In this document: in pieces, positions 1 through 64,000 of the stretch
Numbering within the stretch: position 1 is the stretch's first letter
Layout: each line of letters starts with the position of its first letter
Source of the DNA: Xestospongia muta
Taxonomy: Eukaryota; Porifera; Demospongiae; Haplosclerida; Petrosiidae
DNA: 64,000 bases
Assembly: GCA_963693285.1 (NCBI GenBank)
Contig: OY848922.1
Span: 2,282,923-2,346,922, forward strand
Direction: 5' to 3'
Translations under genes and position numbers: made by a program
The notes under the pieces: model-generated
What the model was told of the DNA's origin: nothing
Database searches by the model: none
What the model saw: only the letters and a program-made list of their open reading frames with translations

Positions 1-1
1 G

Positions 2-3000
2 ATGGCTACTGACGTATCTTCAGGTAATATCATGCAATATCTACACTTATTATGTAGTCGTATATTACCATATAATTATATCTGATCTCAAGATATGGTA
101 CATATCATTCTCTACAGGACAATACAAACTTGATAAAAGAGTTGGTCATCACACTCAAGTGATTGGTGACAGTCTATATTTGTGGGGTGGGGGTCCACCA
201 AACTTACCTCTAGTACACAACAATGATGAGAAAAAGAGAGTCACATCTCAAGTACAAATCTTCAATATTACTTCTGGTAAATGGGACAGTAAACCCACCA
301 GAGGTAATCCACCTCTAGGAGTGATCAACTATTCTTGTACTACATTTATCAAAAAGATCTATTATTTTGGAGGAGATTGCCATCATGATAACTGCTACCA
401 TAACAGTCTGAATGAACTAGATACTTCTACTCTAACCTGGACACAGATATCACCAACAGATGATAGGAGACCAGTTATGAAGAGAGGATCTGGTAGTATG
501 ATGTTGACTGAGTATGGAGGAGTACATCGTCTTCTAGTTATAGGAGGTCGAGGATCCCCACCCTCTACAAAACTACCACAAGCTCAGTATATTCACTTAA
601 CCAATGATAGAGTACGTACTAATGAACAGAACCTATATAACATATCCACTAGTAAGTACATTAATGTATCATATTATACTATTAGACATCATATCATTAT
701 CATAGAGTACTGCTATTGTGTTGTATCATCTAAATAATCCACTACCTGTATTATGATATCTATATATATTACTACTCACTATTCAACCTGATAACTATTT
801 TAGTGTTTTCTAACTTACTAAAAGCAGATGAACACTACAGCAGTACTTTATAGTACATGTAATTATTATATGATGATTGGATATATGAAAGTAATTGATC
901 ACCAGTAGTCATGTGACCTTTGATTATTGTTAAACTATATATAATCAATTGTTCGCTATATAACAACTTATATTGTATATGCCTTTTACCTATATCACTT
1001 TTGAAATAATTTTAGTAGAGTATTTACAATAATAAATTAATGATCAGTTAATGTTGATATTAATATTATAGTTGTACTAACAAAGTGTCATTTTACTGAT
1101 TATTATATCATGACCAAATTACTACTATGATACAAGTATGATGATGAGTGTTCTGTTTGTTCTACTTTTAGATGAATGGACAATACCTGATATCAGTGGA
1201 CAGTGTATGCCACCTAATAGTGCCTTTATTATGGAAATGGTTCATAATACTAGAGCAGTCATTTTTGGTTGTGTAGTTGATGTTGGCATATTAAGTAATA
1301 CTATATATATAGTGGATATCATCAATAATACATTGGTATGTTATATTATCATTTGTACACTGACTAATAACATGTTATAAACTTATAATGAGTGTTAGTT
1401 GAGTTTATTTATCTATATCTAGCACTGGCAGACTATCACTAAACCTGACTCAGTAGTACAGTGGCCAAAAGAAAGATTCTTTCATGCTGCCAGTATTATC
1501 ACTAGATCAGTATCACCAATACTAGTGGTGATAGGTGGAGTGGATAATGATAAGAAAACACTAAAAGACTGCTGGATACTGGATATTAGTAAGAAGTCAT
1601 GGACAAAGGTATATCATGATGTGTTACTCTAACCAGTTCTATGATAGTATGTATCTGCTAAGTAGAAGTGTTATTTATAAATGATATGTCTCATACATTG
1701 TCTTAACAGTATCAGTTAGTAATAATTACACACTGTATTATTTTAATATGATAGATGTGTTATAATGTTTTGATGATTTGTATATATGTCTATACTTATA
1801 AGATTATATTTATAATTTGATAACATTCAAGTTACTATACTATAGTATATCTTGTCTATAATATTTACGCATAATAATGTAATAATATTCATTTCTCTAC
1901 ATACTACAGATTAATCTACCTGACTCTGTCACTGAAAGATATGCCCACTCTCTATCAACCTACATGATGGGACCACATTGTGTGTGGTTAGTTATAGTAG
2001 GAGGTGCAATAAGCTTTGGTGGTACACTTGTCACAGATCCCAATATAACAATGTTAATAGAACTAGGTACGTAAGTCATTACACACACAAGCCACATTAA
2101 GTTCATGTAAGAATCACACAATTGATGTCACAGTACTTGCTGTGTATTTCTTTATATATAGTAGGAGGTGTGGTTTGATGTACATAGTAGGAGATGTAAT
2201 TAGATGTACTAGTAAACTGTTTTGATGTACTACTGATACCCACATATTCATCATAAGAGATAATACTGTATGTATTATTAGTACTATAACTCTTCTTAGT
2301 GTTCATTTAGTACATGTACTGTTATATAGGTGACCTTGTTATGTACTACAACTTATTATAGTCTTATTACTTCCATACATGTTATACTAGTAGTAGACTA
2401 CCACATTGTATACTGACATTAGTACTGTTGTGTTCTCTCATATAGTCCTCAATGATGGTCAATGGTCAGTAGGGTTTGCACTAGACTCTAATGCATTGAC
2501 TATATTGCAGCGACTCACAGAAGTAAGAAGACAATGGATAGAACAACAAGAAACAAAACCAACTCAAGACAAGTTGTCAACTAAGGAGACAGTTCCTCAA
2601 GCTAACTACCGAGATGATCTTTTAGTTGCTCAACAAAACATACAAAGTCTTCAAGAAAGACTACTAGAACTAGAATCTCAACAAGCTAGACAACAAGGTA
2701 ACCTAACTATTTTGATGTAGTTAGTTATATAATTAAGTAGATGTTTATATTATAGTTTTTATTATATTATTATATTTTATTTTATTATTTTTTATTATGT
2801 TTATATTGTAGTTCCTACGACAACAAGTAATCTTGATTTAATACATGAAAAAGAAAGATATATAGCTCAACTCACTCGTAAACTAGATAAAAAAGAAGAG
2901 ATCATAACAACACTCCAAACACAACTACAAGAGTATAAACAACAGAACTTACCTAGGACTCCTCAAAAGACTACAGGTTTGTTATTATTGTAAATATAAC

Positions 3001-6000
3001 AGTTCATCACTTTATTTACCATATATCACAGATGTTGTCAGTTATCTTCCTAAACTAGCAGTTGTTCTACAACCAGTACAAGAAGATTGGGAACTACTGG
3101 GTCATCAACTTAATATAGATCAGTCTATACTGACTGATATTAGAAGTAAAGGAGATTCTACTGAACAGATGAAGCACTTGTTAGAAGAATGGTCTATAAA
3201 AGGAGGTACATTGACACAACTTGAAGATGCTCTGTTTCATATTGACAAGAAAGATGTCATTTCTGGTATGTTATAGTACTGTATGTTGTACTCACCACAA
3301 AAATGTCATTATAGTATTGTGTGTGCTACTATATATACATAAGCTCTTTTAATTAGTTTTTTTTACAATCATTTTTGAAATTTACCATTAAATTTTGTTT
3401 AATTAATTATTACATTTTTTGGAAGTATTAAGCACAAGATATTAATTTATGCTGATTTCTTATTTACAACATTGACACTAAAGTTAGTAATTTTTATAGC
3501 CTGGCACACACAGCATTCCAGGTAGTGATATAATCATTTTTAGCATGTATAATATATTATATAGAATATGTCAGGTCACTAATATATATTCTAATCATTA
3601 AAGTTCATATTACTGTATGTTATAATAGTTTGTTTAAAATATAAAGGAATACATGAACTAACAAGAAGAGAGAAACTAGTTCATGAAGATGATTTATATG
3701 TTCAGCATGAAGTGATAACCAAAGATGTAGAATGTCAGTTCAACTATCTCATCCCTTCTCTTGGTATGTCACTAGTATATTGTCATGTATTGATATTATT
3801 TTATTAGACAAGTTGGAATATCTTGATGGTACTGGTGTTCATATAGCTAGTAGGAAACTTTTCCTAATCCAAGGAGAACACAGTTCTTTCTTAAATTGGG
3901 AGGAGTATGGTTTGAGAATTAACGTACCTCATGGAACTATACCTCCTGGAGAAACTTGTGAAGTTTCTATTGCAGCAATTGTAGGGGGAGAGTTTGAGTC
4001 CCCCTCTGGTACAATGTTAGTGAGTGCTGTTTATGCTGTTTCTGTTTCCAAAGCACTCCTTCAACCAGTCCAGTTATCTATTCAACACTGTGTGTCAATA
4101 GAGACACAAGAACACACTGGTTACTTGAGTTTCGTTACAGCTGACCTGTATCAACCTAATCTCCCTTATAAAATACAATTAGAAAAAGGGGGACAGTTCT
4201 ATCCTGGTAACCAATATGGCAGTATTAACCTTACAAAGTTCTCTATAAAGGGAATCATTAAAGCTCTTATGACACCAGTAAGATGGCTGTTTGGGTATGG
4301 TGACATCGAACAACAAGAAACATCGTCATCATCATCTGAAGATGACACACAATTTGTGGATGCCCACACAGGTTTAGCAAGACATACATCAGAAGGTAAA
4401 AATTCACTTCATTCTATCTAGAGTTAATGTATTATATTTTTATAATGTTATAGCTATGGATCAGTCTCCAGTGAACTTATATGTAGGTCAGGTAGTGTAT
4501 GAAGTGAAAAGTCAAAACAAATGGCTCATGAGATTTCTGGTAGCTCAACATCTTGATGCTCTTTTAAAGGTATATTATCAGTATATAAAATTATATTTTT
4601 AAGATTTTTTCTTGTAGTACATTGACACTTCACTTCCAAACGTTGAGAAAGATGTCGTTGTATTCTTTAAATTTCTAGAGAAAAATGGATACATTGAGTT
4701 AGTGGTTGGAGAAGAACAGGTACATCCTTGTCAAGGATGGAGTGTCTATCCTCATTCTTATCCTACTAAGGTATGTGTCAATAATAACTCATATTATTTA
4801 TTATTAGTTAGTTTATTTAATATGAATAAAGTTGAATACCTGTTACATCAATTGTTATAGGAATGGATATAGAATAATTTTTTATAATTATAATAGTCAA
4901 TACTGAGCATCTCTGTTATTCCAGCCTTAATACCAACTGGAAATTGAAAGCTTACATAACAATACTACATAAATATATTAATTAAAATTAATAGACGAAA
5001 TGTAATGAGTAAAGTTCAATAACACTAATTATATATATAATTAATCTATTTCCAGATATATCAAAGAGCTGTAGATACTTGTGGAGCTTGTACTGCTCCC
5101 CAGTTTCCATCATGTTTGATTACAATATCTGCTACTCCCAGTGTTACTACAGTCCCAGTACTTCAATATGGTATTAGTTTGAGAGGTATCAGTAATGAAG
5201 AAGATCTTACTGAGAAAATCTATATTGTTCGATCACTTGGTAATAACTGATACACATATAGCTATTTTATTATTATTTTAATTTGTAATACATGTAGCTG
5301 CTATTACATCAGCTAATAGTCAACCTAATATTCTCATCAATAGATCACTAGTACATGATAATACACACAGTAAGTGTTTCTGTACTTCTACAGAATATGT
5401 GAATTTTTCATTGTGATATCTTTAAGCTACATGAAGAGACTTACTTATTGAGCACACTTTGTTCTGTGGTTATTTCATAATATTACTTTGCATTTTAGGT
5501 TTATCTAGTATTAATGAAGAGGATGTAGTCAGAGGTCCACATTCAACATCAGGTCTGTGATATTATTGATAGCATAATTTTGTTTATTTGGAATTGTTTT
5601 ATTAGTTTTCCTTAATATACATTATATATTTATATAAATATGTTATTACTTAATTATAATAAAATAACTATTTGTGCCTACAAAATATGACCCTTACTCA
5701 AGATATTTACATTTCAAGTGATACATATAGTATGTATATAGTATTAGATTTGTCATCACTACTACAGCTACTGAAATAAAATATAGTGTACCATTAAAAG
5801 GAATTAAACCAAATAACAGAAAGACTAATATTGTATGTTCTCTTCCTAGTATTGATGGTAACTACTGACTATATCATTTGTGTTATATAATTTTTTAGGA
5901 CTATCAAGTCCAACTAATTCAAGTAATGAAAGTGTCATTGCTACAGAGAATATAGGTATGTACTAGTGTTCATGGAAATTGTTAATGTACATATTATCAA

Positions 6001-6357
6001 GTTTTTTATATTAATAATAACTGCACTATCTAATCCATAGATCCATCCTTATTGAAGAACATTTTTATCAAACATTTTGCTAACTTATCGCGTCTCATGT
6101 CAATATCTGATCACAGACTATCTCTGGCATCTGAACTACTTAGTGGTTTTCTTATTACATTAGATTGTTATAATAGTGCTACAGATAATAGTCCAAAGTC
6201 AGATATGGAGAAAGGTCAATCTCTAATGAGAGGTCTTATGGCCAGTATCAACACCAAGCCCCAGTTATTAATGAAACTAATTAATGCACTAAAAAATATT
6301 GAAGCATGTAAATTGATAGCTGAGAAAATGCAATATGATCTTTCACATTTACAATAA
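2..6357 (+). CDS. Array copy 1: Kelch - coiled coil - Death - ZU5/UPA-like (type I) - CARD-like (type A) protein, 17 exons, about 1123 aa
   Basis: Exons by GT-AG and phase: 2-23, 118-651, 1172-1335, 1423-1608, 1910-2066, 2446-2697, 2812-2976, 3032-3265, 3647-3763, 3808-4395, 4454-4569, 4618-4770, 5056-5239, 5298-5369, 5499-5552, 5899-5955, 6041-6357. The joined frame is open. The start MATDVSSG, in a 22-nt first exon, is conserved in all copies; no signal peptide is seen, so the protein is probably cytosolic. Residues about 8-354 are six Kelch blades (repeated GG, spaced W). About 355-493 is a Gln/Glu-rich coiled coil. About 494-571 is a Death domain ([10 protein letters not shown] core). About 611-756 is ZU5 ([15 protein letters not shown]). 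About 807-957 is UPA-like and 1019-1123 a helical CARD-like end. Function is inferred: a recognition propeller coupled to death-fold signalling. The Ser/Asp-rich tail after ZU5 looks like a flexible linker. Exon ends, especially the small exons 14-16, are unproven without RNA. Confidence 0.85.
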
Positions 6358-6436
6358 CATATTACCATTTTAAATTTTATTTCATTAGCTGCTTTATTTT
6401 CTAACTTTTCTATAAAAAATGAAACTATTGTGCGTA

Positions 6437-6442
6437 AATAAA
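6437..6442 (+). terminator. Candidate poly(A) signal of array copy 1
   Basis: AATAAA about 80 nt after the stop codon; conserved after copies 3 and 4. Confidence 0.5.
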
Positions 6443-7918
6443 TGGTCATCAAGATATGATTTTGTGTTGTTAGATGTTTATACCACTCTATGATTAGCAA
6501 CACATGTACACAACTGTACTATATATACAGTTCTGTTGTGATCTTGATATGTATAAAAGAAGACATCATGGACCTTTCTGGACATTACCTTCCTCACTAA
6601 TTTTTTTTATATCTTTTGAAGAAGTAAAGCTATATATAATGAATATCCATTCATCTCTCTCAAATTTAATGCATTCCTCAACATGTCCCATCTCTACATT
6701 CTTTTTATTACTTGTATATATCATTTTAACTACATTGTAATTTGTACAGACAAACTAACTTATATTAACATTATGTCCATCAATTATACTAAGATAATAT
6801 AATTTATAACAGCTTGATAACAAAGCAATGATACATCCATTGTTTAATTGGTTTGTATAAGTATATTCATGACACTATGAATATACATATAACAGTGAAC
6901 TGTCTTTTCATGTGCTGACATATCAATCTATTAAGTAATATCACAAATTGTGGCAGTGTCCTCTTTTAAGGTACTATCATTATTTTCACCATAACTTATT
7001 ATAATTTAATATCAAAATAGTGACACAGTATGTAGCTATGACAAGGAAGATTGCTACTCAAAGGATGGTATCTAAATTAGCCAAGCATTTAATACTCAAT
7101 AACTACTAGAACAAAAGTTAACTATGAGATAAATTGTAACTATAAAACATATTATTAAATGTTGCTCAAACAATTATTAACTATTAAGAAAAGAAGATAT
7201 CAATTAAACTATATACCTGTATGATATAACATGTACTTGATGATGTATTACATTGTCTGAGGAATTTGTTGTATAGCAGTTATTTTTTATTAAATAGTTA
7301 TTTAAACATTCATTCAAACATAGCATTAATATATGATGCTATTATATAGTGTTACCTTTACTCAAAGAATCTGTAAAAATCATAACGTTAATCTCAAATA
7401 TCAACACAATAGCGTGCATTGTCGGAGTATAGTGACAACAATGGCTGTAGGTATAAAAATAAAACCTAGTTCATAATACTAATCACATAACATTCAGCCT
7501 TTTAATTTAGTGAAGTCACAAACTAGTATAGACTGTGTGGTAAGGTAGTGTTATTGCTACAACAGATAAATAATAATTATTATTAAGATATAATACACAT
7601 TAGTACAAAGATTAAACTTACTTATAAGTAGTACATGTACATTGTACTTTTATGATAAGACGTGTGTTTATTTAACCCCTTAGCTTTATAAATAGAAATT
7701 ACATGTATGTACATAACAATGACTAAAAGTATGTATACAAATTAAAGTGTATATTGTAATGTTGTACTAAATGTCTACTTACAGTGTAAATATAAAGATA
7801 GTTCTTTAAACTTGTTTTCTACTTCATAATAGTACATGATAAATGAGTTATGAAAGATACTTTCCAATTAAAGTACATGTAAATATAAACAAAAAGTATT
7901 AATTATAAAATAACAATT
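6443..7918. other. 3' flank of array copy 1, no gene seen
   Basis: AT-rich sequence shared with the flanks of copies 2-4. It contains an imperfect hairpin around ATAAGTATATTCAT (about 6857-6890), perfect in copies 3 and 4. Short ORFs here lack conservation as proteins. Confidence 0.6.
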
Positions 7919-7993
7919 ATAATGCTGTTTCTGTCTTATTGGACATCATCAGTATAACATACCACTTATCAGTGGAGTTATAGACAGCATTAT
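7919..7993. ncRNA. Conserved 75-nt hairpin in the spacer (copy 1)
   Basis: ATAATGCTGT (7919-7928) pairs with ACAGCATTAT (7984-7993). The stem can extend inward with mismatches and wobbles. An inner CCACT/AGTGG stem with a 4-nt loop lies near the tip. The block is almost unchanged in the spacers after copies 2, 3, 4 and 6. The size suits a pre-miRNA or another structured RNA, but it could be a DNA-level inverted repeat. No expression evidence. Confidence 0.25.
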
Positions 7994-8102
7994 ATAACAC
8001 TTTAAGGAACAGTAGTAGTATATTGTAGTTGTCAATTAATTTGTAAGTTTATTTCATAATACATTGTACATCTCATTAAATTGACTTATACTCTTGTACT
8101 AG

Positions 8103-8282
8103 ATGAGTAGTTCAAAAGTAGTGGAGGTGAAAGGTAAAGATAAGGGAGAAAGAAAAGCTACATGTACATGTAGAGTAGATAGAAGAGAAGTGAATAGAAA
8201 ACTATTTACATTTTTAAAATGTAGTCATTTCATTTATAATGTTATAAAATTAAATCATAATGTTTTAAAATTACTAAATTAG
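8103..8282 (+). CDS. Small ORF, 59 aa, basic, Cys-containing; spacer copy 1
   Basis: ATG to TAG, 59 codons, starting MSSSKVVEVKGKDKG and containing CTCRVDRR, Lys/Arg-rich with a Leu/Asn-rich tail. I do not recognise it. The same ORF recurs at the same place in four other spacers (18189, 27843, 36397, 58602), three of them full length or nearly so. It sits 1.75 kb downstream of one Kelch gene and about 0.5 kb from a convergent minus-strand ORF. It contains a perfect 16-bp palindrome (8158-8173). It may be a small gene, an unannotated exon or chance. Confidence 0.35.
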   Translation: MSSSKVVEVKGKDKGERKATCTCRVDRREVNRKLFTFLKCSHFIYNVIKLNHNVLKLLN

Positions 8283-8816
8283 TAGACACAATTAATAGTA
8301 GGATAAGATAAGAGTACAGTTGTGGTCACTGAGATACTTTCCCTAAAGTACATATACATGTATAGATTATGTGTGTCTTTTATTACTATATTTCCTCTAG
8401 CAATATATTGACTTTGTTGGACAATATAAGATAGTTATGTGGTAAGTATGTATACACTATAGTGTTGACAGTATTGATGTTAAAGGTTAGTAAAGTCAGT
8501 CATCACTTAGTGACATACTTGTTCAATGTTAACTATACACATGTATAATATAATTAATAACAAAATCAAGACATTACAGTACATGGGATGTTCAAAGTAA
8601 ATATAAAAATTTAAATTTTATGTTAATTAAAATATACAAAGCAGTCATTCAATTATTAATAGAATAAAGATTACAATATTGTTTATATGTTGTTTGTTGT
8701 ATTATGTTAATAAGATGGACAGTTATTTGGAATGTCAGTAAGGTACAATCCATGGGACAAAGTCATGTGAATGCATTTTCTTATTATTTTAGACAATAAG
8801 CTCAAGTTTGAAACAT
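8283..8816. other. Spacer between the small ORF and the minus-strand ORF, no gene seen
   Basis: About 530 bp, nearly identical in all full spacers (18360-18893, 28023-28536, 58692-59309), without a frame conserved as protein. The high identity reflects recent duplication, not necessarily function. Confidence 0.55.
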
Positions 8817-9167
8817 CTACTTATAATATTGAAGTATACTTAATGGAATCAAATACCTTGGACATTCAAATACTTTAACATGAGGTATGATTTTACTAAG
8901 TTTTCTTAAGGTTGTTGTTGTTGCCATAACAAGTGTCCTTTCTTGTTGAAACATGTCAATAAAAATACAGTCCTCACTACTATCATCTGTTATGTATACA
9001 ACATCATAATTTGTCTGTCTTGTTGATCTAAAGTATTCTCTCGATATTAATATCAGTTCATCCATCAATCCATCCATTAATAATAATACCTTCTTTTCAG
9101 TAGTGCTGGCCAAAACTGGCAAAAAGCACTCTCTAAATTTTAAATACAGAGACTTCACTACTTCCAC
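8817..9167 (-). CDS. Minus-strand ORF, 116 aa, unknown; divergent from the next Kelch gene (spacer copy 1)
   Basis: Open from MEVVKSLYLKFREC to SILQYYK. A hydrophobic LLLMDGLMDELILI stretch is followed by FRSTRQTNYDVVYITDDSSE and a mixed C-terminal part. I do not recognise the family. The start lies 286 bp from the start codon of copy 2 on the other strand, a head-to-head layout that could share a promoter. An equally long version stands at 59310-59660; copies at 18894, 28537 and 36940 are broken. It could be a real small gene, the last exon of a lost gene, or a relic carried along in the duplications. Confidence 0.4.
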   Translation of the reverse strand: MEVVKSLYLKFRECFLPVLASTTEKKVLLLMDGLMDELILISREYFRSTRQTNYDVVYITDDSSEDCIFIDMFQQERTLVMATTTTLRKLSKIIPHVKVFECPRYLIPLSILQYYK

Positions 9168-9453
9168 AAACCTAACTGTTGATTCTTACCCAGTGTCTAC
9201 CTTCAGTCCTCATAACTTGTGTCAATGAAGTTAGTAGAGTTGTAATGATAGAGATAAACAGACTAATACGAACTTATTTATTCATACATCTTTTATGCAT
9301 CCATTGATACAAGTCATGCGTCCATTGAGTAAGAACGATCACATGACATTTTGAGCTCTACCAAAAAGTGTAGGAGTGGCTCGACATTTCTTTTCATAGT
9401 CTGGTTTTATAGACCATTCGCTAAGACTATTCTTTACTTGAGTTGTTAGTTAG
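9168..9453. promoter_or_regulatory. Divergent intergenic gap, likely promoter of array copy 2
   Basis: About 286 bp between the starts of the minus-strand ORF and the Kelch gene. The same segment, with small indels, precedes copies 3, 5 and 7, ending in the conserved GAGTTGTTAGTTAG just before the ATG. No TATA box stands out. Promoter role is inferred from position only. Confidence 0.4.
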
Positions 9454-12400
9454 ATGGCTACTGACGTATCTTCAGGTAATATCATACAATATCTACACTT
9501 GTTATGTAGTCGTATATTACCATATAATTATATCTGATCTCAAGATATGGTACATATCATTCTCTACAGGACAATACAAACTTGATGGAAGGGTTGGTCA
9601 TCACACTCAAGTGATTGGTGACAGTCTATATTTGTGGGGTGGGGGTCCACCAAACTTACCTCTAGTACACAACGATGATGAGAAAACTAGACTCACATCT
9701 CAAGTAGAAATCTTCAATATTACCTCTGGTAAATGGGACACTAAACCCACCAGAGGTAATCCACCTCTAGGTGTGGGCAACTATTATTGTACTACATTTA
9801 ACAAAAAGATCTATTATTTTGGAGGATGGTGTGGTCATGATATCTGCTACCATAACAGTCTGAATGAACTAGATACTTCCACTCTAACCTGGACACAGAT
9901 ATCACCAACAGATGATAGGAGACCAGTGATGAAGAGAGGTGCTGGTGGTATGATGTTGACTGAGTATGGAGGAGTACATCGTCTTCTAGTTATAGGAGGT
10001 CTTGGATCCCCACCTTCTACAAAACTACCACAAGCTCAGTATATTCAGTTACCCAGTGGTAGAGTATGTACTAATGAACAGAACCTATATAATATATCCA
10101 CTAGTAAGTACATTAATGTATCATATTATACTATTAGACATCATATCATTATCATAGAGTACTGCTATTGTGTTGTATCATCTAAATATTCCACTACCTG
10201 TATTATGATATCTATATATATTACTACTCACTATTGAACCTGATAACTATTTTAGTGTTTTCTAACTTACTAAAAGTAGATGAACACTACAGCAGTACTT
10301 TATAGTACATGTAATTATTGTATGATGAGTGGATATATGAAAGTAATTGATCACCAGTAGTCATGTGACCTTTGATTATTGTTAAACTAATCAATTGTTC
10401 ACTATATAACAACTTATATTGTATATACCTGTTACCTACATCACTTATGAAATAATTTTAGTAGAGTATTTACAATAATAGTTTAATGATCAGTTAATGT
10501 TGATATTAATATTATAGTTGTACTAACAAAGTGTCATTTTACTGATTATTATATCATGACCAAATTACTACTATGATACAAGTATGATGATGAGTGTTCT
10601 GTTTGTTCTACTTTTAGATAAATGGACAATACCTGATATCAGTGGACAGTGTATGCCACCTAATAGTTGCTTTGTTATGGAAATGTTCCATAATACTAGA
10701 GCTGTCATTTTTGGTGGTATAGTTGAAGATGGCACATCAAGTAATACTATATATATAGTGGACATCATCTACAATACATTGGTATGTTATATTATCATTT
10801 ATACACTGACAAATAACATGTTATAATGAGTGTTAGTTGAGTTCATTTGTCTATATCTAGCACTGGCAGACTATCACTAAACCTGACCCAGAAGAGCAGT
10901 GGCCAAAAGAAAGATACTTCCATGCTGCCAGTGTTATCATTGGATCAATATCACCAATACTAGTGATAATAGGTGGAGTAGATAATGATGAGAAAGCACT
11001 AAAAGATTGCTGGATACTGGATATTAGTAAGAAGTCATGGACAAAGGTATATCATGATGTGTCACTCTAACCAGTTCTATAATATTATGTATCTGTTAAG
11101 TAGAAGTGTTAATAATAAATGATATGTCTCATACATTGTCTTAACAGTATCAGTTAGTAATAATTACACACTGTATTACTTTAATATGATAGATGTGTTA
11201 TAATGTTTTGATGATTTGTATATATGTCTATACTTATAAGATTATATTTATAATTTGATAATATTCAAGTTACTTTACTATAGTATATCTTGTCTATAAT
11301 ATTTACACATAATAATGTAATAATATTGATATCTCTACATACTACAGATTAATCTACCTGACTCTGTCACTGAAAGATCTGCACACTCTCTATCAACCTA
11401 CATGATGGGACCACACTGTGTGTGGTTAGTTATAGTAGGAGGTACAGTTAACTCTGATGGTACACTTATCACAGATCCCAATATAACAATGTTGATAGAA
11501 ATAGGTATGTAAGTCATTAGACACACAAGCCACATTAAGTTCGTGTGAGAATCACACAATTGATGTCATAGTACTTCTGTGTATTTCTTTATATATAGTA
11601 GGAGGTGTGGTTTGATGTACATAGTAGGAGATGTAATTAGTAGTAAACTGTTTTGATGTACTACTGATACCCACATATTCATCATAAGAGATAATACTGT
11701 ATGTATTATTAGTACTATAACTCTTCTTAGTGTTCATTTAGTACATGTACTGTTATATAGGTGACCTTGTTATGTACTACAACTTAGTATAGTCTTATTA
11801 CTTCTATACATGTTATACTAGTAGTAGACTACCACATTGTATACTGACATTAGTACTGTTGTGTTCTCTCATATAGTCCTCAATGATGATCAATGGTCAG
11901 TAGGGTTTGTATTAGACTCTAATGAACTGACCTCAACTGATAACTACCAACAAAGAGTACTAAAACAACTCACAGAAGTAAGAAGACAATGGATAGAACA
12001 ACAAGAAACAAAACCAACTCAAGACAAGTTGTCAACTAAGGAGACAGTTCCTCAAGCTAACTACCGAGATGATCTTTTAGTTGCTCAACAAAACATACAA
12101 AGTCTTCAAGAAAGACTACTAGAAGTAGAATCTCAACAAGTTAGACAACAAGGTAACCTAACTATTTTGATGTAGTTAGTTATATAGTTAAATAGATGTA
12201 TGAATAATAGACTGATAGTCCATACATCCTCTGTATATTAGACTTTGTTTTATGACAATCCATTCATGTGTCCATCCATTCATTATAGATAGAAAAGAAT
12301 GAACATGGTTATATCTCTATCTGTCCATTCTTCTGTTTATCCATCAATCCATTTATTCATATATTCATCTATCATCCATTTTTCTAACTCTTTGTCTGTT

Positions 12401-15123
12401 TGTCCATTTACTAGTCCACATTTCTCCATATCCACCTGCCTGTCCATTAGTTTGTTATTCATCCATTTTAAAGATGGATGGATGAGATATTAAGAGACAA
12501 CAGATGATTGTATAATGGACAAATTGATTGAAGGAATGAGATGGAATAATAGATGAATGGACATATGGAAGGATGAACGGATGGATGGACTTGGGGACAC
12601 ATAAAAGATGGATTAATAGAATAATAAAATGTATTAATGAGTACATAGAGAGATAGAGAAATGGATGTATATATCAATTGATGGATGGATAGTTAAATAG
12701 TTGGGAGATGACTAAATGGATGAATAGATGGACAATTAAAATGAGAGATGGATCAATAGTTTTACATATAATAAGACACATAGTGACAGATGACGATATA
12801 TCCATTGTGTTTTATATTGTAGTTTTTATTATATTATTATATTTTATGATGTTCTTTTTTAATGTGTTTATATTGTAGTTACTACTACAACAAGTTATCT
12901 TGATTTAGTACACGAAAAAGATGGCTATATAGCTCAACTCACTCGTAAACTACACACTGTTACTAAAGAGAAAGAAAAGAAAGAGGAGATCATAACAACA
13001 CTCCAAACACAACTACAAGAGTATAAACAACAGAACTTACCTAGGACTCCTCAAAAGACTACAGGTTTGTTATTATTGTAAATATTGCAGTTCATCACTT
13101 TATTTACCATATATCACAGATGTTGTCAGTTATCTTCCTAAACTAGCAGTTGTTCTACAACCAGTACAAGAAGATTGGGAACTACTGGGTCATCAACTTA
13201 ATATAGATCAGTCTATACTGACTGATATCAGAAGTAAAGGAAATTCTACTGAACAGATGAAGCAATTGTTAGAGGAATGGTTTATAAAAGGAGGTACATT
13301 GACACAACTTGAAGATGCTCTGTTTCATATTGACAAGAAAGATGTCATTTCTGGTATGTCATAATATTGTATGTTATACTTACCACAAAAATGTCATTAT
13401 AGTATTGTAGGGTACAATATATACATAAGCTCTTTTAATTAGTTCTTTTACAATCAATTTTGAACTTTACCATTAAATTTTGTTTAATTAATTATTACAT
13501 TTTTACGTTTTTGTAAGTTTTAAGCACAAGATATTAAATTATGCTGATCGTTTTTTTATAACATTGACACCAAAGTTAGTAATTTTTTAGCCTGGCACAC
13601 ACAGTATTCCAGGTAGTCATATAATCATTTTTAGCATGTGTAATATATTATATAGAATATGTCAGGTCAATAATATATATTCTAATAATTAAAGTTCATA
13701 TTACTGTATGTTATAATAGTTTGTTTTCAAATATAAAGGATTACATGAACTAACAAGAAGAGAGAAACTAGTTCATGAAGATGATTCATATGTTCATCAT
13801 GAAGTGATAACCAAAGATGTAGAATGTCAGTTTAACTATCTCATCCCTTCTCTTGGTATGTCACTAGTATATTGTCATGTATTGATATTATTTTATTAGA
13901 CAAATTGGAGTATCTCGATGGTACTGGTGTTCATATAGCTGGTAAGAAACTTTTCTTAATCCAAGGAGAACACAGTTGCTTATTAAATTGGGAGGAGTAT
14001 GGTTTGAGAATTAACATACCTCATGGAACTATATCTCCTGGAGAAACTTGTGAAGTTTCTATTGCAGCAATTGTAGGGGGAGAGTTTGAGTGTCCCTCTG
14101 GTACAATGTTAGTGAGTGCAGTTTATGCTGTTTCTGTTTCCAAAGCACTCTTTCAACCAGTCCAGTTGTCTATTCAACACTGTGTGTCAATAGAGACACA
14201 AGAACACACTGGTTACTTGAGTTTTGTTACAGCTGATCTATATCAACCTAGTCTCCCTTATAAGTTTCAACTAGAAAAAGGAGGGCAGTTCTACCAAGGG
14301 AACCAATATGGCATTATTACTCTCTCTAAGTTCTCTATAAAAGGAATCATTAAAGCTCTTATGACACCAGTAAGATGGCTGTTTGGGTATGATAATGATG
14401 TTGAACAAGAAGAAACATCATCATCATCTGAAGATGACACACAATTTGTGGATGCCCACACAGGTTTAGCAACACATACATCAGAAGGTAAAAATTCACT
14501 TCATTCTATCTAGAGTTAATGTATTATATTTTTTTATAATGTTATAGCTATGGATCAGTCTCCAGTTAACTTATATGTAGGTCAGGTAGTGTATGAAGTG
14601 AAAAGTCAAAACAAATGGCTCATGAGATTTCTGGTAGCTCAACATCTTGATGCTCTTTTAAAGGTATATTATCAGTATATGAAGTTATATTTTTTTTAAT
14701 TTTCTCTTGTAGTACATTGACACTTCACTTCCAAATGTTGAGAAAGATGTCGTTGTATTCTTTAAATTTCTAGAGAAAAATGGATTTGTTGAGTTAGTGG
14801 TCGGAGAAGAACAGGTACATCCTTGTCAAGGATGGAGTGTCTATCCTCATTCTTATCCTACTAAGGTATGTGTCAATAATAACTCATATTATTTATTATT
14901 AGTTAGTTTATTTAATATGAATAAAGTTGAATACTTGTTACATCAATTGTTATAGGAATGGATATAGAATAAAGTTTTTATAATTATAATAGTCAATGCC
15001 ATGTAACTCTGTCATTGTAGCCTTAATATACCAAGTGGCAATTGAAAGTTTACATAACAATACTGCATAAATATATAAATTAAGATTGATAGACAAAATG
15101 GAATGAGTAAAGTTCAATAACAC

Positions 15124-15174
<51 letters not shown>

Positions 15175-15972
15175 TATGTATATATAATTTGTTTGTAGAT
15201 ATATCAAAGAGCTGTAGACACTTATGGAGCTTGTACTACTCCTCAGTTTCCATCATGTTTGATTACTGTATCTGCTACTCCCAGTGTTACTACAGTCCCA
15301 GTACTTCAATATGGTATTAGTTTGAGAGGTATTAGTAATGAAGAAGATCGTACTCAGAAAATCTATATTGTACGATTACTTGGTAAGATGTTTCTTTTAT
15401 ATATAATCAATCATTGTTTTATGTAAATAGCTACTGATACACAAGAGAAAAGAAAGGATATTACTGACAGTGAGTACATTATTATAAAATATTGTTTATT
15501 ATATCCTTCCTTATGTACCAATTAACTATTATATATAATTGATAATATTCTAACACCCTGAACTCTAACCTTAATAATCATAGAAGCTAATTAAGCATAT
15601 ATACACAACGTATTAGCTTTAACATTATATTCATGATGTTATCCTTTTATTTTAGAACCAGAGGAAAACCTCAACCCATCTGAAATATTTCGTACTCACA
15701 TTGATGATCTTTGTGATGCTTTTGCTGTTCATTTTGATCGAATTGTTAATGGTCTCTTTGCCAAGAAACTAATAAGCCAATCAGTACTAGAGTCTACAAC
15801 TACAGAAGGTGTCTCTAATTATTGTAAAGCCAGCAAACTAGTTCACATACTGTATTGTCTGTTACTTGTACATAAAGATCCTGATCAGTATTTAGCTAAG
15901 ATATGTGATGTCTTATTAAAACAACAAGATCAGATATTAACTGATATTGTTATTAGTATAAGAACTGATTAA
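9454..15972 (+). CDS. Array copy 2: Kelch - coiled coil - Death - ZU5/UPA-like (type I) - CARD-like (type B) protein, 15 exons, about 1090 aa
   Basis: Exons: 9454-9475, 9570-10103, 10618-10781, 10861-11046, 11348-11504, 11877-12152, 12879-13064, 13120-13353, 13739-13855, 13900-14487, 14548-14663, 14713-14865, 15199-15382, 15431-15469, 15656-15972. All joins keep frame. Sensor, coiled coil, Death and ZU5 parts match copy 1. The coiled coil is 8 residues longer in its first exon (STDNYQQRVLK version) and 7 longer in its second. After the UPA-like exon the gene departs from copy 1: a 39-nt exon, then a different 317-nt last exon. Its product has a helical CARD-like pattern (LFAKKLIS, then KASKLV, then [11 protein letters not shown]), matching only copy 6. 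The first intron-side ATG often picked by ORF callers (9443) is not the start, because the conserved MATDVSSG exon splices over it. The stop overlaps an AATAAA. Signalling function is inferred from domains. Confidence 0.85.
12199..12810. mobile_element. Foldback element in the coiled-coil intron (copy 2)
   Basis: About 610 bp sitting between the two coiled-coil exons and absent from copy 1, where the flanks join directly at 2742. Its left half is rich in TCCAT and its right half in ATGGA words, so the halves fold on each other around TCCATTTTAAAGATGGA near 12469. The ORFs reported on both strands are products of this simple composition. Related inserts stand at the same point in copies 3, 5, 6 and 7. 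Confidence 0.55.
15128..15186. repeat. AT microsatellite in an intron of copy 2
   Basis: A run of TA dinucleotides with one break, expanded from a short ATATATATAA present in copies 1 and 3 at the same place. Confidence 0.9.
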
Positions 15973-15976
15973 TAAA
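15971..15976 (+). terminator. Candidate poly(A) signal of array copy 2
   Basis: AATAAA overlapping the TAA stop, so any 3' UTR would be very short if it is used. Confidence 0.35.
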
Positions 15977-18188
15977 TGCATTACTTTTAAAGCAATTATA
16001 GCTTCTTTTAATTTCTTATTATCAATTTTATGTTTTCTTTTGACATGACATTATTATACATGTATACTTATACTGGCTGTTATTAATCTTATACTGACGA
16101 TGTATTGTCTTCTGTAGTTTTAATTATTGTTGATTGTTTGTTATTGGTTAAAAAAACAATTTACTTGAAATATTACTCCTGAATTACATACCAACATACA
16201 CTGGAGTGTTCTAATGAAAGATTTAAAGCAGATATAGGACGTTCAATATCATTACTAACAGTGATGGTACGGGTTGAGTTAAATGACTTTATTCCATTCC
16301 AGGTCAGTTGTATTTATCAAATGCCATGACTACAATAAGGGCATAGCTGTTAGTAATAATCAATGATAAAGTCAGTATTACAATCAATGCAATGACCTAT
16401 TTTATGACTGTATCCTACAATAGTACTAGTAGAGAGAGAGTATATTTCTGTAGCTCTGGGATACTCTTTTAATCATTTCAAAAATGTTCTTTCAGTACAT
16501 GATAGTAGTATCAACAATATATGATAGTTACCTTGTCTAACTTGTTTATTGAATATGGAGAGTACAAAGAAAACAGTAAGGACTTTAGATTGTATCTCAA
16601 GTAATATCATCTATTAATTTGTCTGTCTATATCCTTTAATTTCCCAATCCATCTTCTTTCAGTAGTCAGTTATATGTTCATACATAAATAAATCAAAGTG
16701 ATAAAACATGATATGTCACAATAGATGATAGGTAATTAGTGACAGAGTTCATTCAAAATAAAATCAAAAAATGATCTTTAATATCATAGTCAATCAAAAG
16801 TATCAAAACAATACTTGTTTATTCTCATCAGTCACTATAGCTCACTTTAACAATAAACATTTTTATATCTATTGATCCATTCTTTAATTGGTGTATATAA
16901 GTATATTCATGATAATATGAATATACTTATAACATTGAACTGTCTTTTCATGTGTTGACATATCAATCTACTAAGTAACATCATGAAATTGTGGCAGTGT
17001 CCTCTTTTAAGGCACTCTCATTATTTTCAACATAACTTATTATTATTTAATATCAAAATAGTGACACAGTATGCAGCTATTTTGTAATGACAAGGAAGAT
17101 TACTACCCAAAGGATGATATCTGAATTAGCCAAGCATTTAATACTCAATAACTACTAGAACAAAAGTTAACTATGAGATAAACTGTAGCTATAAAACATA
17201 TTATTAAATGTTGCTCAAACAATTGTTAACTATTAAGAAAAGAAAAGATATCAATTAAACTATATACGTGTATGATATAACATGTACTTGATGATGTACT
17301 ACATTGTCTAAGGAATTTGTTGTATAGCAGTTATTTTGTTTCAAAATGGTTATTATATTTTATGTGTAAAATGATTATATAACAGGATTGCTCATAAAGT
17401 CATAATATTATACTGTGAATAAAATGTTAATACTATATATAATAATTCACAGTAGTCTTCTGTTAGTAGTACATATCAAGGCTCAATTAAAAACTGATAC
17501 CATTCCTTATGTAAACTCTCCTAAACAAAAAGACAGTTAAAGAAAGGAAACACTATATCCCCATATACATAACATGACTGGTTTAGTTCTATAATATTAT
17601 ATCTACAAGTCACAAACTATTATAAACTGTGTGGTAAGGTAGTGTAAGTGCTACAACATAAAAATAATATTTATTAAGATATAATACACATTAGTACAAT
17701 GATTAAACTTACTTATAAGTAGTACATGTACATTGTACTTTTATGATAAGACATGGATGTTTATTTAACTCCTTAGTTTTATAAATAGAAATTACAGCTA
17801 TGTACATAACAATGACTAAAAGTATGTATACAAATTAAAGTGTATATTGTAGTGTTGTACTAAATGTATACTTACAGTGTAAATATAGAGATAGTTCTTA
17901 AAACTTGTTTTCTACTTCATAATAGTACGTGATAAATGTGTTATGAATGATACTTTCCAATTAAAGAACATGTAAATATAAACAAAAGTATTGATAAAAT
18001 AACAATTATAATGCTGTTTCTGTCTTATTGGACATCATCAGTATAACATACCACTTATCGGTGGAGTTATAGACAGCATTATATAACACTTTAAGGAACA
18101 GTAGTATATTGTAGTTGTCAATTAATTTGTAAGTTTATTTCATTATACATTGTACATCTCATTAAATTGACTTATACTCTTGTACTAG
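15973..18188. other. 3' flank of array copy 2
   Basis: 15973-16860 is unlike the flanks of copies 1, 3 and 4, as expected from its different last exon. From about 16861 it rejoins the common spacer, including the hairpin block (about 18008-18080). No gene seen. Confidence 0.55.
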
Positions 18189-18359
18189 ATGAGTAGTTCA
18201 AAAGTAGTGGATGTGAAAGGTAAAGATAAGGGAGAAAGAAAAGCTACATGTACATGTAGAGTAGATAGAAGAGATATGAATAGAAAACTATTTACATTAT
18301 TAAAATGTAGTGATTTCATTTATAATGTTATAAAATTAAATCATAATGTTTTAAATTAG
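18189..18359 (+). CDS. Small ORF, 56 aa; spacer copy 2
   Basis: Counterpart of the ORF at 8103, with replacements at positions 8 (Asp for Glu) and in the RRDMN segment. A 9-base deletion near the end removes three residues but keeps the frame and the stop. The in-frame loss is weak evidence for coding. Confidence 0.33.
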   Translation: MSSSKVVDVKGKDKGERKATCTCRVDRRDMNRKLFTLLKCSDFIYNVIKLNHNVLN

Positions 18360-18893
18360 TAGACACAATTAATAGTAGGATAAGATAAGAATACAGTTGT
18401 GGTCACTGAGGTACTTTCCCTAAAGTACATATACATGTATAGATTATGTGTGTTCTTTATTACTATACTTCCTCTAGCAATATATTGACTTTGTTGGACA
18501 ATATAAGATAGTTATGTGGTAAGTATGTATACACTATAGTGTTGACAGTATTGATGTTAAAGGTTAGTAAAGTCAGTCATCACTTAGTGACATACTTGTT
18601 CAATGTTAACTATACACATATATAATACAATTAATAACAAAATCAAGACATTACAGTACATGGGATGTTCAAAGTAAATATAATAATTTGAATTTTATGT
18701 TAATTAAAATATACAAAGTAGTCATTCAATTATTAATAGAATAAAGATTACAATATTGTTTATATGTTGTTTGTTGTATTATGTTAATAAGATGGACAGT
18801 TATTTGGAATGTCAGTAAGGTACAATCCACGGGACAAAGTAATGTGAATGTATTTTCTTATTATTTTAGACAATGAGTTCAAGTTTGAAACAT

Positions 18894-19184
18894 CTATTTA
18901 TAGTATTGAAGTATACTTAATGGAATCAAATACCTTGGACATTCAAATACTTTAATATGAGGTATAATTTTACTAAGTTTACTCAAGGTTGTTGCTGTAG
19001 CAAGTGTCCTTTCTTGTTGAAATATGTCAATGAAAATACAGTCCTCACTACTATCATCTGTTATGTATACAACATCATAATTTGTCTGTCTTGTTGATCT
19101 AAAGTACTCTATCAATATTAATACCAGTTCATCCATCAATCCATCCATTAATAATAATACCTTCTTTTCAGTAGTGCTGGCCAA
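18894..19184 (-). pseudogene. Minus-strand ORF, 96 aa, front end frameshifted (spacer copy 2)
   Basis: Matches the ORF at 8817-9167 from MASTTEKKVLLLMDG onward. Small indels around 19187-19205 break the frame joining it to the MEVVKSLYL front part, which is still visible at DNA level. Confidence 0.4.
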
Positions 19185-19525
19185 AAACTGACAAAAAGCA
19201 CTCTAAATTTTAAATACAGAGACTTCACTATATCCACAAACCTAACTGCTGATTCTTACCCAGTGTCTACGTTCAGTCCTCATAACTTGTGTCAATGAAG
19301 TTAGTAGAGTTGTAATGATAGAGATAAACAGACTAATGTGTCCTTTATGCATCCATTCATACAAGTCCATTGCGTAAAACGATCACATGACATCTGAGCT
19401 TCGCCAAAAAGTGTAGGAGTGACTCGACATTTCTTTTCATAGTCTAGTTTTACCGACCCTTCGTTAAGGTTTGGTCCCATTTCGTCTAATCCCAACTCAT
19501 GTTCTTTACCTGAGTTGTTAGTTAG
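19185..19525. promoter_or_regulatory. Putative promoter region of array copy 3
   Basis: Counterpart of 9168-9453, with several small deletions and a copy-specific stretch (about 19465-19500) just upstream of the first exon. It also contains the detached front part of the minus-strand ORF. Confidence 0.35.
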
Positions 19526-22500
19526 ATGGCTACTGACGTATCATCAGGTAATGTCATACAATATCTACACTTGTTATGTAGTCGTATATTACCATATAAT
19601 TATATCTGATCTCAAGATATGGTACATATCATTCTCTACAGGACAATACAAACTTGATGGAAGAGTTGGTCATCACACTCAAGTGATTAGTGACAGTCTA
19701 TATTTGTGGGGTGGGGATCAACCAAACTTATCTCTAGTGCACAACAATGATGAGAAAAAGAGAGTCACATCTCAAGTAGAAATCTTCAATATTACCTCTG
19801 GTAAATGGGACAGTAAACCCACCAGAGGTAATCCACCTCTAGGAGTGTTCCACTGTTCTTGTACTACATTTAACAAGAAGATCTATTACTTTGGAGGATG
19901 GTGTGGTCTTGATAACTGCCACCATAACTGTGTGAATGAACTAGATACTTCCACTCTAACCTGGACACAGATATCACCAACTGATGATAGGAGACCAGTG
20001 ATGAAGAGAGGTTATGGTGGTATGATGTTGACTGAGTATGGAGGAGTACATTGTCTTCTAGTTATAGGAGGTCAAGGATCCCCACCCTCTACAAAACTAC
20101 CACAAGCTCAGTATATTTATTTATCCAGTGGTACAGTACGTACTAATGAACAGAACCTATATAATATATCCACTAGTAAGTACATTAATGTATCATATTA
20201 TACTATTAGACATCATATCATTATCATAGAGTACTGCTATTGTGTTGTATCATCTAAATATTCCACTACCTGTATTATGATATCTATATATATTACTACT
20301 CACTATTGAACCTGATAACTATTTTAGTGTTTTCTAACTTACTAAAAGTAGATGAACACTACAGCAGTACTTTATAGTACATGTAATTATTGTATGATGA
20401 GTGGATATATGAAAGTAATTGATCACCAGTAGTCATGTGACCTTTGATTATTGTTAAACTAATCAATTGTTCACTATATAACAACTTATATTGTATATAC
20501 TTGTTACCTACATCACTTATGAAATAATTTTAGTAGAGTATTTACAATAATAGTTTAATGATCAGTTAATGTTGATATTAATATTATAGTTGTACTAACA
20601 AACTGTCATTTTACTGATTATTATATCATGACCAAATTACTACTATGATACAAGTATGATGGTAAGTGTTCTGTTTGTTCTACTTTTAGATGAATGGACA
20701 ATTCCTGATATCAGTGGACAGTGTATGCCACCTAATCATAGCTTTGTTATGGAAATGGTCCATAAAACTAAAGCAGTAATTTTTGGTGGTATAGTTGAAG
20801 ATGGCACATCAAGTAATACTATATATATAGTGGACATCATGAACAATACATTGGTATGTTATATTATCATTTATACACTGACTAATAGCGTGTTATAACA
20901 AGTGTTAGTTGAGTTCATTTGTCTATATCTAGCACTGGCAGACTATCACTAAACCTGACCCAGTAGTACAGTGGCCAAAGGAAAGGGATAATCATGCTGC
21001 CAGTATTATCACTGGATCAATATCATCAATACTAGTGATGATAGGTGGACAGGATAATGATAAGAAAACACTAAAAGACTGCTGGATACTGGATATTAGT
21101 AAGAAGTCATGGACAAAGGTATATCATGATGTGTCACTCTAACCTGTTCTATGATAGTATGTATCTGTTAAGTAGAAGTGTTAATTATAAATGATTTGTC
21201 TCATACGTTGTCTTAACAGTATCAGTTAGTAATAATTACACACTGTATTACTTTAATATGATAGATGTGTTATAATGTTTTGATGATCTGTATATATGTC
21301 TATACTTATAAGATTATATTTATAATTTGATAACATTCAAGTTACTATACTGTAGTATATCTTGTCTATAATATTTACACATAATAATGTAATAATATTC
21401 ATATCTCTACACACTACAGATTAATCTACCTGACTCTGTCACTGAAAGATGTGGCCATTCTCTATCACCCTATATGATGGGACCAGACTGTGTGTGGTTA
21501 GTTATAGTAGGAGGTTTAGTAAGCTCTGATGGTACACCTGTCACAGATCCCAATATAACAATGTTAATAGAACTAGGTATGTAAGTCATTACACACACAA
21601 GCTGCATTAAGTTCATGTGAGATTTACACAATTGATGTCATAGTACTTCTGTGTATTTCTTTATATATAATAGGAGGTGTGGTTTGATGTACATAGTAGG
21701 AGATGTAATTAGATGTACTAGTAAACTGTATTGATGTACTACTGATACCCACATATTCATCATAAGAGATAATACTGTATGTATTATTAGTACTATAACT
21801 CTTCTTAGTGTTCATTTAGTACATGTACTGTTATATAGGTGACCTTGTTATGTACTACAACTTAGTATAGTCTTATTACTTCCATACATGTTATACTAGT
21901 AGTAGACTACCACATTGTATACTGACATTAGTATTCTTGTGTTCTCTCATATAGTCCTCAATGATGGTCAATGGTCAGTAGGGTTTGTACTAGACTCTAA
22001 TGAACTGACCTCAACTGATAACTACCAACAAAGAGTACTAAAACAACTCACAGAAGGAAGAAGACAATGGATAGAACAACAAGAAACAAAACCAACTCAA
22101 GACAAGTTGTCAACTAAGGAGATAGTTCCTCAAGCTAACTACCGAGATGATCTTTTAGTTGCTCAACAAAACATACAAAGTCTTCAAGAAAGACTACTAG
22201 AACTAGAATCTCAACAAGTTAGACAACAAGGTAATCTAACTATTATGATGCAGTTAGTTATATAGTTAAGTAGATGTATGGATAATAGACTGATAGTCCA
22301 TATATCCTCTGTATGTTAGACTTTGAATTAATGGATGGACTTGGTGACATATAAAAGATGGATTAATAGAATAATAAAATGTATTGATGTGTACATAGAG
22401 AGATAGAGAAATGGATGTATATATCAATTGATGGATGGATAGTTAAATAGTTGGGAGATGACTAAATGGATGAATAGATGGACAAGTAAAACAACAGATG

Positions 22501-25500
22501 GATCAATAGTTTGACATATAATAAGATACATAGTGACAGATGATGAGATATCCATTTTGTTTTATATTATAGTTTTTTATTATTTTTTTATTATGTTTAT
22601 ATTGTAGTTCCTACGACAACAAGTCATCTTGATTTAGTACATGAAAAAGATAGCTATATAGCTCAACTCACTCGTAAACTACACACTGTTACTAAAGAGA
22701 AAGAAAAGAAAGAGGAGATCATAACAACACTCCAAACACAACTACAAGAGTATAAACAACAGAACTTACCTAGGACTCCTCAAAAGACTACAGGTTTGTT
22801 ATTGTTATAAATATAACAGTTCATCACTTTTATTTACCATATATCACAGATGTTGTCAGTGATCTTCCTAAACTAGCAGTTGTTCTACAACCAGTACAAG
22901 AAGATTGGGAACTACTGGGTCATCAACTTAATATAGATCAGTCTATATTGACTGATATTAGAAATAAAGGAGATTCTACTGAACAGATGAAGTACTTGTT
23001 AGAGGAATGGTTTATAAAAGGAGGTACATTGACACAACTTGAAGATGCCCTACTTCATATTGACAAGAAAGATGTCATTTCTGGTATGTGATAGTATTGT
23101 ATGTTGTATTTACCATAAAAATTTCATTATAGTATTGTGTGCTACAATATATACATAAGCTCACTTAATTAGTTCTTTTATAATCAATTTTGAAATTTAC
23201 CATTAAATTTTGTTTGAATAATTATTACGATTTTGGAAGTTTTAAGCACAAGATATTAAATAATGCTGACCTCTCACTTACAACATTGACACCAAAGTTA
23301 GTAATTTTATAGCCTGGCACACATAGTATTCCAGGTAGTCATATAATCATTTTTTAGCATGTGTAATATATTATATAGAATATGTGTGTGTGTCCATTCA
23401 CTTCATGTCATTCTATTGTTGTATTCAACAATTGAAAGCAATGAATAAAACTAAATCACACACTTTAACTTATAGCATTTAACAAATTTCATTAACACTA
23501 ATCATGAATATTACAACAATAAATGTATTGATTATGATTTAAATTTTATTGCTAGCTTACTTCTCTACCTACAAAGTTATATTTCTAACATTGTATAGTC
23601 TTCCATTTCTGCTAATTTAATAATCTTTGCAGCTCAGTCAGTCTTTCGCTGTAAACCTAGTATCTTCTGAAACAATAATAGGATTTTGTTAACTTATAGT
23701 TTTAATTTGGTAAATAGTCTTCACTTAATTACTAAACTAATTGATAATATAATCAGGTCATTACTATAATTATATTCCAAAGTTCACTGTATCGTATCAT
23801 ATTTTTTTCCAATGTATAAAGGATTACATGAACTAACAAGAAGAGAGAAACTAGTTCATGAAGATGATTCATATGTTCATCATGAAGTGATAACCAAAGA
23901 TGTAGAATGTCAGTTTAACTATCTCATCCCTTCTCTTGGTATGTCACTAGTATATTGTCATGTATTGATATTATTTTATTAGACAAATTGGAGTATCTTG
24001 ATGGTACTGGTGTTCATATAGCTAGTAAGAAACTTTTCCTAATCCAAGGAGAACACAGTTCCTTCTTAAATTGGGAGGAGTATGGTTTGAGAATTAATGT
24101 ACCTCATGGAACTATACCTCCTGGAGAAACTTGTGAAGTTTCTATTGCAGCAATTGTAGGGGGAGAGTTTGAGTGTCCTTCTGGTACAATGTTAGTGAGT
24201 GCAGTTTATGCTGTTTCTGTTTCCAAAGCACTCATTCAACCAGTCCAGTTATCTATTCAACACTGTGTGTCAATAGAGACACAAGAACACACTGGTTACT
24301 TGAGTTTTGTTACAGCTGACCTGTATCAACCTAATCTCCCTTATAAAATGCAATTAGAAGAAGGGGGACAGTTCTATCCTGGTAACCAATATGGCAGTAT
24401 TAATCTTACAAAGTTCTCTATAAAGGGAATCATTAAAGCTCTTATGACACCAATAAGATGGCTGTTTGGGTATGGTGACATCGAACAACAAGAAACATCG
24501 TCATCATCATCTGAAGATGACACACAATTTGTGGATGCCCACACAGGTTTAGCAACACATACATCAGAAGGTAAAAATTCATTTCATTCTATCTAAAGTT
24601 GATATATTATATTTTTTAATAATGTTATAGATATGGATCAGTCTCCAGTTAACTTATATGTAGGTCAGGTAGTGTATGAAGTGAAAAGTCAAAACAAATG
24701 GCTCATGAGATTTCTGGTAGCTCAACATCTTGATGCTCTTTTAAAGGTATATCATCAGTATATAAAATGATATTTTAAAGATTTTTTCTTGTAGTACATT
24801 GACACTTCACTTCCAAACGTTGAGAAAGATGTCGTTGTATTCTTTAAATTTCTAGAGAAAAATGGATACATTGAGTTAGTGGTTGGAGAAGAACAAGAAC
24901 ATCCTTGTCATGGATGGAATGTCTTTCCTCATTCTTATCCTACTAAAGTATGTGTGTCAATAATAACTCATATTATTTATTATTAGTTAGTTTATTTAAT
25001 ATGAATAAAGTTCAATAACTGTTACAGCAATTATTTTAGAAATGAATATAGAATAATTTTTATAATTATAATAGTCAATACTGAGCATCTCTGTTATTCC
25101 AGCCTTAATACCAACTGGAAATTGAAAGCTTACATAACAATACTACATAAATATATTAATTAAAATTGATAGACGAAATGGAATGAGTAAAGTTCAATAA
25201 CACTAATTATATATATAATTAATCTATTTCCAGATATATCAAAGAGCTGTAGACACTTATGGAGCTTGTACTACTCCCCAGTTTCCATCATGTTTGATTA
25301 CAGTATCTGCTACTCCCAGTGTTACTACAGTCCCAGTACTTCAATATGGTATTAGTTTGAGAGGTATCAATAATGAAGAAGATCTTACTGAGAAAATCTA
25401 TATTGTACGATCACTTGGTAATAACTGATACACATATAACTATTTTATTGTTATTTTAATTTGTAATACATGTAACTGCTATTACATTAGCTAATACTCA

Positions 25501-26520
25501 ACCTAATATTCTCATCAACAGATCACTAGTACATGATAATACACACAGTAAGTGTTTCTGTACTTCTACAGAATATGTGAATTTTTCATTGTGATATCTT
25601 TAAGCTGCATGAAGAGACGTACTTACTGAGCACACTTTGTTCTGTGGTTATTTCATAATATTACTTTGCATTGTAGGTTTATCTAGTATTAATGAAGAGG
25701 ATCTAGTCAGAGGTCCACATTCAACATCAGGTCTGTGATATTATTGATAGCATAATTTTGTTTATTTGGAATTGTTTTATTAGTTTTCCTTAATATACAT
25801 TATATATTTATATAAATATGTTATTATTTAATTATAATAAAATAACTATTTGTGCCTACAAAATATGACCCTTACTCAAGATATTTACATTTCAAGTGAT
25901 GCATATAGTATTAGATTTGTCATCACTACTACAGCTACTGAAATAAAATATAGTGTACCATTAAAAGGAATTAAACCAAATAACAGAAAGACTAATATCG
26001 TATGTTCTCTTCCTAGTATTAATGGTAACTACTGACTATATCATTTGTGTTATATAATTTTTTAGGACTATCAAGGCCAACTATTTCAATTAATGAAAGT
26101 GTTATTGATACAGATAATATAGGTATATACTAGGGTTCATGGAAATTGTTAATGTACATATTATCTATTTTTTATATTAATAACTGCACTATCTAATCCA
26201 TAGATCCATCCTTATTGAAGAACATTTTTATCACACATTTTGCCAACTTATCGCGTCTCATGTCAATATCTGATCACAGACTATCTCTGGCATCTGAATT
26301 ACTTAGTGCTTTTCTTATTACATTAGATTGTTATAATAGTGCTACAGATAATAGTCCAAAGTCAGATATGGAGAAAGGTCAATCTCTAATGAGAGGTCTT
26401 ATGGCCAGTATCAACACCAATCCCCAGTTATTAATGAAACTAATTAATGTGCTAAAAAATGTTGAAGCATGTAAATTGGTAGCTGAGAAAATGCAATATG
26501 ATCTTTCACATTTACAATGA
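19526..26520 (+). CDS. Array copy 3: Kelch - coiled coil - Death - ZU5/UPA-like (type I) - CARD-like (type A) protein, 17 exons, about 1133 aa
   Basis: Exons: 19526-19547, 19642-20175, 20690-20853, 20933-21118, 21420-21576, 21955-22230, 22608-22793, 22850-23083, 23822-23938, 23983-24570, 24631-24746, 24795-24947, 25234-25417, 25491-25547, 25677-25730, 26066-26122, 26204-26520. The frame is open throughout. Architecture is that of copy 1, with the longer coiled coil of copies 2, 5 and 7. The AG acceptor used by copy 1 for exon 14 has become AA here (25474-25475). The next AG, created by a C-to-T change (TTAG at 25487-25490), keeps the frame and removes five codons, so I start exon 14 at 25491. 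The intron before exon 9 contains about 400 bp of copy-specific sequence. Kelch loop residues differ from copies 1 and 2 in every blade. Confidence 0.84.
22277..22560. mobile_element. Foldback element, right half only (copy 3)
   Basis: Same site as 12199-12810, but the left half and centre are deleted, leaving about 284 bp. Confidence 0.5.
23385..23800. other. Copy-specific insert in the intron before exon 9 of copy 3
   Basis: About 400 bp, starting with a short GT run, that replaces the sequence found in copies 1, 2 and 6. No coding frame or clear terminal repeats seen. Confidence 0.45.
25881..26026 (+). pseudogene. Possible unspliced UPA-like exon in copy 3
   Basis: An open frame with AYSIRFVITTTATEIKYSVPLKGI resembles the end of the UPA-like exon ([11 protein letters not shown]). 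It ends at a plausible donor in phase 1 (G|GTAAC). Its best acceptor (CTCAAG) is weak. The corresponding stretch in copy 1 (about 5704-5864) is broken by an 8-base insertion, and a shortened one remains in copy 5. Most likely a relic exon of an older UPA-like unit; an optional exon is possible. Confidence 0.35.
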
Positions 26521-26600
26521 CATATTACCATTTTATAATTTTATTTCATTAGCTGCTTTATTTTCTAACTTTTCTATTAAAAATGAAACTATTGTGTGTA

Positions 26601-26606
26601 AATAAA
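26601..26606 (+). terminator. Candidate poly(A) signal of array copy 3
   Basis: AATAAA about 80 nt after the stop, in the same context as in copy 1. Confidence 0.5.
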
Positions 26607-27842
26607 TGGTCATCAAGATATGATTTTGTGTTGTTAGATGTGTATACCACACTATGATTAGTAATACATGTATATGACTGTACTATATATACACTTCTGT
26701 TGTGATCTTGATATGGATAAAAGAAGACATCATGGACCTTTCTGGACATTACCTTTCTCACTAATTTTTTTATGTCTTTTGAAGAAGTAAAGCTATATAT
26801 AATGAATATTAATTCATTTCTCTCAAATTTAATGCATTCCTCAACATATTCTATCTCTAGATATTTTTATTACTTGTATATATCATTTTAATTACATTGT
26901 AATTAGTACAGACAAACTAACTTGTATTAACATTATGTCCATCAATTATACTAGCATAATATAATTTATAACAATTTGATAACAGAGCAATGAAACATGT
27001 ATATGTCCATTTTTATATCTATTGATCCATTCTTTAATTGGTTTATATAAGTATATTCATGATATATGAATATACTTATAACAATGAACTGTCTTTTAAT
27101 GTGTTGACATATCAATCTATTATAGTAATATCACAAATTGTGGCAGTGTCCTCTTTTAAGGTACTGTCATTATTTTCACTATAACTTATTATTATTTAAT
27201 ATCAAAATAGTGACACAGTATGTAGCTATTTTGTAATGACAAAGAAGATTACTACCCAAGTCACAAACTAGTATAGACTGTGTGGTAAGGTAGTGTAAGT
27301 GCTACAACAGATAAATAATAATTATTAAGATATAATACACATTAGTACAAAGATTAAACTTATTTATAAGTAGTACATGTACATTGTACTTTTATGATAA
27401 GACATGGATGTTTATTTAACCCCTTAGCTTTATAAATAGAAATTACATCTATGTACATAACAATGACTAAAAGTATGTATACAAATTAAAGTGTATATTG
27501 TAATGTTGTACTAAATGTATACTTACAGTGTAAATATAAAGTTAGTTCTTCAAACTTGTTTTCTACTTCATAATAGTACATGATAAATGAGTTATGAATG
27601 ATGCTTTCCAATTAAAGTACATGTAAATATAAACAAAAGTATTGATTATAAAATAACAATTATAATGCTGTTTCTGTCTTATTGGACGTCATCAGTATAA
27701 CATACCACTTATCAGTGGAGTTATAGACAGCATTATATAACACTTTAAGGAACAGTAGTATATTGTAGTTGTCAATTAATTTGTAAGTTTATTTCATAAT
27801 ACATTGTACATCTCATTAAATTGACTTATACTCCTGCACTAG
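26607..27842. other. 3' flank of array copy 3, shortened
   Basis: Matches the copy 1 flank, but about 400 bp is missing near 27258, where the sequence jumps directly to the block beginning CACAAACTAG. Copy 4 has the same deletion (near 35837), so copies 3 and 4 share a recent ancestor here. It includes a perfect 14-bp hairpin near 27047-27079. No gene seen. Confidence 0.55.
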
Positions 27843-28022
27843 ATGAGTAGTTCAAAAGTAGTGAATGTGAAAGGTAAAGATAAGGGAGAAAGAAAAGCTA
27901 CATGTACATGTAGAGTAGATAGAAGAGAAGTGAATAGAAAACTATTTACATTATTAAAATGTAGTGATTTCATTTATAATGTTATAAAATTAAATCATAA
28001 TGTTTTAAAATTACTAAATTAG
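27843..28022 (+). CDS. Small ORF, 59 aa; spacer copy 3
   Basis: Full-length counterpart of the ORF at 8103, with Asn at position 8 and LLKCSDF in place of FLKCSHF. Start, stop and length are preserved. Function unknown. Confidence 0.33.
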   Translation: MSSSKVVNVKGKDKGERKATCTCRVDRREVNRKLFTLLKCSDFIYNVIKLNHNVLKLLN

Positions 28023-28536
28023 TAGACACAATTAATAGTAGGATAAGATAAGAATACAGTTGTGGTCACTGAGGTACTTTACATGTATAGATTATGTGTG
28101 TCTTTTATTACTATATTTCCTCTAGCAATATATTGACTTTGTTGGACAACATAAGATAGTTATGTGGTAAGTATGTATACACTATAGTGTTGACAGTATT
28201 GATGTTAAAAGTTAGTAAAGTCAGTCATCACTTAGTGACATACTTGTTCAATGTTAACTATACACATGTATAATACAATTAATAACAAAAGCAAGACATT
28301 ATAGTACATGGGATGTTCAAAGTAAATATAATAATTTGAATTTTATGTTAATTAAAATATACAAAGCTATCATTCAATTATTAATAGAATAAAGATTACA
28401 ATATTGTTTATATGTTGTTTGTTGTATTATATTAATAAGATGGAGAGTTATTTGGAATGTCAGTAAGGTACAATCCATGGGACAAAGTAATGTGTTAAAG
28501 TTATTATATTAGACAATGAACTCAAGTTTGAAACAT

Positions 28537-28797
28537 CTATTTATAGTATTGAAGGATACTTAATGGAATCAAATACATTGGACATTCAAATACTTTAATA
28601 TGAGGTATGATTTCACTGAGTTTTCTCAAGGTTGTTGCTGTTGCTGTAACAAGTGTCCTTTCTTGTTGAAATATATCAATGAAAATACAGTGTTCACTAC
28701 TATCATCTGTTACATATACAACATCATAATTTGTCTGTCTTGTTGATCTAAAGTACTCTCTCGATATTAATATCAGTTCATCCATCAATCCATCCAT
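28537..28797 (-). pseudogene. Minus-strand ORF, 86 aa, truncated beside a transposon (spacer copy 3)
   Basis: Matches the C-terminal three quarters of the ORF at 8817. The N-terminal coding part and the gap to the next Kelch gene were replaced by the inverted-repeat element that begins at 28870. Confidence 0.45.
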
Positions 28798-28869
28798 TAA
28801 TAATAATACCTTATTTTCAGTAGTGCCAGCAAAAAACTGACAAAAATCACTCTCTAAATTTTAAACGTA

Positions 28870-28895
28870 GTTGAAGTTAGCCTCACATTCCTGAG
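28870..28895 (+). repeat. Left terminal inverted repeat
   Basis: Starts GTTGAAGTTAGCC. Reverse complement of 31461-31486 with one mismatch, and of 50370-50395 with none. Confidence 0.75.
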
Positions 28896-29682
28896 CCTCA
28901 CATTCGTAAGAAAACCACATCATAGACATTCCAAACGCCTACTCAGTTGGATCATTTCGAATGTGAGGCTGGAGGCTCGAATGTGAGGCTGGAAGCAGTG
29001 GTTGCACGTGAAAGAAGGTTTGTGTTTTGAATTTGCTTACATATGAATATGAAAATATCCTTGGCTTACTTCTAGGTTTGGTATATAATGTATGAACTGA
29101 GAATATGGCAATCAGGTCAGCTGTGCCAGCTATGTTTCACTCCAAGTACTGAGTAAATAAAGGTAAGTCCTGGATTTAGTACAAAACGAACGACTAACTT
29201 GAGACTCGTATATCTATCCCTACACCTACAAAGGAGATGTTTTCATTTAAATCAATAGATAACTTGTCTCTGGTGTCCAGATATGAACGTCCAACTGCCA
29301 AATGATGTTTTATTACCTCCTAATCAATTGTGATGAGTTTGATCAATGCTTTGTGAGGATTGTAAGAACTTGAAATACATGCTAAATCCTGAGTGAGTAT
29401 AGATATTGCTGACTTATATAAAAATAAAATTTTCAACAAAGTAGTCATAGCCTCAAGCCTTCACTATAGCCTTGCTATATTATATGGACTACCTAGCAAT
29501 AAGTATGAGGGATGGTAAGTATTGTTCAATGAGGCAGTAGTTCAATGGGATATTTATATCTGGACACAGACAAATCAGTTTATTAGTTTGACCAGACCTT
29601 TCTCCTAGGGTGGGAGGGGTCAGGCTATGCTAGACTAAGCGTACATGCCCCAAAATATAGCTAGGTCTAGATATTTTAATAG

Positions 29683-30982
29683 CAAATAGCACATGTGAAT
29701 ATGATTTATACGATCAACTGTACACTTTAACAGCTCAGCAAAAATAAATTTTTCAACATTTTTCGTTTTTGCTGGGTGGAGACACCCCACCTACTCTTGC
29801 AATGGTCTCGACTGCATTTGTCTTTAGAAATTACATGTGAATATGATTAATACGATCAGCTGCACACTTTAACAGCTCAGCAAAAATAAATTTTTCAACA
29901 TTTTTTGTTTTTGCTGGGTGGAGACACCCCACCTACTCTTGCAATGGTCTCGACTGCATTTGTCTTTAGAAATTACATGTGAATATGATTAATACGATCA
30001 GCTGTACACTTTAACAGCTCAGCAAAAATAAATTTTTCAACATTTTTCGTTTTTGCTAGACAGAGACACCCCACCTACTCTTGCAATGGTCTCGACTGCA
30101 TTTGTCTTTAGAAATTACATGTGAATATGATTAATACGATCAGCTGTACAGTTTAACAGCTCAACAAAAATAAATTTTTCAACATTTTTTGTTTTTGCTG
30201 GGCGGAGACACCCCACCTACTCTTGCAATGGTCTCGACTGCATTTGTCTTTAGAAATTACATGTGAATATGATTAATACGATCAGCTGTACACTTTAACA
30301 GCTCAGCAAAAATAAATTTTTCAACATTTTTCGTTTTTGCTGGGCGGAGACACCCCACCTACTCTTGCAATGGTCCCGACTGCATTTGTCTTTAGAAATT
30401 ACATGTAAATATGATTAATACGATCAGCTGTACAGTTTAACAGCTCAGCAAAAATAAATTTTTCAACATTTTTCGTTTTTGCTGGGCGGAGACACCCCAC
30501 CTACTCTTGCAATGGTCTCGACTGCATTTGTCTTTAGAAATTACATGTGAATATGATTAATACGATCAGCTGTACACTTTAACAGCTCAGCAAAAATAAA
30601 TTTTTCAACATTTTTCATTTTTGCTGGGTGGAGACACCACACCTACTCTTGCAATGGTCTCGACTGCATTTGTCTTTTGAAAATACGTGTGAATATGATT
30701 ATTACAATCCACTGTACACCTCAATAGCTCAGCAAAAATAAAATTTTCAACATTTTTTGTTTTTGCTGGGTGAAGACACCCCACCTACTCTTGCAATGGT
30801 CTCGACTGCATTTGTCTTTTGAAAATACATGTGAATATGATTATTACGATCCACTATACACCTTAATAGCTCAGCAAAAATAAATTTTTTAAAATTTTTC
30901 GTTTTTGCTGGGTGGAGACACCCCACCTACTCTTGAAATGGTCTCGACTGCATTTGTCTTTTGAAAATACATGTGAATATGA
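29683..30982. repeat. 142-bp tandem repeat, nine copies
   Basis: The word CTCGACTG (once CCCGACTG) recurs at 29807, 29949, 30091, 30233, 30375, 30517, 30659, 30801 and 30943, an exact 142-bp period. Each monomer has CAGCAAAAA and TTTTTGCTG arms that can form a hairpin. The array runs into the N gap, so its true length is unknown. The last three monomers are more diverged than the middle ones. Confidence 0.95.
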
Positions 30983-31182
30983 NNNNNNNNNNNNNNNNNN
31001 NNNNNNNNNNNNNNNNNNNNNNNNNNNNNNNNNNNNNNNNNNNNNNNNNNNNNNNNNNNNNNNNNNNNNNNNNNNNNNNNNNNNNNNNNNNNNNNNNNNN
31101 NNNNNNNNNNNNNNNNNNNNNNNNNNNNNNNNNNNNNNNNNNNNNNNNNNNNNNNNNNNNNNNNNNNNNNNNNNNNNNNNNN
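30983..31182. other. Assembly gap, 200 N
   Basis: Exactly 200 N, beginning inside the tandem repeat; the real size is unknown. ORFs crossing it are artefacts. Confidence 0.99.
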
Positions 31183-31486
31183 ATTTGGTTGTAATGTTTT
31201 TGTTTCATATATTGTTATAATATTTAACTTTAATTTTTATTTCTATTATAACCAATCTAGCATTGGTATGCATTCTCAGTGTTATACAAACAATATATAT
31301 TGTTATTGGTATTGCTCAGGCACCTTTGTCTGGTTTATTTAACTAAATATAAAAATATTTAAATATATTTTCTTAATCTTCCAAACATTAGACAGCCCCA
31401 CCCAATGATAATATTAAAGCCCACGCAACAGCAAAACCACAAGAATGTCAAATATTTGTCCTCAGGAATGTGATGCTAACTTCAAC
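31183..31486. repeat. Shared right end of the transposon family (copy 1)
   Basis: Almost identical, with one 1-base indel and a few substitutions, to 50091-50395. Both begin ATTTGGTTGTAATG and end in the terminal inverted repeat. Confidence 0.85.
31461..31486 (-). repeat. Right terminal inverted repeat
   Basis: Starts CTCAGGAATGTGATG. It lies about 90 bp upstream of the start codon of array copy 4. Confidence 0.75.
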
Positions 31487-31575
31487 AGAGTGAGTGACTC
31501 GACATTTCTTTTCATAGTCTGGTTTTACAGATCCTTCGCTAAGCTAGACTATTCTTTACCTGAGTTGTTAGTTAG

Positions 31576-34500
31576 ATGGCTACTGACATATCTTCAGGTA
31601 ATATCATACAATATCTACACTTGTTATGTAGTCGTATATTACCATATAATTATATCTGATCTCAAGATATGGTACATATCATTCTCTACAGGACAATACA
31701 AACTTGATGGAAGAGCTGATCATCACACTCAAGTGATCAGTGACAATCTATATTTGTGGGGTGGACTACAACCAAACTTACCTGGAGTACACGACAATGA
31801 TGAGAAAAAGAGATTCACATCTCAAGTAGAAATCTTCAATATTACCTCTGGTGAATGGGACACTAAACCCACCAGAGGTAATCCACCTCTAGGAGTGATC
31901 GGATACTCCTGTACTACATTTAACAAAAAGATCTATTATTTTGGAGGATACTGTGGTCATGATATCTGCTGCTATAACAGTCTGAATGAACTAGATACTT
32001 CCACTCTAACCTGGACACAGATATCACCAACAGATGATAGGAGACCAGTGATGAAGAGAGGCTATGGTGGTATGATGTTGACTGAGTATGGAGGAGTACA
32101 TCGTCTTCTTGTTATAGGAGGTGTTGGATCCCCACCTTCTACAAAACTACCACAAGCTCAGTATATTCAATTACCCAATGGTGCAGTACATACTGATGAA
32201 CAGAACCTATATAACATATCCACTAGTAAGTACATTAATGTATCATATTATATTATTAGACATCATATCATTATCATAGAGTACTGCTATTGTGTTGTAT
32301 CATCTAAATATTCCACTACTTGTATTATGATATCTATATATATTACTACTCACCATTGAACCTGATAACTATTTTAGTGTTTTCTAACTTACTAAAAGTA
32401 GATGAAGACTACAGCAGTACTTTATAGTACATGTAATTATTGTATGATGAGTGGATATATTATGAAAGTAATTGATCACCAGTAGTCATGTGACCTTTGA
32501 TTATTGTTAAACTAATCAATTGTTCGCTATATAACAACTTATATTGTATATACCTGTTACCTACATCACTTATGAAATAATTTTAGTAGAGTATTTACAA
32601 TAATAGTTTAATGATCAGTTAATGTTGATATTAATATTATAGTTGTACTAACAAACTGTCATTTTACTGATTATTATATCATGACCAAATTAGTACTATG
32701 ATACAAGTATGATGATGAGTGTTCTGTTTGTTCTACTTTTAGATGAATGGACAATACCTAATATCAGTGGACAGTGTATGCCACCTAATAGCAGCTTTGT
32801 TATGGAAATGGTCCATAATACTAGAGCAGTCATTTTTGGTGGTGTAGTTGAAGATAGTACAACAACAAGTAATACTATATATATAGTGGACATCATCAAC
32901 AATACATTGGTATGTTATATTATCATTTATACACTGACTAATAATATGTTATAATGAGTGTTAGTTAAGTTCATTTGTCTATATCTAGCACTGGCAGACT
33001 ATCACTAAACCTGATCCAGTAGAGCAGTGGCCAAAGGAAAGGGATGATCATGCTGCCAGTATTATCATTGGATCAATATCACCAATACTAGTGGTGATAG
33101 GTGGAGTGGATAATGATAAGAAAACACTAAAAGACTGCTGGATACTGGATATTAGTAAGAAGTCATGGACAAAGGTATATCATGATTTGTCACTCCAGTT
33201 CCTATGAGCTCAACAAACCAGTTACTGTTGAGCTAATGCATTGCGCTCAAATACTTAATGAAAAACAGACACAATACCTGAGTTTTGTGGCTGCTAAATC
33301 TGGCCCACCCTTCAAATTTGAATACTTACCAGGTGGATCATTTTCTACTGAGTCTCGATATGGCACTATATCTTTAAAGAAGTTTTCATTACTAGCTATA
33401 GTACTAGTTATTGGTGGTGCTGCAGTACTTGCCTTAGGAGAAGTAGCAAGACGTCATCTTACAGCAGGTAAGTAAGAAATGATTGTATTAATTTAAATAT
33501 TTATACATCCAGGTAATAAACCTTCCTGTTACTATCAAGCTTGTGTTTTTTATAAAAGTATGGATACCAATAAATGGAATTTAAATTTTGTTGTAACTCA
33601 AGATACCAAGTATTCTGAGGTAATAGGTCTATATAAGTGTATTAACTTAATTATTTTGTTTATAGTGTGTTCAAGAACTTACATCTACTGATGAACTTGG
33701 AGAAAAACATTCCAGCTTTAGATTTTCTTTTGTCTCTAAAACATTGAAGTTATTAGGATTTCCTGATGATGCAGTTGAAGGATGGGTAGTGAAACCTATT
33801 CATAATCCTCCTGTAGTAAGTGTCATAAAATATTTGCTCAATATAAAAAGCATTTATATATAATTGTATTATTTTGGTCAAAATTTAATTAGAACATAAC
33901 TTTAACATATAGGTTAACAGGAGACATGTTGATGATTTTATGGAATCAAAGAGTAGCAATCCTCCATACATTCCTGTGTTAATACGTGCTGATCCAAATG
34001 CTAAAGAAAGCTTTGAATATGCAATTACTATTGAGGGTATTGAAGTAACTGATGATGAATGTAAAACATCAGCTAATACTCAACCTAATATTCTCATCAA
34101 CAGATCACTAGTACATGATAATACACACAGTAAGTGTTTCTGTACTTCTACAGAATATGTGAATTTTTCATTGCTGATATCTTTAAGCTACATTAAGAGA
34201 CTTTTTGAACACACTTTGTTCTGTGGTTATTTCATAATATTGCTTTATATTTCAGGTTCATCTAGTACTAATGAAGTGGATCTAGTTAGAGGTCCACATT
34301 CAACATCAGGTCTGTGATATTATTGATAGCATAATTTTGTTTATTTGGAATTGTTTTAATAGTTTTCCTTAATATACTTTATATATTTATATAAATATGT
34401 TATTACTTAATTATAATAAAATAACTATTTGTGCCTACAAAATATGACCCTTACTTAGGATATTTACATTTCAAGTGATGCGTATAGTATTAGATTTGTC

Positions 34501-35103
34501 ATTACTACTACAGCTACTGAAATAAAATATAGTGTACCAATGAAAGGAATTAAATCAAATAACAAAAAGATTAATATCATACATTGTCTTCCTAGTAATG
34601 ATGGTAACTACTGACTATATTAATTTGTGTTATATAATTTTTTAGGACTATCCAGGCCAACTATTTCAAGTAATGAAAGTGTCATTGCTACAGATAACAT
34701 AGGTATGTACTAGGGTTCATGGAAATTGTTAATGTACATATTATCTATTTTTTATATTAATAATAACTGCACTATCTAATCCATAGATTCGTCCTTATTG
34801 AAGAACATTTTTATCACACATTTTGCTAACTTATCGCGTCTCATGTTAATATCTGATCACAGACTATCTCTGGCATCTGAATTACTTAGTGCTTTTCTTA
34901 TTACATTAGATTGTTATAATAGTGCTACAGATAATAGTCCAAAGTCAGATATGGAGAAAGGTCAATCTCTAATGAGAGGTCTTATGGCCAGTATCAACAC
35001 CAATCCCCAGTTATTAATGAAACTAATTAATGTGCTAAAAAATGTTGAAGCATGTAAATTGGTAGCTGAGAAAATGCAATATGATCTTTCACATTTACAA
35101 TGA
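31576..35103 (+). pseudogene. Array copy 4: Kelch gene with internal deletion of coiled coil, Death and most of ZU5; type II UPA-like and CARD-like A end retained
   Basis: Intact exons: 31576-31597, 31692-32225, 32743-32909, 32989-33174 (Kelch blades 1-5; one extra Thr codon in blade 4). Twenty bases into the next intron the sequence jumps at about 33192 into the middle of a type II ZU5 exon, whose 3' part runs to 33467. Compared with copy 5, about 2.8 kb is missing: the last Kelch blade, coiled coil, Death domain and front half of ZU5. Later exons look normal: 33513-33619, 33666-33815, 33913-34129, 34256-34309, 34646-34702, 34787-35103. The fused ZU5 fragment has no acceptor, and reading through the junction meets TGA. 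Exon 33174 ends in phase 0, however, and exon 33666 begins in phase 0. Skipping would give an in-frame protein of about 567 aa (Kelch 1-5, part of UPA, CARD-like A). It is either a pseudogene or a short signalling variant. Confidence 0.65.
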
Positions 35104-35180
35104 CATATTACCATTTTAAATTTTATTTCATTAGCTGCTTTATTTTCTAACTTTTCTATTAAAAATGAAACTTGTGTGTA

Positions 35181-35186
35181 AATAAA
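35181..35186 (+). terminator. Candidate poly(A) signal of array copy 4
   Basis: AATAAA about 78 nt after the stop, in the same context as copies 1 and 3; the 3' end is intact despite the internal deletion. Confidence 0.45.
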
Positions 35187-36396
35187 TGGTCATCAAGATA
35201 TGATTTTATGTTGTTAGATGTGTATACCACACTATGATTAGTAATACATGTATATGACTGTACTATATATACACTTCTGTTGTGATCTTGATATGGATAA
35301 AAGAAGACATCATGGACCTTTCTGGACATTAACTTTCTCACTAATTTTTTTATGTCTTTTGAAGAAGTAAAGCTATATATAATGAATATTAATTCATTTC
35401 TCTCAAATTTAATGCATTCCTCAACATATTCTATCTCTAGATATTTTTATTACTTGTATATATCATTTTAATTACATTGTAATTAGTACAGACAAACTAA
35501 CTTATATTAACATTATGTCCATCAATTATACTAAAATAATATAATTTATAACAGTTTGATAACAGAGCAATGAAACATGTATATGTCCATTTTTATATCT
35601 ATTGATCCATTCTTTAATTGGTGTATATAAGTATATTCATGATATATGAATATACTTATAACAATGAACTGTCTTTTAATGTGTTGACATATCAATCTAT
35701 TATAGTAATATCACAAATTGTGGCAGTGTCCTCTTTTAAGGTACTGTCATTATTTTCAATATAACTTATTATATAATATCAAAATAGTGACAGAGTATGT
35801 AGCTATTTTGTAATGACAAAGAAGATTATTACCCAAGTCACAAACTAGTATAGACTGTGTGGTAAGGTAGTGTAAGTGCTACAACAGATAAATAATAATT
35901 GTTAAGATATAATACACATTAGTACAAAGATTAAACTTATTTATAAGTAGTACATGTACATTGTACTTTTATGATAAGACATGGATGTTTATTTAACCCC
36001 TTAACTTTATAAATAGAAATTACATCTATGTACATAACAATGACTAAAAGTATGTATACAAATTAAAGTGTATATTGTAATGTTGTACTAAATGTATACT
36101 TACAGTGTAAATATAAAGATAGTTCTTCAAAATTGTTTTCTACTTCATAATAGTACATTATAAATGAGTTATGAATGATGCTTTCCAATTAAAGTACATG
36201 TAAATATAAACAATTATAATGCTGTTTCTGTCTTATTGGACGTCATCAGTATAACATACCACTTATCAGTGGAGTTATAGACAGCATTATATAACACTTT
36301 AAGGAACAGTAGTATATTGTAGTTGTCAATTAATTTGTAAGTTTATTTCATAATACATTGTACATCTCATTAAATTGACTTATACTCCTGCACTAG
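35187..36396. other. 3' flank of array copy 4
   Basis: Near-identical to 26607-27842, including the shared deletion and the hairpin block. No gene seen. Confidence 0.55.
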
Positions 36397-36576
36397 ATGA
36401 GTAGTTCAAAAGTAGTGGAGGTGAAAGGTAAAGATAAGGGAGAAAGAAAAGCTACATGTACATGTAGAGTAGATAGAAGAGAAGTGAATAGAAAACTATT
36501 TACATTATTAAAATGTAGTGATTTCATTTATAATCTTATAAAATTAAATCATAATGTTTTAAAATTACTAAATTAG
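36397..36576 (+). CDS. Small ORF, 59 aa; spacer copy 4
   Basis: Full-length counterpart of the ORF at 8103, nearly identical to the copy at 27843 (Glu at 8, YNLIK for YNVIK). Here the neighbouring minus-strand ORF has been mostly deleted, so the two do not depend on each other. Confidence 0.33.
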   Translation: MSSSKVVEVKGKDKGERKATCTCRVDRREVNRKLFTLLKCSDFIYNLIKLNHNVLKLLN

Positions 36577-36939
36577 TAGACACAATTAATAGTAGGATAA
36601 GATAAGAATACAGTTGTGGTCACTGAGGTACTTTCCCTAAAGTACATATACATGTATAGATTATATGTGTCTTTTATTACTATATTTCCTCTAGCAATAT
36701 ATTGACTTTGTTGGACAACATAAGATAGTTATGTGGTAAGTATGTATACACTATAGTGTTGACAGTATTGATGTTAAAGGTTAGTAAAGTCAGTCATCAC
36801 TTAGTGACATACTTGTTCAATGTTAACTATACACATGTATAATACAATTAATAACAAATCAAGACATTACAGTACATGGGATGTTCAAAGTAAATATAAT
36901 AATTTGAATTTTATGTTAATTAAAATATACAAAGCAGTC

Positions 36940-37086
36940 ATGTCTGTCTTGTTGATCTAAAGTACTCTCTTGATATTAATATCAGTTCATCCATCAATCC
37001 ATCCATTAATAATAATACCTTCTTTTCAGTAGTGCTGGCCAAAACTGGCACTCTCTAAATACAGAGACTTCACAACTTCCACAAAC
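36940..37086 (-). pseudogene. Remnant of the minus-strand ORF (spacer copy 4)
   Basis: Only the DNA for the N-terminal half survives (equivalent to roughly 9025-9172), with small deletions. The C-terminal half was lost in a deletion whose junction lies near 36940. Confidence 0.45.
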
Positions 37087-37359
37087 CTAACTGTTGATTC
37101 TTACCCAGTGTCTACCTTCAGTCCTCATAACTTGTGTCAATGAAGTTAGTAGAGTTGTAATGATAGAGATAATACGAACTTATTTTTTCATAGAACCTTT
37201 ATGCATCCATTCATACAAGTAATGCGTCCTTTGCGTAAGAACGATCACGTGACATTTTGAGCTCCACCAAAAAGTGTAGGAGTGACTTAATATTTCTTTT
37301 CATAGTCTGCCTTTACCGAGCCTTCGCTAAGACTATTCTTTACCTGAGTTGTTAGTTAG
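37087..37359. promoter_or_regulatory. Putative promoter region of array copy 5
   Basis: Counterpart of 9168-9453, retained although the adjoining minus-strand ORF is mostly deleted. Positional inference only. Confidence 0.35.
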
Positions 37360-40300
37360 ATGGCTATTTACGTATCTTCAGGTAATATCATACAATATCT
37401 ACACTTGTTATGTAGTCGTATATTACCATATAATTATATCTGATCTCAAGATATGGTACCATATCATTCTCTACAGGACAATACAAACTTGATGAAAGAT
37501 ATGATCATCAGACTCAAGTGATTAGTGACAGTCTATATTTGTGGGGTGGAGATCAACCAAACTTCCCTGAAGTACACAGCAATGATGAGAAAATGAGACT
37601 CACATCTCAAGTACAAATCTTCAATATTACCTCTGGTAAATGGGATAGTAAATCCACCAGAGGTAATCCACCTCTAGGAGTGTTCGGTTACTCCTGTACT
37701 ACATTTAACAACAAGATCTATTATTTTGGAGGATGGTGTGGTCATGATATCTGTTACCATAACAGTCTGAATGAACTAGATACTTCCACTCTAACCTGGA
37801 CACAGGTAGCACCAACAGATGATAGGAGACCAGTGATGAAGAGAGGTTTTGGTGGTATGATGTTGACTGAGTATGGAGGAGTACATTGTCTTCTAGTTAT
37901 AGGAGGTGAAGGATCCTCACCTTCTACAATACTACCACAAGCTCAGTATATTCACTTATCCAATGGTACAGTACGTACTAATGAACAGAACCTATATAAT
38001 ATATCCACTAGTAAGTACATTAATGTATCATATTATACTATTAGACATCATATCATTATCATAGAGTACTGCTATTGTGTTATATTATCTAAATATTCCA
38101 CTACCTGTATTATGATATCTATATATATTACTACTCACTATTTAACCTGATAACTATTTTAGTGTTTGCTAACTTACTAAAAGTAGATGAACACTACAGC
38201 AGTACTTTATAGTACATGTAATTATGAGTGGATATATGAAAGTAATTGATCACCAGTAGTCATGTGACCTTTGATTATTATTAAACTAATCAATTGTTCA
38301 CTATATAACAACTTATATTGTATATACCTGTTACCTACATCACTTATGAAATAATTTTAGTAGAGTATTTACAATAATAGTTTAATGATCAGTTAATGTT
38401 GATATTAATATTATAGTTTTACTAACAAAGTGTCATTTTACTGATTATTATATCATGACCAAATTACTACTATGATACAAGTATAATGATGAGTGTTCTG
38501 TTTGTTCTACTTTTAGATGAATGGACAATACCTGATATCAGTGGACAGTGTATGCCACCTAATAGTGGCTTTGTTATGGAAATGGTCCATAATACTAGAA
38601 CAGTCATTTTTGGTGGTTTAGTTGAAGTTGGCATAATAAGTAATACTATATATATAGTGGACATCATGAACAATACATTGGTATGTTATATTATCATTTA
38701 TACACTGACTAATAACATGTTATAATGAGTGTTAGTTAAGTTCACTTATCTATATCTAGCACTGGCAGACTATCACTAAACCTGACCCAGTAGTACAGTG
38801 GCCAAAAGAAAGGTGCCTTCATGCTGCCAGTATTATCATTGGATCAATATCACCAATACTAGTGATGATAGGTGGAGTGGATAATGATAAGAAAGCTCTA
38901 AAAGACTGCTGGATACTGGATATTAGTAAGAAGTCATGGACAAAGGTATATCATGATGTGTCACTCTAACCAGTTCTATGATAGTATGTATCTGTTAAGT
39001 AGAAGTGTTAATTATAAATGATATGTCTCATACATTGTCTTAATAGTATCAGTTAGTAATAATTACACACTGTATTACTTTAATATGATAGATGTGTTAT
39101 AATGTTTTGATGATTTGTATATATGTCTATACTTATAAGATTATATTTATAATTTGATAACATTGAAGTTACTATACTGTAGTATATCTTGTCTATAATA
39201 TTTACACATAATAATGTAATAATATTGATATCTCTACATACTACAGATTAATCTACCTGACTCTGTCACTGAAAGATATGCCCATTCTCTATCAACCTAC
39301 ATGATGGGACCACACTGTGTGTGGTTAGTTATAGTAGGAGGTGCAGTAAGCTCTGATGATATTTATGTCACAGATCCCAATATAACAATGTTAATAGAAC
39401 TAGGTACGTAAGTCATTACACACACAAGCCACATTAAGTTCATGTGAGAATTACACAATTGATGTCATAGTACTTCTGTATATTTCTTTATATATAGTAG
39501 GAGGTGTGGTTTGATGTACATAGTAGGAGATGTAATTAGATGTACTAGTAAACTGTATTGATGTACTACTGATACCCACATATTCATCATAAGAGATAAT
39601 ACTGTATGTATTATTAGTACTATAACCTTTCTTAGTGTTCATTTAGTACATGTACTGTTATATAGGTGACCTTGTTATGTACTACAACTTAGTATAGTCT
39701 TATTACTTCCATACATGTTATACTAGTAGTAGACTACAACATTGTATACTGACATTAGTACTCTTGTGTTCTCTCATATAGTCCTCAATGATGGTCAATG
39801 GTCAGTAGGGTTTGTACTAGACTCTAATGAACTGACCTCAACTGATAACTACCAACAAAGAGTACTAAAACAACTCACAGAAGGAAGAAGACAATGGATA
39901 GAACAACAAGAAACAAAACCAACTCAAGACAAGTTATCAACTAAGGAGATAGTTCCTCAAGCTAACTACCGAGATAATCTTTTAGTTGCTCAACAAAACA
40001 TACAAAGTCTTCAAGAAAGACTACTAGAACTAGAATCTCAACAAGCTAGACAACAAGGTAACCTAACTATTATGATGTAGTTAGTTATATAGTTAAGTAG
40101 ATGTATGGATAATAGACTGATAGTCCATACATCCTCTGTATGTTAGACTTTGTTTTATGACAATTCATTCATGTGTCCATCCATCCATTATAGGTAGAAA
40201 GGAATGAATATTGTTTTATCTCTATCTGTCCATTCTTCTATTTATCCATCCATTCGTTCATTCATATATTCATCTATCATCCATTTTTCTATCTCTTTGT

Positions 40301-43300
40301 CTGTTTGTCCATTTACTATTCCACATTTCTCCATATCCATCTGCCTGTCCAATAGTTTGCTATTCATCCATTGGAAAGATGGATGGACAAGAGTCACGAG
40401 ATATTAAGAGACAACATATGATTGTATAATGGACAAATTGATTGAAGGAATGAGATGGAATAATAGATGAATGGACATATGGAAGGATGAATGGATGGAT
40501 GGACTTGGGAGACATATAAATTAATAGAATAATAAAATGTATTGATGTGTACATAGAGAGATAGAGAAATGGATGTATATATCAATTGATGGATGGATAG
40601 CTAAATAGTTGGGAGATGACTAAATGGATGAATAGATGGACAAGTAAAGCAACAGATGGATCAATAGTTTGACATATAACAAGACACATAGTAACAGATG
40701 ATAAGATATCCATTGTGTTTTATGTTATAGTTTTTTAATATATCATTATATTTTATTATATTTTATTTTATTATTTTTTATTATGTTTATATTGTAGTTC
40801 CTATGACAACAAGTCATCTTGATTTAGTACATGAAAAAGATAGCTATATAGCTCAACTCACTCGTAAACTACACAATGTTACTAAAGAGAAAGAGGAGAT
40901 CATAACAACACTCCAAACACAACTACAAGAGTATAAACAACAGAACTTACCTAGGGCTCCTCAAAAGACTACAGGTTTGTTATTATTGTAAATATAACAG
41001 TTCATCACTTTATTTACCATATATCACAGATGTTGTCAGTTATCTTCCTAAACTATCAGTTGTTCTACAACCAGTACAAGAAGATTGGGAACTACTGGGT
41101 CATCAACTTAATATAGATCAGTCTATACTGACTGATATCAAAAGTAAAGGAGATTCTACTGAACAGATGAGCCATTTGTTAGAGGAATGGTCTATAAAAG
41201 GAGGTACATTGACACAACTTGAAGATGCTCTACTACATATTGGCAAGAAAGATCTCATTTCTGGTATGTTATATTACAGTGATCTGTCAATGTGTTAAAC
41301 ATGATATTATTATTATTGTGATCTTATTGTCAGATTTACTTGCTCTACAAGACAAAGGCAGTACACATACTGATATCAGTGTACAGGTCTCTACTGATTA
41401 CAGTGATAAATGTATCCAGTGTGATTACTGGAATAATACCAATATATCAGGTAGCCTATATACTATATATTATACTCTTCAGTGAATGTTTGTTATGTAG
41501 ACTCATTTGAAAGAATGGTTACAGTTGGAAAGAAGCTATGTCTCTACAATGCTCATACTAATCATGAATTAATAGTGGAACAATGTGGGTTAAGACTTGT
41601 CATTCCTGCAGAGGTCATCACACCAGTTGAGTCTATATATGAGGTAGCTACTCAAGGTTTGTGGGGTGGTACATTTGTGTTCCCTGAAGGTACCACACTT
41701 ATCAGTGGTGTTTGTTATATATCAGTGTCCAGTTCCTATGAGCTCAACAAACCAGTTACTGTTGAGCTAATGCATTGTGCTCAAATACTTAATGAAAAAC
41801 AGACACAATACCTGAGTTTTGTGGCTGCTAAATCTGGCCCACCCTTCAAATTTGAATACTTACCAGGAGGATCATTTTCTACTGAGTCTCAATATGGTAC
41901 TATATCTTTAAAGAAGTTTTCATTACTAGCTATAGTACTAGTTATTGGTGGTGCTGCAGCACTTGCATTAGGAGCTGTCGCAAGACGTCATCTTACAGCA
42001 GGTAAATAAGAAATGGTTGTATTAATTTAAATATTTACACATCCAGGTAACAAACCTTCCTGTTACTATCAAGCTTGTGTTTTTTATAAAAGTATGGATA
42101 CCAATAAATGGAATTTAAATTTTGTTGTAACTCAAGATACCAAGTATTCTGAGGTAATAGGTCTATATAAGTGTATTAATTTTAATTATTTTGTTTATAG
42201 TGTGTTCAAGAACTGACATCTACTGAGGAACTTGGAGAAAAACATTCCAGCTTTAGATTTTGTTTTGTCTCTAAGACATTGAAGTTATTAGGATTTCCTG
42301 ATGATGCAGTTGAAGGATGGGTAGTGAAACCTATTCATAATCCTCCTGTAGTAAGTGTCATAAAATATTTGCTCAATATAAAAAGTATTTATATATAATT
42401 GTATTATTTTGGTAAAAATGTAATTAGAACATAACTTTAACATATAGGTTAACAGGAGACATGTTGATGATTTTATGGAATCAAAGAGTAGCAATCCTCC
42501 ATACATTCCTGTGTTAATACGTGCTGATCCAAATGCTAAAGAAAGCTTTGAATATGCAATAACTATTGAGGGTATTGAAGTAACTGATGATGAATGTAAA
42601 ACATCAGCTAATAGTCAACCTAATATTCTCATCAACAGATCACTAGTACATGATAATACACAGAGTAAGTGTTTTTGTACTCTACAGAATATGTGAATTT
42701 TTTATTGTTGATATCTTTAAAGTACATGAAGAGACTTACTTACTAAACACACTTTGTTCTGTGGTTATTTCATAATATTGCTTTGCATTTTAGGTTTATC
42801 TAGTATTAATGAAGAGGATCTAGTCAGAGTTCCACATTCAACATCAGGTCTGTGATATTATTGATAGCATAATTTTGTTTAATTGGAATTTTTTTAATAG
42901 TTTTCCTTAATATACATTATATATTTATATAAATATGTTATTATTTAATTATAATAAAATAACTATTTGTGCCTACAAATATGACCCTTACTTAGGATAT
43001 TTACATTTTAAGTGATCCATATAGTATTAGATTTGTCATTACTATAATAATAATACCATTATTACCAAGACTGTTAGGTCATCTGACTAGAACATAATTA
43101 TAAACATTTACTTATTATAGGTGATCTTTCTAATACATTACTAACAGCTCCATGTTTTGTCTCTACACTTTAGATGATACTCTTAATTCTGATATAGCTA
43201 GACGAGCTTTAGTTAAATGTACCAGTGCTATTGTTGAATCAACTATTGAGCCTATTGTTCTAGCAAGGAGACTGATTTCAGAAGAAATCATTTCTGAGGA

Positions 43301-43565
43301 TGTTTACAAGATTATAAAAGACAAGAAAACAGGAGATACAAGTGCAGATCGTCTTGACCAGATTCTTGATGATCTAAAGGATCATGTCAAACACAATGCT
43401 AGCGCTTTCATGATTTTCTTGGATATTTTGAGAGATGATAGTTTAAATCGACAAGACCTAGCAGACAAAATAATGTCAAAATATAAAGGTATGATATATT
43501 AGCTTTAATCCTTTCTTTAGAAAATACTCTTTTCTGTTTCAGAATTAGCTACATCAAAAATCTAA
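37360..43565 (+). CDS. Array copy 5: Kelch - coiled coil - Death - ZU5/UPA-like (type II, with hydrophobic segment) - CARD-like (type C) protein, 16 exons, about 1077 aa
   Basis: Exons: 37360-37381, 37477-38010, 38517-38680, 38760-38945, 39247-39403, 39782-40057, 40798-40974, 41030-41263, 41334-41450, 41501-42001, 42047-42153, 42201-42350, 42448-42664, 42794-42847, 43174-43488, 43543-43565. The N-terminus is MAIYVSSG. Through the Death domain (about 506-583) it matches its neighbours. The linker exon keeps the length of 117 nt but not the sequence, and ZU5 is a diverged version (GLRLVIPAEVITP, then LSFVAAKSG). It ends KKFS followed by about 20 hydrophobic residues (764-783), a possible membrane helix absent from type I. 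Three exons encode the UPA-like part (ending FEYAITIEGIEV). The last domain (about 966-1077) reads like a CARD: ARRLISEEIISEDVYKII, then LDQILDDL, then FLDILRDD. A 23-nt final exon adds the stop. Confidence 0.82.
40104..40717. mobile_element. Foldback element (copy 5)
   Basis: Full-length counterpart of 12199-12810. The centre has an inverted repeat around CATCCATTGGAAAGATGGATG. Confidence 0.5.
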
Positions 43566-44994
43566 AAGTAAAAGAAGCTTTTCCCAACATTTCATTTCAC
43601 TAACAAACAGTTGTACACATTTCAAAGATTATATGTCAATGTTGACTTGATTGTTGTCAAGTTAATAAGTATATATCTTATGTAAAGTCATTATGTTTAA
43701 AGTTACACTGCCTTAATAAAACTATATGCTATAGTCTATTATATGATTGTGATGTATTTGTTTTCATCATATATCTCATGCTAACAGATTGTGTCAATGT
43801 TACTCTTTTTATCTTTTATACCCTGGTATGATTCCTTTACTTAAATGATTTTTGAAGTATTAACATAAAATCTGTATGTATTATAACTTTTATTTAATAA
43901 TTATAAAGTGTATAGCCAATTGTGGCCTCAATATCAACAATTTCTAACAAAGGCTCATAAACAGAGAGGAGGAGGGGCTAATAGAGCCCAAACTGCTCAG
44001 ACCAGCTTCACTTATATATAAAATATAGTACTTCAATTTTTTTAACAAGATATTAGGTAATCTTAACAGCACTGAAATCAAAACATTATGACTTATTACC
44101 AATACAACTGAGTCTACCTTATATAAGGTTTGGATAATGTCATTGTTATAAGAATTCCAGACAACTAAACACTAATCCAAGTAAGATGATAAATGATTGA
44201 TGGAGCTAGTGTTTCTTCCCCGTGGTGTACAAAGATCCACTGCTTCTATGACACAAATCCCATTAAGAATAGAAGAAACACAACACAATTGAATCAGCAG
44301 TCCATATCTTAGAAGTGTTATGTTAGGACTTTATGGTATTGTGGTATCCATCACCATAACCCATCCTTAACTTCATTTATCTATCTATATACTTTGTACA
44401 ATTTAGTCTTTTTGTCTGTCCTTTATGTTCATTCACCACAATGATAATACATGTATGAAATACATGTAAATGTATAATATCTATTAAAATCAATGAATAT
44501 ATTTTACCCAATTCTAAGTGACATTGTCATTGTAATAACTGTTAAACCATCAAACATTAAATGCCATTTATTTTGCAGTCAACACTTGCCTTTGCTGCAA
44601 TCTAATTTCTAGTGTCATGGTGCAAAAATAATGATATATTGTTTATAATTGGTGTTTATTTAAAATGATAACTCAATTCACTGATGATGTACATATGTAC
44701 ATAAAAACTTTATAAGAAAACATAAAAGCTATCACCTCCTTCAGAACAAATGAGCTGAACTCAATCTTTTGTTAGTCCACTCACTACAAGAGCAATATTT
44801 TGAAATGTGCTTTAAGTTGTCCAACAATGTTCATTATTCAGTAATGATTTCATAATTGATATTTTCACATTAGAGAATGAAAACATAAATTGTATAAAAC
44901 TACATGTGAATATGATTAATATGATCAACTGTACACCTTAATAGCTCAGCAAAAATAAATGTTTCAACATTAGCAATCGAAAACACTGATGCAG
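43566..44994. other. Region downstream of copy 5, no gene seen
   Basis: Not homologous to the common spacer. It contains a poly(A) signal, a purine-rich GAGAGGAGGAGGGG patch near 43960 and, at 44900-44972, one diverged monomer of the 142-bp repeat joined to the truncated end of the minus-strand pseudogene. Confidence 0.5.
43715..43720 (+). terminator. Candidate poly(A) signal of array copy 5
   Basis: AATAAA about 150 nt after the stop in sequence unrelated to the other copies. Confidence 0.35.
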
Positions 44995-47200
44995 ATAGTC
45001 AGACAGTGTTTTTTGATTGTACACTTTCAAAAAGCTCAGTAGTAATGTAAGACATGATACTTCCAGTTGCATCCAGAAATAGAGTTTGAGAGGGTATCAG
45101 ATGATGGTATAACCGAACTCCTTTCTCTGTGAAACAAATCAAACTAAATGGATAAGCACATATTCTCTGAATGTAACCACTTATTTAGATGCTGGAGATG
45201 TTTCAATAATGTTATCCCTGAGATTGATTAGTGATTGAATAAGTTCAAAGTGGAACTCTCTCTCCCTGCTTGCTTCTGATGAGATTTTTTTAATTGTGCT
45301 TAGATTTTTGCCAACTTTATCCCTTTTCCCTGGTTCTAGCTCCTCAGCCTTGATCAATGCAAAGATTGTGTTGTAAACAGTTGATGGTGATTGGTACATA
45401 AGAACTTTTCTCAGTTTTTCTGTCTACTTCTTGAATTTGTCTTGCCTTTCGTTCCTTTTTGTCATGATTTACATTACTGCTGGAGAATGATACACGTATA
45501 TTGAGGTGCAATGGTGGTGACTTTATGTCGTAATCAGAAATTTCTGCTGTGAATGTGACTGGACAGTCCTTAAAAGTACACTGCCCACTGCAACAAAAGA
45601 CAACAGATGACTTTTTATGAGAATGTAGAGCTTTCCTCCACTTTCTCTTGAAAGCAAAAGAACAATAGGAGTTTCCTTTCATTAAGAATCGCAGGATGAT
45701 GTTCTTCCAATGAGAAGCAAGTGATTTCTTTACGCCTCTCATTCTTTCCCAGAGCTTCCATGTTAACTTGTACATATTGTCAGGATTTATAGACACTTGG
45801 AAGAATTGGTCATCACTTCCACTCTAAACAAAGGTAATATCAGTAACATTTTGTTCTCGTCCCTCATTGTACCTTACCTGAAAAGACTGCTCAATCCACA
45901 AGGATGGTGTTTTAAGAAATGTTGGTAAGTTTTTTTTCTATTATAATTGACGCATTTCATTTTAGTCCATTATAACAATTAGCATTTACCATCTCAGTTG
46001 ACTCAAGTGTTCCAAGTAGTTGCAATTGCTCTTCAAGTTTGTCTATAAATTCACATGTAAGTTAATAATGTGTTTACTAATGTTTCACCTTCGTCATACA
46101 GGAGTTCATCTTTCATTGCCTCAACACAAGAAGGACATTTGTATGTTGCACAACTTAATGCCTGTTCCTTGCTGATATCAACACATTCAGGATGAAAATG
46201 TCTGCACAATAGTCGCACATAATCATGAAGCTTTGAAAATGAAGTATTAAGTGTTTATTTAGACTTTTTTTAAATATACCTTTCATTATTGTATGGTTTC
46301 TGGCATATGCAATAAAGGTCAGGAGCAGAAGAGTCAATTGAGTCAACATAATACTCAGATTTGTTAGGCTGTAAATAATCAGGTGAATATTTTGACATTA
46401 TATAACTATCATTGAGGGTGGAGAGAGAGTCTTGTTGGAATATATAAGTCTACATATTGTGACTATCAAGACATATAGTCATATTTGTTTACACTTACAG
46501 ATTTAAAGTTGCCAGTAGATGATGTTTCATTGGCTGAGATGTCATTCTGTCCATTAAGAGTTTGAAAGGGGTAACTTTATATTGATGTCAACACTTACAT
46601 GAATTGATTCATAGGCATTGTCAGTATCAAGAAAGTTAGTATCAGGTATAGGAGGTATAAGATTGTGAGTGATCTGTTGTACAGCAGATATCTGTATGTC
46701 ATATGTGTAGCCTACAGGATGACTCACTATATCCAAGCATTGGCGAGAAGAGATTGCTTGAGTTGTCTCAAGGTGAGTATTACTGTCCTATATAGAACAG
46801 TGGATATCATGACCACACATTTTTAAACACAAGTGGACTTACTGGTTTATCAATATTGTGCTTGATTATAGAATCAGATGTTGTCATATCTTCAATTCTG
46901 ATAGGAGAAGCTTGGCAGGTGGGTATCTAATATTATAAAGATCCTTCGAGTTTTTCTGTGTCCATATATTACCAATATTAATATCATACACATACCTTTT
47001 GGGTTATTAGATCAATAATAGCTGTTCTAAAATCGCCAACATTTTTGTACCAATAATTACTAACAGCCTTTGTTAGTTTCGTTGATGGTTTCACCTTATT
47101 ACAGGCAGCCATTGCTGCCCTGAACCAATACCCATCCTTTTTAGGCAGTAACCCATTTTCACAGATTAAGGTAATAAAGGCTTCTCTGTTAACTTTGAAC
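44995..47200 (-). pseudogene. Decayed PHD-finger and transposase-like gene
   Basis: Minus-strand exons with good GT-AG joins: about 47200-46996, 46926-46843, 46787-46599, 46546-46499, 46368-46280, 46230-46089, 46042-45990, 45937-45878, 45823 to about 45180, then 45160-44995. Exons 5-6 spell a PHD finger: LYCICQKPYN, MIMCDYCAD, then after a one-base loss FHPECVDISKEQ and YKCPSC (the C4-H-C3 ligand order). Next come SHWKNIILRFLMKGN and CCSGQCTFKDCPV. A second frameshift lies near 45380, after which MYQSPSTVYNTIFALIKAEE continues. A last part reads YIQRICAYPFSL and FLDATGSIMSYI, which I associate, from general familiarity, with transposon-derived proteins of invertebrates; DATG could hold the first acidic residue of a DDE catalytic site. 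At least two frameshifts and a 3' truncation make it a pseudogene unless they are assembly errors. Confidence 0.6.
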
Positions 47201-47490
47201 TTGATTTACGTGGCTGAATGAAAAAAAACAATTTATTTTAATAATCATATACATACATTTCTAACCATAGTGGTACAAGATAACCACCGTATTTAGAAGT
47301 TGAGATGATCTGTTACACCAAATTGACTAATAGATGGCAGAGTTTTTTTAAAAAAATAATCGTAAAACGAAGATATGTTCAAAGTTATGATTCCTTGTAC
47401 AATACATACTAATATCTCAATAATAACACGATTATTCAATTTTAACTTCTATCTTTTATTTTTGCTATAGTACATATATTTTGCATACAT

Positions 47491-47765
47491 AAATACAGTT
47501 GAGACTGTGGAAAGAGTAGGTGTGGTGCTCCAACAAGCAAAAACAAAAATGTCGAAATTTTTATTTTTGCTGATATGTTAAGGTATTTTGTTGATCGTAT
47601 TAATCATATTCACATATATTTTGTAAGTACAAATACAGTCGAGGCCATTGCAAGAGTAGGTATGTTATCACTGCCCAGCAAAAATGAAAAATGTAGAAAA
47701 TTTTATTTTTTTGCTGATCTATTAAGATGTTTAGTTGATTGTATTAATCCTATTCACATGCAATG
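47491..47765 (-). repeat. Two diverged, inverted copies of the 142-bp repeat
   Basis: Reverse-complement counterparts of the array monomer (GCAAGAGTAGGT, then TTTTTGCTG, then TATTAATCATATTCACAT order), much more mutated than the array. Confidence 0.7.
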
Positions 47766-48220
47766 GAACTGTTAATGTTGTGATGAATCCCTGATGATTA
47801 ACACTTTTTGTGTCCTGTTTATATATAGTACTGATGCAACAAATTTAAGCCTGCTTGCAATAATGCCTGCTTGCAATAATGAAGTGCTTACATTTGAAGT
47901 AGTGTTGATAAGCACATGTAATGGAACTGTTAATGTCACAATGAATCTCTGAGGATTAACACTATCATGTCTTAACAAAAACAAGAATTGGAGTAAAATC
48001 AAATGAAGGTATGTTCAATGTGATAATTCCTTGTACAATACACATACATTAAAACTAAGTCAAGTAACTTTAATTAATAAATAAATAAATAATCAAGATG
48101 TGAAGAAAACACTAAATCATATCAAATACCTGTACTATAATTATAGATATGTGTGTTGTGTATGTGTACTTGTGTGTTATGCACTAGATTGTTATTTCTT
48201 GCTCTATTCCACATTTACAT

Positions 48221-48360
48221 CAACTGCAGTCAAAACCATTGCAAGAATAGGTATGATGTCTAGATCTTACCCAACTAAAATGAAAAAGTTTGAAAATTTA
48301 TTTTTGCTAAGCTATAAAAGTGTATAGTTGATAGTATTATTTATATTCACATATATTTTG
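48221..48360 (-). repeat. Diverged, inverted copy of the 142-bp repeat
   Basis: Same order of landmarks (CATTGCAAGAATAGG, AAATTTATTTTTGCT, TATATTCACAT), one monomer long. Confidence 0.65.
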
Positions 48361-49630
48361 CGATCACAAATGTGTTTACACAATTAACTCAATTGTTGTA
48401 ATTCTCCTAGTACCTTTACATAACCACAGCCAGCCTTATAATCACCTAATAATATAATATTAATTTGCTATATCAATCTCTGATTTATTTCTCCTTCACT
48501 TTCAGTTTGATGTGGATAACTCGAGATTCCAACAAGCCACAAGCTAAATGGTGGCAAAATCTTACAACATATATCAAATTGAAAATACATGACGTCTTAT
48601 ATTATTTATTTCATTGTTACTCACATGTAATCATAGACAACATGTCATGAGCTATTCTGGTAGTGACATGTGTGAACCTCCTGCTACATAGACTCTGGAG
48701 TACTTCATGTGGTCACTATGAACATGTTAGTCCATTATATTTTAATGATGTCATGGTTTTTGTTTCAGGCTAACACTGATCATGTGTATAATTACCAATT
48801 TGGTGATGATATTATGGGTGGAGTCCAGTTTATTCACTTAAAGTACCACCTAAATCTGATTCAAATGCCGGAATAAAAATTAATACATTTGGAATTAAAA
48901 TATGATACTTACTTTATGATCTATTTGAACTCTCTCCCTCCAATATATGGGTGAATCCCAAGTGATGTTAGTCTTCAAGCAATCCATTCACAAGTTCCTT
49001 CTCTTCAAACAACTCTCCTCATTGAATAAGACATGCCTATGATAGATCTTGTATTACATATTGGAGATATGAGTGTTAAGTCAATATGAAAGTGACTTTC
49101 ATTCTCTCTTTTGTAGTGGGATGAATTCTATGATTTAATTCAACCAATATTTACTCAAGCACCACGTATGGTATATATCAGTAATCACGAAAATACTTTT
49201 CCAAGTTAAGGTAAGTAAGCGAACTAGATAAACTTGTTTTTGTATCCTGTCTTTCCAGTTATTTCTATAAAGGAACTGACTCTGGAGGCAAGTGTGATGT
49301 TCCCTACAACAAAAGATTACTTGTGCCAAAACCAGGAACAGATCAGGATCGGTAAGCAGTGATATAATCTATCTTGATTCTAATGCATTCAATAATATTG
49401 GTACAATTTTGTTATTGGTAATATTCATGTTATTGTAATGAGTACTGAACATAACTTTACCATGGGATCTTCCCAGTAAATTTGGCTCCAAAAACAATTG
49501 TCTATAGTGAATAGAGAAGTGATTCCATGGTTAATTTTGGTTGTCACAGGTAAAGTATGTAGTAAGCATTTGTATGTATTATCATGGCTGTTTCTTTCTA
49601 GGCCTAAGTATGTTCATATAAATAATGAGA

Positions 49631-49920
49631 TAAATGCAGTGAAGACCATTATAGGAGTAGGTGTAGTGCTTATGTCCAACAAAAACTAAAAATGTTACAA
49701 AATTTATTTTTGTTGATTTATTAAGGTATATAGTTGATTGTGTTAATGATATTCTCATGTATCTTGTAGCTCAAATGTAGTCGAAACCTATTAATCATAT
49801 TTACATGTATTTTGAATACAGTTGTCTCCTCCCAGCATAAAAAGAAAAATAATAAAAATTATTATTGTTGGCCTATTATGGTGTGCAGTTGGTTGTATTA
49901 ATTGTAAACTGTTGATCATA
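49631..49920 (-). repeat. One full and one partial diverged, inverted copy of the 142-bp repeat
   Basis: 49631-49770 and 49793-49920 retain the GGAGTAGGTGTAG and AATTTATTTTTGTTG landmarks. All relatives between 47.4 and 50 kb point the same way. Confidence 0.55.
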
Positions 49921-50090
49921 CAAATTAACACTCTTTGATGTTTCTGATTGATAAAATTGTTTTCCAACCAATCTTAAGTATTGTCTCTAATGTTTCCACC
50001 TAGGTAGTGAAATGAGTTCTGCAGCAATAAATTTGAAGATAAAATTCAATGTTTATTTCATTTATTAAGTTTCTGTTGACATACAAATAT

Positions 50091-50395
50091 ATTTGGTTGT
50101 AATGTTTTTGTTTCATATATTGTTACAATATTTAACTTTAATTTTTATTTCTATTATAACCAATCTAGCATTGGTATGCATTCTCAGTGCTATACAAAAC
50201 AATATATATTGTTACTGGTATTGCTCAGGCACCTTTGTCTGCTTTATATAAATAAAAATAAAAATATTTAAATATATTTTCTTAATCTTCCAAACATTAG
50301 GACGCCCCACCCAATGATAATATTAAAGCCCACGCAATAGCAAAACCACAAGAATGTTAAATATTTGTCCTCAGGAATGTGAGGCTAACTTCAAC
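50091..50395. repeat. Shared right end of the transposon family (copy 2)
   Basis: Partner of 31183-31486. It ends about 78 bp before the start codon of array copy 6. Its 26-bp terminus is the perfect complement of the left repeat at 28870. I found no matching left terminus between 43566 and 45000. Confidence 0.85.
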
Positions 50396-50472
50396 AGAGT
50401 AGTGCCTTCTTTTCATAGTCTGGTTTTACATACCCTTCGCTAAGATTATTCTTTACAGGAATTGTTAGTTAG

Positions 50473-53400
50473 ATGGCTACTGACGTATCTTCAGGTAATA
50501 TCATACAATATCTACACTTGTTATGTAGTCATATATTACCATATAATTATATCTGATCTCAAGATATGGTACATATCATTCTCTACAGGACAATACAAAC
50601 TTAATGGAAGAGTTGGTCATCACACTCAAGTGATTAGTGACAGTCTATATTTGTGGGGTGGACAACAACCAAACTTACCTTTAGTACACAACAATGATGA
50701 GAAAAAGAGAGTCACATCTCAAGTAGAAATCTTCAATGTTACCTCTGGTAAATGGGACACTAAACCCACCAGAGGTAATCCACCTCTAGGAGTGATCAAC
50801 TGTTCTTGTACTACATTTAACAAAAAGATCTATTATTTTGGAGGATTCTGTGGTCATAATATCTGCCACCATAACTGTCTGAATGAACTAGATACTTCCA
50901 CTCTAACCTGGACACAGATATCACCAACAGATGATAGGAGACCAGTGATGAAGAGAGGTTATGGTGGTATGATGTTGACTGAGTATGAAGGAGTACATCG
51001 TCTTCTAGTTATAGGAGGTCAAGGATCCCCACCTTCTATAAAACTACCACAAGCTCAGTATATTCAGTTACCCAGTGGTAGAGTACGTACTAATGAACAG
51101 AACTTATATAACATATCCACTAGTAAGTACATTAATGTATCATATTATACTATTAGACATCATATCATTATCATAGAGTACTGCTATTGTGTTGTATCAT
51201 CTAAATATTCCACTACCTGTATTATGATATCTATATATATTACTACTCACTATTTAACCTGATAACTATTTTAGTGTTTTCTAACTTACTAAAAGTAGAT
51301 GAAGACTACAGCAGTACTTTATAGTACATGTAATTATTGTATGATGAGTGGATATATAAATGTAATTGATCATCAGTAGTCATGTGACCTTTGATTATTG
51401 TTAAACTAATCAATTGTTCACTATACAATAACTTATATTGTATATACCTGTTACCTACATCACTTATGAAATAATTTTAGTAGAGTATTTACAATAATAG
51501 TTTAATGATCAGTTAATGTTGATATTAATATTATAGTTGTACTAACAAACTGTCATTTTACTGATTATTATATCATGACCAAATTACTACTACGATACAA
51601 GTATGATGATGAGTGTTCTGTTTGTTCTACTTTTAGATGAATGGACAATACCTGATATCAGTGGACAATGTATGCCACCTAATAGTAGGTTTGTTATGGA
51701 AATGGTTCGTAATACTAGAGCAGTCATTTTTGGAGGTACAATTGAAGGTGGCACATTAACTAATACTATATATATAGTGGACGTTATCAACAATACATTG
51801 GTATGTTATATTATCATTTATACACTGACTAATAACATGTTATAATGAGTGTTAGTTGAGTTCGTTTGTCCATATCTAGCACTGGCAGACTATCATTAAA
51901 ACAGACCCATTAGTACAGTGGCCAAAAGAAAGGTTCCTTCATGCTGCCAGTATTATCATTGGATCAATATCGCCAATACTAGTGATGATAGGTGGAGTGG
52001 ATAATGATAAGAAAACACTAAAAGACTGCTGGATACTGGATATTAGTAAGAAGTCATGGACAAAGGTATATCATGATGTGTCACTCTAACCAGTTCTATA
52101 ATAGTATGTATCTGTTAAGTAGAAGTGTTAATTATAAATGATATGTCTCATACATTGTCTTAACAGTATCAGTTAGTAATAATTACACACTGTATTACTT
52201 TAATATGATAGATGTGTTATAATGTTTTGATGATTGTATATATGTCTATACTTATAAGATTATATTTATAATTTGATAAGATTCAAGTTACTATACTGTA
52301 GTATATCTTGTCTATAATATATACACACAATGATGTAATAATATTGATATCTCTACATACTACAGATTAATCTACCTGACTCTGTCACTAAGAGATGTGT
52401 CCATTCTCTATCAACCTACATGATGGGACCACATTGTGTGTGGTTAGTTATAGTAGGAGGTGGAGTAAGCTATGATGATAGTTTTGTCAAAGACCCCAAT
52501 ATAACAATGTTAATAGAACTAGGTATGTAATTCACTACACACACAAGCCACATTAAGTTCATGTGAGAATTACACAATTGATGTCATAGTACTTCTGTGT
52601 ATTTCTATATTTATAGTAGGAGGTGTGGTTTGATGTACATAGTAGGAGATGTAATTAGATGTACTAGTAAACTGTTTTGATGTACTAGTGATACCCACAT
52701 ATTCATCATAAGAGATAATACTGTATGTATTATTAGTACTATAACTCTTCTTAGTGTTCATTTAGTACATGTACTGTTATATAGGTGACCTTGTTATGTA
52801 CTACAACTTAGTATAGTCTTATTACTTCCATACATGTTATACTAGTAGTAGACTACCACATTGTATACTGACATTAGTACTCTTGTGTTCTCTCCTATAG
52901 TCCTCAATGATGGTCAATGGTCAGTAGGGTTTGTACTAGACTCTAATGCATTGACTATATTGCAGCGACTCACAGAAGTAAGAGAACAGATAGAACAACA
53001 ACAAACAAAACCAACTCAAGACAACTCGTCAGCTAATGAAAGAGTTCTTCAAACTAACTACCGAGATGATCTTTTAGTTGCTCAAAAAAACATACAAAGC
53101 CTTCAAGAACGACTACTAGAACTAGAATCTCAACAAGCTAAACAACAAGGTAACCTAACTATATTGATGTAGTTAGTTATATAGTTAAGTAGATGTATGG
53201 ATAATAGACTGATAGTCCATACATCCTCTGTATGTTAGAGTTTGTTTTATGACAATTCATTCATGTGTCCATCCATCCATTATAGGTAGAAAGGAATGAA
53301 TATTATTATATCTCTATCTATCCATTCTTCTGTTTATCCATCCATCCATTTATTCATATATTCATCTATCATCCATTTTTCTATCTCTTTGTCTGTTTGT

Positions 53401-56400
53401 CCATTTACTACTCCACATTTCTTGATATCTATCTGCCTGTCCCTTAGTTTGTTATTCATCCATTGGAAAGATGGATGGATGAGATATTAAGAGACAACAG
53501 ATGATTGAGAGATGGCTAAATGGATGAATAGATGGACAAGTAAAACAACAGATGGATCAATAGTTTGACAAATAATAAGACATATAATGACAGATGAGGA
53601 GATATCTGTTGTGTTTTATATTATAGTTTTTTATTATATTATTATATTTTATTATATTATATTTATTATTTTTTATTATGTTTATATTGTAGTTCCTATG
53701 ACAACAAGTCATCTTGATTTAGTACATGAAAAAGATAGCTATATAGCTCAACTCACTCGTAAACTACACACTGTTACTAAAGAGAAAGAGGAGATCATAA
53801 CAACACTCCAAACACAACTACAAGAGTATAAACAACAGAACTTACCTAGGACTCCTCAAAAGACTACAAGTTTGTTATTATTGTAAATATAACAGTTCAT
53901 CACTTTATTTACCATATATCACAGATGTTGTCAGTTATCTTCCTAAACTAGCAGTTGTTCTACAACCAGTACAAGAAGATTGGGAACTACTGGGTCATCA
54001 ACTTATTATAGATCAGTCTATACTGACTGATATCAGAAGTAAAGGAGATTCTACTGAACGGATGAAGCAGTTGTTAGAGGAATGGTCTATAAAAGGAGGT
54101 ACATTGACACAACTTGAAGATGCTCTACTTCATATTGGCAAGAAAGATGTCATTTCTGGTATGTTATAGTACTGTATGTTGTACTTACCACAAAAATGTC
54201 ATTATAGTATTGTGTGCTACTATATATACATAAGCTCTTTTAATTGTTTCTTTTACAATCAATTTTGAAATTTACCATTAAATTTTGTTTAAATAATTAT
54301 TATGATTTTGGAAGTTTTAAGCACAAGATATTAAATTATGCTGATCTGTTATTTACAACATTGACACTAAAGTTAGTACTTTTTATAGCCTGGCACACAC
54401 AGTATTCCAGGTAGTCATATAATTGTTTTTTAGCATGTGTAATATATTATATAGAATATGTCAAGTCAATAGTATATATTCTAATCATTAAAGATCATAT
54501 TACTGTATGTTATAATAGTTTGTTTCCAATTATAAAGGATTACATGAATTAATGAGAACAGAGAAAATAGTTCATGAAAAGGATGTATATATTCAGGACA
54601 AAGTGATAACCAAAGATGTAGAATGTCAGTTTAACTATCTCATCCCTTCTCTTGGTATGTCACTAGTATATTGTCATGTATTGATATTATTTTATTAGAC
54701 AAATTGGAGTATCTTGATGGTACTGGTGTTCATATAGCTAGTAGGAAACTTTTCCTAATCCAAGGTGAACATAGTTCCTTCTTAAATTGGGAGGAGTATG
54801 GTTTGAGAATTAACGTACCTCATGGAACTATACCTCCTGGAGAAACTTGTGAAGTTTCTATTGCAGCAATTGTAGGGGGAGAGTTTGAGTGTCCCTCTGG
54901 TACAATGTTAGTGAGTGCAGTTTATGCTGTTTCTGTTTCCAAAGCACTCCTTCAACCAGTCCAGTTATCTATTCAACACTGTGTGTCAATAGAGACACAA
55001 GAACACACTGGTTACTTGAGTTTTGTTACAGCTGATCTGTATCAACCTAATCTCCCTTATAAAATGCAATTAGAAGAAGGGGGACAGTTCTATCCTGGTA
55101 ACCAATATGGCAGTATTAATCTTACAAAGTTCTCTATAAAGGGAATTATAAGAGCTCTCTTGACACCTGTAAGATGGTTGTTTGGTTATGAAAATGCTGA
55201 ACAACAAGAAATTGTTTCTGAATCATCATCATCTGATGATGATAACATAAGTTTTGTTGATGCTCACACAGGTTTAGAAGCCCAACAAAGTATACATTAA
55301 TTAATAATAACATTATTATTTCATACATTATGGTAGATCTGTCTGTAGGACATTCTCCAGTCAACTTATATGTAGGTCAGGTTGTGTATGAGGTAGAATG
55401 TCAAACTGAATGGCTCATGACATTTTTAGTATCTCAACACCTTGATGCTCTTTTAAAGGTACATTGTTACTACTAAATGACTGCTGACTTGACATTGTTT
55501 TTTACAGTACATAGACACTTCACTTCCAAGTGCCAAGAAAGATGTCACTGTATTCTTTAAATTTTTAGAGGAAAATGGATATATTGAGTTAGTTTTTGGA
55601 GAAGAGCAAGAACGGTCTTGTGAAGGATGGAGTGTGTATCCTCATTCCTATCCTACTAAGGTATACTAGACAGTATATACCTTTGTATTATCTTATGACT
55701 CCATTTGTAGATATATCAAAGAGCTGTAGACACTTATGGAGTATGTACTCCTCCTCAGTTTCCATCATGTTTGATTACAGTATCTGCTACTCCCAGTATT
55801 ACTACAGTCCCAGTACTTCAATATGGTATTAGTTTAAGAGGTATTAGTAACGAAGAAGATCTCATTCAGAAAATCTATATTGTACGATCACTTGGTAATA
55901 ATTTATTCACATATAACTATTTTATTATTATCTTAATTATATACATATTTAGTTGCTGTTTCAAGACAATCTGTGAGTGGAATAGAAAATATTAAAAGTG
56001 AGTATTGTAGGTTTAGTTCAGTATTATTCATAGTTATTTAAGCCTTTATTAAAGTAGTGATCAATTGACTTAAACAATTAACTTATTGATCTATACTTGT
56101 CTACATATCAATAATATAACACTGTTACCAAACTAGTTTTCACTAGATTTTAATGAGTGATCATGTCTTTTAGATGTAATTATTACACTTAATTACAATA
56201 TGACTCTCTTTGTGGTACATTATTAATAAATTAGCTACATTAAGTATTTAAGACCACTCATTTTCTAATTTTCTAATTCTTGAATATCCCATTAACTATT
56301 GAGGGTATCGAAGTAACTGATGATGAATGTAAAACATCAGCTAATAGTCAACCTAATATTCTCATCAATAGATCACTAGTACATGATAATACACACAGTA

Positions 56401-56951
56401 AGTGTTTCTGTACTTCTACAGAATATGTGAATTTTTCATTGTTGATATCCTTAAGCTGCAAGAAGAGACTTCTTGAACACAATTTGTTCTCTGGTTATTT
56501 CATAATATTGCTTCATATTTCAGGTTCATCTAGTACTAATGAAGTGGATCTAGTCAGAGGTCCACATTCAACATCAGGTCTGTGTATTATTGGTGAAATA
56601 ACTGATTTTGTTTATGAGGAATTGCCTTTTATTTTTATAGGATCTAAGGAGGAACCCAATCCATCAGATATATTCCGTGTTCATCTTGATCATCTTTGTG
56701 ATGCTTTTGCAGCAAATCTTGATCGAATATCTGATAGTCTCTTTGCTAATGGACTTATAGGAGAAGCTGTTCTACAGTCTACAACTATAGATGGTGTCTC
56801 TAATTATCGTAAAGCAAGACAAGTAGTTCATGAACTATATAATCAGTTAAAAACACATAGTAAACCAGAGCAATATTTAACTATGATTTGTGATGTATTA
56901 TTAAAACAAAATGATCAGAGACTAACTGACATTGTTAACACTATGTTATAA
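50473..56951 (+). CDS. Array copy 6: Kelch - coiled coil - Death - ZU5/UPA-like (type I) - CARD-like (type B) protein, 16 exons, about 1099 aa
   Basis: Exons: 50473-50494, 50589-51122, 51637-51800, 51880-52065, 52366-52522, 52901-53149, 53693-53869, 53925-54158, 54538-54654, 54699-55289, 55337-55458, 55508-55660, 55711-55894, 55953-55997, 56524-56577, 56641-56951. All joins are in frame. The first coiled-coil exon has the short ILQR form, shared only with copy 1. The tail of the ZU5 exon is rewritten ([15 protein letters not shown]) and uses a new donor (A|GTATAC at 55289) that restores phase 1. The C-terminal domain is type B, related to but clearly diverged from that of copy 2. A relic of a type II UPA exon lies unspliced at about 56297-56399. 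Upstream, transposon DNA ends about 78 bp before the ATG, so its promoter may differ from the other copies. Confidence 0.84.
53196..53614. mobile_element. Foldback element with internal deletion (copy 6)
   Basis: Same insertion point; about 190 bp of the right half is lost. Confidence 0.5.
56297..56399 (+). pseudogene. Relic of a type II UPA exon inside copy 6
   Basis: The 3' half of the exon found at 33913-34129 and 42448-42664 ([20 protein letters not shown], then LVHDNTHS and donor) without its 5' half or a usable acceptor in the right phase. Predicted to be skipped. Confidence 0.6.
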
Positions 56952-58601
56952 CTAATGTACTTGTTGACTTTATATTTTTATCTCTACTGTGTATTCTTGT
57001 TAATACTAATAATATCTGTTATGTTTTGTAAGTTTGTATTACAAATAACTTATGTATTGATTTTTGTAAAGTTCATTTATTGCTAGCTTGTGTTTGTTAA
57101 ATTGTTTTACTTCAAGGCATAATTTTTTTCTGGTATAATCTACACATCTACTGAAACAGATCGATACTATTTTACTTCCAATAATAGGAGTTAGGTAGAA
57201 AGTCCATACTTTGTTTTTAATGATTATATATAGTACAGATCCCTAAATCTGTAGATGGTTATCTAGATATATTAGTGTACTACTATATAATGCTAAACAA
57301 GAAACAGTAAATGTTACTGGTATCATATAATGTCACAAATCATGACGACTAAAAGGTATGCAATAATTAATATTAAATAAGTAATATTGATAACATTAAT
57401 TGTTTCTACATAAATTGCTCATAACATTATCTCTCTAAGTAGACAAATAAAAAATATAATTGAAAGTAGCAGACTAATGATCATATCACCATCAATGATT
57501 ACACTGTTCAGTTAACATGATACTGTTCACTCTATAACTTGACTGTAGTATCTGTACTAAACAGTTATAGGACACTTGTTACTTAATTAAAAAGTTTATG
57601 ATATGTAGAGTCATACTGTTCTTTTAATCTGTTCATTTCCTAAGTAATAATATATGGGACACCGTTTGTGTCAAAATTGGAAAATTATCATGATATATTA
57701 AATAAGACATTATTTATTAACTAACTCTTGATTTATTTAATTAATCATACATAATTTAGTAATCACAATTTATTTAACAAATAATGAACATTATAAATAA
57801 ATCAATTTTGACACAAACGGTGCTCCATAATAATAATCATGGCTGATCAGTCATGATGATTGTTATTTAGGAAATGAATGTTGGGACAAAAGACAATGTC
57901 ATATTTAGAACTTATCAACTGTTACAAATATAAATGAAAACTCAATTCATTGAAGATGCATACATGTACATAAAGATATTATCACCATGGTTGTTGCTAT
58001 GGTAATGTTCATATAACATACATTTCAATATAGTACATGCATGGTAAGGTAGTGTAAGTGCTACAACAGATAAATAATAATTATTAAGATATAATACACA
58101 TTAGTACAAAGATTAGACTTACTTATAAGTACTACATGTACATTGTACTTTTATGATAAGACATGTATGTTTATTTAATCCCTTAGCTTTATAAATAGAA
58201 ATTACATGTATGTACATAACAATGACTAAAAGTATGTATACAAATTAAAGTGTATATTGTAATGTTGTACTAAATGTCTACTTACACTATAAATATAAAG
58301 ATAGTTCTTCAAACTTCTTTTCTACTTCATAATAGTACATGATAAATGAGTTATGAATGATACTTTCCAATTAAAGTACATGTAAATATAAACAAAAGTA
58401 TTGATTATAAAATAACAGTTATAATGCTGTTTCTGTCTTATTGGACATCATCAGTATAACATACCACTTATCAGTGGAGTTATAGACAGCATTATATAAC
58501 ACTTTAAGGAACAGTAGTATATTGTAGTTGTCAATTAATTTGTAAGTTTATTTCATAATACATTGTACATCTCATTAAATTGACTTATACTCTTGTACTA
58601 G
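56952..58601. other. 3' flank of array copy 6
   Basis: 56952-58025 is copy-specific, AT-rich and holds a small inverted-repeat element (57654-57828). From about 58026 it rejoins the common spacer with its hairpin block. No gene seen. Confidence 0.55.
57654..57828. mobile_element. 175-bp MITE-like element
   Basis: 26-bp inverted ends at 57654-57679 (ATGGGACACCG...) and 57803-57828, two mismatches, around an AT-rich core with no ORF. AATAAT stands close to both outer edges and may be part of a target duplication. Confidence 0.65.
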
Positions 58602-58691
58602 ATGAGTAGTTCAAAAGTAGTGGAGGTGAAAGGTAAAGATAAGAGAGAAAGAAAAGCTACATGTACATGTAGAGTAGATAGAAAAAAATAG
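58602..58691 (+). pseudogene. Small ORF truncated to 29 aa; spacer copy 6
   Basis: Begins as the other copies do, but a deletion after the VDR segment creates an early TAG (58689-58691). The remaining sequence of the ORF is still recognisable downstream, out of frame. Confidence 0.35.
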
Positions 58692-59309
58692 AAAACTATT
58701 TACATTATTAAGATGTAGTCATTTCATTTATAATGTTATAAAATTAAATCATAATGTTTAAAATTACTAAATTAGTAGGCACAATTAATAGTAGGATAAG
58801 ATAAGAATACAGTTGTGGTCACTGAGGTACTTTCCCTAAAGTACATATACATGTATAGATTATGTGTGTCTTTTATTACTATATTTCCTCTAGCAATATA
58901 TTGACTTTGTTGGACAATATAAGATAGTTATGTGGTAAGTATGTATACACTATAGTGTTGACAGTATTGATGTTAAAGGTTAGTAAAGTCAGTCATCTCT
59001 TAGTGACATACTTGTTCAATGTTAACTATACACATGTATAATACAATTAATAACAAAATCAAGACATTACAGTACATGGGATGTTCAAAGTAAATATAAT
59101 AATTTGAATTTTATGTTAATTAAAATATACAAAGTAGTCATTCAATTATTAATAGAATAAAGATTACAATATTGTTTATATGTTGTTTGTTGTATTATGT
59201 TAATAAGATGGACAGTTATTTGGAATGTCAGTAAGGTACAATCCATGGGACAAAGTCATGTGAATGCATTTTCTTATTATTTTAGACAATGAGTTCAAGT
59301 TTGAAACAT

Positions 59310-59660
59310 CTATTTATAGTATTGAAGTATACTTAACGGAATTAAATACCTTGGACATTCAAATACTTTAATATGAGGCATAATTTTACTAAGTTTTCTC
59401 AAAGTTGTTGCTGTTGCCATAACAAGTGTCCTTTCTTGTTGAAATATGTCAATGAAAATACAGTGCTCACTGCTATCATCTGTTACATATACAACATTAT
59501 AATTTGTCTGTCTTGTTGATCTAAAGTACTCTCTCAATATTAATATCAGTTCATCCATCAATCTATCCATTAATAATAATACCTTCTTTTCAGTAGAGCC
59601 AGCCAAAACTGGCAAAAAGCACTCTCTAAATTTTAAATACAGAGACTTCACTACTTCCAC
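59310..59660 (-). CDS. Minus-strand ORF, 116 aa, unknown; divergent from the next Kelch gene (spacer copy 6)
   Basis: Full-length counterpart of the ORF at 8817-9167, with about ten amino-acid differences and no stop. Its start lies 285 bp from the ATG of array copy 7. Function unrecognised. Confidence 0.4.
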   Translation of the reverse strand: MEVVKSLYLKFRECFLPVLAGSTEKKVLLLMDRLMDELILILREYFRSTRQTNYNVVYVTDDSSEHCIFIDIFQQERTLVMATATTLRKLSKIMPHIKVFECPRYLIPLSILQYYK

Positions 59661-59945
59661 AAACCTAACTGTTGATTCTTACCCAGTGTCTACGTTCAGT
59701 CCTCATAACTTGTGTCAATGAAGTTTGTAGAGTTGAATTGATAGAGATAAACAGACTAATACGAACTTATTTATTCATACATCCTTTATGCATCCATTCA
59801 TACAAGTTATGCGTCCATTGCTTAGAACGATCACATGACATTTTGAGCTCCAGCAAAAAGTGTAGGAGTGACTCGACATTTCTTTTCATATTGCTGTTTT
59901 ACCTAGCCTTCGCTAAGACTCTTCTTTACCCGAGTTGTTAGTTAT
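59661..59945. promoter_or_regulatory. Putative promoter region of array copy 7
   Basis: Counterpart of 9168-9453 with near-identical sequence and spacing. Positional inference only. Confidence 0.38.
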
Positions 59946-62900
59946 ATGGCTACTGACGTATCTTCAGGTAATATCATACAATATCTACACTTGTTATGTA
60001 GTCGTATATTACCATATAATTATATCTGATCTCAAGATATGGTACATATCATTCTCTACAGGACAATACAAACTTGATGGAAGATTTGGTCATGACACTC
60101 AAGTGATTAATGACAGTCTATATTTATGGGGTGGGGATCAACCAACCTTACCTGAAGTACACAACAATGATAAGAAAAAGAGAGTCACATCTCAAGTAGA
60201 AATCTTCAATATTACCTCTGGTAAATGGGACACTAAACCTACCAGAGGTAATCCACCTCTAGGAGTGATCAACTGTTCTTGTACTACATTTAACAAAAAG
60301 ATCTATTATTTTGGAGGATACTATGGTTATGATAAATCCTACCATAACTGTCTGAATGAACTAGATACTTCCACTCTAACCTGGACACAGATATTACCAA
60401 CAGATGATAGGAGACCAGTGATGAAGAGAGGTACTGGTGGTATGATGTTGACTGAGTATGGAGGAATACATCGTCTTCTAGTTATAGGAGGTGCTGGATC
60501 CCCACCTTCTACAATACTACCACAAGCTCAGTATATTCAGTTACCCAGTGGTATAGTACATACTAATGAACAGAACCTATATAACATATCCACTAGTAAG
60601 TACATTAATGTATCATATTATACTATTAGACATCATATCATTATCATAGAGTACTGCTATTGTGTTGTATCATTTAAATATTCCACTACCTGTATTATGA
60701 TATCTATATATATTACTACTCACTATTGAACCTGATAACTATTTTAGTGTTTTCTAACTTACTAAAAGTAGATGAACACTACAGCAGTACTTTATAGTAC
60801 ATGTAATTATTGTATGATGAGTGGATATATGAAAGTAGTCATGTGACCTTTAATTATTATTAAACTAATCAATTGTTCACTATATAACAACTTATATTGT
60901 ATATACCTGTTACCTACATCACTTATGAAATAATTTTAGTAGAGTATTTACAATAATAGTTTAATGATCAATTAATGTTGATATTAATATTATAGTTGTA
61001 CTAACAAAGTGTCATTTTACTGATTATTATATCATGACCAAATTACTACTATGATACAAGTATGATGATGAGTGTTCTGTTTGTTCTACTTTTAGATGAA
61101 TGGACAATACCTGATATCAGTGGACAGTGTATGCCACCTAATAGTGGCTTTGTTATGGAAATGGTCCATAATACTAGAGCAGTCATTTTTGGTGGTGTAG
61201 TTGAAATTGGCATATTAAGTAATACTATATATATAGTGGACATCATCAACAATACATTGGTATGTTATATTATCATTTATACACTGACTAATAACATGTT
61301 ATAATGAGTGTTAGTTGAGTTCATTTGTCTATATCTAGCACTGGCAGACTATCACTAAACCTGACCCAGTAGAGCAGTGGCCAAAGGAAAGATTCTTTCA
61401 TGCTGCCAGTATTATCACAGGATCGATATCACCAATACTAGTGGTGACAGGTGGACTGGGTAATGATAAGAAAACACTAAAAGACTGCTGGATACTGGAT
61501 ATTAGTAAGAAGTCATGGACAAAGGTATATCATGATGTGTCACTCTAACCAGTTCTATGATAGTATGTATCTGTTAAGTAGAAGTGTTAATAATAAATGA
61601 TATGTCTCATACATTGTCTTAACAGTATCAGTTAGTAATAATTACACACTGTATTACTTTAATATGATAGATGTGTTATAACGTTTTGATGATTTGTATA
61701 TATGTCTATACTTATAAGATTATATTTATAATTTGATAAGATTCAAGTTACTATACTGTAGTATATCTTGTCTATAATATTAACACATAATAATGTAATA
61801 ATATTGATATCTCTACATATTACAGATTAATCTACCTGACTCTGTCACTGAAAGATGTAACCACTCTTTATCAACCTACATGATGGGACCACACTGTGTG
61901 TGGTTAGTTATAGTAGGAGGTGCAGTAAGCTTTGGTGCTATACCTGTCACAGATTCCAATACAACAATGTTAATAGAACTAGGTATGTAAGTCATTACAC
62001 ACACAAGCCACATTAAGTTCATGTGAGAATTACACAATTGATGTCATAGTACTTCTGTGTATTTCTATATATATAGTAGGAGGTGTGGTTTAATGTACAT
62101 AGTAGGAGATGTAATTAGATGTACTAGTAAACTGTATTGATGTACTACTGATACCCACATATTCATCATAAGAGATAATACTGTATGTATTATTAGTACT
62201 ATAACTCTTCTTAGTGTTCATTTAGTACATGTACTGTTATATAGGTGACCTTGTTATGTACTACAACTTAGTATAGTCTTATTACTTCCATACATGTTAT
62301 ACTAGTAGTAGACTACCACATTGTATACTGACATTAGTACTCTTGTATTCTCTCATATAGTCCTCAATGATGGTCAATGGTCAGTAGGGTTTGTACTAGA
62401 CTCTAATGAACTGACCTCAACTGATAACTACCAACAAAGAGTACTAAAACAACTCACAGAAGTAAGAAGACAATGGATAGAACAAGAACAAACAAAAACA
62501 ACTCAAGACAAGTTGTCGACTAAGGAGATAGGTCTTCAAACTAACTACCGAGATGATCTTTTAGTTGCGCAACAAAACATACAAAATCTTCAAGAAAGAC
62601 TACTAGAACTAGAATCTCAACAAGTTAGACAACAAGGTAACCTAACTACATTGATGTAGTTAGTTATATAGTTAAGTAGATGTATGGATAATAGACTGAT
62701 AGTCCATACATCCTCTGTATGTTAGAGTTTGTTTTATGACAATCCATTCATGTGTCCATCCATCCATTATAAGTACAAAGAATGATTATTGTTATATCTC
62801 TATCTGTCCATTCTTCTATTTATCCATCCATCCATTCATTCATATATTCATCTATCATCCATTATTCTATCTCTTTGTCTGTTTGTCCATTTACTACTCC

Positions 62901-64000
62901 ACATTTCTTCATAATATCTTGTCCATCCATTGTAAAGATGGATGGACAAGATATTAAGAGACAACAGATGATTGTATAATGGACAAATTGATTGAAGGAA
63001 TGAGATGGAATAATAGATGAATGGACATATAGAAGAATGAATGGATGGACTTGGGGACATATAAAAGATGGATTAATAGAATAATAAAATGTATTGATGT
63101 GTACATAGAGAGATAGAGAAATGGATGTATATATCAATTGATGGATGGATAGTTAAATAGTTGGGAGATGACTAAATGGATGAATAGATGGACAAGTAAA
63201 ACAACAGATGGATCAATAGTTTGACATATAATAAGACACATAGTGACAGATGATGAGATATTTAATTATATATGTTTATATTTATATGATGAGATGAGTT
63301 AGTCAGGAATTTTACATATACATTCATTTAACTGAATTAATTATATTTGTCTGTAATCTGTTTAGATGAACTACAAAAGACAAAATCTACTAGAGATCAA
63401 TATCAACAAAGGAATCTTCGTCTACTACAACAACTACAACAAACAGAACAAGCTAGACAAGATATTGTACAACAGTCTAGACAACACTCACATGAGTATA
63501 GACAGCAGTTACAACAGTATCAACAGCAGTTACAAGATAGTCAGGGACAAATGCAGGAGTCTCAAGAAACAGTTGGTACTCTGCGTCAACAGTTACAAGA
63601 TAGTCAGGGACAATTGCATTTTGATTCAGTATATGAAAAAGATAGCTATATAGCTCAACTCACTCGTAAACTACACACTGTTATTAAAGAGAAAGACAAG
63701 AAAGAGGAGATCATAACAACACTCCAAACACAACTACAAGAGTATAAACAACAGAACTTACCTAGGACTCCTCAAAGGACTACAGGTTTGTTATTATTGT
63801 AAATATAACAGTTCATCACTTTATTTACCATATATCACAGATGTTGTCAGTTATCTTCCTAAACTAGCAGTTGTTCTACAACCAGTACAAGAAGATTGGG
63901 AACTACTGGGTCATCAACTTATTATAGATCAGTCTATACTGACTGATATCAGAAGTAAAGGAGATTCTACTGAACAGATGAAGCAGTTGTTAGAAGAATG
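59946..64000 (+). CDS. Array copy 7 (cut by window end): Kelch - extended coiled coil - Death domain (partial)
   Basis: Exons: 59946-59967, 60062-60595, 61096-61259, 61339-61524, 61826-61982, 62361-62636, 63366-63785, then 63841 to the window edge inside the Death domain exon. Everything is in frame. The Kelch and first coiled-coil exons are typical. The second coiled-coil exon is 420 nt instead of 165-186, adding about 80 Gln-rich residues at its front, including a duplicated QQLQDSQGQ unit. The shared [11 protein letters not shown] part follows. The extended coil should lengthen the stalk between propeller and Death domain or change oligomer state (inference). The protein after the first 53 residues of the Death domain lies outside the window, so its ZU5 and terminal types are unknown. 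Confidence 0.83.
62683..63260. mobile_element. Foldback element with perfect central hairpin (copy 7)
   Basis: Counterpart of 12199-12810. The centre (62912-62956) is a perfect 19-bp stem with a 7-nt loop, the best-preserved core in the window. It lies just before the expanded coiled-coil exon. Confidence 0.5.

Follow-up and report, generated by a model that had tools for sequence, protein, structure and literature searches.

Which selective or mutational forces, and which function, would leave a cluster of Kelch genes with almost unchanged introns but with residues that differ from copy to copy at a few fixed positions of the encoded propeller? This question is raised by a stretch of 64,000 nucleotides from the sponge Xestospongia muta (contig OY848922.1; hereafter the window), which carries seven such copies, all on the plus strand. 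Copy 1 opens with a short exon (2..23) that runs from an ATG to a CAG|GT border and encodes MATDVSS, and starts like it recur at 9454, 19526, 31576, 50473 and 59946. Exon 2 (118..651) encodes Kelch blades 1 to 3, recognized by Pfam Kelch profiles, and has AG|GT borders shared among the copies, as are the splice borders of exon 3 (1172..1335, blade 4), exon 4 (1423..1608, blade 5) and exon 5 (1910..2066, blade 6). Further downstream lie two exons for a coiled-coil-like stretch (exon 6 at 2446..2697, the counterpart of which is helical in models of relatives, and exon 7 at 2812..2976, assigned by eye), the Death domain (exon 8, 3032..3265), a linker (exon 9, 3647..3763), the 196 codons of a ZU5 domain (exon 10, 3808..4395) and the remaining exons, placed within 4454..6357 by splice signals read by eye (4454-4569, 4618-4770, 5056-5239 and later ones), of which the last (6041-6357) includes the stop codon.

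The Kelch exons 2 to 5 recur with open frames and splice sites in copy 2 (9570..11504, all splice sites present), copy 3 (19642..21576), copy 5 (37477..39403), copy 6 (50589..52522) and copy 7 (60062..61982). Copy 4 has only exons 2 to 4 (31692..33174) and is a truncated chimera, with part of a second type of ZU5 exon following within some tens of bases of exon 4; an exon of this second type with an open frame lies downstream of copy 5 (41455..42009; Pfam ZU5 at 21.8 bits, cut-off 21). An Rfam scan of the window gave no match at gathering scores.

The encoded domains are, in order, a Kelch propeller, a coiled coil, a Death domain, ZU5 and a C-terminal helical region. The propeller has six blades with their GG pairs and is matched by Pfam PF24681 (E 4.3e-35) and other Kelch profiles, followed by matches to Death (PF00531, E 8e-9, 35.9 bits, cut-off 22.6) and ZU5 (PF00791, 25.3 bits in copy 1, cut-off 21). 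Downstream of ZU5 in copy 1, no Pfam family scored above its cut-off, the last exon was not called a CARD and there was no match to UPA; a weak CARD match at 43134-43499 of the window (E 0.02, 15.3 bits) stayed under the cut-off of 23.9. A confident helical bundle is predicted at residues 911-1012 of P0001, a relative from Amphimedon queenslandica; this model, in which ZU5 and the coiled coil have low confidence, served for the C-terminal helices only. Pfam found no BTB domain, with only the MATDVSS of exon 1 upstream of blade 1, no NACHT or NB-ARC ATPase in spliced copy 1 and no ligase module in the tail.

Hypervariable residues at two loop sites in each blade had been proposed in a sequence-only reading of this DNA, and the translations bear out the residues themselves. 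Between the Arg and His of blade 1, copies 1 to 7 have VG/VG/VG/AD/YD/VG/FG, while copies 1, 2, 3, 5, 6 and 7 have FF/YF/DN/CL/FL/FF in blade 5 and YA/SA/CG/YA/CV/CN in blade 6, which copy 4 lacks; the residues after the GG pairs of blades 1 to 3 are also those listed in that reading. The two positions per blade (between Arg and His, and after GG) hold 23 of 27 hot codons, as we call the codons picked out by the tests described below, but their description as loop sites has to be widened to loop or adjoining strand end: by DSSP on the model of a relative, 15 of 32 hot positions are strand, 16 coil and 1 helix, proportions that do not differ from those of the entire domain (170 strand, 159 coil and 17 helix of 346). 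Between copies 1 and 2, exon 2 differs at 20 amino-acid-changing codons, as had been estimated, and at 9 rather than about six silent ones. In the ZU5 exon, copies 1 and 3 are indeed separated by just 7 residues (and 8 silent codons), yet copies 1 and 2 by 22 residues and 17 silent codons; the contrast drawn earlier between exon 2 and ZU5 had therefore mixed different pairs of copies.

Codon models were then applied to C6, the cluster to which the window belongs. Across the Kelch exons of its 13 intact copies, 10.8% of codons fall into a class with omega 7.4, and M8 is favored over M8a, in which omega is fixed at 1, by a 2dlnL of 237 (M8 as implemented by us, using naive posteriors, branch lengths from FastTree and kappa held at its M0 value). 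This signal is significant with every exon tree and with an intron tree, and it upholds the diversifying selection on propeller positions that had been suggested from the sequence. Four other sets of copies elsewhere in the genome (C1, C7, C2 and C7b) likewise show positive selection on Kelch; they may not be clades apart from C6, and we claim no independent origin for them. Sites picked from C1 and C7 only have a dN/dS of 3.26 in C6 by tree-free pairwise counts, compared with 0.61 at other codons, and 9 of 14 flagged exon-2 sites in C2 and 9 of 16 in C7b are on the hot list, with the remaining ones off it. Other sets of this genome and the Amphimedon paralogs vary at the same columns, so the variation is not a matter of chance. 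Diversifying selection acts on about a tenth of the Kelch codons, with constraint on the remainder of the propeller and on ZU5; the ZU5 exon of 7 copies, used as a control, gave no selection signal (2dlnL 0.2). Fast change is not confined to Kelch, which counts against our main explanation: exon 9 shows a weak signal (2dlnL 5.4, pooled dN/dS 1.39 over 39 codons) and the Death exon a 2dlnL of 37.3 that is due to one extreme codon of 78. Exon 6 also has a weak signal (2dlnL 5.1).

The introns had been described as near-identical, and introns 2 to 4 differ on average by 3.1%, with exon silent sites at about 9-10%. As a neutral yardstick, however, they had to be rejected. Intron 2 (652..1171 in copy 1; mean p 2.7% in C6) has distances of 0.027 within C6 and 0.044 between C6 and five near C1 copies, far below those at silent sites of non-hot codons (0.088 and 0.174, respectively), so the introns are homogenised or constrained. 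Between-copy distances of exon 2, exon 3 and exons 4-5 show no positive Mantel correlation with each other, as exon exchange predicts, and the Kelch exons look reshuffled among copies. At the level of the genome there are at least 40 close loci and at least 157 matches to Kelch profiles, a figure that counts ordinary Kelch genes too and comes from scoring 150 of 516 candidates, with 11 clusters holding 112 of the 150 matches listed. This clustered repertoire is of the same order of size as the genome's NACHT repertoire of at least 98 matches (102 of 155 candidates scored), none of the 98 listed lying inside the window.

What the selected positions might contact is suggested by the nearest known propellers. 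The model of an Amphimedon relative matches the propellers of both KLHDC2 and Keap1, with KLHDC2 as the closest fold ahead of Keap1 among the best 50 Foldseek rows; by sequence, phmmer places KLHDC3 (1e-15) and KLHDC2 (1e-12) nearest. Keap1 and other BTB-Kelch proteins are less similar to the family and have the BTB domain that was not found in it. The hot codons align with the degron pocket of KLHDC2, which recognizes C-degrons for a CUL2 ligase: of seven pocket residues that one paper names, all fall on hot sites of C6 with the intron tree and six with the coding tree, compared with 4/7 for C1 and 2/7 for C7. Propeller fold and pocket location are shared, whereas the anchor is not. According to PMC11377542, two arginines and a serine of KLHDC2 bind the C-terminal carboxylate, but the positions aligned to Arg236, Arg241 and Ser269 (213, 219 and 252) differ among the 13 copies of C6, with the phmmer alignment shifting by one residue at Arg236 and Arg241; the tail of Death and ZU5 is a further difference. 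The unmatched arginines and the lower counts in C1 and C7 both speak against our main explanation.

Could the same pattern arise without selection for a variable pocket? Exposed loops of redundant copies might simply drift under relaxed constraint, and propeller loops often tolerate change; moreover, of the 19 copies in C6, 6 have a broken or truncated Kelch region, as would also be seen in a family in decay. Drift of this kind allows a dN/dS of at most 1, though, against 3.3 to 7 observed and the preference for M8 in C6, and the C1, C7, C2 and C7b sets and Amphimedon have many of these sites in common with C6, so we regard it as very improbable. Slightly less probable still is that recombination or gene conversion among copies, as the reshuffled exons would imply, misled the codon models. 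All of 32 null simulations with recombination (tips reshuffled every 29 codons) stayed at a 2dlnL of 11.1 or less, flagging 14 sites once (omega 1.25), 11 once (omega 1.13) and otherwise no more than 2, though their M0 omega of 0.24-0.50 was lower than the observed 0.84; furthermore, the signal holds with single-exon trees and in the tree-free counts at sites named in other sets. Hypermutation targeted to pocket codons would account for the roughly doubled silent change at hot codons (0.173 vs 0.088 at other codons), but part of this excess would be expected from counting multiply hit codons, dN exceeds dS threefold, and variation at hot codons is concentrated at codon positions 1 and 2 (0.45 and 0.50, against 0.17 at position 3) with a ts/tv of 0.72 compared with 1.92 elsewhere, all of which makes it as remote as drift.

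More weight, albeit still that of an unlikely alternative, is due to a pocket that varies for ubiquitin-ligase substrate choice, for other housekeeping as in KLHDC2 or for symbiont or gamete recognition rather than for defence. The kinship to KLHDC3 and KLHDC2 by sequence and to KLHDC2 by fold speaks for it, and plant F-box Kelch families are large. Against it stand a tail that has Death and ZU5 where Pfam finds no ligase module, and the lack of conservation at the positions of Arg236 and Arg241.

Several known systems share parts of this organization. For HET-E and HET-D, members of the HNWD family of Podospora anserina, PMC1805685 reports positively selected codons in two places on one propeller face, the d-a loop and the b-c turn. 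Both families are multigene propeller receptors with selected codons at d-a and b-c positions and sequence exchange among copies, but the fungal proteins swap WD40 repeats as units and carry NACHT, whereas the sponge family has Kelch blades, exchange by exon, Death and ZU5. That fungal WD40 and animal Kelch propellers vary at the same two loop positions is best read as convergence. NLRP1 and CARD8, FIIND proteins with ZU5-UPA and then CARD (an architecture reported for CARD8), likewise place ZU5 ahead of a C-terminal region, but the sensor of the sponge family is a Kelch propeller. Coral tachylectin-2, a cnidarian propeller lectin under positive selection, differs in that, as reported in PMC2880987, the variants are alleles of one gene and sugar-contacting residues are conserved. 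Another comparison is with 24 Kelch proteins of Amphimedon (P0001-P0024; all those found were from Amphimedon), which belong to the same family at 31-51% identity, have similar variable columns and are mostly named uncharacterised, some as ZU5 or CARD domain-containing; our literature search found no study of selection on them. When two sponges were exposed to microbial molecules, the Kelch-motif genes that PMC6208332 lists decreased rather than increased, which, like the missing Pfam call of CARD or UPA in copy 1, speaks against our main explanation.

Taken together, we consider it highly probable that the intact copies encode intracellular-type receptors composed of a six-bladed Kelch propeller of the KLHDC2/KLHDC3 type with a diversified pocket, a coiled coil, Death and ZU5. 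The family is best read as a set of pocket receptors encoded in the germline and coupled to death-fold signalling, with ligand and immune role inferred; the most likely role and, in our judgement, a probable one is immune or self/non-self recognition. Each copy would have its own ligand in the pocket, be it a non-self or an altered-self peptide or protein, ligand binding would lead to death-fold assembly, and the near-identical introns may allow recombination to join new exon combinations. A bolder and rather doubtful extension is that sponges independently evolved a germline anticipatory repertoire of perhaps more than 100 receptors whose Kelch pockets recognize peptide ends or short motifs, much as KLHDC2 recognizes C-degrons, and which trigger death-fold signalling, with pocket walls on separate exons recombined via homogenised introns into combinatorial pockets. 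If true, this combinatorial Kelch repertoire would parallel, in an animal, the recognition by HNWD proteins in fungi and would stand beside the NLRs of the same genome. How sponges discriminate self, symbiont and pathogen is, to our knowledge, a largely open problem, for which the hypervariable pocket and death-fold tails make this clustered Kelch family a concrete and testable set of receptors.

The window, positions 2282923-2346922 of contig C6 in a eukaryote assembly of 158 Mb, carries one gene in seven tandem copies. In copy 1, exon 1 (2-23) is followed by the Kelch exons 2 to 5 (118-651, 1172-1335, 1423-1608, 1910-2066), by coiled-coil-like exons, by a Death-domain exon (3032-3265; Pfam Death at 35.9 bits over a cut-off of 22.6), by a ZU5 exon (3808-4395; Pfam ZU5) and by later exons that reach 6357; Pfam matched Kelch families in this copy as well. 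Copy 4 is truncated after exon 4 and fused to a fragment of a different ZU5 exon: a piece of a second ZU5 type lies some tens of bases past exon 4 (33175-33560), and the junction is a deletion chimera. This second type is found downstream of copy 5 (41455-42009), where, by eye, its exon terminates with an extended run of hydrophobic residues, a possible membrane helix. The tails, too, vary from copy to copy. The window also contains a minisatellite with a 142-bp period (29549-30984; when nine 300-nt copies are compared in register, likeness to the reference is 64% for the first and 91-100% for the others) and, upstream of copies 2 and 7, a 122-aa open frame on the minus strand (8817-9185 and 59310-59678), for which no Pfam match was found at 8817-9185.

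A DNA search of the genome uncovered at least 40 loci of this family (40 of 94 candidates scored), of which 19 lie on the window's own contig C6 (2.25-2.45 Mb), 11 on contig C1 and 10 on contig C7. Kelch exons 2-5 are intact in 31 of them (13 of 19, 9 of 11 and 9 of 10, respectively), and 19 further copies are known from exon-2 sequence alone. The Kelch profile, which takes in ordinary Kelch genes, has at least 157 matches (150 of 516 candidates scored), and 112 of the 150 listed fall into 11 clusters of at least 4 members. Among 5.8 billion proteins searched (7990 candidates scored), all 24 related proteins came from Amphimedon queenslandica, with identities of 31-51%, so the genome is very probably that of a sponge.

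The sequence-only reading had proposed diversifying selection on one face of the Kelch propeller, and codon site tests bear out selection on Kelch codons. Over the Kelch exons of the 13 intact C6 copies, omega is 0.84 under the one-ratio model M0, and M8 places 10.8% of codons at an omega of 7.4, with 2dlnL of 237.5 against M7 and 237.3 against M8a (omega fixed at 1). The signal is present in each exon taken singly (91, 33, 36 and 50 for exons 2 to 5) and in both halves of exon 2 (36 and 45), and it reaches 317 when the intron tree is used instead. Other copy sets agree: 2dlnL is 95.5 for C1 (8 copies; 79.6 against M8a), 46.2 for C7 (9 copies; 33.9 against M8a) and, with exon 2 alone, 69.1 for contig C2 (9 copies) and 42.4 for the further set C7b (10 copies). 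At 20 codons picked from C1 and C7 only, dN in C6 is 0.536 and dS 0.165, compared with 0.056 and 0.093 at the remaining 328 codons. Simulations with no omega above 1 and with tips reshuffled every 29 codons gave 2dlnL of at most 11.1 in all 32 runs, at M0 omegas (0.24-0.50) lower than that of the data. In the tail, M8 detected no selection on the ZU5 exon (2dlnL 0.2, 7 copies), exon 8 with the Death domain gave 37.3 at an omega of 68 from a single one of its 78 codons, and exons 6 and 9 gave 5.1 and 5.4.

The variability pattern is old. It recurs in Amphimedon and in two further copy sets. Column entropies are correlated (rho 0.39-0.51) among the C6, C1 and C7 sets and a set of 14 Amphimedon paralogs out of the 24; of the 40 columns that vary most in Amphimedon, 21 belong to the 35 hot columns (out of 347). 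In exon 2 of the two further sets, the hot list includes 9 of 14 flagged sites in one and 9 of 16 in the other.

How this variety arises can be approached from the exons and introns. Across the 13 C6 copies, pairwise distances are linked inside exon 2 (r 0.45), and those of exon 4 are linked to those of exon 5 (r 0.46), but no notable positive correlation was found between exon 2 and any of exons 3 to 5, nor between exon 3 and either of the two exons after it (r -0.44 to 0.12). By eye, exon 2 is almost identical in loci L016, L017 and L018, and exons 3-5 of L017 closely resemble those of L011, a locus interrupted by a stop. The introns had been described as near-identical, and intron 2 (652-1171 and counterparts) indeed differs by only 0.027 within C6 and by 0.044 when C6 is set against the five near copies on C1, compared with 0.088 and 0.174 at silent exon sites; its 3' part is still recognisable in C7 copies (73-78%). 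The simplest reading is that exons are exchanged via these introns. A mutator acting at the hot codons would be another source of variety, and the mutation spectrum is fitted better by selection, since hot codons vary more at positions 1 and 2 than at position 3 and have a transition/transversion ratio of 0.72, below the 1.92 of other codons and the 1.36 of introns.

A search of the genome with the Death exon gave 111 matches, many of them clustered on C3 (8.9-13.35 Mb), C9 (1.16-1.27 Mb), C4 (1.50-1.60 Mb), C14 (1.17-1.20 Mb) and the far end of C2 (21.95 Mb), mostly at 53-79% identity and with no Kelch there among the matches listed; the Death module therefore seems common to other families besides the Kelch one. 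For NACHT, this genome has at least 98 matches (102 of 155 candidates scored), and none of those listed lies at these clusters.

Kelch selection, the domain set and, by alignment, the pocket positions can be regarded as established. The protein would be an intracellular receptor that binds variable ligands in the Kelch pocket, and the coiled coil and Death domain may cause a signalling complex to assemble once a ligand is bound. A study of two sponges offers weak support at most: two of its tables each include a single Kelch-motif gene among those changed on microbial challenge, and both genes went down (PMC6208332). The nearest precedent we encountered is HET-E/HET-D of Podospora, in which the WD40 repeats undergo concerted evolution and the d-a loop and b-c turn of their blades contain four positively selected codons, on the interaction face (PMC1805685). 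The sponge family has Kelch where receptors of that type have WD40, and Death plus ZU5 where they have NACHT. Among the papers listed, mostly outside subscription journals, on sponge or Amphimedon Kelch proteins, positive selection on Kelch, or Kelch with CARD, ZU5 or FIIND, we found no description of it. Hypervariable propeller receptors as such are already known; what seems new here is a family of them built on Kelch.
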